In this document: piece by piece, positions 1 through 64,000 of the stretch | Layout of the letters: each line of letters opens with the position of its first letter | How positions within the stretch are numbered: position 1 is the stretch's first letter | Notes under the pieces: generated by a model | What the model saw: only the letters and a program-made list of their open reading frames with translations | Databases searched by the model: none | What the model was told of the DNA's origin: nothing | From: Mycobacterium simiae | GTDB lineage: Bacteria > Actinomycetota > Actinomycetes > Mycobacteriales > Mycobacteriaceae | Direction of reading: 5' to 3' | DNA: 64,000 bases | NCBI RefSeq assembly: GCF_010727605.1 | Contig: NZ_AP022568.1 | Location: 2,418,001 to 2,482,000, forward strand | Program-made: the position numbers and the translations under genes

Positions 1-573
1 CGGCAAGAAGACCGAGGTCGCTATCACGGCGAAGTATTCGCCCCAGCGTTTGAGCAACCACAGACCGACGGCTTCGAGCACCTCGATCAGCGCGTAGCCG
101 GTCAACATCAGGGTCAGCAGCGCCAACGTCGAAGGTTTGGCGGCAAGCGCCTTTTCCAGCTCGTGCACGATGGTCATCTGATCGACCTTGAAGCCGGCAG
201 CGCGGAAGACCGGCAGGTCGCGGTCCAGGGTGGCCTGGATCGCGCCGCGGGCGCCACGAAACTTCCACACCGCATAGGCCGCGAGCATGATCACCACCGC
301 CCGGAACAGACGCTCGATCGCCAGCGCACGAATGATGATCGCCTGCCGTAACGCCTTGCCGCGCATGATCAGTGGGGCCTCCTCAGCGCGGCCCCGGCCG
401 TGCGGTTCGCCGACGATGAATTCTCCGCAGCGCAAACAGCGCCATACCTTGCCCAGCCCGGTGGTGCCGCTTAGCCGGTCTGCGAGGGCTTGCTCGTCCG
501 GCGCGTAGGTGACGTGGCCAGCCAGCGCACAGGTGGCCAGTTCCCAGCGGTTGATGCCGCGATCTTTGCGCAT
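1..573 (-). CDS. DUF2127-type membrane protein (partial, runs off window start)
   Basis: The reverse strand reads open from an ATG at 573 through base 1, so the C-terminus lies outside the window. The 191 visible residues begin MRKDRGINRWE and hold a Cys-rich segment (WRCLRCGEF, about residues 47-55) that could bind a metal. A hydrophobic helix follows (about 85-100), and a second one sits near the end (LALLTLMLTGYALIEVLEAVG). This pattern fits the DUF2127 family of small bacterial membrane proteins common in mycobacteria, whose function is unknown. It is 50 bp downstream of the PrpD-like gene on the same strand and may be cotranscribed. The family call comes from pattern recognition only. 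Confidence 0.75.
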   Translation of the reverse strand, partial: MRKDRGINRWELATCALAGHVTYAPDEQALADRLSGTTGLGKVWRCLRCGEFIVGEPHGRGRAEEAPLIMRGKALRQAIIIRALAIERLFRAVVIMLAAYAVWKFRGARGAIQATLDRDLPVFRAAGFKVDQMTIVHELEKALAAKPSTLALLTLMLTGYALIEVLEAVGLWLLKRWGEYFAVIATSVFLP

Positions 574-623
574 GGCCGATCATTCATCGCGTGCCGCGAC
601 CGATGCAAGGGGGCGCGCGGAGG

Positions 624-2054
624 TCAGAATCGCGCTCGGCCGCGGGGCCGCCGGGGTGCCGGACTCGCCGCGCCCAGCAGTCCGGTGAGCTCGCCGACCG
701 GAATCTGTTCGATGTGCTCGACGGCGGTGACGATGTCGGCGCGCAGCGACCGATCGCAGCAGGGCTCGGCCAGCCAGTGGAACTTCTCCACGACGCGGTC
801 CCACGACATCGGGCGCGTCGGCGATCCCTCGTAATCGCTTTCCTCGCAGTCGAATTCGCGGCCGTCGCGGGTGCGCACCTGCACTCGAACGGCGGTGCGG
901 CCCGGGTAGTTCGCGGTCAGATCTGCCGCGGCGACGACCTGGACCCGGGCCAACAGTTGTTGGACGTCACTGCACAGAACGCGTTCGGTCTCGAGCTGTT
1001 CGGGGCCCACGCCACCGTCGAGCAGCGCGACGGCGCTCAGGTACTTCAGGTTGTAGTCGGCTTGTTCCTTGGTTTCCGGATGGTCCTTGCTGCCATAGGT
1101 TCCCCCGCCGGCGATGTCGTAGGCGGTTTGGAAGACCTCGATCGTCACCTTCTCGACGTCGTCACCGGTCAGGTCGTGGTCGGACCGAATCGTCAACAGA
1201 GCCTCGATGATGGCCTGTCCGTGGATCAGCGCGCAGTATTTCTTGAGGTAGGTCTGCTCGACAGCGCTGAGTCTGCGGTCGGCAGTGTCGAAATCGATTG
1301 GCTGGCCGAAGAGTTGAACGAGTCCGTTCGGGCCGTCGAACAGTGATCTGGGTCCGGTGATACCCCGCCCGGCCAGGATCGTGGTGTACACCGCGCGCAT
1401 GCCGGTGATCGCCGGCGAGATTCCCTTCCACGCCGACACCGGTTCGGCGTGCACCGCGGCGAGGGAGACGTTGTCGACCGTCGCGGCCGCGATGGCATTG
1501 GCGGTGTCGGCCGCGTCCAACCCGAGTAGCCGCGCCGAGCCCGCCGCCACCGACATCGCCAGTTGCAGGGCATGGTTGAGGCCGCGGGCCATCACGGGAA
1601 CCTTTGCACTGAACCGACATTGGACCTCATAGGCGACCGCGAGGGCGAGCAGGAAATCGGCTCCGTCGGCGCCGGCGTGCTCGGCCACGGCCAGGACCGC
1701 ACCGAAGTTGTCGGCGGGATGGCAAAGGCCCCCGACGGTCAGGTATGTGTCGAGCAGGTCGGGATAGCGCACCAGCACCGTATTGAAGAACGCGGCCTGA
1801 TCCACCGAGGCGCGACCGCCGCCAACAAGGGTCGCCGAGGTCGTACCGCTGAATTGTTCGGTGTGCTCACGGATCGTTCCGATGAGTTCACCACCCAAGG
1901 CGCCGATGGCGCAGGCGACGCTGTCGAGCACATTGCGCTTCAGCAATGCCCGCGACCGCGGGCTCAGGTCCGACGGCCGCGCACCCACGACGAACTCGGC
2001 GAGGTCGTCCACAACGTAGCCGCTTCCCATCGCTTTTCGCCCTTTCGCCACCAT
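624..2054 (-). CDS. MmgE/PrpD family protein
   Basis: The 476-residue protein matches the MmgE/PrpD fold in length and landmarks. An N-terminal helical segment (LKRNVLDSVACAIGALGGE) is followed by the family block NTVLVRYPDLLDTYL, then CHPADNFGAVLAVAEHAGADG, and later KKYCALIHGQAIIEALL. Relatives include 2-methylcitrate dehydratase, aconitate decarboxylase and other enzymes that remove water or CO2 from carboxylic acids. This copy does not sit beside prpB/prpC homologues, so a 2-methylcitrate role is not supported by context. A LysR gene lies 67 bp upstream on the same strand. A second in-frame ATG (MGSGYVVDDL, near 2030) is an alternative start. The basic Arg/Pro-rich tail of about 15 residues looks non-conserved. 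Confidence 0.85.
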   Translation of the reverse strand: MVAKGRKAMGSGYVVDDLAEFVVGARPSDLSPRSRALLKRNVLDSVACAIGALGGELIGTIREHTEQFSGTTSATLVGGGRASVDQAAFFNTVLVRYPDLLDTYLTVGGLCHPADNFGAVLAVAEHAGADGADFLLALAVAYEVQCRFSAKVPVMARGLNHALQLAMSVAAGSARLLGLDAADTANAIAAATVDNVSLAAVHAEPVSAWKGISPAITGMRAVYTTILAGRGITGPRSLFDGPNGLVQLFGQPIDFDTADRRLSAVEQTYLKKYCALIHGQAIIEALLTIRSDHDLTGDDVEKVTIEVFQTAYDIAGGGTYGSKDHPETKEQADYNLKYLSAVALLDGGVGPEQLETERVLCSDVQQLLARVQVVAAADLTANYPGRTAVRVQVRTRDGREFDCEESDYEGSPTRPMSWDRVVEKFHWLAEPCCDRSLRADIVTAVEHIEQIPVGELTGLLGAASPAPRRPRGRARF

Positions 2055-2121
2055 GTTGACTCAACCGCGCTCGGACACCGACGTCCAGGACCGGCCCCTT
2101 AGCTGTCCTTCGCCGAACTTC

Positions 2122-3078
2122 CTACTGCAGGCCCGCGCCGGAATCGAGCACCTCACGGTGCGGATCGTCGGCCGGCACCCACCACCGCTGGGTGGGTGGG
2201 ACAAGCCAATCTCGCAGCCGTGCCAGGGCCAGCAGCGCATCAACCACATCGCGAATAGCGGTCCGATCGTCGTCAGTGCGATGCAACAGTGACCACGTCC
2301 ATAGCGGAATGGGTTCAGCGACTGGGCGCTGTGAGAGGCTGGGTGGGGTGACGGCGGTATGGCGCTTCGGTGACGCGAGCACCGGACTGCGGATTCGGCG
2401 GACGTGTGCGTAGAACGCATCACCGGTGATGCCGCCGTCGTCGATCGGTACGAGTCGGGCACCCGTGTCGACCGCGAATGCCTCCGCGAATCGATTCCAC
2501 GACCACCACGCCGCCACATCAGCGTCGACGAGGGCCGTTAGCCGTTGCGCTGCAATAACTTCCGATGCGTCGCTGGCAGGTAGCACAGCCTCTAGACGTT
2601 CCGCACGCAGCAGATGCGCGGTGAGCTCGCGCTCTCGGGCTTGCTCCGCAGTTATCCAGGCCAGTCCGATATCGAGAGTGCCTTCCGCCACCCGGTCGGC
2701 CTGCACATGTGATGGGAGCACCCATTCATCAATCCTCAGCGACACTGAAGAACCCACCGCCGCGTTGAGGTCGTCGGGCAACCAGCTGACATAGCCCAGC
2801 CGCACTGGAGCACATTGTTCAGCGGTCCGCTGCACCCCTAGCTTGGCGTCGTCGGCGAGTCGAAGGATCCTGCGTGCGTCGCCAAGCAACGATCGACCGG
2901 CCGCGCTGAGCCGAACGCTGCGACGATCCCGCACGAACAGCTCCGTCCCCAATTCGCGTTCGAGGGCGAGGATTTGCTGTGACAGCGCGGGACCGGAAAT
3001 ATGCACCCGCTGGGCAGCACGCCCAAAATGCAGTTCCTCCGCGACGGCCACGAAGTAGCGCAGTTGCCGCAGTTCCAT
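2122..3078 (-). CDS. LysR-family transcriptional regulator
   Basis: The 318-residue protein opens with the classic LysR winged helix, MELRQLRYFVAVAEELHFGRAAQRVHISGPALSQQ given here in two parts: MELRQLRYFVAVAEELHFG, then RAAQRVHISGPALSQQ. The linker helix LALERELGTELFVRDRRSV follows. The C-terminal two thirds form a periplasmic-binding-protein-like effector domain. It is transcribed divergently from the carboxymuconolactone-decarboxylase-like gene at 3201 and lies upstream of the PrpD-like gene on its own strand, so either may be a target. LysR proteins usually bind a T-N11-A motif between divergent genes and respond to a small aromatic or acidic ligand. The ligand cannot be told from sequence. 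Confidence 0.92.
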   Translation of the reverse strand: MELRQLRYFVAVAEELHFGRAAQRVHISGPALSQQILALERELGTELFVRDRRSVRLSAAGRSLLGDARRILRLADDAKLGVQRTAEQCAPVRLGYVSWLPDDLNAAVGSSVSLRIDEWVLPSHVQADRVAEGTLDIGLAWITAEQARERELTAHLLRAERLEAVLPASDASEVIAAQRLTALVDADVAAWWSWNRFAEAFAVDTGARLVPIDDGGITGDAFYAHVRRIRSPVLASPKRHTAVTPPSLSQRPVAEPIPLWTWSLLHRTDDDRTAIRDVVDALLALARLRDWLVPPTQRWWVPADDPHREVLDSGAGLQ

Positions 3079-3200
3079 GCCTTGAGCCTAAATTCCACCA
3101 CCTTCGCCTAGGAAGCGTTGCTTAACACTGGTCGGCGATCGGTCGTGGACGGCGGGCGTATCCGAGTGTTGTCTCGAAGCAGAACAGGAAAGGAAGCCGG
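3079..3200. promoter_or_regulatory. Divergent LysR / CMD-like intergenic region
   Basis: This 122-bp gap separates two divergent genes. It contains CTTCGCCTAGGAAG (3102-3115), whose outer 4-bp arms CTTC/GAAG are complementary and which fits the loose T-N11-A pattern of LysR sites. A good ribosome site, AGGAAAGGAAG, precedes the rightward ATG at 3201. The operator assignment is weak because the arms are short. Confidence 0.3.
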
Positions 3201-3773
3201 ATGCGTCTACCGCCTCTCCCGCCGCCCAGCTTGAGTACCGAGCAACAGCGTCTGTATCGAGACATCACCGAAGTAGTCGACACGAGCTTCGGCGAACTCG
3301 TCGCACGCCGTTCGGACGGCGCTCTTATCGGCCCCTTCAACCCATGGCTGCATTTCCCCCAATTCGGCGCGCCGGCTTGGGCGTTCAATAAGTCGCTTTG
3401 GGATTTTCGCGTCTTGCCCGAAGTCATCCATCAATTGGTCATCTTGATCACCGTCGCCAATTTCGGTGCGAGGTATGCCCTCGACGGACATGAGTACTTC
3501 GCCCGGCGCGCCGGGCTCTCCGACGCCAAGATCTCCTCCGTCGCCGCCGGCGAACGTCCCGCGGATCTCACCGATGCCGAGCGCGTTGCCTACGACATGG
3601 CCGCGGCGCTCAACCGCGGCGGTGTCCTGCCCGAGTCGACCTATCGAGCCGCCGCCGGGCGCTTCGGTGAGCAGGGTGCTGCCGAGATCGTGTTTCTGGT
3701 GGGCTGTTTCTCCATGGTGGCGGTGACGCTCAACGCATTTGACGTTCCGTTGCCCGGCCTCCAAGAGGCCTAG
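3201..3773 (+). CDS. Carboxymuconolactone decarboxylase-like (AhpD-type) protein
   Basis: The 190-residue all-helical protein resembles the CMD/AhpD family. The central helix LVILITVANFGARYALDGHEYFARRAG occupies the usual reactive-site region, but the CxxC pair of true alkylhydroperoxidases is absent and replaced around NFGARYALDGHE. That argues for a decarboxylase, lactonase or otherwise non-peroxidatic member. The start follows a strong AGGAAAGGAAG ribosome site. It is divergent from the LysR gene at 2122-3078, the likeliest regulator. Proteins of this type often accompany aromatic or lipid catabolism. The substrate is unknown. Confidence 0.8.
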   Translation: MRLPPLPPPSLSTEQQRLYRDITEVVDTSFGELVARRSDGALIGPFNPWLHFPQFGAPAWAFNKSLWDFRVLPEVIHQLVILITVANFGARYALDGHEYFARRAGLSDAKISSVAAGERPADLTDAERVAYDMAAALNRGGVLPESTYRAAAGRFGEQGAAEIVFLVGCFSMVAVTLNAFDVPLPGLQEA

Positions 3774-3794
3774 CGGGCTGAATTCGCGGCAGCG

Positions 3795-4742
3795 CTACGC
3801 TCCTGCGAGGTCCACCACGCCTGGATGTTGCTGGGCTTCGGTGATCGCGGCCGTCTCCCCGACCAGCTTGTTGCCGATTAGCTGAATTTGCCGTGCGCTG
3901 AGTGTCGCCAGCGGATGCACGGCGAGCATTAGGGCGACGTGGCCGCGGTGGTCGAAAATCGGTGCGGCGATGGTCACGACGGGTTGCTTGCGGCGCCCGG
4001 GGTTGTCGTCGGACAGAAAACCGATCGTGGTGAACTCGACGAGCAACTGATCCAGGATGTGGCGCACCGGTGTCGGCATCGCATTGCTATCCAGCGTGCC
4101 GACCACCTGGACGGCCTGGGCCAGCGCGGGTGTGGTCCAGTCGACGTCGAACCCGCGCTCGCGGGTGCGCGCCAAGACGTGTTCGAGGCGCCGGGCGCGA
4201 TCGATGTTGTTACCCGCGCCGCGGCGAATCCATTCGCGCTGCTCTTCGTCGGTGTCCCAGGCGGCGAATGGCACACCGAATGGTGGCGTGTACGGGATGC
4301 GATCGCCGGGTATGCCGGCGGGCTGAGTGGCAGGATCGCCCTCGACGGCGGTGACTACCAACGATTCACCAAACAGCTCGACGACCGAACCGGCATAGCC
4401 AACGTCGCGCGAAAGACGCAGCGCCGCCGCCCGGGCGGCATGCGCGAGCGGGCGGGCGTTGTCCATCCGCGCGGCGACCACGGCGAGCGCGGGGCCCAGC
4501 GTGAACGTCTTGGTGACGGGATCGCGGCTGGCCCAGCCGCGATCGCAGAGTGTCTTGAGGATGGCGTGCACCGTCCCCTGCGTCAGATCGAGCTCACGCA
4601 CGACGTCGGAGAAGCGCAGCCGCGCGTTTGAGGACCGCGCCAGCAACTCGACAACGTCGAGGACTCGCGCGGTTGGCGCCGAGGTTGATCCGCGAATCCT
4701 TGGCTCCTTGCCGGCCGGGTCTCTACCTGTTGTAGCGAACAT
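3795..4742 (-). CDS. IclR-family transcriptional regulator
   Basis: The N-terminal winged helix is clear: ARVLDVVELLARSSNARLRF, then LTQGTVHAILKTLCDRGWASRD. The IclR effector domain follows, with FGESLVVTAVEGD and a C-terminal segment FDHRGHVALMLAVHP typical of the family. I chose the ATG at 4742 (MFATTGRD). An in-frame GTG at 4784 would add 14 residues of no family likeness. The gene faces away from the cation exchanger at 5143 with an AT-richer 400-bp gap between. Its target is unknown; IclR proteins usually control nearby catabolic or transport genes. Confidence 0.88.
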   Translation of the reverse strand: MFATTGRDPAGKEPRIRGSTSAPTARVLDVVELLARSSNARLRFSDVVRELDLTQGTVHAILKTLCDRGWASRDPVTKTFTLGPALAVVAARMDNARPLAHAARAAALRLSRDVGYAGSVVELFGESLVVTAVEGDPATQPAGIPGDRIPYTPPFGVPFAAWDTDEEQREWIRRGAGNNIDRARRLEHVLARTRERGFDVDWTTPALAQAVQVVGTLDSNAMPTPVRHILDQLLVEFTTIGFLSDDNPGRRKQPVVTIAAPIFDHRGHVALMLAVHPLATLSARQIQLIGNKLVGETAAITEAQQHPGVVDLAGA

Positions 4743-5142
4743 TCGATCGATTAACTCAATTATTCGAGAACTAGAGACGAACACCGTGCGCGCCGGCCCC
4801 TGACGCGGCCTCCAAGATTCTCAGCAAACAGGGCGCGCGGACGGCGGCGCCCGGGAGACTTCCGGCATGCCACTGACCGCCCCAGCCCGGCCGTTCCAGG
4901 CCGCTCCACCGCTGCTGACTACCGGCAAAGGGCGGTAGAAGGTTTGCCATAAACTTAAGTTAGTCGGCCCCAACTTAACAGCTTGACCACGTTGGCCAGC
5001 AAATATAGATAGCCGGATGGCATCGGTTGGGATACTCACAACGTTGCTGGGTGGTCGGTATTGCAGGTACCGTGGGCGAGCAGGTCAAGCCACGGCCGCG
5101 AGCCAAGTAGCCATCACCATCGGCGCCCGTTCAAACACAAGG
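4743..5142. promoter_or_regulatory. Divergent IclR / CaCA exchanger intergenic region with inverted repeat
   Basis: This 400-bp stretch has no convincing gene. It holds a perfect 7-bp inverted repeat, TTAAGTT (4955-4961) and AACTTAA (4972-4978), separated by 10 bp. That could be an operator or a stem in the exchanger leader. The segment next to the IclR start is unusually AT-rich for this genome and probably contains its promoter. I saw no recognisable riboswitch consensus. Confidence 0.4.
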
Positions 5143-6456
5143 ATGACGATGCTCGCCACTGAGAGGGCACCCGCTCCGACGGCTGGGGTGTCGGCGGTGT
5201 CGGAGCCCAGGCGGTTTCCGCGGCGGACCCTGGTCCGGTCGGCGCTGATCACCGCGCTCTTCATCGCGCCCGCGGTCGTCATCAGGATCATGGGCTTGCA
5301 CCCGGAACCGGTGGCCGCGCTGTTGATCTTCGGCGCCGCCGTCGTATCCGCCAGTTTCCTGCTGGCCTGGGCAGCCGAGGCCGCGCAGATCGACGTCTCG
5401 GGCGGCCTGGCCATTGCGGCCCTCGCCCTGGTAGCGGTGCTGCCGGAATACGCCGTCGACTTGTATTACGCATACGTCTCCGGTCACAACGCGAGTTACA
5501 CCCAGTACGCGGCGGCCAACATGACCGGGTCGAACCGACTGTTGATGGGCCTGGGGTGGCCGGTGGTGGTGCTGGCGAGCATCCTCGCGGCACGTAGGTT
5601 CGGCGCCCGGAAACCCACCGGCTTGCGGCTCGAGCCCGCCAATCGCGTCGAACTCGGCTTCCTGCTGATCGCCGGCGTTGTCGCGTTTGTACTACCGGCT
5701 GCCGGCGAAATCCACCTCACGATGGGGTTGGCGCTGTTGGCCTGGTTCGGCTTCTACCTGTACAAGGTCAGCCATGGCGACGTCGAGGAGCCCGACTTGG
5801 TCGGTACCGCCGCCGCGCTCGGCGAACTCTCCGACCGAGCCCGCCGCTTCGTCGTCGGCAGCCTGTTCGTGGTGGCCGGCGCGGTGATCCTGCTGTGCGC
5901 CAAACCGTTCGCCGACAATCTCGTCGCCGCCGGAACCGAGTTGGGCATCGACCGGTTCCTGCTGGTGCAGTGGCTGGCGCCGCTGGCCTCCGAGGCACCC
6001 GAGTTCATCATCGCGATCATCTTCGCCACGCGCGGCAAAGGCACCGCGGCCATCGCCACGCTGATCTCGTCCAAGGTCAACCAGTGGACCTTGCTGATCG
6101 GCTCGCTGCCGCTGGCACATCTGCTGGGCGGCGGGGGTTTCTCGCTGGTGCTCGACGCGCGCCAGATCGAGGAGGTCTTGTTGACGGCTTGCCAGACCCT
6201 GATGGGTATCGCGGTCATCTTGGCTCTACGCTTCAGCCGGATGTCCGCCTGGACGCTGCTGGCGCTGTTCGCCATTCAGTTCCCGATCACCTCGACCACC
6301 GGGCGCCTGGCGCTCTGTGCCATCTATCTGGCGCTCACCGTCGGCGGGCTGATCGTCAACCGTCATCACCTGGCCGCGACGCTGCGGGCGCCGTTCGTCG
6401 GAACCGCCGTCCGGCACTCGGGTCACCCGCACCACGAGCCCGCGGCTCGGATCTAA
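5143..6456 (+). CDS. CaCA-type calcium/sodium:proton exchanger
   Basis: The roughly 437-residue integral membrane protein has about ten hydrophobic helices in two related halves. Each half carries an acidic alpha-repeat signature of the Ca2+/cation antiporter superfamily: LPEYAVDLYYAYVSG in the first and SEAPEFIIAIIFATRG followed by SSKVNQWTLLIGSLP in the second. The buried Glu residues of these repeats bind the transported cation. The start is the ATG at 5143 after GGATGACG; another ATG lies 6 bp later and the open frame extends upstream. It probably exports Ca2+ or Na+ in exchange for protons at the cytoplasmic membrane. An inverted repeat about 165 bp upstream may regulate it. Confidence 0.85.
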   Translation: MTMLATERAPAPTAGVSAVSEPRRFPRRTLVRSALITALFIAPAVVIRIMGLHPEPVAALLIFGAAVVSASFLLAWAAEAAQIDVSGGLAIAALALVAVLPEYAVDLYYAYVSGHNASYTQYAAANMTGSNRLLMGLGWPVVVLASILAARRFGARKPTGLRLEPANRVELGFLLIAGVVAFVLPAAGEIHLTMGLALLAWFGFYLYKVSHGDVEEPDLVGTAAALGELSDRARRFVVGSLFVVAGAVILLCAKPFADNLVAAGTELGIDRFLLVQWLAPLASEAPEFIIAIIFATRGKGTAAIATLISSKVNQWTLLIGSLPLAHLLGGGGFSLVLDARQIEEVLLTACQTLMGIAVILALRFSRMSAWTLLALFAIQFPITSTTGRLALCAIYLALTVGGLIVNRHHLAATLRAPFVGTAVRHSGHPHHEPAARI

Positions 6457-6471
6457 TCCGATGCGCCGCAA

Positions 6472-7881
6472 CTAGTTCCGCACCGGGGACCCCACCACGA
6501 TGCTGCCAACGCTGCACTCCTGCAGTTCGTCGACGCCGGTGGCGGCACCGAATGCGGCGGTGTCGCTGTATCCCTGCGCGCAGGCTCCCAGCCCCATCGC
6601 TGTTGCGGCCAGATAGATCGTCTGCATCAAGACCCCGACATCCTTGAGAATCGTTGCATAACAAATCTGTTGGTAAGTCCAGGTGATCCGGCCGGAGCGC
6701 GCGGCGATGACGACGAGTACTTGCGGCTCGGCGCCGCCGGCCAGCGTTGCCGACGCCGCCTTCATCAGCTGCGACACCGGCCGCGAATCCGCGACGGCCA
6801 CCGGGCGCAACACGTGGTCGAACGAGTCGTAGTGGTACATGGCCGGCGGCAACCCGGCGACGTTGCGCACCACCGGGTAGAGCTCGAGCTCGTAGAGCCC
6901 GCCGCTCGAGGGGTATGGACGGGAGAGCAGCTGCTCGCCGTCGCCGAGCGGGTTGATTCCGCGCGTTCGTGCTGTGCGGTAGAGCAACTCGGATAACTGC
7001 TGCACGGCCATCGGATGCGTATCGTCGAACGCCCGAGTCGACACCCGATCTTCTAGCACGGCCGTCAGTGTCGGGTCCTGCGCCCGCTTGGCGGTGAGGT
7101 CCGGGGCGAGCAGGGCGATCGGATCGCCGGGGTAGTTCACCCGGCGCGCCGGCGGTTGCGGAAATCGGCCCTTTGCCCACCTGGTCGGGCCGAAATCCGC
7201 CCAGCCAACCGTGCGCTCACCGAGGGTGCTGCGGCGGTGGAACCACAAATCCGGCGCACTCCAGGCGACCTTGTCGAACTCGTCGTCGTCGCTGCCGGCC
7301 GGAACCAGGATTGCGCTCCAGCGCAGATCCCGCAGGAAGTGCGACGCGGCAGCGCCCGTCACGCCGTGGTTGTCTTGTGTCGAACCGTCAAGTAGGGCAA
7401 GCAGATTCGCATCGTGGATGCGCAGATCACACCAGCCCAACGGATGCTCCAGCACGAAGCTGGCCGAATCATGGTGCAGCACGGCGAACTTGGACATGAT
7501 TAGGGCAGGCACCGGCTGCGATTGCGGACCCGCAGGTGGCCGGGGCCCGGGTCGGGCGAACGGCACTATGGAGTAGAGATCCCGACCGGCGTCGCGGACC
7601 GTGACGGTCAGCCAGCCCGCCGTGGTGAGCCGATCTATGAACGCACCGACATCGTCGGGGTCCGCTGAGGTGGACATCTCTGACAGCGTTGCCGGCCCGA
7701 GGTTCAACGTCTTGAGCGCCTGCAGCCGAGCGGGCGACAGTTTCGCCAGCTTCTCACTGTGCGGCGGGTCGAGCAACACCGCTCCCGTGGACGTCGTCAC
7801 GCAGGTGACACCGGAGCGGAACGCGAACCTCGTTTGCTCCGGATACGTGCATTCGGCCGCTAGCGCACCAACACGATCCAT
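6472..7881 (-). CDS. SagB/McbC-type FMN-dependent oxidoreductase of the NRPS locus
   Basis: The C-terminal half is a nitroreductase-fold SagB/ThcOx domain: DRVSTRAFDDTHPM for FMN phosphate binding, RPYPSSGGLYELELYPV, then LKDVGVLMQTIYLAATAMGLGACAQG and the closing VGSIVVGSP. The N-terminal 200 or so residues form the less conserved extension seen in SagB-like proteins. Relatives oxidise azolines to azoles, either in RiPPs or as Ox domains of NRPSs such as those for bleomycin and epothilone. The ATG at 7881 has an AAAGG ribosome site; upstream ATGs at 7902 and 7929 are possible. It follows the MbtF-like NRPS closely and is probably in its operon. No cyclisation domain is encoded nearby, so its azoline substrate would come from elsewhere, or it performs another oxidation. 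Confidence 0.85.
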   Translation of the reverse strand: MDRVGALAAECTYPEQTRFAFRSGVTCVTTSTGAVLLDPPHSEKLAKLSPARLQALKTLNLGPATLSEMSTSADPDDVGAFIDRLTTAGWLTVTVRDAGRDLYSIVPFARPGPRPPAGPQSQPVPALIMSKFAVLHHDSASFVLEHPLGWCDLRIHDANLLALLDGSTQDNHGVTGAAASHFLRDLRWSAILVPAGSDDDEFDKVAWSAPDLWFHRRSTLGERTVGWADFGPTRWAKGRFPQPPARRVNYPGDPIALLAPDLTAKRAQDPTLTAVLEDRVSTRAFDDTHPMAVQQLSELLYRTARTRGINPLGDGEQLLSRPYPSSGGLYELELYPVVRNVAGLPPAMYHYDSFDHVLRPVAVADSRPVSQLMKAASATLAGGAEPQVLVVIAARSGRITWTYQQICYATILKDVGVLMQTIYLAATAMGLGACAQGYSDTAAFGAATGVDELQECSVGSIVVGSPVRN

Positions 7882-7909
7882 CGCCCGCCTTTCGCTGTCC
7901 ATCCCAGGT

Positions 7910-10900
7910 CTATCCCAGCCCGCCAGCAATCGCGGTGACGCTGCGCCGCCAGCAGTGCGTCAGCCGGTCGATGTCGGACGCTGTGAACAGCGCCTCACTG
8001 AACAGCAGGCTGGTAACCAGTTGCGGCCCTTCCGACGTGCCACGCACGTGGGCGCTGACGTACAGAGCGAAACGCAGCGGCAGGTCCGGTTCGGCGGCCA
8101 CCGGCAATCCGTCGATGTCAGATCCCGTGAGCAATGACCAGGGCCGGTCGGTGGGGCCGGCGAGATCCAGGCGCCCCAAGTAGCTGAACATGATCTGCGG
8201 TTCCGCCGCGTTGCATAGCTCGGGAACACGGTTCACGTACCGAAGCAACCCGTAATCGAGGCCTTCGTAGGGGATCGCGGCTAGCTGCGTTACGACCGAG
8301 TCAAGCAACGCGCGCGCCGCTGCCTGGTCGCCCTCGGCCTGCTCGGTGGGTGCGGCCGGGGAGCCCGCCGGGAGCCGCACCGGAAAGGCCGTGGTGAACC
8401 AACCGACGGTGTTCGTGGTGTCGGTGCCCAACACGTCATCGAGGCGTCCGTGACCGTCAAGCGTGATCAGCGTTCCGGTGGCCGCGTCCTGTCCGCGTTC
8501 GCGCCGCCAATCGCTCACCGCCAATGTCAATGCGGCCAGCAGGAATTCATGCGGTCCGGCTTCTCGGGTAAGGCTGGCGAGCACCCGGCCGGTCTCGGCG
8601 ACCGGCGTCGCCACCTCCGCCACCTGCAAACTCGACCAGGTGTCCCGCGTCGGATCCGGATGCCGGGACCCCAACGCCGGATCGGGGCCACGCACCTGGC
8701 TGGCCCAATAGTCGCGCTGCGCCAGCACTTCCGGGGCCGACGCGCGCGCCCACATCAACTGCGACCAACGCCGGTAGGAAGTGAACTCGGGCAACGTCTT
8801 CGGCATCGCACCCAGTTGCAACGAGCTCCACGCCGCCGTGATATCACCCAGGATGGTATGCCAGGAGACGACGTCGACCGCTAGGTGGTGAATGGTGAGC
8901 AGCAACGCCTCACCGCTGCCGGCGCCGGTGAACCACACCGCGTGCAGCAGCGAGCCGGTACCCGGATCGATCTTGTCCATGATGCGCGGAGCGGCCTCGG
9001 AAATGACCGGACCGAGTGCGCGGTCGGCGGATAACTCGACACGGGTGAGGACGTCCGCGGCGGTGACCACACCGGGTTCACGAGTGAGCAAGCGCGGCCC
9101 TTCGGTCGTGTCGATCAGAACCGCGCGTAACGCATCGTGACCGTCGAGCAGCGTCTGCAACACGCATTCGACTGCCGCGGAGTCGATCTCGTCGGGCAGC
9201 CGAATCACAGCCGTATTGGTGAACCGCCGGTAGTTCCCGTACTCGAACAGCCAGGACACGATCGGCAGCGGGGGCACCATCCCGTATTCGGCGTCCGCAC
9301 GCGCCGGTTGCACGCCGGCCGCGTCAATCGCGACGGCGAGCTGGCGAATTGTCGCTGCTGCAAATACCATTCGGGGACTTATCGACAAACCGTGCCGTCG
9401 CAGTTCGTGTACCAGCGAAATCGCGAGGATGCTGTCCAATCCGAGGGAGAACAAGTCGTCATCAACGTGCGGCACCGCACCACAAAAATGTTTCGCTAAC
9501 GCTTCGCACAGCGTCCGCTCGGTGTCGGTGGACGCACCCGTTCCCTGCGTGACGCGAACGAGCGCCTCTTCGGCCCGGCGGTCCAGCGCGGCGACATCGA
9601 GCTTGCCGTTGCCAGTCACCGGGAGGCGGGGCAGCGCGAGGACCCGCGCCGGAACCATATGCGACGGCAGCTGCTCCCGCAGCACCGCACGCAATGCCGC
9701 TAGGTGATCGTCGCTTTCCAATTGTGCGACAACGAATCCGACCAATACCGCACTGCCGGCGCGGCGGACCACGGACACGGCCGCCTCACGCACCCCGGAC
9801 TGGGCGGTCAGTGCGGCCTCGACCTCGCCCAGCTCGACGCGATAGCCGCGAATCTTGACCTGACCGTCGTCGCGTCCCAGGAAGGCGAGCCCACCATGCG
9901 GTAGCCGACGCACCAGATCACCCGTGCGATACATCCGGCGTCCGCGGCGAAACGGGTCCGCCACGAACCGACTGGCGGTCATCGCGGAGCTGCCGACATA
10001 ACCTCGTGCCAGCTGGACGCCGGACAAATACAGCTCCCCGACGGCGCCACTGGGAACCGGGCGCAACGCCGGATCCAGCACATAGCAATGGGTTCCGGCG
10101 TTGGCGGTGCCGATGGTTGGTGCTTCGTGCTCCGTCACGACTGCCACCACTGCCTCGACCGTGGTTTCGGTGGGCCCGTAACAGTTGAAGATCGTGCCCG
10201 CGGACGACGACCGCAGCTGCTCCCACAGGGTGGTGTTGATCGCTTCGCCGCCCAGGGCCAGGACCGGTAGTGCACGCCGTAACAGCCCGGCGGCCCGAAG
10301 TTGCACGAACATCGACGGGGTGGTGTCGATCATGTCGATCTGGTGATCGGCCAGGCCGTGCACAAGTCGATCCGCGTCACGCATCTCGTCCGCGTCGAAC
10401 AGATGCACCCGATGGCCGTCGAGCAGCCCGACCATCGGCTGCCACGAAGCATCGAAGCTCAACGACCAGGTGTGGGCGATGCACAGCGAGCGGCCCAGGC
10501 GCGCCGATACCGGGCGGTACACCCGGTCGCGGTGGTCGGCGAAGAAGGCCAGCACCGCGCCGTTGGTGCCGACGACGCCCTTCGGTTCGCCGGTCGATCC
10601 GGAGGTGAATATGACGTAGCTACTGTGGTCCGGGTCGCGCTGAACCGTCGGTGCAACGGCGGGCCGTCGCGAAACACGCTCGGCCACAGCCTCATCGTCG
10701 ATGGCCAAGACGGGTGTGCGCGGGCCGACCAGCTCGACATGGCCCCCCTCGGTGATCGCCAAGACGGGTTGCGCCTGCCGAAAGATGGCTTCGATGCGGG
10801 TGGGCGGGAGCGTGACATCCACGGGCACATACGCCGCGCCGGCCCCGAGCACGGCCAGGATCGCCACGATCGACCGCGCCGAGCGGGGAAGCACCAGCGC

Positions 10901-12424
10901 CACCACCGATTCCGGACCCACTCCCCGCTGTGCCAGCTCCGCTGCCAGTCGGCAGGCGCGCCCATGCAATTCCGCGTAGGTGTACCGTTCGGAAGCGCCG
11001 GCGGACACGGCGACGGCGTCGGGTACCGTGCGAACCTGTCGTTCGAACATCTCCCAGATCGAGTTAGCGACGGGAACCGGTTGCGCCGCAAGATCCCTCA
11101 ATTGCGCGCGCTCGGCCGGGGTGAGCACGTCGAGCAGAGTCGGGGTGCCCTCGCCGATGTCGGGGAGTTGACGCAGCACGGCAACCATTCGTGCGCAGAT
11201 TTCCGCGGCGGGCAGAGTCGGCAGCGCTTCCTGAATCGCCTCGACGACTACCACCAGTGTGTCGCCTGCCAGGTGCGACACCCCGGTCAACGGGTAGTGC
11301 GTCAGGCTCTCCATCTGCACCGGGCAGAAGCGGGCACCGTCGGGTGTGGTGATCGGCTGGATCGCCTGATCGATCGGTGCGTTTTCGAACACGAACAATG
11401 TGTCGAAAAGCATTCCGCCACCGTGTGCACGTTGCAGGTCGGACAGGCCCACATAGCCGATGTCGCGCATTGCTGAGAGCTCACGCTGTAGTTGTGCGCA
11501 CTGCTCCACGACGGGAGTCTGGTCACTTACCCGGTGCACGACCGGCACGGTGTTGATGAACAGCCCCACCATGGTCTCGACGCCGGGGAGATCTTCGGGA
11601 CGTCCGGAAACGATGGTGCCGAATACGACATCACGACGACCGCTGAGCCGGGCGAGCACGACGGCCCACGCGAACAACACCGCGGTGTTGAGGGTGAGGC
11701 CGTTTCGGGCCGCCCACTGCCGCAGCCGGCTGGTGTCGGCCGGGGACAGCAGCAGTCCGGTCTTCTCCGGTATCGCGGTGCCCGCCGCCACCGCCTTCTC
11801 GGCCATGATCAACGGCCCGGAGACGCTCGCCAGATACTCTTGCCACCTGGCCAGCACGGCCCCTATGTCCTGTTGGGCTAACCAGACGAGGTAGTCGCGG
11901 TAGGGACGGGCGGGGGGTAGCGCCGACAGGGATCCGCCGGCACGATAGACGGCCAGCATCTCGGTGAAGAACACGGCGAGCGCCCAGCCGTCGACCAGGA
12001 TGTGGTGTGCGGTGAGAATCATCCGGCGCCGCGTCTGGCCGGGCACGGTCAGCATGACGATGCGCAGCGCCGGTCCGCGGCTCAAGTCGAAGGGGCGATG
12101 CCGTTCCGAGCGGGCGATGCGGTCGAATTCCGCTGCCGTCGCAGTTCTTTCGAACCATGGGAACTCTGCTGCGGCAGGAATGATCTGTACGGGCTTGGGC
12201 ACACCGTGATCCCAGAATGCGGCGCGCAGATTCGGGTGCCGTTGCAGCATCGCTTGCGCGCTGCGGCGCAGTAGCTCAAGGTCCACCTGCCCGTCGACGT
12301 CGAACTCGAACTGCATCGTGTAGAGGTCGACGCTGTCCTCGGACAGCCGATACAGCGCGAACAGCCCTTGCTGCAGCGGGCTGAGGGCAAGGACATCCTC
12401 GATCGACGGCGGGGCTAGCGTCAC
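7910..12424 (-). CDS. mbtF: MbtF-like nonribosomal peptide synthetase (C-A-PCP-E)
   Basis: About 1504 residues. The condensation domain has HHILVDG near residue 140. The adenylation domain shows YVIFTSGSTGEPKG, CYGPTETT, YRTGDLV and GNGKLD. The carrier site is SLGLDSI, a slight change from the usual LGGDS/LGGHS. A terminal condensation/epimerisation-type domain has HHLAVDVVSWHTILGD. By hand alignment to GrsA the specificity pocket reads D-A-Q-D-A-G-C-V-E; two acids in it suit a basic side chain such as lysine or a derivative (inference). Length and domain order match mycobactin MbtF, which adds the terminal lysine caprolactam. The GTG at 12424, behind GAGG and 7 bp after the MbtE-like stop, is preferred over an overlapping ATG at 12475. 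The symbol marks family likeness; orthology is unproven. Confidence 0.88.
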   Translation of the reverse strand: MTLAPPSIEDVLALSPLQQGLFALYRLSEDSVDLYTMQFEFDVDGQVDLELLRRSAQAMLQRHPNLRAAFWDHGVPKPVQIIPAAAEFPWFERTATAAEFDRIARSERHRPFDLSRGPALRIVMLTVPGQTRRRMILTAHHILVDGWALAVFFTEMLAVYRAGGSLSALPPARPYRDYLVWLAQQDIGAVLARWQEYLASVSGPLIMAEKAVAAGTAIPEKTGLLLSPADTSRLRQWAARNGLTLNTAVLFAWAVVLARLSGRRDVVFGTIVSGRPEDLPGVETMVGLFINTVPVVHRVSDQTPVVEQCAQLQRELSAMRDIGYVGLSDLQRAHGGGMLFDTLFVFENAPIDQAIQPITTPDGARFCPVQMESLTHYPLTGVSHLAGDTLVVVVEAIQEALPTLPAAEICARMVAVLRQLPDIGEGTPTLLDVLTPAERAQLRDLAAQPVPVANSIWEMFERQVRTVPDAVAVSAGASERYTYAELHGRACRLAAELAQRGVGPESVVALVLPRSARSIVAILAVLGAGAAYVPVDVTLPPTRIEAIFRQAQPVLAITEGGHVELVGPRTPVLAIDDEAVAERVSRRPAVAPTVQRDPDHSSYVIFTSGSTGEPKGVVGTNGAVLAFFADHRDRVYRPVSARLGRSLCIAHTWSLSFDASWQPMVGLLDGHRVHLFDADEMRDADRLVHGLADHQIDMIDTTPSMFVQLRAAGLLRRALPVLALGGEAINTTLWEQLRSSSAGTIFNCYGPTETTVEAVVAVVTEHEAPTIGTANAGTHCYVLDPALRPVPSGAVGELYLSGVQLARGYVGSSAMTASRFVADPFRRGRRMYRTGDLVRRLPHGGLAFLGRDDGQVKIRGYRVELGEVEAALTAQSGVREAAVSVVRRAGSAVLVGFVVAQLESDDHLAALRAVLREQLPSHMVPARVLALPRLPVTGNGKLDVAALDRRAEEALVRVTQGTGASTDTERTLCEALAKHFCGAVPHVDDDLFSLGLDSILAISLVHELRRHGLSISPRMVFAAATIRQLAVAIDAAGVQPARADAEYGMVPPLPIVSWLFEYGNYRRFTNTAVIRLPDEIDSAAVECVLQTLLDGHDALRAVLIDTTEGPRLLTREPGVVTAADVLTRVELSADRALGPVISEAAPRIMDKIDPGTGSLLHAVWFTGAGSGEALLLTIHHLAVDVVSWHTILGDITAAWSSLQLGAMPKTLPEFTSYRRWSQLMWARASAPEVLAQRDYWASQVRGPDPALGSRHPDPTRDTWSSLQVAEVATPVAETGRVLASLTREAGPHEFLLAALTLAVSDWRRERGQDAATGTLITLDGHGRLDDVLGTDTTNTVGWFTTAFPVRLPAGSPAAPTEQAEGDQAAARALLDSVVTQLAAIPYEGLDYGLLRYVNRVPELCNAAEPQIMFSYLGRLDLAGPTDRPWSLLTGSDIDGLPVAAEPDLPLRFALYVSAHVRGTSEGPQLVTSLLFSEALFTASDIDRLTHCWRRSVTAIAGGLG

Positions 12425-12431
12425 TCGAGCC

Positions 12432-15400
12432 TCATTGACGATTCTCCCAGGCCGCGGTGAGGTCAGCCAACGCATCGGCGCTCAGGCCCGACGTGCTCAT
12501 CGGCGTGTAGTCGCCACCGAGTGGCGAGTCCGCCTGCGCGGCAGGGGAATCTGTCGTCGCATCGACGGCTGCGGCCAGCTCACCGATCGTTGCGTGCTCG
12601 AACACCATGGCGGGGGTCAGGGCCAGTCCGCGCTCGATGACTCGTGCCGACCACTTGATCGAGATGATGCTGTCTCCCCCGAGCGCGAAGAAGTTGTCGG
12701 CCGCCGCCACGCCGCTGATTTCCAGGAGTTCTTCGAGCACCTCGATCAGGACTTCCTCGGTTTCTACGGCAGCCCGGATGATCGGTTGTGACGGCTCGCC
12801 GACCTTGGGTGTCGGTGCGGCGCGCAGCCGATCCAGTTCGGCGTCCGGCAACAGCTCCAGCGTCGACACCGAGGCGTCGGGTGTCGTCGCGAAGGCCTCG
12901 ATTGCGGCATGCACTGCATCGGCGATGAGCGCGACGGTTGCGGGGCGGTAGAGGTCGGCGTTGCCGACGACCCGCACGTCAAGGTCCCCATCGGCGGTCA
13001 CATTCATTGCGACGTCCAGATCCAACAGCGAGACGTCGAACTCCGAGCGCAGCGGGACAATCGTGGTTCCGCCTTCTTCGGTGAGGTCACGCTGCGCCAG
13101 TGTCCAGGCGTCGCCGTGGAAGTGAAGCATGTTCTGAAACAACGGGTTACGCGATCGCGCGCGGGGCGGGTTGATCGCCTCGACCAGTCGCGCGATGGGT
13201 ACTTCCTGGTGTGCGAACGCGTCGAGCACCGCGTCGCGGCTACGCATGATGACCTCGCGCAGCGAGGGCGCACCGGACAGATCGGTACGCAGTACCACCA
13301 CGTTGGCGAACAACCCGATCACATTGACCGTGCCGGGGTCGACCCGGGCCGCCACCGGAGTGCCAACGGCGATATCGTTGCCGCCGCCGAGCTTGTGCAG
13401 CACTACCGCGAGCACGGCCTGATAGACCATGAACTCGGTGGCGCTGCTGTGCTCGGCGAGTGCGGCAAGGGCTGCCCGGCGCGCCGCCGGCACCGTCACT
13501 TCGGACACTGCTGCGCGCCGGCCGAGCACCGGTGGCCGGACGTGGTCGAGTGCCACCGAGGTCTCCTCCGGCAGACCGGCCAACGCGTCGCGCCAGTACG
13601 CCAGTTCGGCTTGTCCCCATTCGCTTGCCGCGTCGAAGGCTCGGTGCTGCCAAAGTACGTAGTCGGCGTACTGGATCGGTAGCGGATCCCACTCCGGGGC
13701 TGTGCATTTCAGCTGCGCGCGGTATGCGACAGTGAGGTCTTGCAGCACGATCCGCAGTGAGGCGTGGTCGATGATGATGTGGTGCGCCAGCAACAGCAGC
13801 ACATGCCGATGCGGGTCGAGCGCCACCAGCGTTGCCCGAATCAACGGTTCGGACTCCAGCTTGAACGCGTACCGGCACAGCTCGGCCACCGTCTGATCGA
13901 GTGCGGTCGCGTCGACCGCGGTGACGGGTAGTTGCAGTTCCCTCGTCGGGCATGCCGATTGGTATGGCATGCCCTGGTGCTCCTGGATGTTCATGCGCAG
14001 CGACTCATGCCGGCTCACTACGTCGTTGAGCGCGGCGTTGAGTGCGACGGTGTCGAGCGGGCCCTCGATTCGAAGCCCGATCGCAATGTTCAGGCCGGCG
14101 CTCGGGCCTTCCATTCGGTATTGAAACCACATGGCAAGCTGGGAGTAGGACAGCGGGAGACGTTCCGGCCGAACGCATTCGACGACCGCCGGTCGCTGCG
14201 ACCGGGGCTCGGCGACGATGTCGTCGTCGTCGAGCTCGTCCAGGTCGATGTCGTAGTCGGCGAGAAACTGTGCGACGAGTGTCTCCGCTAACCCGGCTGG
14301 GGTCGGCGAGTCGAACACGGCGCGGACGCTCAGCTCAATACCGAACTCGGCGCGGATCTGTGCGATCAGCCTGGCCGCCAACAGTGAATGACCGCCCAAC
14401 TGAAAGAACGAATCCTGCGCGCCGACTCGCTCGCAGTCGAACAGCCGGGCGAAGATGGCACAGACCCGACGTTCGGTCGGTGTCACCGGCGCGTGGTAGC
14501 TCGATGCAGTGATGGGTGTGGGTGCGGGCAGCGCCCGCTTATCCAGTTTGCCGCTGTTGGTCAGCGGAATGTCGGTGATCACCCCGAATGCGCTGGGCAC
14601 CATGTATTCCGGCAGTGCCGAGGCGGCGAACTCGCGTATCTCGTCGAGATCGACGTCGATGAAGGTGTGCGCGGGTGCCTCCGCCGCCACGGGCACCACG
14701 TAAGCCGCGAGCGCGCGGCCGACGACCGTCTCCTGCGCGACAACCAGGCAATGCCGCACGGCCGGGTGGGCCGCGATCACGGACTCGATTTCGCCCAGCT
14801 CGATCCGATAGCCCCGGATCTTGACCTGCTCGTCGGCCCGGCCGATGAACTCGATGACGCCAGAGCTACTGCGGCGTACCAGATCGCCCGTCCGGTACAA
14901 CCGCATTCCTGGGTTGAATGGGTCCGCGACAAACCGCTCGGCGGTCAACCCGGGCTGGTTCAGATAGCCGCGTGCCAGTTGCACTCCGCCGAGGTAGAGT
15001 TCACCGATCACGCCCGCGGGCACTAGCTGTAATTCGGTGTCCAACACATAGGCGAAGACATTGCGATTGGGAACACCGATCGGAACCACGCCGACCCCCT
15101 GCGGCCCCTCGACCGGCATGTGGGTGGCGCAGACGACGGCCTCGGTGGGTCCATAGTGATTGCGCAGCTCGGCGTCGAAGTGTCGGGTGAACATGTCGGC
15201 CACCTCGCCGGACAGCGGCTCGCCGCCGACTGCCATGTGCCGCAGGCTATTCCACACGGCGGGCTCCGGGAGCAGCAGCAACACGTTCAGCATCGAGGGC
15301 ACCATTTGCAACACGGTGATGTGGTGGCGGTCCATCAATTCGGCGACATAGGGCATGTCGCCGAACGCGTCGGGCTTGGGCACGACCAGCTTCGCGCCGA

Positions 15401-17465
15401 ACGCGAGCGCGCCGAAGATCTCCGCTAGCGAGGCATCAAAGCTCACCGAAATCCATTGCAATGCAACGTCTTCGGGTGTCAGCGTCCATTCGGTGAAGAA
15501 GCTGTACAGGTGCTCGGCGAGGGCACGGTGCGAAACCGCCACGCCCTTGGGCAGGCCGGTAGACCCGGAGGTGTAGATCACGTACGCCAGGTGGTCGGGA
15601 CGTACTGGATGAGTCCGGTCGGCGTCGGTGAGCGCGGTGTCCGACAGCTGTCCCGCCGCCCGTTCAGCGGCATCGAACTCCTCGGGCCCGATGACCACAC
15701 GCGGCGCGGCGTCGGCGACGAAGTATTCGATGCGATCGGGTGGGTTGGCCGGGTCGATCGGCAGATACGCGGCACCAGCCTTCAAGACCGCCAGTACGGC
15801 GACCATGAACTCGACCGACGTCGTCATGCGCAGTCCGATGATGTCGTCGGCGCCGATTCCCTGCGCAATCAGCCAGCGGGCCAGTCGATTCGCCCGGCTG
15901 TGCAGCTGTTGGTAGGTCAGTTGGCCATTGTCGGAGATCAGCGCGACCGCCGTTGGCATGGCGGTCGCGACAGCGTCGAGTAGCGCCACCATGGTGGTGG
16001 CGGGCGGGTCGACACGCTCGCCCTGGGATTGTGCGAGGACGGCGGCCAGCTCCCCCGTGCCGAACAGATCCAAAGTCGCCAGCCGTCGACCCGGCTCGCG
16101 CACGGCGTTGTCGAGCAGCCGAAGGTAGTGGGCCTGCATCTGCTCGACGAGTTCGGTTGCCAGGACGTCCGTCTGGTACTCGAATTCGAGGAACACGCCA
16201 TCGGTGTCGAGCACCACCGCGACGGCGAGTGGAACCTGCGTGGTTACCGCGGGTACCTGCAGTTGCCGCACGGTGATTCCGTCGAGCGCCAGCTCGTTCA
16301 CGCTTTTGCGCCAGCTGAAACCCAGCCGGACCAGTTGATCGGTGCCGCCGGCGCCGGATGCCCGTTGCGGGTTGAGCTCCCGAACTAACAGCTCGATGCC
16401 CACCGACTGGTGGGCGAAGCCGCCCAGGCAGGTTTCCCGGACAGCGCCGACCAGCGAAGCGAACGTGTCCGATGGCTTCGGCGCGATCCGCAGCAGCAAG
16501 GTGTTCCCGAAATAGCCGATGGCCTGCTCGGCCGCCGCGCTGCGCTCGGTTACCGGTACCGATACGACGAAGTCCGACGCGCCGGTGTAGCGCCGCACCA
16601 GCACACCGAAGGTCGCCAACAGCACCATGAACGGGGTGGCGGAGTGACTGCGGCCGAAGTCCTCGACCCGGGTGAACAGCTCCGCGGGCAGCATGCGGGT
16701 TCGACTGTCCGCGCGTTTGGACGGATGCGCCGCCGGCGGGCTGCTTCCAGCGCCCGGCAGCTCCAGCGGTTCGGGTAGTGGCCGTAGGGTTTTGCGCCAG
16801 TAGCTGAGGTCGTCATCGGACACCGCGGCCGAATTCCCGAGAACTTCGACGGCGACAAACTGGGGCGCCGGGACGGTCAGCTGACTACCGTTGTAGGCCG
16901 CGCCCAGCTCGTGCAGAAAGACAGCCCACGAGTCGTCGTCCCAACAGATGTGGTGTACGACGAGCAGCAGGACAAAGTCGCGGTCGCCCAGACGTCCAAG
17001 AGTTATCCGCAGCGGCAGTTCGTTCGCCAGGTCGAAAGGTTGGCCGAATTCGCGTCGCGCCGCCTCGGCGAGGTCGGAGTCGGCGAGGTCGGTCCAATCG
17101 CGCACTTGGCACGGGACCTCGACGTCGTCGGCGAATGTTTGGTAAGGCTCGCCATCGGCATCCACTCCATAGGTGGTGCGCAGGATCCCGTGGCGTGCAA
17201 CGACATTGCTCACCGCTGCCGATAGCCGCGGTTGGTCCACTGCGCCCGTCAGCCGGTAGGCGACCCCAATATTGAAGGCGCTCCCGGTGGGGTCCATGGC
17301 CTGCAGGAACCACATCCGCAACTGGCCCGGCGACAGCCGGTAGCGTTCGCCGGGCACGGGTTGCCGGGGTGGCGCCGGGCTCGTCGCAGCCAAGCCATTC
17401 TCGGTGATCCGCCGCCGCAGGAGTTCGAGTCGTTTCTCCTGGAGCACCTTGGCCTCGTCCGCCAC
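12432..17465 (-). CDS. mbtE: MbtE-like nonribosomal peptide synthetase (C-A-PCP-C-PCP)
   Basis: The 1677-residue protein is nearly the length of M. tuberculosis MbtE. Domains in order: condensation (HHICWDD at 171-177), adenylation about 490-980 (YTSGSTGLPKG 631-641, HYGPTEAVV 770-778, YRTGD 857-861, SGKLDK 971-976), carrier with LGGHS (Ser1027), a second condensation domain with HHIIIDH, and a C-terminal carrier with LGGDS. The last condensation-carrier pair has no adenylation domain, so that carrier must be loaded in trans or receive a chain. The hand-aligned specificity residues are D-A-A-Q-A-G-H-V-C, which I cannot assign to a substrate. A GTG start at 17465 opens a leftward operon with the MbtF-like and SagB-like genes, behind a shared iron-box promoter. 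Confidence 0.9.
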   Translation of the reverse strand: MADEAKVLQEKRLELLRRRITENGLAATSPAPPRQPVPGERYRLSPGQLRMWFLQAMDPTGSAFNIGVAYRLTGAVDQPRLSAAVSNVVARHGILRTTYGVDADGEPYQTFADDVEVPCQVRDWTDLADSDLAEAARREFGQPFDLANELPLRITLGRLGDRDFVLLLVVHHICWDDDSWAVFLHELGAAYNGSQLTVPAPQFVAVEVLGNSAAVSDDDLSYWRKTLRPLPEPLELPGAGSSPPAAHPSKRADSRTRMLPAELFTRVEDFGRSHSATPFMVLLATFGVLVRRYTGASDFVVSVPVTERSAAAEQAIGYFGNTLLLRIAPKPSDTFASLVGAVRETCLGGFAHQSVGIELLVRELNPQRASGAGGTDQLVRLGFSWRKSVNELALDGITVRQLQVPAVTTQVPLAVAVVLDTDGVFLEFEYQTDVLATELVEQMQAHYLRLLDNAVREPGRRLATLDLFGTGELAAVLAQSQGERVDPPATTMVALLDAVATAMPTAVALISDNGQLTYQQLHSRANRLARWLIAQGIGADDIIGLRMTTSVEFMVAVLAVLKAGAAYLPIDPANPPDRIEYFVADAAPRVVIGPEEFDAAERAAGQLSDTALTDADRTHPVRPDHLAYVIYTSGSTGLPKGVAVSHRALAEHLYSFFTEWTLTPEDVALQWISVSFDASLAEIFGALAFGAKLVVPKPDAFGDMPYVAELMDRHHITVLQMVPSMLNVLLLLPEPAVWNSLRHMAVGGEPLSGEVADMFTRHFDAELRNHYGPTEAVVCATHMPVEGPQGVGVVPIGVPNRNVFAYVLDTELQLVPAGVIGELYLGGVQLARGYLNQPGLTAERFVADPFNPGMRLYRTGDLVRRSSSGVIEFIGRADEQVKIRGYRIELGEIESVIAAHPAVRHCLVVAQETVVGRALAAYVVPVAAEAPAHTFIDVDLDEIREFAASALPEYMVPSAFGVITDIPLTNSGKLDKRALPAPTPITASSYHAPVTPTERRVCAIFARLFDCERVGAQDSFFQLGGHSLLAARLIAQIRAEFGIELSVRAVFDSPTPAGLAETLVAQFLADYDIDLDELDDDDIVAEPRSQRPAVVECVRPERLPLSYSQLAMWFQYRMEGPSAGLNIAIGLRIEGPLDTVALNAALNDVVSRHESLRMNIQEHQGMPYQSACPTRELQLPVTAVDATALDQTVAELCRYAFKLESEPLIRATLVALDPHRHVLLLLAHHIIIDHASLRIVLQDLTVAYRAQLKCTAPEWDPLPIQYADYVLWQHRAFDAASEWGQAELAYWRDALAGLPEETSVALDHVRPPVLGRRAAVSEVTVPAARRAALAALAEHSSATEFMVYQAVLAVVLHKLGGGNDIAVGTPVAARVDPGTVNVIGLFANVVVLRTDLSGAPSLREVIMRSRDAVLDAFAHQEVPIARLVEAINPPRARSRNPLFQNMLHFHGDAWTLAQRDLTEEGGTTIVPLRSEFDVSLLDLDVAMNVTADGDLDVRVVGNADLYRPATVALIADAVHAAIEAFATTPDASVSTLELLPDAELDRLRAAPTPKVGEPSQPIIRAAVETEEVLIEVLEELLEISGVAAADNFFALGGDSIISIKWSARVIERGLALTPAMVFEHATIGELAAAVDATTDSPAAQADSPLGGDYTPMSTSGLSADALADLTAAWENRQ

Positions 17466-17817
17466 GACTTACTTCACTCTCCGTTCATCGGCGAGAGCCG
17501 CCGCCGGTCCCGGCCGGGGCGCCCGAGCGATTCGAGTTGGCACGATGCTTGGTCGGCGATCATCCGAACGACACAACGTGCATTCCACATCCTCCAAACC
17601 TCATCCGCGGCGGGATGATGCGGCCTTCTCGCAACGGGTCGCGGCCTGAAGTTATGTTAGCCTTCGCTACGTTATCGTCTCGCGGACGCCCGCGGAACGG
17701 AGACCGGCCGGCCGGACGCTCGGTGCATGCACACGCCGGGGCAGTCGGGCCTTGGCAAGGCCGCCGGCGCGCACGCTCCGCACGCCCCCGGGCGGGATGA
17801 CAGGATCGAGGTGGTAC
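17466..17817. promoter_or_regulatory. Divergent promoter region of the NRPS and thioesterase/PKS arms
   Basis: This 352-bp gap lies between the leftward NRPS start (17465) and the rightward thioesterase start (17818). It contains the IdeR-like box at 17652-17670 and the AT-richest bases of the locus around it. The thioesterase ribosome site GAGGTGG is at 17808-17814. A longer thioesterase frame from an ATG at 17752 is possible but adds only Arg/Pro-rich residues. Confidence 0.7.
17652..17670. promoter_or_regulatory. IdeR-type iron box
   Basis: TTATGTTAGCCTTCGCTAC matches the mycobacterial IdeR/DtxR consensus TTAGGTTAGGCTAACCTAA at 14 of 19 positions, allowing either G or C at the palindrome centre. 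The left half is nearly perfect (TTA-GTTAG) and the right half keeps CTA. It sits midway between divergent siderophore-type operons, where IdeR with Fe2+ would repress both arms and iron starvation would induce them. The match was counted by hand. Confidence 0.7.
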
Positions 17818-18549
17818 ATGCCGCGCGCGCTGGGATGGATTCGGCAGTTCCACCATGCGGAGTCGGCGAAGGATACGTCGCTGCTTGTTTTTCCCCATGC
17901 CGGGGCCGGTGCGTCCGCCTACCGTGAATTCTCCAAAGTATTGAGTGAGCAGTTCGACGTCATCGTTTTCCAGTACCCCGGCCGTCAAGACCGCGCGGCC
18001 GAACCATTGCTCGGCTCAGTGGATGACATAGCGGCGGGGGCATTCCGGGAATTCTCGGAGTCGCAGCAGCACGCCGGGCGCCCGATCGTCGCGTTCGGGC
18101 ACAGCATGGGCGCCCTCGTCGCGTTCGAATTCGTGCGGCTCGCCGAAGCCAGCGGTATGGAGGTGCGGCGCCTCAACGTGTCGGCCGCGGTCGCCCCGTG
18201 CCGCGTCGCGGACAAGCCGCCCCATCCCGTCGACGACGACGGTCTCCTCGACCATCTCGCAGCGCTGCAGGGCACCGACGCGGCTGTACTCGCCAACCGC
18301 GAGATCATGAGGCTCGCCCTGCCGGTGGTCAAGGCCGACTATGCGGCCTTTGACGCGTACTCCTGCGCGCCGGGCGCCCGGACCGCCGCGCCGATTCACG
18401 CCTTGGCCGGGGATCGGGACCCGAATGTCACGCTGGGTGATCTCTACGACTGGGGCAAGCACACGGACACAGTGGAAGTCACCATGTTCGACGGCGGACA
18501 CTTCTACCTAGAATCCCACCTCGAAGCGGTCTCGAAGCTCTTGCTATGA
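17818..18549 (+). CDS. mbtT: Type II thioesterase (MbtT-like)
   Basis: The 243-residue alpha/beta hydrolase has the type II thioesterase layout: LLVFPHAGAGASAYREF at the oxyanion end, nucleophile elbow FGHSMGALVAFEF, and a catalytic His in the closing FDGGHFYLES. Such enzymes release misprimed acyl groups from NRPS/PKS carriers. The start at 17818 is chosen because GAGGTGG precedes it. The stop overlaps the ketosynthase start by 4 bp (ATGA), so the two are translationally coupled. Its place at the head of a KS, AT-KR-ACP operon opposite the NRPS genes supports a proofreading role in this pathway. The symbol marks resemblance only. Confidence 0.85.
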   Translation: MPRALGWIRQFHHAESAKDTSLLVFPHAGAGASAYREFSKVLSEQFDVIVFQYPGRQDRAAEPLLGSVDDIAAGAFREFSESQQHAGRPIVAFGHSMGALVAFEFVRLAEASGMEVRRLNVSAAVAPCRVADKPPHPVDDDGLLDHLAALQGTDAAVLANREIMRLALPVVKADYAAFDAYSCAPGARTAAPIHALAGDRDPNVTLGDLYDWGKHTDTVEVTMFDGGHFYLESHLEAVSKLLL

Positions 18550-19841
18550 GCGAGCCCGTCGTCATTTCTGGCATGGCCGTCGAGGCGCCCGGCGGAATCG
18601 ACAGCTTGGGTGGCCTATGGGCCGCGCTTGCCGAAGCGCGGGAACTCATCGGCGCCCTTCCTCGCGACCGCGGCTGGCCCATCGACGATCTTCTGGCGGT
18701 ATCGCGGCTCGACGGCTGGGGGCACGTTTGTGACGCGGGCGGATTCTTGGACGGCGCAGCGACATTCGACCCGTCCATGTTCGGCATCACCCAGCGCGAG
18801 GCTGTTGCCATGCATCCCCAGCAGCGGGTTGCGCTCCGGGTGGCATGGAAGGCGCTGGAAAACGCGGGCATCAACCCCGATGCGCTCGACGGTGCAGACG
18901 GCGGCTGCTTCGTCGGCATATCGCCGTACGCGTACGGGCCGCCCGGCACCGCCGCCGACGCTGTCAGCGGACATCGGGTCGTCAGTCTCGGACAACTCGG
19001 GGCCGCCGCACGAATCTCACACTGCCTCGGGCTCACCGGTCCGTCGATGTGTGTCGACTCCGCCTGCGCCTCGTCATTGGCGGCGCTTCAGTTGGCAGCC
19101 AATGCCGTCCGGGACGGCGAATGCGAATGGGCGCTGGCCGGCGCGGTGTGTGTGATGGGCTCACCCCTGGCCTTCTACGAGTTCGCCCGGCTCAACGCCC
19201 TTTCCGAAGACGGCCATTGCCGCGCATACGCCGACGACGCCACCGGCACGGTGTGGAGCGAGGGCGCGGGCATACTGCTCATCGAGACCGAAGCACGCGC
19301 GCGCCGGCTGGGCCATCGGGTCTACGGGCGCATTCTCGCCGTGCGCACCAACCACAACGGAAAAGGCAAGCCGATCCTGGTTCCCCGGGCGCACGCGCAA
19401 GCGCAGGTTATCCGCAGGACGCTGGATGCGGCCGAAGTCGAAGCAACCGATGTGGGAATGATCGAAGGGCACGGCACCGCCACTCGTGCCGGCGACCCGG
19501 TCGAATTGACCGCCCTATTCCAGACCTACGGGGCGTTGGGATCGCAGGCATTCCTCGGGTCGATCAAGTCGAACGCCGGACATGCCCAGGCGGCGGCGGG
19601 GATGCTGGGCCTGATCAAGGTGCTGCTGGCCGGCCAACACGGTCACATACCGCCGACCCTGTTCTCGGACAATCCCACCACAATGGTCGACTGGACCGGG
19701 ACGGGTGTGCAACTAGCCACGAAACTGCACCGCTGGGAGCCGAAGAACGGCATCCGCTACGGGGCAGTGTCGTCATTCGGCGCCGGCGGCGCCAACGCGC
19801 ACGCGCTCATCGCCATGCCTGCTGGTTCGCCGGGTGAGTAA
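18546..19841 (+). CDS. mbtC: Stand-alone beta-ketoacyl synthase (MbtC-like)
   Basis: The 431-residue single-domain type I PKS ketosynthase keeps the full triad: Cys174 in DSACASS, His309 in EGHGTATRAGD and His346 in KSNAGHAQA. M. tuberculosis MbtC has a similar length and, like this protein, precedes an AT-KR-ACP partner. Together they would extend an acyl or peptidyl starter by one C2 unit and reduce the keto group, as in the beta-hydroxybutyrate unit of mycobactin. The protein lacks its own AT and ACP. It ends with TAA directly followed by the GTG of the next gene at 19842, so they form a tightly coupled pair. Confidence 0.92.
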   Translation: MSEPVVISGMAVEAPGGIDSLGGLWAALAEARELIGALPRDRGWPIDDLLAVSRLDGWGHVCDAGGFLDGAATFDPSMFGITQREAVAMHPQQRVALRVAWKALENAGINPDALDGADGGCFVGISPYAYGPPGTAADAVSGHRVVSLGQLGAAARISHCLGLTGPSMCVDSACASSLAALQLAANAVRDGECEWALAGAVCVMGSPLAFYEFARLNALSEDGHCRAYADDATGTVWSEGAGILLIETEARARRLGHRVYGRILAVRTNHNGKGKPILVPRAHAQAQVIRRTLDAAEVEATDVGMIEGHGTATRAGDPVELTALFQTYGALGSQAFLGSIKSNAGHAQAAAGMLGLIKVLLAGQHGHIPPTLFSDNPTTMVDWTGTGVQLATKLHRWEPKNGIRYGAVSSFGAGGANAHALIAMPAGSPGE

Positions 19842-22800
19842 GTGACCATTTGTACCTATCAACTCCCGGACGGCACGATTCCCGTCCTGTTGTCGGCGAA
19901 CAGCCGGGAACTGCTGCGCGGCGAGGCGGCCGCGCTATTGTCTTATGTCGCAGACCATCCCGACGTCCAACCGCAATCCATTGCCCGGATGCTGTTCCGG
20001 ACCCGGACGGCGCGCCCGCACCGCGCCCTGGCGATGGTGGGCACCCCGGCGGACCTTCCCGTCATGCTGCGCGCGGTCACCGACGACCTCGACCATCCCG
20101 CGGTCGTCCGTACCGAAACACCCGCGACGGCCCGGCGACTTGCCTATGTCTTTCCGGGGCAAGGCATACAACGACCGGGCATGGGGCGACTGTTCTACGA
20201 CTCGGTCCCCGCATTCCGTTCCGAAGTGGAACACTGCGCCCAGGCGTTCGAGGCCCAACTCGGGCAGTCACCGCTGAATTACCTTGTCGATCAGCATATC
20301 CCGGACGACGGGAGCGCGGCGACCATCCAGGCCGCCCGGTACACCCACATGGTCGGGTTGGCCGCAATGTGGCGATCGTTCGGGATCGCCCCGGACCTCA
20401 CTATCGGGCATAGCCAAGGAGAGGTTGCCGCGGCCTATATAGCCGGCGCCGTGTCGCTGGCCGACGCCGTCACGATCGTCGGCTTACGCGCACAGGCGGC
20501 CGACGAGTTCGTACCCGGCGACTACGCCATGGCGGTCGTCGCCACCGACCGCGACACCTGCGCGGACCTGCTGGCGCGTTGCCCGGGCTGGGCGGAGCTG
20601 TCGGTGGTGAATTCGCCTGGCATATTGGGGATCTCAGGAGACCGCAAAGCAATCGAACGCATCGTGGACACGTTGACCGAGCGCGGCGTCTTCGCGCGGG
20701 TCATTGACGTCCGATTCCCCGCGCACACCAGCCGGATCGACGACGTCGGCGACGCGCTGCTCGCGGCCATGCACCGACAACTGCAGAACGCGAGCCTCTT
20801 GCAGACGACCACCGAGTGCTTCGGCTCCGCGTTCGGTGCTGCTCTCACCCCGGGCACGCCCGCCGGACCATACTGGTTTTCCAACCTGCGCAACATCGTC
20901 CGGTTCGACAAGGCAGTGGCGGCGGCGATAACCCGCGGCGCCGACACCTTCGTCGAGCTCGCCGAACACCCGACGCTGCAACTGGCGATGCACGAAAACA
21001 TCGCCGCGGCAGGGGCGGAACGCCACGCCCTGGTGGTCAGCACATCGCAACGCACGGCCACCGATTTGGCCGCGTTCACCCGCAGTCTGGCGGTGCTCGC
21101 GGTACATGACGCCGACTACTCGTGGTCGTGCCTGAGCACCGAAACGGACGGCCCCCCACCACTTCCGTTGCTCGACTTCCCCAACACCCGGATGAACGAG
21201 ACACGCCTGTGGCTGCCGGCAGCCCCAGAAGGCACCGGCAGGCGGCCAGTCCGCGACGCGTCCCCGCCCATCGCACGAGCCCAACTGTTCGCCGAGGACT
21301 GGGTCCGGTTGTCGCACCGCTCCTTGGTGCCCCCACGAACCATCGGTTTCGTCGACCACGCCCGGGCGCAGCCGGACCTGGTCGCCGCCCTGTGCGCCGC
21401 AGCGGCCGACATCGGCGCCGCCGCCCATCCGTGCGCCGCCGCCGAAAGCGCCGGTGCACACAGCGATTTCGATACGTTAGTCATCCTGCTTCCCCGATCC
21501 GCCCGCACGGACGACCGCGCCGCCGCCGACGACGTCACCGCGTTTTTCTCCGACTGCACCTGGTTAACCCGCATCGCCGGCGCCACGATCGACTGCTGGT
21601 TGGTGACAGTGACCGGTGAGATGGTGCTGGCCGACGATGCGCCGCCGAACCTGGTGCACGCCGCCGCAAGTGCGGGTTTCCGCAGCATCGGCGCGGAGTA
21701 CCCGGGCGTCGGTTTCAAGCATCTCGATCTCCCCGCCGATTTGACGACTTCGGAATCGGCGAGCGTGATTGTCGCCGCGATACATACCGGTGGTGAGCCG
21801 GAGCTGGCACGCCGGGGGGACGCCTTCTACGCCAAGCGGTTGACGAGCCGCGACATTCCGGGCCACTCCGATGCAGCCGCGCCTGATCATGTGCTGATCA
21901 TCGGCGGCACCGGGCACCTCGGCCTCGAGTTTTGTGAGCACTTTGTAGCGTGCGGAGCGCGTCTGATTACCTTGGTCAGCAGATCGGGGGAGACGGCCGC
22001 GGTCCAGGCTCGACTACGTCAAATCGGTGCCACCCACAGCAGCCGGACGCAGGTTCGGGTGACTTCCTGCGATGTGCGCGACGGGGCGGCGGTAGCGCAA
22101 CTGGCCCGCGAACAACACGACACCCCGGCGGATCTGATAATCCATGCCGCCGTGGACTATTCGGCCGCCGACTCCCCGGATCTGACCGCTGAACAACTGG
22201 ACCGGGCGCTGCACGCCAAGGTGGTCGGAATCGCGTCGGTGCTGGAAACCTATCCGCGGTCGGCGGGCTGCCGACTGTTGCTTTGCTCCTCGGTGGCGGC
22301 AACGATCGGCGGCCGCGGACAGATCAGCTACGCGGCCAGTAATCGTATGCTCGACGCCATGGCGCATCGGCTGCGCGCCCAAGGCCTGGACTGCGTTTCC
22401 CTGCAGTGGGGTCAGTGGCAGGTTCACTTAGATCTCGACGCCGACGTCATCGCGCAGTTGGCTGCCATCGGGGTCGTCCCCATGTCACCCGCTGACGCGC
22501 TCGCGGTGGGATTAACCGAACTGCGGGACAATGCCATTGTCATGGCTCTCGATCTGGATCGGGCGCGGCTGATGCTGGCGCCGTACGGCTACGGGCCGTT
22601 GTTCTCCCAACTGACCGCGCCCGCCCTCCAACCGGTCGTCGCGCTCGGGCCAACCGACGTGGCGAGCACGGTGCGCAGCATTCTGTTGGATACCATCGGT
22701 GCGGGCAGCCACATTCCGATCGACACCGATCTGCCGCTGGTGGCGATGGGCCTGGATTCGTTGCAAGCACTAGAGTTTCGGCGTCGCATCAAGATTGCGC

Positions 22801-22874
22801 TCGACTATGAACTGGATGTCGCCGACCTCCTGGGCGGTGCGTCGCTGGCGGAGATCATGTCCAGGCTGGCCTAG
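19842..22874 (+). CDS. mbtD: PKS protein AT-KR-ACP (MbtD-like)
   Basis: The 1010-residue protein has MbtD length and order. The acyltransferase begins near FPGQGIQRPGMG, with nucleophile Ser191 in GHSQGEV. Its selectivity motif reads FPAH in place of HAFH (malonyl) or YASH (methylmalonyl). A ketoreductase follows, with HVLIIGGTGHLGLEF near residue 685 for NADPH and catalytic Ser/Tyr/Asn in LLCSSVAAT and YAASNRMLDAM. The carrier domain has MGLDSLQALEF near the C-terminus. There is no KS or dehydratase, so the product after one round with the MbtC-like KS should be a beta-hydroxyacyl group. It starts at GTG 19842, abutting the KS stop. Confidence 0.92.
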   Translation: MTICTYQLPDGTIPVLLSANSRELLRGEAAALLSYVADHPDVQPQSIARMLFRTRTARPHRALAMVGTPADLPVMLRAVTDDLDHPAVVRTETPATARRLAYVFPGQGIQRPGMGRLFYDSVPAFRSEVEHCAQAFEAQLGQSPLNYLVDQHIPDDGSAATIQAARYTHMVGLAAMWRSFGIAPDLTIGHSQGEVAAAYIAGAVSLADAVTIVGLRAQAADEFVPGDYAMAVVATDRDTCADLLARCPGWAELSVVNSPGILGISGDRKAIERIVDTLTERGVFARVIDVRFPAHTSRIDDVGDALLAAMHRQLQNASLLQTTTECFGSAFGAALTPGTPAGPYWFSNLRNIVRFDKAVAAAITRGADTFVELAEHPTLQLAMHENIAAAGAERHALVVSTSQRTATDLAAFTRSLAVLAVHDADYSWSCLSTETDGPPPLPLLDFPNTRMNETRLWLPAAPEGTGRRPVRDASPPIARAQLFAEDWVRLSHRSLVPPRTIGFVDHARAQPDLVAALCAAAADIGAAAHPCAAAESAGAHSDFDTLVILLPRSARTDDRAAADDVTAFFSDCTWLTRIAGATIDCWLVTVTGEMVLADDAPPNLVHAAASAGFRSIGAEYPGVGFKHLDLPADLTTSESASVIVAAIHTGGEPELARRGDAFYAKRLTSRDIPGHSDAAAPDHVLIIGGTGHLGLEFCEHFVACGARLITLVSRSGETAAVQARLRQIGATHSSRTQVRVTSCDVRDGAAVAQLAREQHDTPADLIIHAAVDYSAADSPDLTAEQLDRALHAKVVGIASVLETYPRSAGCRLLLCSSVAATIGGRGQISYAASNRMLDAMAHRLRAQGLDCVSLQWGQWQVHLDLDADVIAQLAAIGVVPMSPADALAVGLTELRDNAIVMALDLDRARLMLAPYGYGPLFSQLTAPALQPVVALGPTDVASTVRSILLDTIGAGSHIPIDTDLPLVAMGLDSLQALEFRRRIKIALDYELDVADLLGGASLAEIMSRLA

Positions 22875-22912
22875 ACCCGCAACACCCGTCATCGGACGGC
22901 GCCGCGACTCCT

Positions 22913-23821
22913 GTGTGGCGCAAGCTCTTACCTCTGTGTGGTGACCTCCGGGCCCCGGCCGCGGTCGAGGCCACGCTGGTGGTCGCGGCGCACGCCGTGG
23001 CCAGCCGGGCACCCGAGCCGATCCTGGCCGATCCGTTCGCGGAAGTCGTGGTTCGCGGCGTCGGACAGCAACCGTTCCTCCGGATCGTGGACGGCACGAC
23101 AGACTTCGCCGAAATCGGATATGGGTGGTGCCCGCCGCTCTTTGGTATTCGTGCCAGAACGTTCGACGAATTCGTCCTTGCCGCTTGCCGCTCGCGGATC
23201 CGGCAAGCGGTACTGCTGGGTTCCGGATTGGATTGCCGGGCCTATCGGTTGGACTGGCCCACCGGGATGGCGCTCTACGAAGTCGATCAACTGACACCCA
23301 TGGATTGGAAGCCGGTCTTTCTGGCGAACTGCGGGGTTACGTCGACCGCTCGGCATCGTTGCGTCGGCGCCGACCTCCGCCAGGGGTGGCCGTCCGCGCT
23401 GTGCAAGGCGGGTTTCGACGAATCCCAACCCACGGCGTGGATCATCGAAGGATTGCTGCCCGCCCCGCCCAGGCAGATCCTCGCTTCGATCAGTGCGCTG
23501 AGCTGTCCAGGAAGCTGTCTTACCGCCGATTACTTCGAGTGCGCAGAGCCGGAGGTCGTCGATGATGTGACCGACCAACTCCACGGCTTGGACTCGAGTC
23601 TTGGGCTGCACAGCGTGGGATGCGACGTACCGCCTGTCGACCCCGCGGCGTATCTGGCCGCGCATGGCTGGATCGGGCGCAGCGCCCCCCTGGTCACGGC
23701 CTTCGCCGCCATCGGCCGGCCGGTGCCGGCCGCGATAGCGGGCCCGCAACACGGCGCCCTGCTGCGCATACTGCGGGCAACCCGCCTCGACACCGGCGGG
23801 TTGCGCACAGCAACGCGGTGA
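22913..23821 (+). CDS. SAM-dependent methyltransferase, LCMT-like
   Basis: The 302-residue protein resembles the leucine-carboxyl-methyltransferase-like family that is expanded in mycobacteria. The SAM-binding loop is VLLGSGLDCRAYRL, the acidic strand end is YEVDQL, and a later block reads WIIEGLLPAPP, matching the family's EGL.YL segment. The N-terminus (DPFAEVVV, FGIRARTFDEFV) also fits. The GTG start is 38 bp after the AT-KR-ACP stop, with no obvious promoter between, so it probably belongs to the rightward arm. It may O-methylate a carboxyl or hydroxyl of the product. The canonical mycobactin cluster has no such gene, so this may distinguish the product. Confidence 0.8.
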   Translation: MWRKLLPLCGDLRAPAAVEATLVVAAHAVASRAPEPILADPFAEVVVRGVGQQPFLRIVDGTTDFAEIGYGWCPPLFGIRARTFDEFVLAACRSRIRQAVLLGSGLDCRAYRLDWPTGMALYEVDQLTPMDWKPVFLANCGVTSTARHRCVGADLRQGWPSALCKAGFDESQPTAWIIEGLLPAPPRQILASISALSCPGSCLTADYFECAEPEVVDDVTDQLHGLDSSLGLHSVGCDVPPVDPAAYLAAHGWIGRSAPLVTAFAAIGRPVPAAIAGPQHGALLRILRATRLDTGGLRTATR

Positions 23822-23887
23822 GGGTCGACATCGGCGTTCGGCTTGGCCTGCGGCAGACCGCAATCGCGCTGCGTATACCGTCCAGGT

Positions 23888-24733
23888 ATGAATCGAGTCT
23901 CGGTAATCACCGGAGGCGCGGGTGGCATGGGCGTGGCCACAGCGAAGATTGTCGGCCGCGACCACACCGTGGTGCTGTGCGACGTGCGGCGCGACCGACT
24001 GACCGCCGCGGTGACAATCCTGAAAGACCTCGGGATGAAGCCGACCGCCGTCCACTGTGACGTCACCGATCGCGGTGCGGCCGTCGAGCTGTTCGATACC
24101 GCCCGCGCGCTCGGCCCGCTGGCCTCCGTGATCCACACCGCCGGGGTGAGCCCGAGCATGGGGCCGGCCGACTACGTGCTGCGGACCAACGCGATCGGCA
24201 CCGTCAACGTCGACGAGGCGTTCTATGCGGCGGCAGACGCGGGCGCCGCAGTGGTCAACGTCGCCTCGATGGCGGCGCATCTGCTGCCCACGGAAGTCAT
24301 CCCGACGGCACAGTTTCCGCCGGCACTGCAGGATGAGGGCGGATTTATGGACGCCATGCTGGCGTTCTGCGAAATCGCACCGGCGGAGGCGCGATCGGGC
24401 CTCGCGTATGCGGTGAGCAAGAGTTTTGTCAAGTGGTACAGCCAGTCACAGGCCGAGCGCTTCAGCGCGCGCGGCTTGCGTATTGTCTCGGTCTCGCCGG
24501 GGTCGGTCGACACCGAGATGGGACGGCTGGAAGAGCAGGCCGGAGCCGGCGCGATGGTGACCAACGCCGCCATCCCGCGCTGGGGCACGCCCGAGGAGAT
24601 GGCCGAACTGCTGGCGTTCTGCGCCAGCGACAAGGCCGGTTACCTCACCGGCACCGACATTCTCAACGACGGTGGCGTGGTCGCCTCGACGACCGAGCGT
24701 GCCAGGGCAGCCGGCGGCGAGCAGAACGGGTAG
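23888..24733 (+). CDS. Short-chain dehydrogenase/reductase
   Basis: The 281-residue SDR has the cofactor loop TGGAGGMGVATA, the active-site Ser region VVNVASMAAHLL, and the catalytic pair in YAVSKSFVKWY. The C-terminal LTGTDILNDGGV is typical of classical SDRs. The segment between Ser and Tyr is longer than usual (about 45 residues), a feature of some mycobacterial 3-alpha-hydroxysteroid-dehydrogenase-like members. I prefer the ATG at 23888 (MNRVSVITGG) over an in-frame start at 23843. It is 66 bp after the methyltransferase, so it could be the last gene of the NRPS-PKS arm or a separate unit. The substrate is unknown. Confidence 0.87.
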   Translation: MNRVSVITGGAGGMGVATAKIVGRDHTVVLCDVRRDRLTAAVTILKDLGMKPTAVHCDVTDRGAAVELFDTARALGPLASVIHTAGVSPSMGPADYVLRTNAIGTVNVDEAFYAAADAGAAVVNVASMAAHLLPTEVIPTAQFPPALQDEGGFMDAMLAFCEIAPAEARSGLAYAVSKSFVKWYSQSQAERFSARGLRIVSVSPGSVDTEMGRLEEQAGAGAMVTNAAIPRWGTPEEMAELLAFCASDKAGYLTGTDILNDGGVVASTTERARAAGGEQNG

Positions 24734-24826
24734 GCGCGCCTACCTGCTGCCGACCAGACCGGTCCGCTGCGCGCGCCGCACCGACCCAATGTCGGTGCTG
24801 TGCAACCAGTCTCGGGGACGCAGCCG

Positions 24827-25372
24827 TCAGGTCCGGCGGGCATATTCCAGCTCGGTGTACGGCCACTGGGTGACGATGCGGCACGTGGGCGAGCGAAAGT
24901 AATTGTCGCACTGTGTCCAGATCGTCCGCTCCAGGTCCAGCGACAGCCGGTCGTTGTAGCGTCTCTCCGTCTCCGGGCGCACCTCGAGGTAACCGCCTCG
25001 ACGGGCCAATCGGCTGACCGCGCTGGCCACCAGCCGCGCACCGGCCGGCAGGATGTAGACGATCGCGTCGACGTCGACGCCAGCACCGGCCGCGGTGACA
25101 ACCGACGTCTGGGTGATCCGTTCGATGGGTTCGGTGACGAGGACGACGTTATCTTGTTGTAGCGCACGGTAATACTCGTCGCCTAGCAGCACTCGCTTGC
25201 AGCGCAATGGGTAGTTTTGGCGTCAAAGCGGCACGGAGCCTTGTGTCGGCCACGGTGCGCTCCAAAAACGACCTGAGCTGGTGTGCCCGTCGTGCGCCAG
25301 CGCAGCGTCCCAGCCGCAAGCATCGGCATTCCATGCCACGGAGCACACCCGCGTGCCGAGCCGCAAATGGCG
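24827..25372 (-). pseudogene. Decayed flavin-containing/Baeyer-Villiger monooxygenase
   Basis: Pieces of a flavin monooxygenase lie in order on the reverse strand. A mid-protein piece (RLGTRVCSVAWNADACGW) comes first. After a gap and a frame change comes RSFLERTVADTRLRAALTP, then after another frame change CKRVLLGDEYYRALQQDNV through DVDAIVYILPAG. The reading then jumps straight to the C-terminal piece PETERRYNDRLSLDLERTIW and WPYTELEYARRT. The N-terminal FAD- and NADPH-binding Rossmann motifs and about 150 residues before the C-terminus are missing. The gene cannot make an active enzyme. Its upstream end fuses to a TetR fragment, which points to deletion-driven decay. Confidence 0.75.
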
Positions 25373-25522
25373 GCTGGTGCCCGCCGCGCGGGCAATCTCA
25401 CGGATCGTGGCCCTCGCATACCCCACCTCGGGCACGCATTTCATGGTCGCGGCGGTGATGCGTCGGCGGGTCTCGTCTCCGTCGGCGCCAACTGGACGAC
25501 CCGGCCGGGTCCTCGCTCGCAT
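25373..25522 (-). pseudogene. TetR-family regulator fragment (DNA-binding domain only)
   Basis: About 50 residues of a TetR helix-turn-helix remain (RPGRPVGADGDETRRRITAA, then YARATIREIARAAGTS). They run without a stop into flavin-monooxygenase sequence, so the ligand domain is lost. The same N-terminal pattern recurs in the damaged TetR at 26310, so the two are paralogues flanking the TRIC gene. The domain would be unable to dimerise normally. Confidence 0.75.
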
Positions 25523-25558
25523 AGTTACCCACCCTTCGACCGCGGGCATAGTTCCGCG

Positions 25559-25572
25559 TCGAATATATTTGA
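25559..25572. promoter_or_regulatory. AT-rich palindrome upstream of the TRIC gene
   Basis: TCGAATATATTTGA is complementary to itself at 12 of 14 positions and lies between the TetR fragment (25522, leftward) and the TRIC-like gene (25615, rightward). It could be the old TetR operator or a promoter -10 region. The ribosome-like GGAGGTG follows about 20 bp later. Confidence 0.35.
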
Positions 25573-25614
25573 TGCACCGATTGATTCCCGGAGGTGCACG
25601 GTGGGTGATCATCC

Positions 25615-26313
25615 GTGAACCCCGCGTTGGGTGAACTTTCCCGCACCATCGATCTAGCGGGCGTGTTTGTCAATGCTGTACTCGGTGGCGTGGTGGCCCG
25701 CGAATTCCGCATGGACCCCGTGGGATTCGTCGCCCTCGCGATTCTGTCGGGACTCGGCGGCGGCGTGATCCGCGATACGCTGCTACAGCACGGACCGCCG
25801 GTGGCGTTGACCGACACCCGTTACGTAGTGATCGCGCTGCTGGGCGCGGCGGTCGCGTTTCTGATACCACTGCGCGCGCGACTGTGGTCGCTCACCTATC
25901 CGGTTGTCGATGCGCTGGCCTTGGGTACCTGGGCAGTGGCCGGTGCGGAGAAGACGCTCGCAGCCGGATTGTCTTGGCTCCCAGCAATTTTGCTAGGAAC
26001 AGTCAGCGCCGTCGGCGGTGGAGCGCTGCGCGATCTGGCAGTGCACCGCACCCCGGCGATCTTCGGCGGTAACACCCTTTATGCGACCCCTGCGGTGGCG
26101 GCCAGCGCTACGGTAGTCGTGCTTTGCCGCCACGGCCTGGCCCCGTACGGCGAACTCGCCGGCATCGCAGTCGGCGCGGGGCTGTGCCTACTGGCGAGGT
26201 GGCGCGGTTGGCGCCTCGGCGAGAGTCTAACGGCGGATTACTACCTGACGCGGCGCAAACGTATCTGGCGAATTCGACGCGATAACCGCCTGCCTCGCCC
26301 CGACGAAACATGA
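25615..26313 (+). CDS. TRIC-type cation channel / YadS-like membrane protein
   Basis: The 232-residue protein has seven hydrophobic helices and two copies of the prokaryotic TRIC (formerly UPF0126) signature: LSGLGGGVIRDTLLQHGPPVAL in the first half (GLGGGVIRD) and TVSAVGGGALRDLAVHRTP in the second (AVGGGALRD). Glycine-rich GGGxxRD bends of this kind line the K+/Na+ pore of trimeric TRIC channels. The GTG start at 25615 is the only one before an upstream in-frame TGA. Its stop overlaps the start of the damaged TetR at 26310 (ATGA), so the two were once cotranscribed. It appears intact amid decayed neighbours. Confidence 0.85.
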   Translation: MNPALGELSRTIDLAGVFVNAVLGGVVAREFRMDPVGFVALAILSGLGGGVIRDTLLQHGPPVALTDTRYVVIALLGAAVAFLIPLRARLWSLTYPVVDALALGTWAVAGAEKTLAAGLSWLPAILLGTVSAVGGGALRDLAVHRTPAIFGGNTLYATPAVAASATVVVLCRHGLAPYGELAGIAVGAGLCLLARWRGWRLGESLTADYYLTRRKRIWRIRRDNRLPRPDET

Positions 26314-26920
26314 CCGCGCCGGGCCGCCCCGTCGGATCGGATAGTCAGCAGACCCGACGACGGATCATCACCGCCGCCATGCGGTGCGTGACCGAGCTCG
26401 GCTATTGGCAGGCCACGATCCGCGAAATCGCCCGGGCGGCGGGGGTGACCGGCGCCAGCCGGTACCACTACTTCCCGACGAACTCAGCGCTACTGACGGC
26501 AACCGGCGAGGAGATCGAGGCGATCGTGGCACCGCGGCTGCGAGCGGTCGCCGCGCAACACGACACGTCGCCGACCGGATCGACGCGGTACTGGACGAGT
26601 CTGCCCGGTTGATTCGTGACCATCCTTACCTGACCGGCTTCTCGGGCGCGCTGTGCGCCGGAAGCATCACCGAATTCCGCTGCGGCCCCGCACAGTACCT
26701 TGGCTTCAAGGCTTCGCGCGACGTCGTCGCAGAGATCACCGACGATGCCCGCGGGCGCGCCATGCTCTCCGCCGAGACCGACGCACGATCGCGGTGGAAG
26801 CCATCTGCGCGCTGGCCCGGGGCCTATCGGAGCAGGCGGACAGCCTGCAGCCGCGGGCCTATCGGGCCGCGCTGAGCTCAGCCAAGCGGCTGATCCGAGG
26901 AACGCTTTTCACGCAGTGCT
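26310..26920 (+). pseudogene. TetR-family regulator, twice frameshifted
   Basis: A full-length TetR can be read only by changing frame twice. Frame one gives the DNA-binding domain (TRRRIITAAMRCVTELGYWQ, ATIREIARAAGVTGASRYHYF) to about 26575. Frame two continues RIDAVLDESARLIRDHPYLT through AMLSAETDA to about 26785. Frame three ends AVEAICALARGLSEQADSLQ and LIRGTLF. Each change matches net loss of one base. The remnant overlaps the convergent DUF417 gene at its end. Either it is a pseudogene or the assembly has two indels; decay of the neighbouring TetR/monooxygenase supports real decay. Confidence 0.7.
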
Positions 26921-27375
26921 TCGCCCAGCGTCCACACCGCGACGCCGATCAGCACGAGGTCCTTGAGCAGGAACTGCCCCGGCAGCGCCGAGAGCACGGG
27001 TAACCCGGCAGCATGGCTGGCGACAACACCCGGTGTGGTGAACAGGAAGCTCAGCGTGCCAAGGAACAACACGATCGCCAGCGCACTGCCGAGCGCGGAC
27101 GCCCGCGGCCAGATCGGGTACAGCGCAATGAGCACGGCGGCAACGATTTCCATCGTCCCCAACGCACGCGCCACGGCGGTGAAACTGAGGAAGTCGTAGA
27201 TCCAACTCATCAGCGGGCTGTGTTGGATGAGGACGCGGGATTCCATCTTGATGTACTTGCCGAACCCGATCCAGGCCAAGACGACCACCAGACCGTATCG
27301 ACTGATCAGGTGACCCGCCCGGGTCAACGGTTGCGACAAGTGCTGGGCAGGTACGACGGTCCGGCTAGCGTTCAT
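26878..27375 (-). CDS. DUF417/YkgB-family membrane protein
   Basis: The 165-residue protein has about four membrane helices and the DUF417 pattern: GLVVVLAWIGFGKYIKMES near the N-terminus, SPLMSWIYDF, and FLLKDLVLIGVAVWTLGEAL at the C-terminus. The E. coli relative RclC/YkgB belongs to a reactive-chlorine response, but the family is otherwise uncharacterised. I start it at the ATG at 27375 (MNASRTVVPAQ); the frame stays open upstream with no family likeness. Its 3' end overlaps the remnant TetR on the other strand. Confidence 0.82.
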   Translation of the reverse strand: MNASRTVVPAQHLSQPLTRAGHLISRYGLVVVLAWIGFGKYIKMESRVLIQHSPLMSWIYDFLSFTAVARALGTMEIVAAVLIALYPIWPRASALGSALAIVLFLGTLSFLFTTPGVVASHAAGLPVLSALPGQFLLKDLVLIGVAVWTLGEALREKRSSDQPLG

Positions 27376-27446
27376 CGATAGACGTCCTTCCGACGGGGGC
27401 GCGGTGTGTCGGCTAAGAACGGTTACGAATCCCTGTCCCGTCGCGT

Positions 27447-27920
27447 TCAGCTCGGCGCATAACGATCGTGCAACCTGGCCAGCGTCGCCTCGATGCCCGA
27501 CGCGTTGGCCTTGGCGAACCCCATTCGCTCGTAGTACTTCAACTTCTTCTTCACGGTGCCAGCGTCGCGGTAGTCGAAGGTCTCGGTGACCCTGGTCAGG
27601 TTCGGGCCGAGCGGCTCGAACTTCCAGCGCCAGCGATGGCCCACCGGATGGCGCCATTCGATCAGTTCGTGCGGCTTGACCACAGTCACCGTACTGGTGA
27701 TGCGATACGGCAGACCCAGCATCTTCATGCTGGTCGAGAACTTGGCGCCCACGGTCAATACGTCGGGTGCGGTGATGTTGCCCCGTACCGTGCCCGACCC
27801 GTCCAGCTCCGGATGCCGCCGGGGGTCGGCCACCAATTCGTACAGCTCCGCGGCCGGCGCGGCGACATCAACCGATCTGCTCACCTGATGGGGTCCCGCG
27901 TCGACGATGACGACAGTCAT
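27447..27920 (-). CDS. SRPBCC (polyketide cyclase/START-like) family protein
   Basis: The 157-residue protein has the SRPBCC start, [20 protein letters not shown], then LVRGN-like strands and a C-terminal long helix. Characteristic segments are [19 protein letters not shown] and [20 protein letters not shown], matching the polyketide-cyclase/dehydrase group of hydrophobic-ligand-binding proteins. The ATG at 27920 ([12 protein letters not shown]) is preferred to one at 28034. It is on the same strand as, and 71 bp upstream of, the DUF417 gene. No ligand can be inferred. Confidence 0.82.
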
Positions 27921-28184
27921 GGTGTCTCCTTCCGCTACCCGGCAGCGTAGACCCGCTCGAGGTTCCACAGCGTTGCGGTGCCATGGCCGCTGGCTCGGCA
28001 CTTCACCGCCGGCCGGAGCAAACCCGAAGAGCACAGCGTGGCCACCGCGGGCCGCCGCTTTCCCGCTTTTCCACGACGCCGAGTGCGTCGCCGGCTACCT
28101 GTAATACACGGGTGTCGGCTGACGCTTCAGCAATGCCACCAAACATCGTCCGAGCCGCACAACTCCCAGGTAGGCTCCCCTGCC

Positions 28185-29261
28185 ATGGGTGCCCTGCGGT
28201 TCATCTGGCAACGCGTACTGGCGTTCGACCGGATTGGCTCGCGCATTCCGCAGCTCATTCAGATCTGGCTGACCGAGTTGTTCTTCGTAATGCCACTGAC
28301 CTTCTTCATCGGCAAAGTCATCGATATTCGCGGGGCATTCGGCGTGCCGGGGACGGGGGAACGGCTCGATGGGGTTTTCTGGGCCGCGCTCGTCGTCTCG
28401 CTGATCTTTGGCTTGCTGTTCGTGCGCTCACTGATCAAGCCGCGGGTGGTGGAGGGTTCGTGGACGCCGATGGTGCACGCCGACATCGGTCCGGTGACGG
28501 TCTACGGCGGCAATCGCGCGTGGACCGTGACCTACCCATATCTGACCAGCCACCCCTCCTACGCACTGCTGCTGCTGATCACCGCGCCGATACCGGCGGT
28601 GATGCTGGCCGCGACGACCAACCAGGGTGACAGCACGTTCTATTTTCGGGTGTCCGGCATCGTCGGTCTGATCATCCTCGGCTGCATGGCGCTGGCCCGC
28701 GTCTTGGCCTGGTACGTCTTTCGCCTCGGGCGCCGCCAGCTGGATGGGCGACTGGAAGACCTGCCGATGTCACAACGCCGGCTTGGCTGGGAGATCGCCT
28801 GGAAGCCGGTGCTCGTGCTGCTGCTGATGATGTACGCGATCGTTTGTATTCCGTTGGGCATCATGTGGTTTCGAGAACAGCGCACGATTGCCGCGCTGCC
28901 CGTGGTGACCGTGGCCGACGCCGACCACCCGGGCGACTACCGGCGCATCACAGGCACGATCGCCTCCCAACCCGTTTATTGGGCGCCCCGCGGTACCGGA
29001 CGCGGCGGCAACAACTACGCGGGTGCTGGGGTCCTGGTCACCCTGCCCTCGGGGGGTGAGGCGCTCATCCTTGCCGAAGCGCTGTCGGTAGCCGACTTCA
29101 AGGGCATGATGGCCGGTGTTCACGACGGCCGGCTGACCGCAACCGGCAAGGTCATCGACACCATCACCCCGACGCAGCGTGAGTACTACGGCTTCGATCT
29201 GAGCGCGTTCGCCCAGGCGCCTCCGGACGGGCGGGTATTGCTGTTGCTGTCGCAGCCGTGA
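28185..29261 (+). CDS. Multi-pass membrane protein of unknown function
   Basis: The 358-residue protein has at least five hydrophobic helices: WLTELFFVMPLTFFIGKVI, WAALVVSLIFGLLFVRSLI, LLLLITAPIPAVMLA, VSGIVGLIILGCMALARVL and LVLLLMMYAIVCIPLGIM. A roughly 110-residue C-terminal soluble part is rich in beta strands and Gly and may fold outside the membrane. I start it at the ATG at 28185 (MGALRFIWQRV) rather than upstream in-frame starts with no likeness to membrane protein. I do not recognise the family. It stands alone between the SRPBCC gene (divergent) and the copper ATPase. Confidence 0.75.
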   Translation: MGALRFIWQRVLAFDRIGSRIPQLIQIWLTELFFVMPLTFFIGKVIDIRGAFGVPGTGERLDGVFWAALVVSLIFGLLFVRSLIKPRVVEGSWTPMVHADIGPVTVYGGNRAWTVTYPYLTSHPSYALLLLITAPIPAVMLAATTNQGDSTFYFRVSGIVGLIILGCMALARVLAWYVFRLGRRQLDGRLEDLPMSQRRLGWEIAWKPVLVLLLMMYAIVCIPLGIMWFREQRTIAALPVVTVADADHPGDYRRITGTIASQPVYWAPRGTGRGGNNYAGAGVLVTLPSGGEALILAEALSVADFKGMMAGVHDGRLTATGKVIDTITPTQREYYGFDLSAFAQAPPDGRVLLLLSQP

Positions 29262-29351
29262 TCGGTGGGCGCCCGGCCGCCCATCCGCGTCATCGGACAG
29301 GCAGAATCGTTGCGGTATCTGGCGGAGCGACTCTTCGACGCTGCCGCCCCA

Positions 29352-29396
29352 GGGGTGTATAAGTGAGCTAGAAGATTTACCCCCGGGGGGTATAAG
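29352..29396. promoter_or_regulatory. Copper-responsive (RicR/CsoR-like) operator before the P-type ATPase
   Basis: TACCCCCGGGGGGTA at 29378-29392 fits the mycobacterial RicR consensus TACCC-N5-GGGTA exactly. A related direct repeat is present: GGGGTGTATAAG (29352-29363) and GGGGGGTATAAG (29385-29396), spaced 33 bp or about three helical turns. TATAAG could also serve as the -10 element. It lies just before the ATPase ribosome site GAAAGGA and its ATG at 29408, so Cu(I)-triggered release of the repressor would switch the gene on. Confidence 0.7.
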
Positions 29397-29407
29397 AAAG
29401 GAACGCC

Positions 29408-31675
29408 ATGGCGACGCGCGCGATCAGCAATCTGGAGTTGAGCATCACCGGCATGACGTGCGCCTCCTGCGCGGCCCGGCTGGAAAAAGCGCTCAACAGC
29501 CTCGACGGCGTGGCGGCGGCCGTGAACTTCGCGACGGAACGGGCCACCGTCGCCGTGCCGGCCGACTACGACCCACAATTGCTGGTCGACGAGGTCAAGA
29601 AGGCCGGATATTCCGCCGTGCTGCCGCGACCACACCAGGCGGCCAACCGCGCCGACGACCTCGAGCTGTCGTCGCTGCGCAATCGGCTGCTTGCCGCGGT
29701 CCTACTCGCGACGCCGGTGATCGCGATGGCAATGGTCCCCGCGCTGCAGTTCCGGTACTGGCAGTGGGTGTCGCTGGCGCTGGCCGCCCCGGTGGTCGGG
29801 TGGGCGGGCTCGCCGTTTCACGCCGCCGCCTGGACGAACCTCAAGCACCGCGCGGCCACCATGGACACGCTGATCTCGATCGGCACGCTGTCGGCGTTCA
29901 TGTGGTCGTTGTACGCGCTGTTGTTCGGGACAGCCGGCCACTCGCACCTGCGCCACGGCTTCGCGCTGACGGCCGAGCGCGGCGACGCGGCGGGCAACAT
30001 CTACCTCGAAGTCGCCGCCGGAGTGACTCTGTTCGTCCTGGCCGGGCGGTATTTCGAGAAGCGTGCCAAGCGGCGGGCCGGTGCCGCCCTGCACGCCCTG
30101 CTGGAGCTCGGCGCCAAGGACGTCGCAGTGCTGCGCCCCGACCGGGACGGCGACGAAAGCCGCATCCCGATCGAGGAACTCCGAGTCGGCGACCTGTTCG
30201 TGGTGCGTCCCGGCGAGAAGATCGCGACCGACGGGATCGTCGTGTCGGGCTCCTCGGCCGTGGACGCCGCGTTGCTGACGGGCGAGTCCGTCCCAACCGA
30301 GGTCGGCGAGGGCGACGCCGTCACCGGCGCCACCGTCAACGCCGGTGGACGCCTGGTCGTGCGGGCCACCCGCGTCGGTGCGGATACCCAGCTGGCGCGG
30401 ATGGCCAGGATGGTCGAAGCGGCGCAATCGGGCAAGGCGAGCGTGCAGCGGCTTGCGGACCGCGTCTCCGGCGTCTTCGTCCCAATCGTCGTTGGCATCG
30501 CGGTGGCCACCCTGGTGGGGTGGCTCGTCGCAGGGTTCGGTGTCGCCGCCGCGTTCTCGTCGGCGGTGGCGGTGCTGATCATCGCGTGTCCGTGCGCGTT
30601 GGGGCTGGCCACCCCGACCGCACTGTTGGTTGGTACGGGTCGCGCGGCTCAGCTCGGGGTCCTGATCAAGGGACCAGAGGTGCTGGAATCCACCCGCGCG
30701 GTCGACACCATCGTGCTGGACAAGACCGGCACCGTGACTACCGGCAGGATGAATCTCGTCGCGGTCGTCCCCGCGCCCGGCGTCGACCGTGCGACGCTGT
30801 TGCGCTACGCCGGAGCGCTCGAGGACGCCTCCGAGCACCCCGTCGGCCAGGCGATCGCGAAGGCCGCCGTCGCCGAACTCGGCACGCTGCCCACGGCCGA
30901 AGGCTTCACCAATGTGCAGGGCAAGGGCGTGCACGGCGTCGTCGAGGGCCACACCGTGGTCGTCGGACGGGCGAGTCTGCTGGCCGACTGGTCCCAGTAC
31001 CTGGACCCGGCACTCACGCCGGAGCTGGTCGCCGCCAAACTTCGAGCCGAGAGCGAAGGTAAGACCGCGGTCGTCGTCGGCTGGGACGGCAGCGCCCGCG
31101 GGGTCCTCGTGATCGCCGACACCGTGAAGCCCACCAGTGCCGAGGCCGTCCGGCAGTTCAAGCGGCTCGGCCTCACTCCGATCCTGCTCACGGGCGACAA
31201 CGAGATCGTGGCGGACCGCATCGCCGGCGAGCTCCGGATCGCCCACGTCATCGCCGAGGTGCTGCCCGCCGACAAGGTTGCCGTGATCGCGCGCCTGCAG
31301 TCCGACGGCAAGGTCGTCGCAATGGTCGGCGACGGGGTCAACGACGCCGCCGCCCTGGCGACCGCCGATCTGGGCCTGGCGATGGGCACCGGGACGGATG
31401 TGGCCATCGAGGCCGCCGATCTGACCCTGGTGCGGGGCGATCTGCGCGCCGCCGCCGATGCGATCCGGCTGTCCCGCAGGACGTTGGCCATCATCAAGAT
31501 GAACCTGTTTTGGGCGTTCGGCTACAACGTGGCCGCGATCCCGCTGGCCGCCGCCGGCCTACTCAACCCGATGCTCGCCGGCGCGGCGATGGCCTTTTCC
31601 AGCGTCTTCGTCGTCGGAAACAGCTTGCGGCTGCGCTCCTTCGCGAGCACGATCCGTTCCGGCGATATGGGATAG
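29408..31675 (+). CDS. Copper-type P1B-ATPase
   Basis: The 755-residue transporter has one N-terminal heavy-metal domain with GMTCASC (Cys18 and Cys21). It continues with the actuator TGESVPTE, the ion-binding CPC motif (IIACPCALG, about 394-396), the phosphorylation loop DKTGTVTTG (Asp438), an HP motif (SEHPVGQA), and the hinge [13 protein letters not shown] with a CxxC metal domain indicates Cu(I)/Ag(I) export across the cytoplasmic membrane. It resembles mycobacterial CtpA/B/V but I cannot choose among them. A RicR/CsoR-like operator lies directly upstream. It is not next to a csoR gene here. The downstream esterase gene starts about 45 bp later and may be cotranscribed. Confidence 0.93.
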
Positions 31676-31719
31676 TTGGTCTGGCCTACCGGGTTTCACA
31701 GCTTCTGAGGTCTGCTCGC

Positions 31720-33105
31720 TTGCCCCAATTCGTCGGACAACTGTCCCTGCTGCACGGCTGGTTGCCACTCGCAACACAAGCACTGGCGCTCTTTGTGGCC
31801 CTGGTCGTCGTCATCGACTGGCGCCGGCGCGGCTGGTGGCGGGGCGCGCTGCCGGTGGCGCTGATCGCCGGGGCGGCCGTGACGGCGCTGGCGTATTGGT
31901 ACATCGTCTCGCTCGGGGTCGCCGGCGACCCGGCGCCCAAGACGCTGTGGGTGTGGATCGCGATGAGCGGAGTGACCGCCGCGGTCCTGCTGCTGGGCTG
32001 GAAGGGCGCCCGCTGGTGGCGTCGGGCAGTCGCGGTGGTCTCCGTCCCGCTGTGCGTGTTGTGCGCGGGCATGTCCCTGAACGTCTGGGTCGGCTATTTC
32101 CCCACCGTGCTCGCGGCGTGGAGCCAGCTGACGTCCGGGCCGCTGCCCGATCAGATCGACCGGCTCCAGGTCACCGCCATGCAGGTCGCGGGGACCAAGC
32201 CGGACAAGGGTGTCGTCGTTCCGGTCAACATCGGCTCTGACAAATCCGACTTTCCGCACCGGCAGGAACTCGTCTATCTGCCCCCGGCGTGGTTCAACAC
32301 CAACCCCCCACCCCGACTGCCGACGGTCATGATGATCGGCTCGGCGTTCAACCTGCCGTCCGACTGGCTCGGGCCCGGCGGCGCCTTCACCGCCATCGAC
32401 GGATTTGCCGCCCGCCATCACGGTTTCGCGCCGGTCTTCGTGTTCCCCGATCCCACCGGCGCGTTCGACAACGACACCGAGTGCGTCAACGGACGCCGCG
32501 GCAACGCTGCCGACCACCTGACGAAAGAGGTGGTGCCGTTCATGGTGTCCAACTTCGGCGTCAGCACCGACCGGACGAACTGGGGTGTCGCCGGCTGGTC
32601 GATGGGCGGCACCTGCGCCGTCACCCTGGCCGTCATGCATCCGCAGTTGTTCAGCGCATTCGTCGACATCGCCGGCGATTTCCGGCCCAACATCGGCGGC
32701 AAGGACCAGACCATCGCCCAGCTGTTCGGCGGTAACACCGCAGCCTGGGTCGACTTCGACCCGCTCACGGTGATGACCCGACACGGCCGCTACACCGGGT
32801 TGTCCGGATGGTTCGACATTCCCACGCCGCCCGGAGCGCACAACGTCGCGCAGGCGGCCGACCCGAGCCTGGCGACTACCGCGGCGGCCAACCCGGAAGG
32901 CCAAGACGCGGCGGCGCACGCACTGTGCACCATCGCCAAGGCCAACGGAATCAGTTGCGCGGTGGTGACCCAGCCGGGCAAACACGACTGGCCGTTCGCC
33001 GCCCAGGCATTCGACGCGTCGTTGCCCTGGCTCGCCTCGGCGCTGGGCACACCCGGTGTCGAGCCGACGCAGTTGCCGCAACGAGCTGCCGGCGAGCCGC
33101 ACTGA
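31720..33105 (+). CDS. Membrane-anchored esterase-D/antigen-85-like hydrolase
   Basis: The protein (about 461 residues from a TTG at 31720) begins with four hydrophobic helices, then a long extracytoplasmic alpha/beta hydrolase domain. The nucleophile elbow is GWSMGGTCAVTLAV, preceded by NWGVAGW. A catalytic Asp is likely near DFDPLTVMTRHG, and the His is in QPGKHDWPFAAQAF. This matches the esterase-D/mycolyltransferase superfamily to which antigen 85 belongs, in the version fused to membrane helices seen in mycobacteria. The frame is open back into the ATPase gene, so the start is uncertain. It probably acts on an envelope ester at the outer face of the membrane. Confidence 0.75.
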   Translation: MPQFVGQLSLLHGWLPLATQALALFVALVVVIDWRRRGWWRGALPVALIAGAAVTALAYWYIVSLGVAGDPAPKTLWVWIAMSGVTAAVLLLGWKGARWWRRAVAVVSVPLCVLCAGMSLNVWVGYFPTVLAAWSQLTSGPLPDQIDRLQVTAMQVAGTKPDKGVVVPVNIGSDKSDFPHRQELVYLPPAWFNTNPPPRLPTVMMIGSAFNLPSDWLGPGGAFTAIDGFAARHHGFAPVFVFPDPTGAFDNDTECVNGRRGNAADHLTKEVVPFMVSNFGVSTDRTNWGVAGWSMGGTCAVTLAVMHPQLFSAFVDIAGDFRPNIGGKDQTIAQLFGGNTAAWVDFDPLTVMTRHGRYTGLSGWFDIPTPPGAHNVAQAADPSLATTAAANPEGQDAAAHALCTIAKANGISCAVVTQPGKHDWPFAAQAFDASLPWLASALGTPGVEPTQLPQRAAGEPH

Positions 33106-33312
33106 TCCGTGACCTGGTCGAGACCGCACCGTGACCATCGCAGCTCCGCGGCACTTTCCGCTCAAAATTCACAGCTGACCCTCCCGTAACGAAACCGACG
33201 AGTGCATGTTGACGGTGGTACGGTTCGCTGCTGTGGCTGGGAAGTTTGGCAAGCTAGGCGACCCGCACGCGGGCACGCCCAAGCGCCACCGCAGCGCAAA
33301 CGAGGCCGTGCC

Positions 33313-34137
33313 ATGGAAGAGCTGAAGCGCCGTCGTTTCCTCGGCTCACTCGCCGCGGCCGCGGTCGCCAGCGTCGGCCTGGCCCGCCTCATCGTCGATC
33401 CGCAGCCGCGCACGTTCGCGCAAGCCCCGCTCGGGTCGACCGCGACCTCCGGTCCGGCGGCGCCGTCGCCGGCCGGCTTGTTACCGCCGCCCCCGCTCAG
33501 TGCCCGCATCCCGCTACCCGGCGGTGGTGCGCTGATGAAGCTCCCCGGCGACGGCGACCTCCTCGCACTGACCCTGGACGACGGGGTCAACAGCGATGTC
33601 GTGCGGGCCTACACCCAACTCGCCAAGGACACCGGCCTGCGGATGACGTTCTTCGTCAACGGCATCTACAGCTCCTGGACCGAGAATCTGGATTTGCTAC
33701 GGCCGCTGGTGGAATCGGGACAGATCCAGCTCGGCAATCACACCTGGTCGCACCCGGACCTGACCTCCGTGCCGGAAACCAAGGTCGCCGAAGAACTCAA
33801 ACGCAATGACGACTTCCTGAAGAAGACCTACGGCGTCGGCGCGAAGCCGTATTACCGGCCGCCCTACGCCAAGCGCAACGCCACCGTTGACGCCGTCGCG
33901 TCCTACCTGGGGTACACGGTCCCGACCCTGTGGTCCGGTTCGCTGTCGGATTCCACGCTGATCACCGAGGAGTACATCCTCAAGATGGCCGACGAGTACT
34001 TCACCCCCCAGTCGATCGTGATCGGTCACCTCAACCACCTGCCGGTCACCCATGTGTATCCGCAACTGGTCGACACCATCCGCGATCGGAACCTGCGGAC
34101 CGTCACACTCAACGACGTGTTCCTCAGAACGCCCTGA
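33313..34137 (+). CDS. Tat-exported polysaccharide deacetylase (CE4)
   Basis: The 274-residue protein begins MEELKRRRFLGSLAAAAVAS, a twin-arginine signal with RRRFLG and a hydrophobic core. A Pro/Ala-rich linker follows, then a CE4 NodB-like domain: LALTLDDGVNSD (catalytic base and metal Asp), GNHTWSHPDL (metal-binding His pair), YYRPPYAKRN, and a closing VIGHLNHLP. It should remove N- or O-acetyl groups from an envelope or external polysaccharide. The ATG at 33313 is favoured because the signal peptide starts there; the frame is open upstream to 33202. It is about 200 bp after the esterase gene, another envelope-facing enzyme. Confidence 0.88.
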   Translation: MEELKRRRFLGSLAAAAVASVGLARLIVDPQPRTFAQAPLGSTATSGPAAPSPAGLLPPPPLSARIPLPGGGALMKLPGDGDLLALTLDDGVNSDVVRAYTQLAKDTGLRMTFFVNGIYSSWTENLDLLRPLVESGQIQLGNHTWSHPDLTSVPETKVAEELKRNDDFLKKTYGVGAKPYYRPPYAKRNATVDAVASYLGYTVPTLWSGSLSDSTLITEEYILKMADEYFTPQSIVIGHLNHLPVTHVYPQLVDTIRDRNLRTVTLNDVFLRTP

Positions 34138-34285
34138 CGGCAACGGAATTGACCGTGCACCGGCCCGATCCGCAACGACTCGGTGGCCTGGAGTGGGTGC
34201 GTCGTACCCCACCGGCCGGATGAGCCTGCAAGTCAGTGCGGCTTCCCGCTGGCCGGGCTGCTGGGCCCGTTCGAGTCCTGAGCTC

Positions 34286-34900
34286 TCAGTCCGCCGGGTG
34301 GTGCAGCATCCCGTCGATCAACCGGTGCAGCACTTGACGGGTCTCGCGGCGGGCTCGCTTCGGATCGTCGGACGTGGCGATGAACATCGCCGCCTCATCG
34401 AGCGCGCCGATCAGCACATGCGCGAGCGGTCGCATCGGTTGCCGCGCCAATTGGCCCGCCTTCATCGCCTCGGTGAGCAGCTGCTCGGTCATACCCAGGC
34501 TGTATCGCTGGGCGACGTCGCGGAATCCCGCCCACCCCAGCACGCTCGGCGCGTCGAGCAGGATCAGCTGGCGCACCTCGGGGTCGCCGGAGACGTTGAG
34601 CCACGCATCGACCGCGGCGCGGAGCATGTCGGCCGGCGTCGCCGCGTCCGATTCGGCCACCACGCGGGCCATGCGCGCCATCACGTCTTGTTCGACGACT
34701 TCGACGACCTCTTTGAATAGCGCTGCCTTATCGGCGAATTGGTGATACATGGCCCCGCGGGTCACACCGGCGGTAGTCGCGATCTCGGGCGTGCCCACCT
34801 CGGCGTAGCCCCGCTCGCCCCATAAGCGACGGGCGGCCGAAATCAGCGCGTCGCGGGTCGCTGCGGAGCGCTCGATCTGAGTCCGTCTCTTGCTTTCCAT
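34286..34900 (-). CDS. TetR-family transcriptional regulator
   Basis: The 204-residue TetR protein has the helix-turn-helix block RDALISAARRLWGERGYAEV, then GTPEIATTAGVTRGAMYHQF with FADKAALF. The C-terminal effector domain includes LILLDAPSVLGWAGFRDVAQ, a pattern shared with several mycobacterial TetR repressors. It starts at the ATG at 34900 and is divergent from the alpha/beta hydrolase gene at 34969. The 68-bp gap is filled with matching half-sites (34906-34943), so autorepression plus control of the hydrolase and the downstream SDR is the simplest reading. Confidence 0.92.
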   Translation of the reverse strand: MESKRRTQIERSAATRDALISAARRLWGERGYAEVGTPEIATTAGVTRGAMYHQFADKAALFKEVVEVVEQDVMARMARVVAESDAATPADMLRAAVDAWLNVSGDPEVRQLILLDAPSVLGWAGFRDVAQRYSLGMTEQLLTEAMKAGQLARQPMRPLAHVLIGALDEAAMFIATSDDPKRARRETRQVLHRLIDGMLHHPAD

Positions 34901-34905
34901 ACAAC

Positions 34906-34943
34906 CTGTTGGTAACTTACGAACAGACAGCCTGTTTGTAAGT
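34906..34943. promoter_or_regulatory. Three-half-site TetR operator between regulator and hydrolase
   Basis: Two overlapping palindromes share one arm. The first is CTGTTGGTAA (34906-34915) against TTACGAACAG (34917-34926) around a central C, with one mismatched pair. The second is ACTTACGAACAG (34915-34926) against CTGTTTGTAAGT (34932-34943) with a 5-bp spacer and one mismatch. The half-site is CTGTTnGTAAnT. This fits two TetR dimers bound across both divergent promoters. Confidence 0.75.
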
Positions 34944-34968
34944 GTATATCCCGATGTAGGAGCCTTTC

Positions 34969-35799
34969 ATGTCGACGATCGACATTAGTGCCGGAACCAT
35001 CCATTACGAAGCAACCGGACCCGAAGACGGCAGGCCCGTCGTGTTCGTCCACGGCTACATGATGGGGGGACAACTGTGGCGCCAGGTCAGCGAACGCCTC
35101 GCCGACCGCGGTCTGCGGTGCATCGCCCCCACCTGGCCGCTCGGTGCACACCCGCAACCGCTGCGCCCCGGCGCCGACCGCACCATCGGCGGTGTCGCGC
35201 ACATCGTCGCCGACACGCTGGCGGCCCTGAACCTCGACGACGTGGTGCTGGTCGGCAACGACACCGGTGGTGTGGTCACCCAACTGGTCGCGGTACATCA
35301 CCCCGAACGGCTCGGTGCGCTCGTACTGACGAGTTGTGATGCGTTCGAACACTTTCCGCCGCCGATCCTCAAGCCGGTAATCCTGGCCGCCAAGTCGAAG
35401 ACGACGTTCCGGGCCGTCGCCCAGGCCATGCGGGTGCCCGCGGCGCGCAACCGTGCGTTCGACGGCCTGGCGCATCGCAATATCGACGATCTCACCGAGG
35501 CCTGGGTGCGCCCCGGTCTGGCCGACCCTGCCATCGCCGAAGACCTACGGCAACTGACCCTTTCGCTGCGCCCCGAGGTGACCCTGGACGTCGCCGCCCG
35601 GCTCCCCGAATTCGACAAGCCGGCACTCATCGCCTGGTCGCGCGACGACGTGTTCTTCGACCTCGTCGACGGCGAACGGCTGGCCGCGACCATCCCGCAC
35701 GCCAAGCTCGAAGTCATCGACGGAGCGCGGACCTTTTCGATGGTGGACCGGCCGGACGTGCTCGCCGATCTGCTTTCGACGATTGCGGTGCGCACCTAG
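34969..35799 (+). CDS. Alpha/beta hydrolase with Asp nucleophile elbow
   Basis: The 276-residue alpha/beta hydrolase has the oxyanion segment VFVHGYMMGGQLW and a nucleophile elbow VLVGNDTGGVVTQL, in which Asp replaces Ser as in dehalogenase/epoxide-hydrolase-type enzymes. A second acidic site lies near IAWSRDDVFFD. Where the catalytic His is expected the sequence reads EVIDGARTFSMVDRPDVL, with no His, so the mechanism may differ. The start at 34969 follows TAGGAGCC. The divergent TetR and palindromic operator suggest induction by substrate. The SDR 54 bp downstream may be in the same transcript. Confidence 0.87.
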   Translation: MSTIDISAGTIHYEATGPEDGRPVVFVHGYMMGGQLWRQVSERLADRGLRCIAPTWPLGAHPQPLRPGADRTIGGVAHIVADTLAALNLDDVVLVGNDTGGVVTQLVAVHHPERLGALVLTSCDAFEHFPPPILKPVILAAKSKTTFRAVAQAMRVPAARNRAFDGLAHRNIDDLTEAWVRPGLADPAIAEDLRQLTLSLRPEVTLDVAARLPEFDKPALIAWSRDDVFFDLVDGERLAATIPHAKLEVIDGARTFSMVDRPDVLADLLSTIAVRT

Positions 35800-35853
35800 C
35801 CCGCTTTGTCCCGGGGGTAGTGGTCGTTTTGCCGGCCGTATACCGTTTCGCCC

Positions 35854-36624
35854 ATGTCAGAGCAGACACACGCGCTCGACGGCCGGCGAATCCTGGTGAC
35901 CGGCGGAGCAACCGGAATCGGCGCGGCCGCCGTCGAGGTGCTCGCGGCGGCGGGAGCCCGGGTCGCCGCGACGTATCACCAAACGCCGCCGCCGGATGGC
36001 CTTGCCGCCACCTGGATCCAGTGCGACGTCCGCGACGCCGATGCCGTCACGGGTATGGTCCAACACGCCACCGCGCAGCTCGGCGGGCTCGACGTGCTGG
36101 TGAACGCCGCCGGGCTGTGGCAGGCCGGCATACCGGGCTACATCGGCGCTGATGACATTTCATTCCTGCTGGACACCAACGTCAAGGCCACCATCCTGAC
36201 CAATCAGGCCGCCTACGCGGTGATGAAGAACCAGCATCCCAAGGGCGGCAGGATCATCAATTTCGGCTCCTCCGAAGCTGTTATGGGCAGCCCTATTTCG
36301 GCCGTTTACGCCGCGACCAAGGGCGCCGTGCAGGCGTGGACGCGCTCGGCGGCCAAGGCCTGGGCTTCCGACAACATCACCGTCAACGCGCTGGCGCCGG
36401 CCGTGCAGACGCCGGGCGCCGACCGGCTGCGCGAATTCCTCGGCCCGGATGCCGCCGCGCTGATCGACCAGCAGATGAAGATGATGATCCCGCTCGGTGG
36501 GACGCTGGGCGAACCGGCCCGAGATGTCGGGCCGATGCTGATCTTCCTGGCCGGACCGGGATCGGGCTTCATCACCGGACAACTGCTGGCCGTCGACGGC
36601 GGTCTGATGATGGTGGGCGGTTAG
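35854..36624 (+). CDS. Short-chain dehydrogenase/reductase
   Basis: The 256-residue classical SDR has VTGGATGIGAAAVE for NAD(P), the NNAG-equivalent VNAAGLW, the active-site Ser in INFGSSEAVMG, the YxxxK pair in VYAATKGAVQ, and the C-terminal FITGQLLAVDGGLMM. The sequence DVRDADAV after the second strand is compatible with either cofactor. It lies 54 bp after the alpha/beta hydrolase on the same strand and ends 118 bp before the FadD-like gene, where a new operator appears. The substrate is probably an alcohol or ketone intermediate of the local catabolic pathway (inference). Confidence 0.9.
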   Translation: MSEQTHALDGRRILVTGGATGIGAAAVEVLAAAGARVAATYHQTPPPDGLAATWIQCDVRDADAVTGMVQHATAQLGGLDVLVNAAGLWQAGIPGYIGADDISFLLDTNVKATILTNQAAYAVMKNQHPKGGRIINFGSSEAVMGSPISAVYAATKGAVQAWTRSAAKAWASDNITVNALAPAVQTPGADRLREFLGPDAAALIDQQMKMMIPLGGTLGEPARDVGPMLIFLAGPGSGFITGQLLAVDGGLMMVGG

Positions 36625-36691
36625 GGGCCGGGACCGCCCTCGGCTCCGGCGCAGCGGCATGCGGATTTTCCGGCCGCACCACCCGCTAAGA

Positions 36692-36713
36692 TAAGACGGA
36701 CCGTCTCGTCTCG
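36692..36713. promoter_or_regulatory. TetR-type operator before the FadD-like gene (copy 1)
   Basis: TAAGACGG and TCGTCTCG flank a 6-bp spacer ACCGTC. The 22-bp site differs at only three positions from the palindrome at 54328-54349 next to the TetR gene at 54471. It sits 30 bp before the ATG of the FadD-like gene, where a bound repressor would block transcription. Confidence 0.65.
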
Positions 36714-36742
36714 TAGATTGGGCAGGGTGAAGGTGGATCTCG

Positions 36743-38371
36743 ATGGCTGATGACACCATGCAGGCGTTCCTGCGCCGACGCCGGTCGGATCCGACCGTCG
36801 CGGTGAAATACCGTGATCTGCAGTGGACTTGGCGTCAACACCTGGACCAGGCAGCGACGCGGGCCGCGGCCCTGATCGGTGCCGCGGACCCGGGACGCCC
36901 CATGCACGTCGGTACGCTGCTGGGTAACACGCCCGAGATGCTCAACCAGATGGCGGCGGCCGGGCTGGGCGGCTACGTGTTGTGCGGGCTGAACAACACC
37001 CGGCGCGGGCCGGCACTGGCCGCCGACATCCGCCGGGCCGACTGTCAGTTCGTGGTCACCGACGCCGAACATCGCGGCCTAATCGAGGGTCTGGATCTCG
37101 GCGCTGCGCGGATCCTGGACACGTCGACGCCGCAGTGGGATGAATTCCTTACTGCCGCAGGGGAATTCGTGCCCTATCGCGACGTCGCCGCGATGGACTC
37201 ATTCATGATGATCTTCACCTCGGGCACCAGTGGAAACCCCAAGGCGGTTCAGGTGTCGCACCTGATGGCGATGTTCGCCGGTACCAACCTGGTCCAGCGC
37301 TTCGGCCTGACCGCGCAGGACACCTGCTACGTGTCCATGCCGCTGTTTCACTCCAACGCGGTCGTCGCGGGGTGGGCGCCCGCGGTGTGTTCCGGCGCTG
37401 CGATCGTGCCGGCGAAGTTCTCGGCGACGAACTTCCTCGACGACGTCCGACGCTACGGCGCGACCTACATGAACTACGTCGGCAAGCCGCTCGCCTACAT
37501 CCTGGCCACGCCCGAACGCGACGACGACGCGGACAACCCGCTGCGCGTCGCCTTCGGCAACGAGGCCAACGACAAGGACATCGAGGAGTTCGGTCGTCGT
37601 TTCGGCGTTCGGGTGGAAGACGGCTTCGGCTCGACGGAGAACGCGGTCATCGTGATCCGCGAAGAAGGCACACCCAAGGGGTCGATCGGCAAAGGCATCG
37701 ACGGTGTCGCGATCTACCACAGCGACACAGTCACCGAGTGCGCGGTGGCTCGCTTCGACGCCAGCGGCGTACTGGTCAACGCCGACGAGGCCGTCGGCGA
37801 GCTGGTCAACACGGCGGGAGCGGGATTCTTCACCGGGTACTACAACGACCCAGCCGCCAACGCCGAGCGGCTGCGGCACGGCATGTACTGGTCCGGTGAC
37901 CTCGCCTACCGTGACGCGCAGGGTTGGATCTACCTGGCCGGGCGCACCGCCGACTGGATGCGGGTGGACGGCGAGAACATGGCGGCGGCCCCGATCGAAC
38001 GAATCCTGCTGCGCCACAATTCGGTCAACCGTGTCGCGGTGTACGCCGTCCCGGACGGTCATGTCGGCGATCAGGTGATGGCGGCCATCGTCCTCAACGA
38101 CGGCCGCACCCTCGATCCCGTCGAGTTCGAGGCCTTCCTCGGCGCGCAGCCCGACCTGTCCCCCAAGGCGTGGCCGCGCTACGTGCGGCTGGCCGCCGAT
38201 CTGCCCAGCACGGCCACCCACAAGGTGCTCAAGCGGCAGTTGATCGCCGAGGGCACGGCGATCGGTGCCGGCGAAACCCTGTGGGTGCGAGAACCGCGCG
38301 GCACCGCTTACGCGGCTAGCCCCGGTGTTCCCGACGACGAATCTGTCCCTTCGTCCGCGGCACCCGCCTGA
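36743..38371 (+). CDS. Acyl-CoA synthetase, FadD17-like
   Basis: The 542-residue ANL-family ligase has the P-loop IFTSGTSGNPKAVQVSH, the GFGSTENAV motif in place of YGxTE, and the hinge GDLAYRDAQGWIYLAGRTAD followed by WMRVDGENMAA. The C-terminal lysine segment is HKVLKRQL. It forms an acyl-adenylate and then an acyl-CoA. The N-terminus (CGLNNTRRGPALAADIRRAD) resembles M. tuberculosis FadD17, which acts in sterol side-chain and propionate catabolism. A palindromic operator shared with the FadE locus lies just upstream. The gene ends with 56 bp overlapping the convergent PadR gene. Confidence 0.88.
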   Translation: MADDTMQAFLRRRRSDPTVAVKYRDLQWTWRQHLDQAATRAAALIGAADPGRPMHVGTLLGNTPEMLNQMAAAGLGGYVLCGLNNTRRGPALAADIRRADCQFVVTDAEHRGLIEGLDLGAARILDTSTPQWDEFLTAAGEFVPYRDVAAMDSFMMIFTSGTSGNPKAVQVSHLMAMFAGTNLVQRFGLTAQDTCYVSMPLFHSNAVVAGWAPAVCSGAAIVPAKFSATNFLDDVRRYGATYMNYVGKPLAYILATPERDDDADNPLRVAFGNEANDKDIEEFGRRFGVRVEDGFGSTENAVIVIREEGTPKGSIGKGIDGVAIYHSDTVTECAVARFDASGVLVNADEAVGELVNTAGAGFFTGYYNDPAANAERLRHGMYWSGDLAYRDAQGWIYLAGRTADWMRVDGENMAAAPIERILLRHNSVNRVAVYAVPDGHVGDQVMAAIVLNDGRTLDPVEFEAFLGAQPDLSPKAWPRYVRLAADLPSTATHKVLKRQLIAEGTAIGAGETLWVREPRGTAYAASPGVPDDESVPSSAAPA

Positions 38372-38963
38372 CCGGATCTCGGCTTGTGCCGCCGGCGATC
38401 TCGTCACGCAACTGCGCAATGTTGGAGATCTCCGCGTACAACCCGCGGATGGCGTAGTCCAACACGGCAAACGAGAAGCGGTGTTCGGGTTCTTCGGTGA
38501 TGCCGAGTTCGCGGGAACGCTGCCGTGACCAGAGCGCCTCGTCGAGCCGCGCCCGCGTCGCCTCGAGATGGCGGTCCAGCGTGTCGACAATGCGTTCCGG
38601 ATCCTCGCCCCGCGCGAGCCAGGTGCGCAGAATGACGGGGTGCTTGATGACGACCTGCTCATCGCCCGGGAAGTGCTGCACCCAGCGGCGCAGCGCGGCC
38701 AATCCGGAGTCGGTGGTCTCGTACAACGTGATGGCACGCCTGCCGGATTGGGCACCGATCTCGGCGACCAGGCCCCGTACCAACAGCCGGTTCAGTTCGC
38801 GTCGCACGTGACTGACCGACGGCGACCAGTAGAAGTGGCCGACCGACAACTCGGCCCGCATCTTGATCTCGCCGGCGGTCAGCTGTTCGTCGTTGGCCGC
38901 CAGCACACCCAGCACCAGGTAGGCCGTCACCGGTAGGCCGTCGGTACTACGTCGGGGACTCAC
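38316..38963 (-). CDS. PadR-family transcriptional regulator
   Basis: The 215-residue protein has a PadR winged helix (VTAYLVLGVLAANDEQLTAG, then HFYWSPSVSHVRRELNRLLV and LYETTDSGLAALRRW). A C-terminal coiled helical part of about 100 residues matches PadR members of the s1/VirC type. It is convergent with and overlaps the FadD-like gene by 56 bp. It lies 7 bp downstream of the DUF35 gene, so it probably belongs to the leftward thiolase operon and may regulate it. Confidence 0.88.
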   Translation of the reverse strand: MSPRRSTDGLPVTAYLVLGVLAANDEQLTAGEIKMRAELSVGHFYWSPSVSHVRRELNRLLVRGLVAEIGAQSGRRAITLYETTDSGLAALRRWVQHFPGDEQVVIKHPVILRTWLARGEDPERIVDTLDRHLEATRARLDEALWSRQRSRELGITEEPEHRFSFAVLDYAIRGLYAEISNIAQLRDEIAGGTSRDPVRRVPRTKGQIRRREHRG

Positions 38964-38970
38964 GAATCGG

Positions 38971-39387
38971 CTACCTGTCGCTGGTGAAGCAGGGCAGTGT
39001 CAGGTCCGGGCCGACGACGTGGAACAGCACGCGCACGCGCATACCGATCACCACATCGTCGGGCGCCACCCCGACGATGTTGGTGAGCATCTGGTAGCCC
39101 TCGTCCAGCGTGACGATCGCCGGCGCGTAGGGCGGTTCGAATTCGGGGGTGACGGGACGGTAAACCACCGTCCAGCTGTAAATTTCGCCGGTCCCGGCAC
39201 TGCGCGTCCAGTGCAGTTCGGTGGACAGACAACCGCGGCAGTGCTCGGTCGGCGGGAAGTTGGCTTGGCCGCACGCGTCGCACTGCTGGTAGCGCAGTTC
39301 GTGCGCCCGGCACCCATGCCAGAACGGCACACTCAGTGGGCTGCTCGCGTGCGGCAGCGGACCGGTCTGTGGTTGCAAGAACGTCAC
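38971..39387 (-). CDS. DUF35 OB-fold zinc protein, partner of the SCP2-type thiolase
   Basis: The 138-residue protein has a rubredoxin-like zinc ribbon, YQQCDACG with CRGC about 15 residues later, followed by an OB-fold (TGEIYSWTVVYRPVTPEF, PYAPAIVTLDEG, MRVRVLF). DUF35 proteins pair with thiolase-like enzymes and bind the CoA substrate, as the DUF35 domain of ChsH2 does with the aldolase Ltp2. The GTG start at 39387 overlaps the thiolase stop by 4 bp, which supports a complex. The metal-binding Cys set is complete. Confidence 0.88.
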   Translation of the reverse strand: MTFLQPQTGPLPHASSPLSVPFWHGCRAHELRYQQCDACGQANFPPTEHCRGCLSTELHWTRSAGTGEIYSWTVVYRPVTPEFEPPYAPAIVTLDEGYQMLTNIVGVAPDDVVIGMRVRVLFHVVGPDLTLPCFTSDR

Positions 39388-40556
39388 CGCGGCTCGTCTC
39401 CGAGTAGCAGCACGGTGGTGAACAGCGCACCGGCTCCCCCGTTGCTGCACAACGCGATGTGTGCATCCGGGACTTGAAGCGGGCCCGCCTCGCCGCGCAA
39501 TTGCTGGACGGCCCGCACGGCCCGCTGCATCATCTGCGGATTGGCCCCGGCATGACTGAACGACATGGTTCCTCCATCGGTGGTGATCGGGTGGCTGCCA
39601 CCGATCGCGATGTGGCCGTCGGCGACGAACGGACCGCCTTCGCCGTCTCCGCAGAAGCCGAAAGCTTCGAGCTGGCGGATGATCTCGAACGAGAAGGGGT
39701 CGTAGAGTTCCAGCACGTCGACATCATCGGGCCGAATTCCGGCGTGGCGGAATGCGCAGTCTGCCGCCCGTCTGCCGACGACGCCGTTCACGTGATCGCC
39801 GCGGCGGCCGGTGAGGTCCCAGGCCGGTGGGTGCTGATACGACGGGCCGTGGAAGTCGGCGCCGCTGCCCAGCACGTAGATCGGTTGCCGAGCCCCCTCC
39901 CCCTTGTCCAAGACCTTCTCGATATTCGCCACCACCAGGGCGCAGCCGCCTTCGGACGTGGTGGCGCAGTCGAGCAGGTGGAACGGATCGGCGATCGAGC
40001 GCGAGGCGGTGATGTCGTTGGGGGTGAACGGACCACGTTGGTAGTACACCGCTTCCGGGTTCTGCGACCCGTTGTTGCGGATGGTCGCGGCCACTATGGA
40101 CAGCTGTTCGCGAGTGGTGCCGTAGATGTGCATGTGCCGTCGCGCGATCAGCGCGAATTCGGCGGTGGTGAACATCCCCCAGGGCGCGACGAATTCGTTT
40201 TCCGGCCGGGTCCACGGCGCCGTGGCCTCGTGGTCGCGGTACTCGCCGGCTTGGGCGGCCACGAGCACCACGACGTCGGCCATGCCGTGTTCGATCGCCG
40301 TGACCGCCTCGGTGATCATCCCGACGCCGAAGGCCAGACCCTGCCACGCCGGGCCGAGGCGCAGGTCATAGATCAACGCGGTCGAGTGTGGGCTCGCGCT
40401 GATGCCGTCGACGTCGTCGAGGGTGAGTCCGGCATCGTCGAGCGCTCCCCGGATCGCCTTGACGGCCAGGCTCCGCGACGTCTCGCCGTCCAGGCGCCGG
40501 CCCTGGCGGGTGTTGTGCACGCCGACGATCGCCGCGGTGCGCGCGGTCGTACTCAC
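39384..40556 (-). CDS. SCP2/Ltp-type thiolase-fold protein (retro-aldolase-like)
   Basis: The 390-residue protein is thiolase-fold but lacks the usual nucleophilic Cys near residue 90; the equivalent reads VVVLVAAQAGEYRD. It has the Ltp-type segments ATTSEGGCALVVAN, ELYDPFSFEIIRQLEAFGF and the glycine loop CSNGGAGALFTT. This combination, with a DUF35 partner directly downstream, resembles the Ltp2 retro-aldolases that cleave CoA-linked side chains of steroids. Its true reaction is unknown. It begins at the ATG at 40556 and heads the DUF35-PadR stretch. A second, separate thiolase-DUF35 pair is at 50393-52018. Confidence 0.87.
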   Translation of the reverse strand: MSTTARTAAIVGVHNTRQGRRLDGETSRSLAVKAIRGALDDAGLTLDDVDGISASPHSTALIYDLRLGPAWQGLAFGVGMITEAVTAIEHGMADVVVLVAAQAGEYRDHEATAPWTRPENEFVAPWGMFTTAEFALIARRHMHIYGTTREQLSIVAATIRNNGSQNPEAVYYQRGPFTPNDITASRSIADPFHLLDCATTSEGGCALVVANIEKVLDKGEGARQPIYVLGSGADFHGPSYQHPPAWDLTGRRGDHVNGVVGRRAADCAFRHAGIRPDDVDVLELYDPFSFEIIRQLEAFGFCGDGEGGPFVADGHIAIGGSHPITTDGGTMSFSHAGANPQMMQRAVRAVQQLRGEAGPLQVPDAHIALCSNGGAGALFTTVLLLGDEPR

Positions 40557-40580
40557 TCCTGCTCCATTCGTTGCAGCCGT

Positions 40581-40919
40581 TCAGTTTTCATCGGCCACCA
40601 CGCCCAGATAGGTTCCCCGGACGTCGTAGCGACAGCCGTCGCGTACGACCGTGCCGATGAGCCTGGCCCGGCTGTCGGTGCCCGGTGCGCCGGGCCCCGA
40701 CACCCGTACCACGTCGATGCGCACGTCCACCGGCCGGGACGTTTGCGGGTCGGTGAGCTCGACGACCATCGCCACCGCGCGCTCACCCTCGTCCCACTCG
40801 ACGCTGGTGATGCGGTGCCGTGCGGTCAGTTCCATCACGACTGACTCGCGACGCACCAAAAACCGCACCGGCGCGCACAGTTCGCCGGCGCGCGGCGGTA
40901 CGCACAGCGTGACCGCCAT
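40581..40919 (-). CDS. Small protein of unknown function in the CoA-transferase operon
   Basis: The 112-residue protein (ATG at 40919, MAVTLCVPPRAGELC) is mostly predicted beta strands, with segments VEWDEGERAVAMVVELTDP and VRIDVVRVSGPG. It has no membrane segment or clear catalytic motif, and I do not recognise the family. It starts 1 bp after the CoA-transferase stop and ends 24 bp before the thiolase start, so it sits inside a tight operon: amidohydrolase, CoA-transferase, this gene, thiolase, DUF35. A binding or dodecin-like accessory role is possible but unproven. Confidence 0.65.
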   Translation of the reverse strand: MAVTLCVPPRAGELCAPVRFLVRRESVVMELTARHRITSVEWDEGERAVAMVVELTDPQTSRPVDVRIDVVRVSGPGAPGTDSRARLIGTVVRDGCRYDVRGTYLGVVADEN

Positions 40920-40920
40920 G

Positions 40921-43254
40921 TCACAAGCCCGCAGGCCGGACACTGGTTGCGCGCGCCGCCCGCAATTCGGTCAGCTCGTCCGGACGGCGCCCCAACACCT
41001 GGCCCAACACCTCGCTGGTGTGCTGCCCGTACAACGGTGCGACCCGGCGGACCCAACGTCGTGGCTTCCCGACGAAGGTGAAAGGCATACCGGTGCATAG
41101 AAACTCACCGACGACCGGGTGGTCCACGGTTTCCCAGAATCCGCGGGCCAACAGGTGCGGGTCGCTGAGTAGCGACGCTGCGTCGGTCACCCCCGCGGCG
41201 GCCAACTGTGCGGCGCGCAGGGTGCCAACCGCCTCGCTCGCCGGGCGGCGGGCGGTCCAGGCCGCGATCAGCTTGTCGATTTCGTCGGCCCGCTCGGCCC
41301 AGTCGGCCGCGTCGGCTCCGAGATCGGGCTGGTCGATGAGCGCGGCGAGCCCGGTGCGCGCGGCGTCGCTCAACGCGGCCAGAGCGACCCATTCGTCGTC
41401 ACCCTGGCAGCGATACAGCCCCTGCGGCACCGCTCCCGGGCCTCGGTTGCCCTGTCGGCACATCTGGATCCCGTTACGGGAGTACTCGAGCAGCATTTCG
41501 GCCGCAACGTTCAGCGCCGACTCCACCATCGTGGACTCGACCTGCAGCCCGATGCCCTCGCGGTCGCGGATCACCAGCGCCGCGATCGCCGCGAAAGCCG
41601 AGTGCAACCCGGCGATGGGATCACACACTCCGCGCGGAATCACCGGTGGGCCATCGGCATGTCCGGTCATCCACGCCATGCCGGTCGCCTGTTCCATCGT
41701 CTGTGCGAAACCGACTCGGTCGCGCCATGGACCGTCCAGGCCGAAGGCCGGCATGCGGACCATGACCGCGCGTGGATTCACGGCATGCACGGCGTCCCAC
41801 TGCAATCCGAAGTTTGCCATCACCCTGGGGGAGAAGTTCTCGATGACCAGATCGCTTCGCCCGATGAGATCCAGTGCCAGCGCACGCCCGGCGTCGGTGC
41901 TGAGCTCGACGCTGATACCGCGCTTGTTGTTGTTGCTGCACAGGAAGACCGGGCCCCACTCCCACCACTGGTCCCAGTCCGGGGGACGGCCCGCGGAGAA
42001 TCGCATGCCGTCGGGGCGGCGAACGCCCTCCAGCTTGATCACGTCGGCGCCGAGTGCACCGAGAAATTGGGTGGCCACCGGGCCCGCCCAAAACGCGGTG
42101 AAATCGGTGATCCTGATGTCGGACAGCGGAAGCGCCTCGGGATTGGCAAGTTTCGGCCGACCCTGCCGTGCCGGCCACCGCACGCGACCGTTGTCGGCAC
42201 CCAGCAGCGGTGGCCGGCCGGGCGGCCGGGTGGCGATGGCGTCGCCGCGATACGGCACTCGCGGCTGTAGGACGCCGAGCTCGGACTCGACGAACACGCC
42301 GCGTTCGACGAAGTGGTCGACGGTGGGCAGGGTGGCGGGCATACCGATGGGCGCCACCGGGATTCGAAAGGCCACCGCGAGATCGACAATCTCCTGTGTG
42401 GTCCTGGCTTCGGTCCACTGCCTGACCATGCCGAGGAACTCGTCGCGGCGCTCGACGCGGCCGGTGAACGAGGCGAGTTCGGCGTCGTCGACCAGGTCGG
42501 CGCGGTCAATCATGACCAGGAAGTCCTGGAACTGTTGGGCGGTGATCGTGCAGAATCCCACCAGACCGTCCGCCGTCGGGACGATCGACGGCAGCTCCAA
42601 ACTACGTCGCTGCAGCAGCGAACCCGCGCCCAGGACGCTGGCCGACATGGCAGAAAGTCCCCCCATCGCGATCGCCATCGCCTCATAAGTGGAGACGTCG
42701 ATGATCTCACCGCGGCCGCCGCGCGCGGTGTGCCGAGCCGCGGCCGCGGCGACGGCGGCGGCGAACGAGCCCGCCAGCCACTCCCCAAGCCGCCCGCCCG
42801 CCTGCACCGGCTCGTCGCCCGGCCAGCCGCGGCCGCCTGTCGATCCGCACATCGCTTGCAGGATGAACTCATTAGCCATGACGTGGTCGTCGACATACGG
42901 ACCCGTGGTCCCGAACGGTGTCACGCTGACGACCACCGCTGACGGGCCGGTGTATGCCGTGATCTTGCCGAGTGTCCAACCGTCGGTCAGGTCGGTGAGC
43001 ACGATATCGGCCCCGGCCAGCAGTGCGGTCGCTGCCTCAGGATCGTTGACCGAACTCTTGCCCGCCGCCAGGTATCCGAACAGCGCCCCGGGCCGCCCCC
43101 CGGCCGACCACTGTCGCAGTGAATCACCCTGTGCCGATTCGATTTTCACCACCTCGGCGCCGCCGTCAGCGAACATCTTCCCGGCGTAGGACGCGGCGAT
43201 CCCGTTGGATAGCTCCACCACCCGCCAGGTCTCGAACGGTGCGTGGGCCGCCAC
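40921..43254 (-). CDS. Double-domain CaiB/BaiF (class III) CoA-transferase
   Basis: The 777-residue protein contains two class III CoA-transferase domains in tandem. The N-terminal one starts WRVVELSNGIAASYAGKMFA and the C-terminal one starts IRITDFTAFWAGPVATQFLG. The second copy keeps DVIKLEG, SNNNKRGISVELST, LIGRSDLVIENFSPRV and MVRMPAFGLDGPW. Catalytic Asp candidates follow these segments. Such enzymes move CoA between acyl groups. The GTG start at 43254 lies 2 bp after the amidohydrolase stop. The open frame extends to 43806, but the upstream part is antisense to the amidohydrolase. Double-length CaiB proteins exist in mycobacteria; the substrate is unknown. Confidence 0.9.
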   Translation of the reverse strand: MAAHAPFETWRVVELSNGIAASYAGKMFADGGAEVVKIESAQGDSLRQWSAGGRPGALFGYLAAGKSSVNDPEAATALLAGADIVLTDLTDGWTLGKITAYTGPSAVVVSVTPFGTTGPYVDDHVMANEFILQAMCGSTGGRGWPGDEPVQAGGRLGEWLAGSFAAAVAAAAARHTARGGRGEIIDVSTYEAMAIAMGGLSAMSASVLGAGSLLQRRSLELPSIVPTADGLVGFCTITAQQFQDFLVMIDRADLVDDAELASFTGRVERRDEFLGMVRQWTEARTTQEIVDLAVAFRIPVAPIGMPATLPTVDHFVERGVFVESELGVLQPRVPYRGDAIATRPPGRPPLLGADNGRVRWPARQGRPKLANPEALPLSDIRITDFTAFWAGPVATQFLGALGADVIKLEGVRRPDGMRFSAGRPPDWDQWWEWGPVFLCSNNNKRGISVELSTDAGRALALDLIGRSDLVIENFSPRVMANFGLQWDAVHAVNPRAVMVRMPAFGLDGPWRDRVGFAQTMEQATGMAWMTGHADGPPVIPRGVCDPIAGLHSAFAAIAALVIRDREGIGLQVESTMVESALNVAAEMLLEYSRNGIQMCRQGNRGPGAVPQGLYRCQGDDEWVALAALSDAARTGLAALIDQPDLGADAADWAERADEIDKLIAAWTARRPASEAVGTLRAAQLAAAGVTDAASLLSDPHLLARGFWETVDHPVVGEFLCTGMPFTFVGKPRRWVRRVAPLYGQHTSEVLGQVLGRRPDELTELRAARATSVRPAGL

Positions 43255-43256
43255 GC

Positions 43257-44612
43257 TCAATTGCCCAGCGTCGTCGCACGGCCGGCGATACCGGTCACCT
43301 CGGCGGTCACCGGCGCCCGTGCCGCGGCCTGCGCCTGCAGGGCGAACTGCGTCATGCGGGTCCACGCGTCGCGGTCGCGCTCGCTGGCTTGCCGCCCGAC
43401 GTGGGTGACCACGTCGACGTCGGCGGCCTGCGCACGCAGCTGGCCGACCCGGGCGTGTTCTTTGGGTATATGCCGGAACGGATCGAATGAGTAGGCCGCC
43501 ATGGCATTTTCGTGCGTGATCTTGTTGATCGTCGCGTCGTCGAGGTGGCCCATATTGGCGATGATGTCCTCGGGCGCGAACGGCCAGTTGCTGTCGGAAT
43601 GCGGAAAGTCGGACTCCCAGCACAGCATGTCCTCGTTGAACCACTCCATGTTGCGCACACCGACTTTGTCGCTGATAAAGCAGGTGAAGAAGTGCCGCTT
43701 GAACACGTCGGCGGGGCCGTCGTAGCCCGGCGGAAAGGTCGCCAGTGTCCACCCCGAATGCCGGTGGTAGACGTGCTCGGCTCGCCACAGGAAGTAAGGG
43801 ATCCACCCGACGTCACCCTCGGTCAGGGAGAACTTCAGGTCCGGGAAGTCGGCCCAGAACTCGGCCCAGATCAACTCGGTGAAGGTGAACATGCTCATCA
43901 TCGATGATGCCGTCATCTGCACGCTGGCCGGCGCGTCCGTGGAGACCTGTGGGGACCGCGACGCCGAGCCGACGTGCGTACACAGCACCGTCTTGTGCTC
44001 ACAGACCGCCTCGAACAGCGGATACCAATACTTGGTGTGAATGCTGGGCATTTCCAACGCTTCCGGATTCTCCGAAAACGTCACGGCGTGACAACCCTTG
44101 TCGGCCAGACGCTTGACTTCCCTGGCCGCCTCGGCGACGTCGAACAACGGCAGGATGCCACACGGAATGAATCTGCCCGGATAAGCGCCACACCATTCGT
44201 CGACGTGCCAATCGTTGTAGGCCTTGATCATCACCAGGTTGACGTCGCGGTCGGGACCCTGATTGAGGACCTGACCGGAGAACCCGGTGAAGTTCGGGAA
44301 ATTCAGGCCCGCCAACTGTCCGCCGGCGTTCATGTCACGGACGCGCTCATCGACGTTGAAGCAGCCCGGTCGCATCTCGTCGTAGCGCGACGCGTCGATG
44401 TTGTACATCTCGCGCGGTTTGCCCGCGACCGCGTTGAGGCCCATGTTTCGGCCGCGGACCTGTCCGTAGTACCACTGCTGAATGCCGTCCGGTTCGAGCA
44501 CCACGCGGGGCGCAAGGTGCTTGTACTTCACGGGCACGTGCGCGTCGAACATGTCCGCCGGCTCGGCGATGTGGTCGTCCACACTGATCAGGATCAGATC
44601 GTCTTTGTCCAT
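43257..44612 (-). CDS. Metal-dependent amidohydrolase family protein
   Basis: The 451-residue TIM-barrel protein has the N-terminal metal motif SVDDHIAEPADMF, a mid-barrel His pair region (LCTHVGSASR, CHAVTFSENPEAL), and a final WESDFPHSDSNWPFAPED followed by NKITHENAMAAYSFDP. This is the amidohydrolase_2 type, which includes decarboxylases such as ACMSD as well as C-C and C-N hydrolases. The ATG at 44612 (MDKDDLILISVDDH) faces the LacI gene. It heads the leftward operon with the CoA-transferase. Its role is probably hydrolysis or decarboxylation in an acyl-CoA pathway (inference). Confidence 0.88.
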   Translation of the reverse strand: MDKDDLILISVDDHIAEPADMFDAHVPVKYKHLAPRVVLEPDGIQQWYYGQVRGRNMGLNAVAGKPREMYNIDASRYDEMRPGCFNVDERVRDMNAGGQLAGLNFPNFTGFSGQVLNQGPDRDVNLVMIKAYNDWHVDEWCGAYPGRFIPCGILPLFDVAEAAREVKRLADKGCHAVTFSENPEALEMPSIHTKYWYPLFEAVCEHKTVLCTHVGSASRSPQVSTDAPASVQMTASSMMSMFTFTELIWAEFWADFPDLKFSLTEGDVGWIPYFLWRAEHVYHRHSGWTLATFPPGYDGPADVFKRHFFTCFISDKVGVRNMEWFNEDMLCWESDFPHSDSNWPFAPEDIIANMGHLDDATINKITHENAMAAYSFDPFRHIPKEHARVGQLRAQAADVDVVTHVGRQASERDRDAWTRMTQFALQAQAAARAPVTAEVTGIAGRATTLGN

Positions 44613-44835
44613 GCCGCACTTTCCTCGCTATAGCGACTAGTAGACAATGATCTTTGGTTGCGCGTCAATGCCATTCTCGGGCCGAATATCGCCATGATCG
44701 GCGGAGCTCGGTGGAGTCGGTCGTCAAGAAGCCCAAGACTATGTGGACTATTAGTCCGAATAAATCGCCAGTGCATACCGGTCGAATATTTGCCCGAACT
44801 TCCTTTTCGATCGTCGTCGCGTGCCACCATGAGGC
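44613..44835. promoter_or_regulatory. Divergent promoter region, amidohydrolase operon / LacI gene
   Basis: This 223-bp gap contains two perfect palindromes: TCGCTATAGCGA (44625-44636), close to the amidohydrolase start, and GGACTATTAGTCC (44745-44757), about 80 bp before the LacI-family ATG. Either could bind the LacI-type regulator encoded next door. The first has the even symmetry preferred by LacI dimers, though it lacks their usual central CG step. Confidence 0.5.
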
Positions 44836-45837
44836 ATGGCCGGCCCAGAAGGTGACGCGACGACCGCGGATAAACCGGCGCGGCCCACCAACGCCGATGT
44901 TGCGCGGTTGGCCAGCGTGTCGACGGCGACGGTCAGCTATGTGTTGAACAACGCCGAGGGCCGTCGCATCTCGGCTGGCACCCGGGAGGCGGTTCGCCGT
45001 GCCGCGGACCTGCTTGGCTACCGACCCAATCTCGCCGCGCGCAACCTCGCGCGCGGACGCAGCGGTGTGGTCCTGTACGTGGTGCCGCAAGTCGCGGTGG
45101 GCGAGATGCCGATGCTGGCCGGCAGCCGGATGACCACCGAACTGGCCCAGCGCGGGTTGTTACAGGTGCAGATTTTCGAGACCGACGACGATCAGCATGT
45201 CGTCGACGCGATCAAGAACCTCGATCCGGTTGCGGTGATGAGCCTGTTCCCGCTCAGTAGCGCGGCTTCGGACGTGGTGCAGTCAGCCGGCATCCCGACC
45301 ATCGAGATCGGCACCCTGCCCGCCCTCGGCGATCCGCGCCTGTCCATCGGAGAGCTGCGGATCGCACACCTCGTCTCCCGAGGCCACCGACGGATCGCGT
45401 TCGCCTACACCGGAATCCAGCGATGGCGGCGGCTGGGCGACTATTGGTACCACGGCCTGCTCCGCGCGGCGAAGGCGCGCGACCTACCACCGTTGGCCGT
45501 GGGCGAGGTGACGGTGGACAACGCCGCAGAAACGGTGCGGAAGTGGGTGAGCGCCGGCGTGACGGCCGTGTGCGCCCAAAGCGACGACATCGCCTGCCTG
45601 GTGCTGCATGGGATTCACGAAGCGGGCCTACGCTGCCCGCGCGACCTTGCGGTCATCGGCGTCGACGCCAGCCCGATGGGGTTGGTGAGCAGTCCCCCGT
45701 TGACCACCGTGCAATTCGATCCGCGCGCCGTCGCCGATATCGCCCTCGCGGCGCTCTTCGAACGAATCGGGTATCGCAGCGCGCCATTCGGCGAACCGTC
45801 CGGTATCGGTCGCCTCATCGTGCGGGCCTCGACATAA
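44836..45837 (+). CDS. LacI-family transcriptional regulator
   Basis: The 333-residue protein has a LacI helix-turn-helix, TNADVARLASVSTATVSYVL, and the hinge ISAGTREAVRRAADLLGYRPN with NLARGRS. A periplasmic-binding-like effector domain follows (LVSRGHRRIAFAYTGIQRW, CAQSDDIACLVLHGIHE, DLAVIGVDASPMGL). It is divergent from the amidohydrolase operon and probably controls it. LacI proteins usually sense sugars, but mycobacterial members beside CoA-transferase genes may sense other small molecules. Confidence 0.93.
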   Translation: MAGPEGDATTADKPARPTNADVARLASVSTATVSYVLNNAEGRRISAGTREAVRRAADLLGYRPNLAARNLARGRSGVVLYVVPQVAVGEMPMLAGSRMTTELAQRGLLQVQIFETDDDQHVVDAIKNLDPVAVMSLFPLSSAASDVVQSAGIPTIEIGTLPALGDPRLSIGELRIAHLVSRGHRRIAFAYTGIQRWRRLGDYWYHGLLRAAKARDLPPLAVGEVTVDNAAETVRKWVSAGVTAVCAQSDDIACLVLHGIHEAGLRCPRDLAVIGVDASPMGLVSSPPLTTVQFDPRAVADIALAALFERIGYRSAPFGEPSGIGRLIVRAST

Positions 45838-45855
45838 GCGAGACCTGAGCAAGAC

Positions 45856-46449
45856 CTAGGCGATGGTGATTGCCGCCAATCCGCGGCGTACCCGATCGGG
45901 CAGCGATCCCCCGTCGCGCAGCCAGTCGTCCAGCGCGAGGCGGACCGCCGCCATCGCCAGCGCCCCGATTAATCGCGGTCTCGGATCATGTTGTGCGGCA
46001 CCGCCAATCCGCGGAGCGATGAGCTCAGCGATCGCCGCCTCGTAGCGCACGTAGATCCGTAACGTCCAGGCGTCCAGGGTCTCCGAGGAGCGAGTCAGGG
46101 TGGCCAATTCGCGCACCTGTTCCTCGATCTCGCCGAATCCCCGCCCGAGATCAGCGAAAGCGCCGGCGACGGCATCCACGGCGCTGCGTCCCGGCGGTTG
46201 GGCGGCCAGCGCGGCGGTGATCCGGTCCAGCCAGTGCTTGTTCATGCCCTCAGCGACGGCGTCTTCCTTGGAGTTGAAGTAGCGAAAGAACGTCGCCCGA
46301 CTGATCGCGGCCGTTTCGGCTATGTCATCCACGGTCGCACCGGCCAAGCCGCGACTGATCACCAGTTGGGCGGCGGCCTGGGCGATGCGTTGACGCGTCG
46401 CGGTCCGTTTTTGCCCCGCGACGGATATCGACGTGGATGACACAGACAT
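45856..46449 (-). CDS. TetR-family transcriptional regulator
   Basis: The 197-residue TetR has TRQRIAQAAAQLVISRGLAG followed by ATVDDIAETAAISRATFFRY and FNSKEDAV. The C-terminal domain ends RPRLIGALAMAAVRLALDDW, as in many MftR-like mycobacterial TetR proteins. It is convergent with the LacI gene and divergent from the acetamidase-type gene, which makes that gene a likely target. The 94 bp upstream of its start at 46449 contain no long palindrome that I could see. Confidence 0.92.
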   Translation of the reverse strand: MSVSSTSISVAGQKRTATRQRIAQAAAQLVISRGLAGATVDDIAETAAISRATFFRYFNSKEDAVAEGMNKHWLDRITAALAAQPPGRSAVDAVAGAFADLGRGFGEIEEQVRELATLTRSSETLDAWTLRIYVRYEAAIAELIAPRIGGAAQHDPRPRLIGALAMAAVRLALDDWLRDGGSLPDRVRRGLAAITIA

Positions 46450-46543
46450 CTGCCCACCATATCCGTGCCGGCCGGACCGGCGCCCGAGTCCACGAAATCG
46501 GCCCGCTGGCCGCCGAACTCAACAGGTAACGTGCGCCACCATC

Positions 46544-46663
46544 ATGAAATCGAATGGCCGCCATCACGAATTCCTATTGGCCCTGGCGATTCACGACTGC
46601 AAGGCTCCGTGGAGCACGTCGAGTGATTGGACGTCGAGCGATTGGACAAGCCGGAGATCGTCA
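46544..46663 (+). other. In-frame leader segment (candidate short peptide or N-terminal extension) before the acetamidase
   Basis: From an ATG at 46544 the frame reads MKSNGRHHEFLLALAIHDCK and on without a stop into the acetamidase ATG at 46664. The segment shares HHEFxLxL, CKxP and a following MDxS start with a separate frame at 55214-55480, so it is probably meaningful. It is either an N-terminal extension of the enzyme or a conserved leader. No clear ribosome site precedes the 46544 ATG. Confidence 0.45.
46617..46646. repeat. 15-bp tandem duplication in the acetamidase leader
   Basis: CGTCGAGTGATTGGA (46617-46631) is repeated as CGTCGAGCGATTGGA (46632-46646), with one mismatch. In the acetamidase frame it encodes a repeated SSDWT pentapeptide. 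The related segment at 55214 lacks the extra unit, so this is a recent in-frame duplication. Confidence 0.85.
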
Positions 46664-47989
46664 ATGGACCAGAGTTTCACGCAGAGCGCACATGACACCA
46701 TCGTCGAAGGGGTCGGCCGGCCCGATTTCGACAAGGCGGTTGCGGCGCTGCGAGGCGGTGTCGGCGTGGTCGGTGCGGCCGGTCCAGCGCCGGCCGCTGC
46801 GGGTGCGGTCCGGGTACTGCAGCCGGGCGAGGGGCCCGTCGCGGGCAAGCACTACCTGCAGTCCACCCCGGACCGGGTGCTGTGGGGCTATGTCCCCAAC
46901 GTCCATGCCACGCCGGTGCTGCAGATGAAGTCGGGTGAAACCATCACCATCGACGCTGTCTCCCATGAAGGCATCCTCGAGGACCAAGGGCGCGACCCCG
47001 TCGCGTACTTCGGATCAAAGGGTGTTTCGCAGGCCGATGTGCTGGTCGACGCCATCGCCATCGCGGCAGAATATCGGCGCACCCCAAGGGATTTCGATAA
47101 GGACGGACCGCACGTGGTGACCGGTCCGGTATTCGTCGAAGGCGCGCAGCCCGGAGATGTGCTCAAGATCGAGACACTGGAGGCGACACCGCGGGTGCCC
47201 TACGGCGTCGTCTCCAGCCGGCACGGCAAGGGCGCGTTGGCCAAGACCGCCGAGGGGAAGGCCCCCGCCGGAATCACCCTCGACGAGGTCATGCCCCCGG
47301 TAAGTCAGGACCGTCGACCCAACCCGGACCCCACGAAATACGGCCACGTCTGCACCTTCACCGCTATCGAGGACGGCCGGGGCGTCATGCGCTACCGGAG
47401 CGCGGCCGTCCGATTTCCGCTCAACCCATTCATGGGCATGATGGGTGTCGCGTTCTCGCAAGATCCCGATCTCACTGCGGCAAGCGCCAATTCGGTGCCA
47501 CCCACGCTGGGTGGCGGCAATATCGACATTCGACTGCTGAACATCGGCTCGACCTTCTACCTCCCCGTGTTCGCCGAGGGCGCGCTGTTCTATGTTGGCG
47601 ACCCGCACCACGCGATGGGCGACGGTGAGGTCGCCTTGACCGCGATGGAGGGATCGCTGCGCGGCACGTTCCGGCTCACCGTGTGCAAACCGGGATCCGG
47701 CGACGCTCCGTCGGTGGCCTACCGCTACCCCTTCGGCGAGACCGCCGATCTCTGGGTGCCGATCGGGCTTTCCAGCCCCGACGCCGGGCGCGACGGACAG
47801 CCCGCCGACCTCGACGTGGCGATGCGCCGCGCGGTCGTCAATGCGCTGGACTTCCTGGAGACCGACAAGGGCATGGATCGCGCGACGGCATACGCGTACC
47901 TGTCCGCCGCCGCGGACTTCACCATTTCCCAGGTCGTCGACCGCACCGTCGGCGTGCATGGACAGATCGCCAAGTCACACTTCGAGTGA
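46664..47989 (+). CDS. Acetamidase/formamidase family protein
   Basis: The roughly 441-residue protein matches the acetamidase/formamidase fold: VLWGYVPNVHATPVLQMKSG near the N-terminus, then TIDAVSHEG, PHVVTGPVFVEGAQPGDVLK, FNPFMGMMGVA-like LNPFMGMMGVAFSQ, and GGNIDIRLLNIGSTFYLPVF with ALFYVGDPHHAMGDGE. These hydrolases release ammonia from short amides. The ATG at 46664 has GGAG 8 bp upstream; an in-frame ATG at 46544 would add 40 residues. It is divergent from the TetR gene at 46449. Its association with lipid genes suggests an amide-bearing catabolite (inference). Confidence 0.9.
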   Translation: MDQSFTQSAHDTIVEGVGRPDFDKAVAALRGGVGVVGAAGPAPAAAGAVRVLQPGEGPVAGKHYLQSTPDRVLWGYVPNVHATPVLQMKSGETITIDAVSHEGILEDQGRDPVAYFGSKGVSQADVLVDAIAIAAEYRRTPRDFDKDGPHVVTGPVFVEGAQPGDVLKIETLEATPRVPYGVVSSRHGKGALAKTAEGKAPAGITLDEVMPPVSQDRRPNPDPTKYGHVCTFTAIEDGRGVMRYRSAAVRFPLNPFMGMMGVAFSQDPDLTAASANSVPPTLGGGNIDIRLLNIGSTFYLPVFAEGALFYVGDPHHAMGDGEVALTAMEGSLRGTFRLTVCKPGSGDAPSVAYRYPFGETADLWVPIGLSSPDAGRDGQPADLDVAMRRAVVNALDFLETDKGMDRATAYAYLSAAADFTISQVVDRTVGVHGQIAKSHFE

Positions 47990-48051
47990 TCGCGGGTTCC
48001 GTCGACCCGATCCGATCAAAACGGTGTGTACCGGCCGCCGCCGCCCTAACA

Positions 48052-48066
48052 TGAGACTATGTCTCA
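48052..48066. promoter_or_regulatory. Palindrome overlapping the DUF1214 start codon
   Basis: TGAGAC (48052-48057) and GTCTCA (48061-48066) are perfect arms around TAT. The ATG of the DUF1214 gene (48059-48061) lies inside. Many TetR-type repressors use GAGAC/GTCTC half-sites, and a protein bound here would block transcription or initiation. The nearby TetR at 45856-46449 is one candidate. Confidence 0.4.
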
Positions 48067-49180
48067 CAATCTGGCGACGGCGCCGGCGGGTGAACTCGCG
48101 CCGCAGTCGCGCGCCGCGTGGCAGTTCTTCCAGCAGATGATCAGCGACGTCACCACGATCGTGACCGAAGACGCCGAATCCGAGCGCGAGCTGCTTGAAG
48201 GCCTGCGGGTGATCGCCCGGGTCTCGTCGCTGTGCGCGCAGATGGCCGTCGAGGCCGACACCGCCCGCCCCGCATTCTTCGACATGTGCTCGGACACCAG
48301 GATGATCGGGGGGCCCAACCCCGACGGCAACTACTTGCTGGCGATGATCCGCGGAGACCGCCGCTACCGGATCACCGGCACCCGCGGCACGACCGCCTAT
48401 CTCGGAGTTCAGATCCTGGCCGGCACCGGTCTGACGCCGCGGCGGATGTCGAACTATGTCCGCGACGCCGACCTCGAGCTGGACTCCGGCCGATTCGCGC
48501 TGGTGCTGTCGGCCGACCAGCCCGTCGAGCGCCCAGATCTTCAAGGCGCGCAATGGGTCCAGATCCCCCACGACGCCTCTTCGATCGTGGTCCGCGAGTA
48601 CATCGGCGATCGCGACGCCGAACGTCCGGCCACCCTGCAGATCGAGGCACTCGATCCCGACCCGGTCGGCGTGCTCTACGACGGCGAACTCGCCGAGCAG
48701 TTCACCGCAATGGCGTGGTCGCTGATGAAACTCACCACGCTGCACCGCACCATCAAGCCCGAGTTGCTGCAGAAACCCAACACGTTATTCACCGCCGAGG
48801 CGGCCGATCTCGGTGCGGCCGACACCACCCCGGACAATCTGTACATGTTGGGTACTTTTTCACTCGAGCCCGATCAAGCGCTGGTGCTCGACATCGCGCC
48901 GCCGGACACCCGGTACTGGAACGTCACGCTGGAAAGCATCTGGCACGAATGCCTGGAGCCGCGCCGGCGACACAGCTCGGTGACCAATCGCGCCATAGCG
49001 CCCGACGCCGATGGTCGGGTGCAGATCGCGATCTCGGCACAGGACTTCGGGTTTGGGCACTGGCTGGACACCGGCGGTCGGCACCGCGGCTTCGTGGTGC
49101 TGCGCTGGCTGGACAATCCCAGCCCGCCCGATGTCAGCGTTTCGGTGCACTCAACCCGCGAAGGCAACGCAGGCGCATGA
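48059..49180 (+). CDS. DUF1214-domain protein
   Basis: The 373-residue protein has the DUF1214-type C-terminal domain: APPDTRYWNVTLESIWHECL, then RVQIAISAQDFGFGHWLDTG and FVVLRWLDNPSP. An N-terminal part contains MIGGPNPDGNYLLAMIRGDR and YRITGTRGTTAYLGVQILAG. This family occurs in catabolic clusters of mycobacteria and related actinomycetes; its function is unknown. It ends in an ATGA overlap with the sulfotransferase gene, so the two are cotranslated and may act together. Confidence 0.85.
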   Translation: MSHNLATAPAGELAPQSRAAWQFFQQMISDVTTIVTEDAESERELLEGLRVIARVSSLCAQMAVEADTARPAFFDMCSDTRMIGGPNPDGNYLLAMIRGDRRYRITGTRGTTAYLGVQILAGTGLTPRRMSNYVRDADLELDSGRFALVLSADQPVERPDLQGAQWVQIPHDASSIVVREYIGDRDAERPATLQIEALDPDPVGVLYDGELAEQFTAMAWSLMKLTTLHRTIKPELLQKPNTLFTAEAADLGAADTTPDNLYMLGTFSLEPDQALVLDIAPPDTRYWNVTLESIWHECLEPRRRHSSVTNRAIAPDADGRVQIAISAQDFGFGHWLDTGGRHRGFVVLRWLDNPSPPDVSVSVHSTREGNAGA

Positions 49181-50349
49181 CGCTCGAGCAACGGTTCGAC
49201 CCGGACGCCCTCATCGCGCTCGCCTGCGAGCGGGCGGGTAGCGACGACTTCGGCGATGAGGGCTGGCGGCCCGGACTGGAGCGGGTCGCCGACGGTTTGG
49301 TCAACGAGGCGCGGCTGTCGCCGATCGGTGTGGAGATCGCGCACCTGGACCTGCTGCGCGCTCTGACCAACCGGCTCGGGGTGATCGCATGGCGCAAGGA
49401 TCATCCCGAGATCGCCGCTAAGCCCATCACATCGCCGATCTTCATCGTCGGACAGCCCCGCACCGGCACGACGATCCTCTACGACTTGCTGGCCCAGGAC
49501 CCCGACCTGCGCGCCCCGCTGACCTGGGAGGTCGACGCGCCCTGTCCGGTACCGCAGCCCGAGACCTATCACATCGATCCACGCATCGCGCAGGCCCAGG
49601 CCAGCATCGAGATGTCCGAGCAGATCGTCCCCGGGTTCTTGAAGTTTCATCCCATGGGCGCTCTCGTCGGCCAGGAGTGCGTGCGCATCACGGCCAGCGA
49701 CTTCACCAGCATGATCTTCTCGGTGCAGTACCGCCTGCCGAGCTACTCCCGCTGGCTGCTGTACGACGCGGACCACACTGGCGCCTACCGTTTCCACCGA
49801 ATCTTCTTGCAACACTTACAGTCCGGCGTTGCCGGACAGTGGCTGCTGAAATCACCGGCACATCTGTGGCAGCTCGACAAACTGATCGCCGAATACCCTG
49901 ACGCATTGATCGTGCAGACGCATCGCGATCCGCTCAACGTCATCTCGTCGATCGCCGCCCTGACGCATCACTTGCGGCGAATGGGCAGCGACGAGTCGAA
50001 CATCGCCGAATGCGCGGCACAGTCCTACGAGGAGATCGTGGTGGGGCTCGAACGCGGAATGGCTTGGCGCGACAGCGCGATCGCGGCCGCCGACCGGATG
50101 GTCGACGTTCAGTTCGCCGATTTCATGCAAAACCCGTGGACCACGATCGCCGGGATCTACCACAAACTGGGCCGACAATTGCGTCCGGAGACCGAGCAGA
50201 AGATGCGCGACTTTCTCGCCGCACACCCCGGCGATGGCGGCCGCGGCCGCTACACCTGGTCGGACACCGGCTTGGACGCGGCAGAAGTGCGAGAGCGGGT
50301 GCGTGCCTACCGGCAGCGCTACCACGTGCCGACCGAAGAGGTGCGCTAA
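49177..50349 (+). CDS. Sulfotransferase family protein
   Basis: The 390-residue protein has the PAPS-binding loop SPIFIVGQPRTGTTILYDLL and a downstream QWLLKSPAHLWQLDKLIAEY with QTHRDPLNVISSIAALT, the 3'-phosphate-binding element of mycobacterial Stf-like enzymes. It should transfer sulfate from PAPS to a lipid or sterol hydroxyl. The ATG at 49177 overlaps the DUF1214 stop; the frame remains open far upstream but that part is antisense shadow. The close coupling to DUF1214 is common in related actinomycetes. Confidence 0.9.
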   Translation: MTLEQRFDPDALIALACERAGSDDFGDEGWRPGLERVADGLVNEARLSPIGVEIAHLDLLRALTNRLGVIAWRKDHPEIAAKPITSPIFIVGQPRTGTTILYDLLAQDPDLRAPLTWEVDAPCPVPQPETYHIDPRIAQAQASIEMSEQIVPGFLKFHPMGALVGQECVRITASDFTSMIFSVQYRLPSYSRWLLYDADHTGAYRFHRIFLQHLQSGVAGQWLLKSPAHLWQLDKLIAEYPDALIVQTHRDPLNVISSIAALTHHLRRMGSDESNIAECAAQSYEEIVVGLERGMAWRDSAIAAADRMVDVQFADFMQNPWTTIAGIYHKLGRQLRPETEQKMRDFLAAHPGDGGRGRYTWSDTGLDAAEVRERVRAYRQRYHVPTEEVR

Positions 50350-50392
50350 GCGTTAGCTGCTCTGGCCGAGCGGCGCCCCGGCAGTCGACGTG

Positions 50393-50806
50393 CTACTGCG
50401 GGGCGGGCTCGTAGCGCAGCATCGTCACCTCGTGCTCGGGATAGTCGAAGAACGCCGGGCGTACCCGCATGCCGACGCGCAGGTCGCCCGGGTCGACGTT
50501 GACCATCTCCGTGGAAAACTTTGGGCCCTCGTCCCATTGGACGATCGCCAACAGCTGGGGAACGGCATCGGCAAAGTGTGGGCTGACCGGCCGGCGTGCC
50601 ACGGTGAACGAGTACAGCGTTCCCAGGCCCGATATCTCGCGCCACTGCAGGTCGTCGGCCAGGGTGCGCGGTGCGCGCACGCGGGGGTAGAACACGTAGG
50701 CGTTCGACGACGGCGAGTACTGGATGACGATCCGACGCTGGGCCAGCGCGTCCCAAAACGGCGCGGTGGTAGGGGTTTTGACAGGCATCGGGCGCTCGAA
50801 GTTCAT
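50393..50806 (-). CDS. DUF35 OB-fold protein, partner of the second thiolase
   Basis: The 137-residue DUF35-type protein has the OB-fold signature SGLGTLYSFTVARRPVSPHF, VPQLLAIVQWDEGPK and LRVGMRVRPAFF. Unlike the DUF35 protein at 38971 it has no CxxC zinc ribbon; that position reads YSPSSNAYVFYPRVR, so it has lost the metal site but kept the CoA-binding fold. It follows the thiolase by 3 bp on the same strand and probably forms a complex with it. It is convergent with the sulfotransferase gene. Confidence 0.87.
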   Translation of the reverse strand: MNFERPMPVKTPTTAPFWDALAQRRIVIQYSPSSNAYVFYPRVRAPRTLADDLQWREISGLGTLYSFTVARRPVSPHFADAVPQLLAIVQWDEGPKFSTEMVNVDPGDLRVGMRVRPAFFDYPEHEVTMLRYEPAPQ

Positions 50807-50809
50807 CGG

Positions 50810-52018
50810 TCAGTCTCCCTGCAGGATGAGGGTCGTCTGCTCGGACAGAATGCCGCCGTTGCCGGACACGAAGGCACGGTTGCAGTCGGCGACCTGCGCC
50901 GCGCCGGCGCGGCCCATGATCTGACGGGTGGCGTCACACACGTGGTGCATGCCGCCCGCGAGGCCGGCTTGACCGAAACCAAGCTGACCGCCGGCGGTGT
51001 TGAGGGGAAAGTCGCCCCGGAATGTCAGGTCGTGGTTGGCGACGAATTCCATGCCGCTGCCCTTCGTGCAGAATCCTGCGTCTTCCAGCGACAGCAGCAC
51101 GGTGATCGTGTAGCAGTCATAGATCGAGACCATGTCCATCTGATCGCGGGTCAGGCCGGTCATGGCGAAGGCGGTGTCGGCGGCGGCCGCAATGGGTGTG
51201 GTCAGCAGGTCTTCGGCGTAGGTCGGCGTCTTGAACGGCACGTGTTCGCCAAAACCCTTGATCCACACCGGCCGATGGCGCGATCGCTTGGCCAGCTCGG
51301 CGCTGGCGACCACCACCGCGGCGCCGCCAACACACGGCATGACGATCTCCAGCATGTGCAGCGGATCGGCGATCACCGGGCTGGCCAGCACGTCTTCGAC
51401 GGTGAGCGGCTTGTCTTTCCAGATCGCCCCGTCGGTGTGATTGGCGTTGGTGCGCGTATCCACGACGATCTTGGCCATCGCCCGCTCGTCGTACCCATAG
51501 ATCGCCGCATACCGCTGGGCCACTTGGCCGTACGGCCCGTTTTGGCCGAGGTTGCCGTAGGGGATCTCGAATTCTGCTTGCGGCGAGCCGTATTGATTGC
51601 TCGAGGAGCCGAAGAACATCGCGTCGACCATCGGGCGCGGCTTTTGCTTCGACGACGGCGTGATGTAGCGGGCCGGCAGTGCGCACAGCACGGCGTCGCA
51701 GATTCCCAGTTCGACGGCCGCGGCTGCCCGCCACACCATCGCCGCGGCGCTGGCTCCGCCGAGGTCCACATGCTCGGCGAATCGCGCTCCTATGCCCAGG
51801 TATTCGGCAATGGTGGACGGAACGAAGATCTCCGACTCCGCCAGGTGCGAGGCGACGATGCCGTTGACGACCTCGCCCGGCAGGCCCGCATCGGCCAGTG
51901 CGGCGGCGGACAGCTCGGCCCATTGCTCGAGGGCAAAGGGAGCCGGCGAGGCCTTGCTCAGTCGTTCCGGTGGCAGCTCGACATATCCGACGATCGCGGC
52001 TTCACCGCGTAATCCCAT
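50810..52018 (-). CDS. SCP2/Ltp-type thiolase-fold protein (second copy)
   Basis: The 402-residue protein is thiolase-fold, with the Ltp-type segment VSIYDCYTITVLLSLEDAGF where thiolases have their second active-site region, and VSGNGGILSEQTTLIL as the C-terminal glycine loop. A Cys lies at AVLCALPAR, near where the nucleophile is expected, but the surrounding GGxCxG consensus is absent. A thiolase or retro-aldolase reaction on a CoA-bound substrate is likely. It sits between the double FadE and its DUF35 partner in a tight leftward operon. Confidence 0.87.
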   Translation of the reverse strand: MGLRGEAAIVGYVELPPERLSKASPAPFALEQWAELSAAALADAGLPGEVVNGIVASHLAESEIFVPSTIAEYLGIGARFAEHVDLGGASAAAMVWRAAAAVELGICDAVLCALPARYITPSSKQKPRPMVDAMFFGSSSNQYGSPQAEFEIPYGNLGQNGPYGQVAQRYAAIYGYDERAMAKIVVDTRTNANHTDGAIWKDKPLTVEDVLASPVIADPLHMLEIVMPCVGGAAVVVASAELAKRSRHRPVWIKGFGEHVPFKTPTYAEDLLTTPIAAAADTAFAMTGLTRDQMDMVSIYDCYTITVLLSLEDAGFCTKGSGMEFVANHDLTFRGDFPLNTAGGQLGFGQAGLAGGMHHVCDATRQIMGRAGAAQVADCNRAFVSGNGGILSEQTTLILQGD

Positions 52019-52039
52019 GGTGCGTCCTTGTTTTCGTGG

Positions 52040-54265
52040 TTACTTGCGGGGCAGGCCGAGGATCATCTGCGCGATAATGTTGAGCTGGATCTCTCTAGTC
52101 CCCCCGCCGATCAGCTCGGCAGGCAAGTGCAGATAGGGCTCCACGACGGCGGGGTCGGCGTCGGCCACCATGGCCACCCGGCCGGTCAACTGCAGGGTGG
52201 CTTGAAACGTTCGTCGCAGCAGCACATTCATCGCCACCTTGGCGATGCTGGACGCGGGGCCGGAGGCCTGTCCGTCCAGCAGCCGGATGGTCTCGCGTAC
52301 CCCGAGCGCCCGGATGGCGTTGGTGTACGCGTCGAGCTCTCCGAGCTCCCGCGTCGCGTCGTCACGGTCGGGTCCGGGTTGGGCCGCCAGCCGCCGGATC
52401 GCGACCGCCCGGTCGAATTTGACGTAGCCGCTGATGGCGGAACGCTCCTCGGCCATCGTTGCGATCGCCAGCGCCCAGCCGTCAGTGGGGCCGCCCAGCA
52501 GCATCGAGTCGGGAACGAAGACGTCGTTGAGGAAGACCTCGTTGAAGTGCGCGTCACCGGTCGCGGTCTTGATCGGTTCGATCTCGATGCCGGGCGTTTG
52601 CATGTCGAGGATGAAGTAACCGATGCCGCGGTGCTTGCTCGCCTCCGGATCGGTGCGCGCGAGTAACGCCCCGAAGTCAGCGCGGTGCGCCATAGACGTC
52701 CAGATCTTGTGGCCGTTGATCTTCCAGCCACCCTCGACCCGGGTCGCCCTGGTCGCCAGCGAGGCCAGGTCCGAACCGGCACCCGGCTCGCTGAACAATT
52801 GACACCAGGCCAGCTCACCACGCTGGGTGGGCTGAATCAGCCGTTCCTGCAACTCCTTTGACCCGGCGCTCAGTATCGACGGCAGTATCCACTCGGCGAT
52901 GCCCAGTGAGGGCCGGACCAGTGCGGGCCGCTTGGCGAACTCCTCGTCGATGATGAGCTGCTTCAACGGGCCCGCGTCCACCCCCCACGGCGCCGGCCAG
53001 TGCGGCGCAATGAGCCCGGCCTCGGCGATCAGCGTGCGCTGCGGACCCGACTCGAAGTACTCGTAGTCACCTTGCCGTCCAGGTTTGTCATTGCGCAATT
53101 CGAGTGCCGTATCGAGGGTTTCGCCGACCCATGACCGGAACTGCGCTTCCGCGTCGCCGAGGTTGACCGACATGTCCCGCGTCTGGGTGCAGGTCAACGC
53201 CCCCAACCGGCGCGCCCAGCGGTTGGCCGGACCGATCGAGGCCGCCAGGCTGATCGCCCGCCGCCAATACAGATGCAGTTCGTGCTCCCAGGTGAAGCCG
53301 ATCGCGCCGAACATCGTCAACGCGTCCAGCACCAGGTCCGGCATGGGTGAAATCGTCAGCACGGCCGCGCCCGCAGCCGCCAGCCGGTGCTGATCGATCG
53401 ACTCGTCGACGGCGCGAACGGCGTCCCATGCCGCCGCGGTGGCCAACTCACTGTTGACCAAGAGCATGGCCGCGCTGTGCTGTAGGGCCTGGAAGGTGCC
53501 GATCACCTTGCCAAACTGTTCACGAATCCTCAAGTGTGCGGTGACCGCTTCGACGCACCACTGCGCGATACCGGCGACGGCACTGGCTACCAGACTCACC
53601 GCCACGCACTCGGCGCGGTCGCTGTCGATACCGGTGAGGAGGTCCGACTCATCGACGGCGTACTCGTCAAGTCGCAGTATGCCGACATCGGTCACCAGGT
53701 CGGTCCCGGCAACGGATTGGATCATCGCGGTCGGCCTTTCGGTGCGGACCAGCACCCAGACGACCTCGTCGTGTTCGTCGCGGGCGCCGACCAGGATCAC
53801 CGCTGCCGCCCGCACGCCGGCGGTGACCGCCGAGGCACCGGAGATCTGCCAGCGCCGGCCATCGGTGTGCGCCCGGAAATCGCCGTCGTTCGGTAGGACC
53901 AGCGCTGCCGCAGATCCAGCGGCAAGTTCACTCAGCAGTGACTCGGCGGCCGGCGTCGGATCCGCCTGCAGCGCAACGGCGCCGGTCTGCACGGTGGGCA
54001 GTAGCGGCCCGGGCAGCAGCGCCTTGGCGGCGGATTCGATCACGCACGCGGCGTCCATCAATCGGCCGCCCTGGCCGCCGATCCGCTCGGGCAGGTGCAC
54101 GGCGTGAAAACCATTGGCGGTCAGCGCGTCCCACCAGCCGGGCAGGCGACCGGCCGCGACGGCGTCGAAATTGTCGCGCGTCGCCGCGATCGGAGCGTGG
54201 CGCCCGGCGAATTGGCCGACGGCGGTGCTGAGATCATGCTGCTCGGGGGTCAGTCCCAGCGTCAT
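52040..54265 (-). CDS. Double-length acyl-CoA dehydrogenase (FadE6/FadE22-type)
   Basis: The 741-residue protein contains two acyl-CoA dehydrogenase domains. The N-terminal half has GIAQWCVEAVTAHLRIREQF and FGKVIGTFQALQH. The C-terminal half has FSEPGAGSDLASLATRATRV, GWKINGHKIWTSMAHRADFG and a closing GGGTREIQLNIIAQMILGLP. Such pseudodimeric FadE proteins of 710-740 residues are known in mycobacteria (FadE6, FadE22, FadE34) and oxidise large acyl-CoA substrates such as steroid side chains. It starts at the ATG at 54265. A perfect palindrome at 54328-54349 lies just upstream, between it and the divergent TetR gene. Confidence 0.92.
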   Translation of the reverse strand: MTLGLTPEQHDLSTAVGQFAGRHAPIAATRDNFDAVAAGRLPGWWDALTANGFHAVHLPERIGGQGGRLMDAACVIESAAKALLPGPLLPTVQTGAVALQADPTPAAESLLSELAAGSAAALVLPNDGDFRAHTDGRRWQISGASAVTAGVRAAAVILVGARDEHDEVVWVLVRTERPTAMIQSVAGTDLVTDVGILRLDEYAVDESDLLTGIDSDRAECVAVSLVASAVAGIAQWCVEAVTAHLRIREQFGKVIGTFQALQHSAAMLLVNSELATAAAWDAVRAVDESIDQHRLAAAGAAVLTISPMPDLVLDALTMFGAIGFTWEHELHLYWRRAISLAASIGPANRWARRLGALTCTQTRDMSVNLGDAEAQFRSWVGETLDTALELRNDKPGRQGDYEYFESGPQRTLIAEAGLIAPHWPAPWGVDAGPLKQLIIDEEFAKRPALVRPSLGIAEWILPSILSAGSKELQERLIQPTQRGELAWCQLFSEPGAGSDLASLATRATRVEGGWKINGHKIWTSMAHRADFGALLARTDPEASKHRGIGYFILDMQTPGIEIEPIKTATGDAHFNEVFLNDVFVPDSMLLGGPTDGWALAIATMAEERSAISGYVKFDRAVAIRRLAAQPGPDRDDATRELGELDAYTNAIRALGVRETIRLLDGQASGPASSIAKVAMNVLLRRTFQATLQLTGRVAMVADADPAVVEPYLHLPAELIGGGTREIQLNIIAQMILGLPRK

Positions 54266-54327
54266 GATCGGGACCGCGCAGCAGCGGTCATGGGCTTCGG
54301 CCGCACCGGCTGATATCCTCTCGCGTA

Positions 54328-54349
54328 CAAGACGAACCGTCTCGTCTTG
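54328..54349. promoter_or_regulatory. TetR operator between the FadE and TetR genes (copy 2)
   Basis: CAAGACGA (54328-54335) and TCGTCTTG (54342-54349) are perfect 8-bp arms around ACCGTC. The site lies between the FadE start (54265) and the TetR start (54471), the normal place for an autoregulatory operator. The nearly identical site at 36692-36713 suggests a second target of the same regulator. Confidence 0.75.
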
Positions 54350-54470
54350 TGAAGAGGTTACCGGCGTGGGTCGCGCGATGTAAAGCGGCCCCGCGTCCGC
54401 GGACCGAGGCCGGCCGAGACCGACCGACGGCCCTCCAACGGCGAGGCACCCGAGCGACGAGGATCATTAG

Positions 54471-55070
54471 ATGCCAACCGATCTCAGTCAGGCGAATCCG
54501 CGATCCGGCTCGCCAAGGCGCCGCAGCGAGAAATCGCGGACGGCGATCGTCACCGCCACGCGTGAACTGCTGCTCGAGCGCGGCTTCGACGGACTGACGA
54601 TCGAGGCGGTCGCCGCGCGGGCCGGGGTGGGAAAGCAGACGATCTACCGCTGGTGGCCGAGCCGTCCGGCATTGGTGGCCGACGTACTGCTCGAAGATGC
54701 CGACAAGATTCTGTCGTCGGTCGATCACACCGACGATCTGGCAGCCGACCTGGTCGGCTGGGTGCGGAAGCTGGCCACCACCCTGACCACGGAGCGCGGT
54801 TCCGCCATGCTGCGCACGTTGACGGTGGCCGGCATGGAGCACGAGGAGACCGCGGTCAAGTTGCGCGCCGGGTTCAGCGTGCCCCTGCACGAGAGTGTGC
54901 GCACCCGACTGCTGGCCGACGGCATCGACGCACACACGGCCACGTCGGCGGCGGACGCCATCGTGGGCGGAGTGGTATATCCGATTCTCTCGGACGCCAC
55001 GCAATACTCGCGCCGGCGGGCGGAGCTAACGACGCGACTGATTGTTGAGTCTTTAGCGCGCAAACTCTGA
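54471..55070 (+). CDS. TetR-family regulator of the FadE/FadD genes
   Basis: The 199-residue TetR has a helix-turn-helix [20 protein letters not shown] with [20 protein letters not shown], and a C-terminal domain ending [15 protein letters not shown] and [13 protein letters not shown], the TetR_C_16-like pattern common in actinomycetes. It is divergent from the FadE gene across a perfect palindrome. It probably represses the FadE-thiolase-DUF35 operon and itself, with an acyl-CoA or free acid as inducer (inference). Confidence 0.92.
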
Positions 55071-55213
55071 ACTAACCCGCACTCCGACGGTGCGGCTCGA
55101 GGTTGCGGCACGCCGGGAACGGACGCAGAAAAGTTAGACAAGCGAGGCGTTTTCGCGTTCGCGCCGTAAATTGACGGCGCCGCAGAACATCACCCCCGTG
55201 CCCGTTCTGACGT

Positions 55214-55480
55214 GTGCGAAAATTACTGAGCTACAGCATCATCAATCCCGATTGCCATCATCACGAATTCGGATTGGACCTCGTCGCGGGCGAATGTAAA
55301 GATCCGATCAACGCGTCAATCGGACAGCAATCCAGGAGTCCAGCAATGGATCTTTCTATTGGTCAAGCGGGGAATTCGTACGCCGCGACACGGGATTGGA
55401 CCGTCGAGGGCATCGGCAATTACTACTGTCCCAAGGGTGGTAGTGCCACAACCTCCCCAGCAAGTCGGCAACCGAAATAG
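55214..55480 (+). other. Acetamidase-leader-like short ORF, possible truncated paralogue
   Basis: An 88-codon GTG-initiated frame contains SIINPDCHHHEFGLDLVAGE followed by CKDP, then MDLSIGQAGNSYAAT and WTVEGIG, before ending. The order HHEFxLxL, CKxP, MDxS, TxVEGxG matches the leader and first residues of the acetamidase at 46544-46720, and DNA similarity extends upstream. It is either a decayed 5' remnant of a second acetamidase or a conserved short peptide. No downstream acetamidase domain follows. The 420-bp gap (55071-55490) holds nothing else that I recognise. Confidence 0.4.
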
Positions 55481-55490
55481 GCTCCGGCAT

Positions 55491-55871
55491 ATGATGAATC
55501 GGCCTGCCTCGTGGGGAAGTGAGCGAGGGAAACTCGCGCATCAATTGGACATGCGCGGCGAAGTCCTCGGCCGTCGGCGGGCGCGGAAACTCTGTGACCG
55601 CTTCGCACGCGTCGGCGTCGAGACCTCCCCGGATCGGCTCAGGGCCATGTTGGCCGGCGCCCCGGTCGCGGCCAGTGAGGAAGCGGATGTCAGATTTGCG
55701 TTGATCGCGGCCAAGATCGACCGGGAAAGCCGTAGCGCAAAGTATCGCGAGATGAGGCGCGAGGGCATGCGCTCGTTGTTGATCGCCGGGATGACGCTGC
55801 TGGCGTTGAACTTCCTGCTCTGCGCCGCCTACGCGCTGCTGAACCTGGCCCAGCAGTCCTCGCCGTACTAG
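55491..55871 (+). CDS. Small membrane protein of unknown function
   Basis: The roughly 126-residue protein has a basic, helical N-terminal part (RRRARKLCDRFARVGVET, MLAGAPVAASEEADVRFALI) and one C-terminal membrane helix, SLLIAGMTLLALNFLLCAAY, with a short tail. The start is one of two adjacent ATGs (55491 or 55494). I do not recognise the family. Its stop overlaps the stop of the convergent alcohol-dehydrogenase remnant by 2 bp. Confidence 0.6.
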   Translation: MMNRPASWGSERGKLAHQLDMRGEVLGRRRARKLCDRFARVGVETSPDRLRAMLAGAPVAASEEADVRFALIAAKIDRESRSAKYREMRREGMRSLLIAGMTLLALNFLLCAAYALLNLAQQSSPY

Positions 55872-56271
55872 TCGAGCGGATTACGCTGTGGGACAGACTG
55901 ATTGAGGCGGTGGTGAGCAGTGAGGAAGTCGACGGCCGCGCGCAGATGCACGGGGCGGCGGCCACCGATCCTGCCAGCACGGCCCGACCCCCGACGTCCA
56001 GATGCGTAATGCAGGCCTGCACCGCGGCGGGGTGGCCCGACAGTTCCAGGGCGACGTCAACCAGCGGCGCCTCCGCGGGATCGCCGATGACCAGGTCGGC
56101 CACGGGCGCGGCCGGCCGTTTCCTGCCGCGCCGGGTCCGGGACACTGTCGGGCACCGCGACGATGGTGGTGCCGGGATCGGTCGCCCACTGGTCGATACC
56201 ACGGTGATCGGCTTACCCACCCCGTCCCAGCGTGCGTACCGGCCTTCCACCGCGCCGTTGACCGCCGTCAT
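55868..56271 (-). pseudogene. Zinc-type alcohol dehydrogenase remnant
   Basis: The frame opens with an intact N-terminus (MTAVNGAVEGRYARWDGVGK), coupled by ATGA to the MFS gene. It then jumps past the catalytic zinc domain to a Rossmann piece (VDVALELSGHPAAVQACI, LDVGGRAVLAGSVA) and ends abruptly. A C-terminal piece (AVDFLTAHHRLNQ) is in another frame. About 200 residues are missing, including all zinc ligands. The pattern resembles the phosphonate-associated alcohol dehydrogenases found next to HAD phosphonatase-like and transporter genes. It cannot be functional. Confidence 0.7.
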
Positions 56272-57688
56272 GCCGACACCGGCTGCGAGGTCGACGACGC
56301 AATCTCGTTGCCGGCGGGTCCGTTCGGGTCCGCGGTTCCGGCGCTGTCCAGCGCGACGCCCCTGGGTTCGGCGACCAGCGTGGTGGCCACGATGCCCAGC
56401 ACGAAGCTTGCGCCGGCGATCAGAAGCGTGGGGCGCAGCCCGAGGTGGGCGAGGGCGATCGGGGTGATCAGGGCGCCGAAGAACGCACCTACCTTGGCGA
56501 TGCCCGCCGAGATCCCGTGTGCCGTGCTGCGGATCGCGGTCGGAAAAGACTCGGCGGCCAGCAGCATGGTCGTGTAGTTCGGCCCCACGGCGATTCCGAA
56601 CAGCGACAATCCGAAGATCACCGCGAACGGCGCGACCGTCGACGTCAACCCCGGTATCGCCGCGATCAGGCCCATTGACAGTGCCGAGAGACCGAAACCG
56701 AACATCTGCAATGGTTTACGGCCGACCCGGTCCAACAACGCCAAACCGACGAGGGCGGCGACCAGACTGAAGCACACGACCAGTGCGGCGTTGACCGCCA
56801 TGTTCGTCACGATGCTGGTGCGCGGTGCGATGCTCTTGATCAGCAACGGCTGGCTCACCGCGTTCCCGTACACGGCGACGTTGAAGAAGAACCAGCTTCC
56901 GGCGGTGCCCAGCAGGGTAAGTTGAAAAGACCGCGAGCGCAACGCTTTGCGCAGCGTGACCACCGTCGGAATGTGGTCAGCGTCACTGGCCCGTACGGCT
57001 TGCCCGGAGAAGCGGCGAGATCCTGCGCGGCCTTGCCGACGTCGCCGGCGACCACCAACGTCCACCGCGGCGATTCCGGCATATGGCGGCGATTCCACAA
57101 CACCAGCAACGACGGGATCGCTCCCAAACCCAGGATTAGCCGCCAGGCCAGTGTCGGCGAGGTGCCCACGGCCACGACCGCCAGCGCGACTAGGTCCGCC
57201 GCAACCTGACCGAGAACGTAGAACAGGAAGGTCAATCCGACCAGCCGGCCGCGATTACGCCGGTTGGCGTACTCGGTCATGATCACCCCGGAGGCGGGAT
57301 AGTCGCCGCCGATGCCGATCCCCAGGACGACGCGCGCAACGAGCAGGCCGGTAAACGTCGGGGCGACGGCCGAGGCGAGTGCACCGACGATCATCAACAC
57401 CGCTTCCAGCCCGTAGACCCGGCGCCGGCCCAGTAGGTCGCCCAGGCGGCCGAACAGGAACGCACCCACCGCGACCGCCAGCAGGGTCGAGCTAGTCAGC
57501 GCTGCGACCTGGCCGGCCGACAAATGGAACTCGGGTTTGACGAGCAGGGTGACGGTGCCGATGACGTTGAGGTCGTAGGAGTCGGTGAAGAATCCCATGC
57601 CCGCGGTCACCGCGGCCTTGAGGTGGAACCGGCTCACCGGCGCTTCGTCGAGCCCAGCTCGGACCCCGCGGGTAGTCGCCATCGTCAT
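56268..57688 (-). pseudogene. MFS transporter split by a frameshift
   Basis: A twelve-helix major-facilitator protein of the sugar/aromatic-acid porter type can be read only with one frame change near 56975-57005. The N-terminal half contains FTDSYDLNVIGTVTLLV, the loop GRLGDLLGRRRVYGLEA and GIGIGGDYPASGVIMTEY. The C-terminal half continues RSFQLTLLGTAGSWFFFNVA, LLDRVGRKPLQMFGFGLSAL and SFPTAIRSTAHGISAGIAKV. Both halves are otherwise intact, so this may be a recent mutation or an assembly error. Its start overlaps the stop of the HAD fragment. Confidence 0.8.
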
Positions 57689-57789
57689 CGCGATGCCCCG
57701 TGGTTGTGCGCGGCGATGCAGGCGGCAAGGTCGGCGACGGAGTCCACCACGGTAGTGCCCGCCATGTCCAGGCAAGCCAATTTGATCAT
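57685..57789 (-). pseudogene. Phosphonatase-like HAD hydrolase, N-terminal fragment
   Basis: A 34-residue frame behind a strong ribosome site (GAGGGAGA) starts MIKLACLDMAGTTVVDSVAD, with HAD motif I in its phosphonatase form DxAGT. It then ends after a short unrelated-looking tail, in an ATGA overlap with the MFS gene. The cap and remaining HAD motifs are missing, so over 150 residues were lost by in-frame deletion. It is too short for the usual ORF thresholds. Confidence 0.65.
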
Positions 57790-58090
57790 GTCTATCTCCC
57801 TCTCAGCCCCGGCCGCTGCTCAACCGTCTGGCCAGCCACTGGCGCGTTGGCTTCGCGGAGGTGGATCAAAGGTGAATATTGACAGCCGATCTCATCGAGG
57901 TTGTCCGAACGACTCGGCGGCTGGGCCGACCCGGTGGTCGACCGATCGGTCAATACCGAGATCCTGTGCACCACTTCCTCGGTGGTGAGGATCGAGCTGG
58001 CTTAGCGGAGTTCAGCGCCGAATCGCATGGTCGCCTCGACGCAGGTATGGATGATCAGCCCGACGACGATCAGCCGGTGGATGCGGTGTC
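57790..58090. promoter_or_regulatory. Upstream region of the decayed HAD-MFS-ADH operon
   Basis: About 300 bp between the HAD fragment and the 3' end of the XRE regulator. Apart from the HAD ribosome site, I see no gene, long palindrome or clear promoter. Short frames here have no family likeness. Confidence 0.4.
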
Positions 58091-58927
58091 TCAGAGCGAC
58101 GGCCGCGGTTCGACAAGGGTGGACAGCAATCGGAGCCTGTCCTCGGTGGTGCTGCCCGGTTCGGCATAGTAGGTCACCAGCACCTGCCCATTCTCGGGCA
58201 ATACGAATGTGCGGTAACGCATTTCGAGCAGTCCCACTTGCGGGTGGTCGCCGATCGCCGGGCCGCTGGTCTTCTGCCTCACGTCCTGACGGGCCCATAG
58301 CGTGCGGAACCGTTGGCTGGCGATGCTGAGTTCGCCGATCAACGCTTGAAGTTCGGGATCATTCGACTTGTCTTCGGCGATGTTGAACCGCAGCGACGAC
58401 ACCAGGATCGCCGTGACCTCTTCCCAATTGACGATCCAGTTGCGCAACGAGGGCTCCAGGAAAACTGCCCGTAAATGGTTGACCCCGCGCGCGAAGAACG
58501 GCGTCAGGGCACACGCCATCGCGTTGGACGCGACGATGGTCAGATTCCGGTTGTGCACGTAGGCCGGGGTCAGGTGCCAGTTGTCGATCAAGGTCTGCAG
58601 ACCGGGGTCGACCTTCTCGGCCGACGTCGCGGCCCGGCGCCGGCGCCGTGGCGCGGGCCGAGCCAAGTTGCGCAGGTATTGGGTGGCATCGTCATTGAGC
58701 TGTAGGGCACTGGCCAAGCTCTCCAGCACCTGATCGGATGGCTGACGCTCCCGCCCTTGCTCGAGCCTGAGGTAGTACTCGGCGCTGATGCCAGCCAGCA
58801 TTGCCACTTCTTCGCGGCGCAGCCCCGCCACCCGCCGGCGCTCCCCTTCGGCGAGGCCGACATCGGCCGGCTTCAGCAAATCGCGGCGGGCTCGTAAAAA
58901 CGTTGCCAGCGACTGACCATCGGGCAT
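58091..58927 (-). CDS. XRE-family regulator with MmyB-like ligand domain
   Basis: The 278-residue protein has an N-terminal Cro/CI helix-turn-helix (RVAGLRREEVAMLAGISAEY, YLRLEQGRERQPSDQVLES) and a C-terminal MmyB-like PAS-type domain (LTPAYVHNRNLTIVASNAMA, VNHLRAVFLEPSLRNWIVNW, LEMRYRTFVLPENGQVLVTY). Members of this group often control a neighbouring oxidoreductase or SDR. It starts at the ATG at 58927. The gene upstream on the same strand is the cytochrome b561 gene, about 85 bp away. Confidence 0.93.
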   Translation of the reverse strand: MPDGQSLATFLRARRDLLKPADVGLAEGERRRVAGLRREEVAMLAGISAEYYLRLEQGRERQPSDQVLESLASALQLNDDATQYLRNLARPAPRRRRRAATSAEKVDPGLQTLIDNWHLTPAYVHNRNLTIVASNAMACALTPFFARGVNHLRAVFLEPSLRNWIVNWEEVTAILVSSLRFNIAEDKSNDPELQALIGELSIASQRFRTLWARQDVRQKTSGPAIGDHPQVGLLEMRYRTFVLPENGQVLVTYYAEPGSTTEDRLRLLSTLVEPRPSL

Positions 58928-59012
58928 ACAGCGACGATAGCGCTAGCCCTGTGGCACAGGGTAGCCGCGACGCTACCAGGAAGGGTGTTGCCCGGATTCC
59001 GTCGACCGTCGT

Positions 59013-59612
59013 TCATGCGCCGTTTAGGTCTTCGTCATCGCGTCTACCGCTGAACCGGCTGGGCCACAGCGCCATTCGATCGAGCAATCGGTCCCGTAGC
59101 ACGAGCGTGTGAAATAGGACCGCCAACATGTGCGCGGTAAACGCGGCGAACAACAGAAAGGCGAAGATGCCGTGGCACTCCCGCAATACCGCGTACAGAT
59201 CCGCGTTGCGCGGCGCGATGGCGGGTAGACGAACAGGGCCGACCATGGTCACCGGCAGCCCGGCAGCTGACAGTGTGGCCCAACCGATCACGGGCTGGGT
59301 CAGCAGCAGCGCGTACAACGCATATTCCGACAACGTCGCGACCTTGCGCTCGGCGCGGCTCATGGTCGCCAGGAACGCCGGCGGGCGGTGGGTGAGCCGA
59401 TTGACCAGCCGCACCACGGCGAAGATCAGAATCGCGACGCCCAGCGGACGGTGGATCGCCAACAGCAATGGGTAGTACGCCAGCGACGCGATCATGATCA
59501 CACCGATCAACAGCTGGCCGATGACCATCGGGGCCATCGTCCAGTGCAGGAAGCGCGATGGGATGGTGAATCGCGCTGCGGTGGAGGCTGTCTCGAGTTT
59601 TTCTTCGGTCAT
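59013..59612 (-). CDS. Cytochrome b561-type membrane protein
   Basis: The 199-residue protein has four membrane helices with His residues placed for two b haems: RFLHWTMAPMVIGQLLIG in helix 1, LAIHRPLGVAILIFAVVRL in helix 2, CHGIFAFLLFAAFTAHMLAV in helices 3-4 and the closing LFHTLVLRD. It should pass electrons across the membrane. Its start overlaps the stop of the catalase-like gene (ATGA), so the two form a coupled pair, and this protein probably supplies electrons to the exported peroxidase. Confidence 0.9.
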   Translation of the reverse strand: MTEEKLETASTAARFTIPSRFLHWTMAPMVIGQLLIGVIMIASLAYYPLLLAIHRPLGVAILIFAVVRLVNRLTHRPPAFLATMSRAERKVATLSEYALYALLLTQPVIGWATLSAAGLPVTMVGPVRLPAIAPRNADLYAVLRECHGIFAFLLFAAFTAHMLAVLFHTLVLRDRLLDRMALWPSRFSGRRDDEDLNGA

Positions 59613-60745
59613 GACAGCACCTGGCCCACGTTGACTTCGCTGGGCGACTTCGACTCTTCGGCGCGGCGGGTGTACGACCGCGCGTACACCGCGGATCGCG
59701 CAGCCAGCAGCGGGTCGTCGGAAATGGTGATGCCGTCGGGAAGCACCGTCGGGTCGAAGTTGATGTCGCGCGCGTTGCCGGCTTCCTCCGTCTGCACCGC
59801 GGTGATGTTGATGGTGCCGGCCTCAATCGTCCGCCGCGATTGCGGCCAGGGCTTGGTGGCGTCGTTGGTCGGGTCACCCGGTTCACCGATGGTCAGGATG
59901 AGCTTCCACGCCAGCGGCCGCTGCGCCACGGCGTGGATCAGGTCGTCAAACAAATAGTCCTTGCCCGTCGACGCCGGCTGGCCGGTCTGCTGTGGCACGG
60001 CCGTCCAGCGCACCGGAACCGTCTCACCGGCACTGTTGGTGAAGTAGAACGCATTCAGACCGTGAAAGGTGGTGTCCACGAACCCGATGCTGGGCGGCGT
60101 CTGCTTGATGATCTTCAACGCCGCGGCCGTCTCCGGGTGCTGTTGCAGGAATGCGGCCATTTTCTCCGGATCCGGTTTGCCCGTCGCCGCAACGGGTTTG
60201 GATGCGAGCAACCGCTCATAGAAGCCCTGCGGGGTGCGGTCGGTGAACACCGGGAAGTTCACCATCGCAGTGCGCCACTGCTGACCGTCGGAGGTCTGAA
60301 ACATCAGCCCCAAACCGCGGACCGTGTCCGGCTTGTCGCTCTGGTTGGGCACACCACCGCCCAGCGAGAACCGGCCAACCACCGGGACGCTGCCGGGCCG
60401 GAAGACCGCGGCTCGGCAGATGGTTGCGCCCGCACCGGTACTGGCGAACGATCCGGTCGCGCTGAGCCCCTTGGCATGGTTACGGCGGAAGCCTTCGTGC
60501 CGGCCGAAGACCTGTTCGAAACGATCGGCGAAGCGTGGGGGTGTCAGGTCGTCGGGCCGTAACCATCCGCCCGCGTAGGCGAATCCGCCGACGTCGACGG
60601 CGGCGACACCGGCGACCGCCCCCATGCCTAGCAGCGCACCACGGCGGGTGAGCGCGAAATGGCGCTGCTCGGGTGGTGCTTCGCCAGACCCTTCGGCCGG
60701 CTCCTGTTCGCGATCAGCGGGCCCCATGCCCACCGTCCTTTCCAT
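59609..60745 (-). CDS. Exported catalase-related peroxidase (SrpA-like)
   Basis: The 378-residue protein has an N-terminal TRRGALLGMGAVAGVAAVDV signal or anchor with a twin Arg, then a shortened catalase core. The distal region is GFRRNHAKGLSATGSFASTG, with the catalytic His. The proximal haem Tyr is likely in ARSAVYARSYTRRAEE. At about 340 mature residues it matches the catalase-related peroxidases, which usually lack strong catalase activity. The ATG at 60745 is favoured because a signal peptide follows. The coupled cytochrome b561 suggests peroxide reduction outside the membrane using respiratory electrons. Confidence 0.9.
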   Translation of the reverse strand: MERTVGMGPADREQEPAEGSGEAPPEQRHFALTRRGALLGMGAVAGVAAVDVGGFAYAGGWLRPDDLTPPRFADRFEQVFGRHEGFRRNHAKGLSATGSFASTGAGATICRAAVFRPGSVPVVGRFSLGGGVPNQSDKPDTVRGLGLMFQTSDGQQWRTAMVNFPVFTDRTPQGFYERLLASKPVAATGKPDPEKMAAFLQQHPETAAALKIIKQTPPSIGFVDTTFHGLNAFYFTNSAGETVPVRWTAVPQQTGQPASTGKDYLFDDLIHAVAQRPLAWKLILTIGEPGDPTNDATKPWPQSRRTIEAGTINITAVQTEEAGNARDINFDPTVLPDGITISDDPLLAARSAVYARSYTRRAEESKSPSEVNVGQVLS

Positions 60746-61027
60746 TGCGCCGCACAGCCTGAAACGCCACACAGCGTCGAACCAAGTGGCTGAGGGCAAT
60801 TCATCCATGCAGCTGGTGTGGGTGCAACTTGTACAGGGCTGTCAACGCACCCAACCGGGAAGTACGACTCGGCGGCCGGATTGGTTCAACTCTTCTCGAA
60901 ATCTTCACTATTTACGCAACGAGGCGTAGCGTAATGAGCTGACCGAGGCCGGGCGCCCCCCGGTCTCGCGTCCACCAACTCCGGCCTGCCAGCCCATGGC
61001 GACCCCGAACACACTCGGAGGAGACCC
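60746..61027. promoter_or_regulatory. Divergent promoter region, catalase-like / D-aminoacylase
   Basis: A 282-bp gap between divergent genes. It contains a strong ribosome site GGAGGAG (61017-61023) for the rightward GTG at 61028, and an AT-richer segment near 60890-60930 that may hold promoters. No long palindrome was seen. Confidence 0.45.
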
Positions 61028-62797
61028 GTGCTCGACCTCAAGATCACCGGTGGGACTGTCGTGGACGGGACAGGTGCGCAGCGTTACCTCGCCGACGTCG
61101 CCATCAAGGGCGGCCGGATCGTCGACGTCGTTCGCCGCGGGACCGACTCCGGGACCGGCGGCCTGGACCGCGCAGAGGCCGCCGAAACTATCGATGCGAC
61201 AGGGCGTGTGGTGGCCCCGGGCTTCGTCGACATCCACACTCACTATGACGGGCAGGTCAGCTGGGACAGCTTGCTCGAGCCGTCCAGCGGCCACGGCGTC
61301 ACGACGATCGTCACCGGCAACTGCGGCGTCGGCTTCGCCCCGGTACGCCCCGGCAGCGAACAGTGGCTGATCGAGTTGATGGAGGGTGTCGAAGACATCC
61401 CCGGCACCGCGTTGACCGAAGGCATCACCTGGGGATGGGAGACCTACCCCGAGTACCTCGACGCGATCGGCAAACAGCAGTTCTCGATCGACGTGGGCAG
61501 CCAAGTCGCGCACGGGGCCATCCGCGCCTATGCGATGGGCGACCGGGGCGCGCGCAACGAGCCGGCCACACCCGAGGACATCGAGGCGATGGGGCGGCTG
61601 GTTCGGGAGGCGATCGAAGCCGGCGCACTCGGCTTCTCGACATCACGAACGATGGGGCACCGCGCCATGGACGGCGAGCCGGTTCCAGGCACGTTTGCCG
61701 CCGAGGACGAATTGTTCGGATTGGGCCGCGCCATGGCCGCCGGCGGCCAAGCGGTTTTCGAGCTGGCCCCGCAGGGGTCCGCCGGTGAGGACATCGTCGC
61801 CCCCAAAAAAGAACTGGACTGGATGCGCCGGCTCAGCGGCGAGATCGATCGGCCCGTGTCGTTCGCGCTGATCCAGGTCGACGCGGACCCCACCCTGTGG
61901 CGCGACATGCTGGACCTTTCCGCGGACGCGCACGCCGCCGGCAGCCGGTTGTACCCGCAGGTCGCCGCGCGTCCGTTCGGCATGATGATCGGGTTCCAGG
62001 GCCACCACGGCTTCAGCCACCGTCCCACCTATCGACGGCTGAGGGCCGAGTGCGGGCGCGAGGAGCTCGCACAGCGCCTGGCCGATCCCGCGGTGAAGTC
62101 CGCCATTCTGGCCGAACACGACCTGCCCGCCGACCCGACGCTGCTGTTCGACGGCATGTTCGCGCTGGTGCAGCATTCCCTGGGACGACTCTTCGCCCTC
62201 GGTGACCCGCCCGACTACGAGCCGACACCCGACCGCACCGTCGCGGCGATCGCCGAGGCACGCGGCGAGGATCCGCTGTCTACGTTGTATGACCTGATGC
62301 TCGAGCGGAACGCGACCGCGATGCTGATGCTGCCGCTGTTCAACTACGCTGACGGCAACCACGATGCGATCCGCGAGATGCTGTTGCACCCCGCCGGGGT
62401 GCTGGGCCTTTCCGATGGCGGTGCCCACTGCGGAATGATCTGCGACGCTTCCTACCCGACCTTCCTGCTCACCCATTGGGCGCGCGACCGGCACCGAGGC
62501 GACAAGCTGGCGTTGGAGTATGTGATCCGCAAGCAATCCCGAGACACGGCTTACCTGTTCGGGCTGACCGACCGCGGCACCATCGAACCCGGCAAAAAGG
62601 CCGACATCAACGTCATAGACCTGGACGCGCTGACGCTACATCCCGCCGCGATGGCCTTCGACCTGCCGGCGGGCGGTAACCGGATCCTGCAGGGCGCAAC
62701 CGGTTACGCGGCGACCATCGTCAGCGGCACCGTGACCCGGCGCATGGATGTCGACACCGGTGCCCGGCCCGGCCGGCTGGTGCGCGGAGCACGCTGA
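61028..62797 (+). CDS. N-acyl-D-amino-acid deacylase-type amidohydrolase
   Basis: The 589-residue protein is an amidohydrolase_3/D-aminoacylase-type enzyme. The N-terminal beta sandwich [20 protein letters not shown] leads to the metal motif [15 protein letters not shown]. Later barrel residues are in [14 protein letters not shown], the His-containing [14 protein letters not shown] and the catalytic-Asp region [20 protein letters not shown]. The C-terminal [19 protein letters not shown] is typical. It deacylates N-acylated amino acids or related amides. The GTG at 61028 follows a perfect ribosome site. The Rieske oxygenase starts 11 bp after its stop, so they are in one operon. Confidence 0.9.
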
Positions 62798-62808
62798 GGC
62801 CCGGCCCG

Positions 62809-64000
62809 ATGGCAGCGGCGGGCAACCCGGCATCCACCCGCGCGCGCGTCGGACAGGATGCGATCGGCACACCGCCTGAGAGTCCGACGCTGGTCCCGGC
62901 CGAGCGCTACTACTCGCCCGCCTTCGCCCAACTCGAGACCGACCGACTGTGGCCGAAGGTGTGGCAGCTCGCCTGCATGGTCGATCATGTCGCGCAGCCG
63001 GGCGACTACTTCGAGTACCGCTGCGGCCCGTACGCGGTGCTGATCGTGCACGACCCGCAGGCCCCCGGCGCCGGCCTGCGCGCATTCCAGAATGTCTGCC
63101 GCCATCGTGGCAACTCGCTGTGCGCCGGGTCGGGTTCGGGACTTCACGAACTCAAGTGCGGCTATCACGGGTGGACCTGGGACCTGGGCGGCACACTCAA
63201 GCGCGTGCCCAACCGCAAAGGTTTCGGCGCGTTGCGGATGTCCGACTTCCCATTGGTGCCCGTGCGGGTGGAGACGTGGGCGGGGCTGGTCTTCGTCAAT
63301 CTGGACCCCGACGCGATGCCGTTACTTCAGTATCTGGAAGCGATGCCCGACGACATCGCGTGGTGTCACCTCGAGGACTTCCGCTGCTACGCGACGCTGT
63401 GCGTCGAGGTCGACGCGAATTGGAAGACGATCGCCGACGGCTACAGCGAGACCTACCACATACAGACCCTGCACCCGGAGTTGCTGCGCTGCGTTGACGA
63501 CATCCATGCCCCGCAACAGATCTGGGGCCATACGGGCAAGTCCGACCAGCCTTACGGTGTGCCAAGCCCGCGCTTTGACGGCGCGCTCTCCGACGAAGAG
63601 GTCTGGGACGCATACGTTTACACACAGGGAGCACTGATGGGCGCAGCCGCGGGGACGCCCTTCCCGGCCCACGAACGTCGGGCCGGTCAAACCGTTGCGG
63701 ACCTGATCGCCGCGCACACCCGGGCATTTGCCGCCAGCCGCGGCGTGAACCTCGACTGGGCCGACACCGATCGCATCACCAGGCTGCACCAGTACAACGT
63801 GTTCCCGAACATGACCCTGCTCGCCAACGCCGACCACCTGACCGTCATGTGCTCACGCCCCGGCACCGAGCTCAATCCCGACAAAGGGGAATTGGTCATG
63901 TTCTTGATGACCCGGATGCCGCCGGGCGCGGTGCGCAGCAAGCCGGCGGATGTCCGGGTGCCCGCCGAACAGTCCGAGCCCGGGGTGGTGCTCACCCAGG
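62809..64000 (+). CDS. Rieske non-haem iron oxygenase, large subunit (partial, runs off window end)
   Basis: The first 397 residues are visible, beginning MAAAGNPASTRARVGQDAIG. The Rieske cluster ligands are CRHRGNSLC and, further on, LKCGYHGWTWDLGG (Cys-x-His with Cys-x2-His). The catalytic iron site is in ADGYSETYHIQTLHPEL, with the bridging Asp and two His. This is the aromatic-ring-hydroxylating-dioxygenase alpha type. The ATG at 62809 is 11 bp after the amidohydrolase stop. No stop occurs before the window ends. Substrate and reductase partners lie outside. Confidence 0.92.
   Translation, partial: MAAAGNPASTRARVGQDAIGTPPESPTLVPAERYYSPAFAQLETDRLWPKVWQLACMVDHVAQPGDYFEYRCGPYAVLIVHDPQAPGAGLRAFQNVCRHRGNSLCAGSGSGLHELKCGYHGWTWDLGGTLKRVPNRKGFGALRMSDFPLVPVRVETWAGLVFVNLDPDAMPLLQYLEAMPDDIAWCHLEDFRCYATLCVEVDANWKTIADGYSETYHIQTLHPELLRCVDDIHAPQQIWGHTGKSDQPYGVPSPRFDGALSDEEVWDAYVYTQGALMGAAAGTPFPAHERRAGQTVADLIAAHTRAFAASRGVNLDWADTDRITRLHQYNVFPNMTLLANADHLTVMCSRPGTELNPDKGELVMFLMTRMPPGAVRSKPADVRVPAEQSEPGVVLTQ

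Follow-up and report, generated by a model that had tools for sequence, protein, structure and literature searches.

A nocobactin-type siderophore core that may depend on the starter enzymes of the mycobactin locus, from a close mycobacterial relative of M. sherrisii

Introduction

How could a siderophore assembly line operate from a locus that holds the genes for extending and releasing the chain and none for beginning it? This question is raised by a cluster in a 64-kb stretch of mycobacterial DNA (hereafter, the window), which a first-pass annotation described as a siderophore locus related to mycobactin without a ligase, a cyclisation NRPS or a lysine hydroxylase of its own. Our tblastn searches of the 64 kb bear this description out. 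We propose, with a probability of about 0.6, that the locus is the half of an assembly line that extends the chain, adds the lipid and releases the product, in a close mycobacterial relative of M. sherrisii, and that this nocobactin-type core, having no starter half of its own, works with the starter of the mycobactin locus (MbtA, MbtB and MbtG in trans), the genome of the window being judged from its kin.

Results

Gene content and domain organisation

The window's open reading frames and Pfam matches confirmed all seven annotated genes, in position and type, as intact. On the minus strand, sagB (6472..7881; PF00881, PF22767) encodes a SagB/ThcOx-type oxidase; its open frame extends to 7929, but the true start is probably the ATG at 7881, which gives 469 amino acids, the length of P0001, with which the product shares 97% identity. 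The protein belongs to the azoline oxidase family (TIGR03605, 142.5 bits against a cut-off of 78.4), has CyaGox (5lq4, E 3.6e-51), McbC and BmdC as relatives in the PDB, and is predicted to oxidise an oxazoline ring to an oxazole. On the same strand lie two NRPS genes. By Pfam, nbtE (7910..12475; 1521 aa) is C-A-T-E, with the terminal lysine module, an epimerisation domain and the motifs HHILVDGW, HHLAVDVVSW and DGHGR, and is 87% identical to M. sherrisii NbtE; by Pfam and motifs, nbtD (12432..17465; 1677 aa) is C-A-T-C-T, with the first lysine module and a second condensation domain. Both orders agree with those in the available text of PMC7413640.

The plus strand carries nbtA (17818..18549), a type II thioesterase (PF00975, GHSMG motif) whose open frame begins at 17752 and whose true start is probably the ATG at 17818, the M. 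sherrisii thioesterase having 242 aa; nbtB (18546..19841), a stand-alone ketosynthase (PF00109/PF02801) with visible C-H-H residues; and nbtC (19842..22874), an AT-KR-T polyketide synthase that matches NF037941 (NbtC). All catalytic motifs sought were found, namely C-H-H in the KS, GHSxG in the AT, YxxxN in the KR, the carrier serines, and HHxxxD in the two C domains of NbtD as well as in the C and E domains of NbtE. Chance or mis-called frames are ruled out by the Pfam matches, purifying selection and the conserved loci.

Two accessory genes follow on the plus strand. The first (22913..23821; PF04072, TIGR00027) encodes a variable LCM/TIGR00027 SAM-dependent methyltransferase that had been counted as part of the locus. 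It occupies the same place in only one further locus (L005, 64–65% identity), is missing from the M. sherrisii locus (L001), and belongs to a family with 8–28 paralogues in each of seven genomes; we therefore dropped it as a signature of the system. The second, an SDR-family reductase (23843..24733; PF13561/PF00106), also adjoins the core in M. sherrisii (88%) and L005 (80%). An FMO-like gene adjoins the locus in M. sherrisii and in sp. 1100029.7, and only a fragment of it lies in the window. The M. sherrisii copy matches the lysine-hydroxylase family weakly (23.5 bits, cut-off 21.3) and could provide an alternative hydroxylation route there.

A nocobactin-type identity

The first-pass annotation likened these genes to mbtC–mbtF; the gene types and coordinates hold, while the identity gives way to NbtA–NbtE. 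The polyketide synthase scores 1334.1 bits against NF037941, above the NCBIfam cut-off of 1150, and 752.1 bits against the MbtD family NF037940, below that family's cut-off of 1150. In the phylogeny that had been suggested as a check on kinship with the Mbt proteins, NbtD groups with NbtD proteins away from MbtE, and NbtB with Nbt proteins away from MbtC, the Mbt rows being set off from the rest by a branch supported at 95–100. Some rows of the first NbtD and KS trees were in the wrong frame (MAG_bog, and, with conspicuously long branches, the KS rows for M. helveticum and N. thailandica), and the NbtD tree was repeated from tblastn segments with MAG_bog (L032) left out. The passed NbtC cut-off, the failed MbtD cut-off and the separate trees point to a nocobactin type instead of divergent copies of MbtC–F, and the latter two rule out a rearranged canonical mbt cluster. 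As judged from sequence, the locus is a nocobactin-type core, with nbtA-B-C and, divergently, nbtD-nbtE-sagB. Two features previously regarded as departures lose that status: divergent arms are usual in nocobactin clusters and occur, with the same genes, both in Nocardia, where the arms are ordered differently, and in other mycobacterial loci, and SagB, taken for an addition, is usual for nocobactin clusters according to the available text of PMC7413640.

We found 37 related loci. The closest comparison is M. sherrisii L001, with synteny and core identities of 80–95% (87% for NbtD). The core-only state requires four changes in the repeat NbtD tree with the complete loci grouped, three of them forced by starred branches; the first trees gave one change, but the complete loci stood in no group there. 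The core-only loci do not form a single clade: in quick-tree AU tests, p was 1e-66 for all nine core-only loci as one clade and 0.0017 for a clade of the sherrisii group and the M. colombiense-like loci.

The missing starter half

The unusual trait of the locus is the absence of its starter half (nbtF, nbtG, nbtH and nbtT). With queries from L019, tblastn over the 64-kb window returned only paralogous matches for NbtF and NbtT (25–34% identity) and no match at E 1e-3 for NbtG and NbtH; the core is thus not accompanied there by the four genes of a complete pathway. A 542-aa AMP-ligase at 36743–38371 was considered as the missing MbtA and rejected, its main matches being just 26% to NbtT and 30% to MbtA. 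No siderophore transporter was present among the window proteins scanned.

The annotation had suggested that MbtA and MbtB might be supplied from elsewhere, and M. sherrisii agrees with this idea. Among the matches listed, its sole salicyl-AMP ligase (MbtA) and sole cyclisation NRPS (MbtB) both lie in the mbt locus, on another contig than the nbt core. This mbt locus contains A, B, a thioesterase, C, D, E, F and G; the one salicylate synthase over the cut-off is on the same contig, and the sole NbtG/MbtG match within the stretches read is in mbt. The starter genes of this genome are of the MbtA, MbtB and MbtG types only, with no NbtH closer than 37%. In both nearest relatives, M. sherrisii and sp. 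1100029.7, MbtB (52–53% to NbtF) and MbtA are found beside mbtD.

These observations bear on a second explanation, in which a complete nocobactin pathway is encoded in two places, with nbtF, nbtT, nbtS and nbtG as a second cluster elsewhere in the genome and nothing borrowed from mycobactin. Precedent exists: a split pathway is normal in Nocardia, where nbtF stands apart in almost 45% of cases (PMC7413640, available text), and the ligase is 154–160 kb from nbtC in three mycobacteria (G066, G102 and G105). Nevertheless, among the matches listed, neither of the two nearest relatives has an NbtF-type NRPS or a second ligase, only MbtB and MbtA, and we consider this arrangement unlikely, if the best placed of the alternatives.

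A single starter recurs across the genomes surveyed. Each of 48 out of 48 Mycobacterium genomes, whose completeness was not stated, has, among the matches listed, one ligase (541–596 bits) and one MbtB/NbtF-type NRPS (at least 1063 bits, the next at most 585). The set comprised 17 genomes plus 31, the latter being all 21 further NbtC-matching genomes (G061 with a partial match under the cut-off) and 10 hand-picked from 47 with MbtD only. Both back halves are present in 15 dual genomes (10 of 17 in a first set and 9 of 98 in a second, with 4 common to both; G003 is counted although its MbtD match, at the end of a contig, is partial), seven of which keep the mycobactin starter (MbtB) and eight the nocobactin starter (NbtF). 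The mbt surroundings were mapped in five of these eight (G017, G008, G010, G023 and G086). The one-starter rule is not absolute, since M. avium TH135 has a chromosomal MbtB and, on pMAH135, an NbtF-type NRPS (PMC4324632, Table 2, as available).

An N-terminal helix shared by NbtD and MbtE

NbtD carries a predicted N-terminal helix (RLELLRRRITENGL; 17391..17432, minus strand), identified by sequence pattern, that may serve as an acceptor docking element. The pattern is kept in 9/9 core-only loci, and a like pattern is found in MbtE of 10/10 mbt-only genomes and of 7/7 dual genomes retaining mbtA/mbtB, as opposed to 0/8 dual genomes without them. Counts rest on one relaxed pattern applied to all sets and chosen after inspecting the sequences, an earlier pattern being too strict. 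The MbtE N-termini surveyed came from the 10 mbt-only genomes and every one of the 15 dual genomes; the helix sets omit L007 and L034 (Skermania), which have no start motif, L032, whose frame is broken, and the hybrid G055. L057 (G023), whose MbtE has no C-domain start motif, was scored as lost. Of the eight losses, six have a common form and may go back to one event, and in G086 the first half of the MbtE helix is still present. The helix is generic in look.

Selection and the divergent promoter

Purifying selection acts on the core as it does on the flanks: dN/dS against L001 is 0.08–0.24 for the nbt genes and 0.12–0.24 for five flanking genes. The L005 contig ends within nbtD, and its NbtE and CMD rows, which are paralogue or chance matches, were excluded. 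The divergent promoter region contains an IdeR-box-like palindrome (17652..17670, no strand assigned) with five mismatches to the 19-base IdeR consensus. A site as good arose in 1 of 200 mono-nucleotide shuffles of the gap, while the whole-window control is weak, with a match as good in 16 of 100 shuffles. Sites with four to five mismatches to the consensus are present in 18/18 mycobacterial intergenic regions tested, 13 of which contain TTAGCGAAGGCTAACATAA; the locus may be under iron control.

A core that lost its starter half might instead be a relict, now decaying or silent. The disappearance of nbtF, nbtG, nbtT and nbtH would fit such a history, as would the lack of a transporter among the proteins scanned and the reduction of the FMO-like gene to a fragment. 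On the other hand, every core frame is open with its motifs present, dN/dS is as low as in the flanks, the IdeR-like box is retained (with the weak whole-window control mentioned above), and NbtD keeps its helix, unlike MbtE of genomes without mbtA/mbtB. We regard decay as improbable, somewhat more so than a pathway in two places. It is very doubtful that the core makes a salicylate-free lipopeptide, with another loading protein or the first C domain of NbtD starting the chain, as the window's want of starter genes and this lineage's methyltransferase and SDR might suggest, given that NbtD retains its first C domain intact, that SagB, a type of azoline oxidase, is likewise kept, and that the NbtF starter is found in genomes whose loci are complete.

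Discussion

A shared starter

The reading that we favour, a nocobactin-type core served by the mycobactin starter, is based on gene content, intactness, selection, the single starter per relative genome and the helix pattern, and it presumes that the genome of the window resembles that of M. sherrisii. Its biosynthetic steps are modelled on the published schemes for nocobactin and mycobactin. Salicylate would be made by the synthase MbtI and loaded by the ligase MbtA, and MbtB would condense it with Ser/Thr and cyclise the product. The resulting phenyl-oxazoline could pass either to MbtE, for mycobactin, or, via the like N-terminal helix, to NbtD, which would add (N-hydroxy)lysine. NbtB and NbtC would build and reduce a hydroxy fatty acid, to be joined as an ester by the second C domain of NbtD; NbtE would then add and epimerise the terminal lysine, which would close to a caprolactam. 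N-hydroxylation would come from MbtG, and SagB, which accompanies phenoxazole products in Nocardia (PMC7413640, available text), would convert the oxazoline to the oxazole. Since nbtH is also missing from the sherrisii group, the N-acylation step is left unexplained by this model.

A broader proposal, which we hold at even odds, is that MbtA and MbtB feed both MbtE and NbtD through their like helices, so that one phenyl-oxazoline pool yields a mycobactin, with its lipid on lysine, and a nocobactin-type product, with its lipid on the polyketide hydroxy acid. Other lineages would have taken the reverse course, keeping the nocobactin starter and losing mbtA/mbtB, with the mycobactin back half uncoupled and its docking helix lost. 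Among the papers listed from the open-licence PMC literature, none dealt with a starter shared by nocobactin-type and mycobactin loci, and the available text of a transposon study in M. kansasii (PMC10470612) does not mention mbt genes. Relatives that combine both back halves with one starter in one genome make module sharing between assembly lines testable, as well as changes in docking specificity with gene loss. The case also matters for drug work, since both siderophores would be controlled by one ligase of the MbtA type. There are consequences for annotation too, as genes of this kind were presented as additional mycobactin genes (PMC4324632, available text).

Comparison with known systems

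The nearest known systems are the nocobactin NA cluster I of Nocardia farcinica and the sagB-containing nocobactin-like subfamilies of Nocardia (PMC7413640, available text), which share NbtA/B/C, NbtD as C-A-T-C-T, NbtE as C-A-T-E, SagB beside the core, an NbtC above the NCBIfam cut-off and a known splitting into two loci. In contrast, the window has no adjoining nbtF, nbtG or nbtH, and its relative's genome offers mycobactin-type starter genes and no second nocobactin cluster. Furthermore, 19 Nocardia loci have nbtA-B-C on the nbtD-E strand, whereas the two sets diverge in the window and the other mycobacterial loci, and the window has SagB co-oriented with nbtE and the methyltransferase and SDR genes after nbtC.

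The mycobactin locus (mbtA–J) shares the assembly logic and, in MbtE, the N-terminal helix pattern of NbtD, and it is the predicted supplier of MbtI, MbtA, MbtB and MbtG; its PKS, KS and NRPSs differ in lying on separate branches, and no SagB occurs in the mbt stretches mapped. The "mycobactin" genes of pMAH135 in M. avium (PMC4324632, available text) have the same nbtC-B-A, divergent nbtD-nbtE and sagB, and their PKS is named NbtC in the part of PMC11877719 available; they differ in being plasmid-borne, with an nbtF-type NRPS, an nbtH-type GNAT gene and a sagB convergent with the NRPS genes. In MBT Ab of M. abscessus, according to the available text of PMC9505556, mbtT (MAB_2121c) similarly adjoins mbtE (MAB_2122), both with iron boxes, the ligase mbtA (MAB_2247c) is apart by locus tag, and the long alkyl chain is in the PKS-made part; unlike our locus, it is described as one unusual mycobactin. 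In the same text, Bythrow et al. suggested that mycobactins and nocardial-type siderophores represent two separate lipid-tail strategies.

Organization and affiliation of the locus

All seven genes that the first-pass annotation had claimed are intact and lie where it placed them, and an SDR gene is present in addition. The two arms diverge from a gap of 286 bases between their open frames (17466-17751): the right arm encodes a thioesterase, a stand-alone ketosynthase, an AT-KR-T polyketide synthase, a methyltransferase, and the SDR, and the left arm encodes an NRPS with the order C-A-T-C-T, an NRPS with the order C-A-T-E, and a SagB-type oxidase. The catalytic motifs sought in the KS, AT, KR, carrier proteins, three C domains, and E domain are present. 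Among the other window proteins scanned, which represent part of the ORFs (PrpD, LysR, IclR, a cation exchanger, a P-type ATPase, LacI, and others), no link to siderophores was seen.

The genes had been read as MbtC-F-type, an affiliation that domain phylogeny does not bear out: in trees, the NbtD and NbtB of the window group with nocobactin-type genes from Nocardia and other mycobacteria and are set apart from mycobacterial MbtE and MbtC, part of which come from genomes that also supplied nocobactin-type genes. The polyketide synthase passes the NCBIfam equivalog model for NbtC (1334 bits, cut-off 1150) and fails that for MbtD (752 bits, cut-off 1150). The locus is almost certainly a nocobactin-type core, that is, nbtA-B-C with a divergent nbtD-nbtE-sagB arm. 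The divergent arms and the oxidase, earlier taken as departures, are both ordinary for the mycobacterial form of this family, because nbtA-B-C diverges from nbtD-E in mycobacterial loci reaching both arms, the window included, and sagB is known from Nocardia nocobactin-like subfamilies I, III, and VII, where its presence goes with products that are nearly all phenoxazoles (PMC7413640). The fetched Nocardia loci, in contrast, have nbtA-B-C co-directional with nbtD-E. Within mycobacteria, sagB is co-directional with nbtE in the window and M. sherrisii, and convergent in other loci where mapped. Nocobactin clusters, sagB, cluster splitting, and NbtC on mycobacterial plasmids are already known.

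Relatives, selection, and accessory genes

One genome scan yielded 37 related loci, the nearest being that of M. sherrisii (L001; identities of 87% for NbtD, 95% for KS, 80% for NbtC, and 85% for SagB), which shares the same set of five left-flank genes (86-92%). The window thus derives from a close relative of M. sherrisii and, with L001 and L005, makes up what we call the sherrisii group. Between the window and L001, dN/dS ranges over 0.08-0.24 across sagB, nbtA-E, and the SDR, and over 0.12-0.24 across five flanking genes. M. simiae itself (L022, genome G009) has a different locus (64%) that carries nbtT, nbtG, and a gene of nbtF type; in G009, the nbtH match (C34:4189-4731) contains one in-frame TGA in the assembly and may be broken. 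The divergent promoter region of the window holds an IdeR-like palindrome (17652-17670), weak evidence when taken alone, as 16 of 100 whole-window shuffles gave an equal match; an IdeR-like site with 4-5 mismatches to the consensus occurs in 18/18 mycobacterial intergenic regions.

The methyltransferase gene follows nbtC in the window and in L005, a further locus of the sherrisii group, and is not in L001; it was not found in the other mycobacterial stretches mapped, some of which end not far past nbtC. Each of seven genomes encodes 8-28 proteins of this family at E 1e-15. The methyltransferase-SDR block (22913-24733) is likewise seen in L005, and L001 has the SDR only. Beside the SDR, M. sherrisii (L001:388-3585) and sp. 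1100029.7 (L079:508-3501) carry an FMO-like gene of ~1065 codons (72% alike between them); the window has no more of it than a C-terminal fragment on the minus strand (about 24743-25271; 59% over 219 residues), and the L001 copy weakly matches the lysine/ornithine hydroxylase family. Since the sherrisii group lacks nbtH, and M. sherrisii and sp. 1100029.7 hold only 33-37% relatives elsewhere, an MbtK-like enzyme would have to acylate the lysine, if it is acylated at all; MBT Ab of M. abscessus is described as having no lysine acyl group (PMC9505556).

Proposed source of the starter half

Around the core, nbtT, nbtG, nbtH, and nbtF occur in several other mycobacterial loci (L019, L023, L025, L033, L035, and L036). 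In the stretches read of the window, M. sherrisii, and, to its contig's reach, sp. 1100029.7, nbtF, nbtG, and nbtT are absent, and they are separately absent from those read of L004, L029, L049 (M. colombiense-like), L051, L052 (where the contig ends 0.8 kb past nbtC), and L053. Among the matches listed, a ligase of 550-596 bits occurs once in every one of 17 genomes (the next match scores 250), as do an MbtB/NbtF-type NRPS and a salicylate synthase that clears the cut-off; the ligase and the MbtB/NbtF-type NRPS are single in 31/31 further genomes as well. The M. sherrisii ligase and cyclisation NRPS lie within its mbt locus (A, B, thioesterase, C, D, E, F, and G; L038 and L039), and the contig also bears the salicylate synthase. 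Not every strain is limited to one starter: M. avium TH135 has a chromosomal MbtB and, on pMAH135, an NbtF-type gene (our mapping; PMC4324632).

At its N-terminus, the window NbtD has a short and probably helical stretch, RLELLRRRITENGL. With a single search pattern, such a stretch is found in NbtD of 9/9 core-only loci (those without their own starter genes), 14/14 other mycobacterial loci, and 17/18 from Nocardia, and in MbtE of 10/10 genomes with a mycobactin locus alone and of the seven genomes (7/7) that have both back halves and keep mbtA/mbtB. Where such dual genomes are without mbtA/mbtB, MbtE has lost it in 8/8 (L040, L042, L043, L057, L058, and L076-L078), with G086 retaining the first half; the first C-domain motif of MbtE is intact in L040 and L043, the two inspected. 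The C-termini of NbtF and MbtB are similar to each other as well. On this evidence, they and the NbtD/MbtE helix may form a donor-acceptor docking pair, and a back half without a partner would shed its helix. Core-only lines should then still be fed, because their NbtD keeps the helix whereas partnerless MbtE lost it, and MbtB, the sole feeder candidate seen in their genomes, would be the source. We favor, with a probability of roughly 0.6, the use of MbtA/MbtB in trans by the window core. The core-only state has arisen more than once, as AU tests rejected both one clade of all nine core-only loci (p 1e-66) and one of the sherrisii group with M. colombiense-like loci (p 0.0017).

Comparison with other genomes and known systems

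NbtC scored above the cut-off in 25/98 Mycobacterium genomes drawn by the scan, nine of which also have an MbtD-like PKS, and all scans together gave 15 genomes with both back halves. The starter beside mbtD is MbtB-type in 7/15, and 8/15 have an NbtF-type starter; in all five of the latter that were mapped (L040-L043, L057, and L058), mbtC, D, and E stand without mbtA/mbtB, as do F and G in stretches long enough to include them. The mycobactin back halves of the eight may be relicts or have another role. One starter for two back halves with reciprocal loss was not found in our search of open-licence literature. Genome G056 has two different nocobactin cores (L051, which the NbtD tree places with plasmid pMAH135, and L052) and a mycobactin locus, with one ligase and one cyclisation NRPS in all. 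In G055 (L059/L060), MbtA-, MbtB-, MbtE-, MbtF-, and MbtG-type genes are followed ~10 kb on by a nocobactin-type thioesterase-KS-NbtC set, with no MbtD match, and the cluster seems to be a hybrid with its PKS half swapped; G095, G049, and G078, where NbtC shares a contig with an MbtB-type NRPS, are candidates for the same arrangement, the hybrid layout being mapped in G055 only.

In M. abscessus, two MbtE-like genes, MAB_2122 and MAB_2248, have been described, the reason for the pair being left unanswered there (PMC9769883). Judged by its described layout, MAB_2119-2124 looks like a nocobactin-type core, the ligase gene MAB_2247c lying apart from it.
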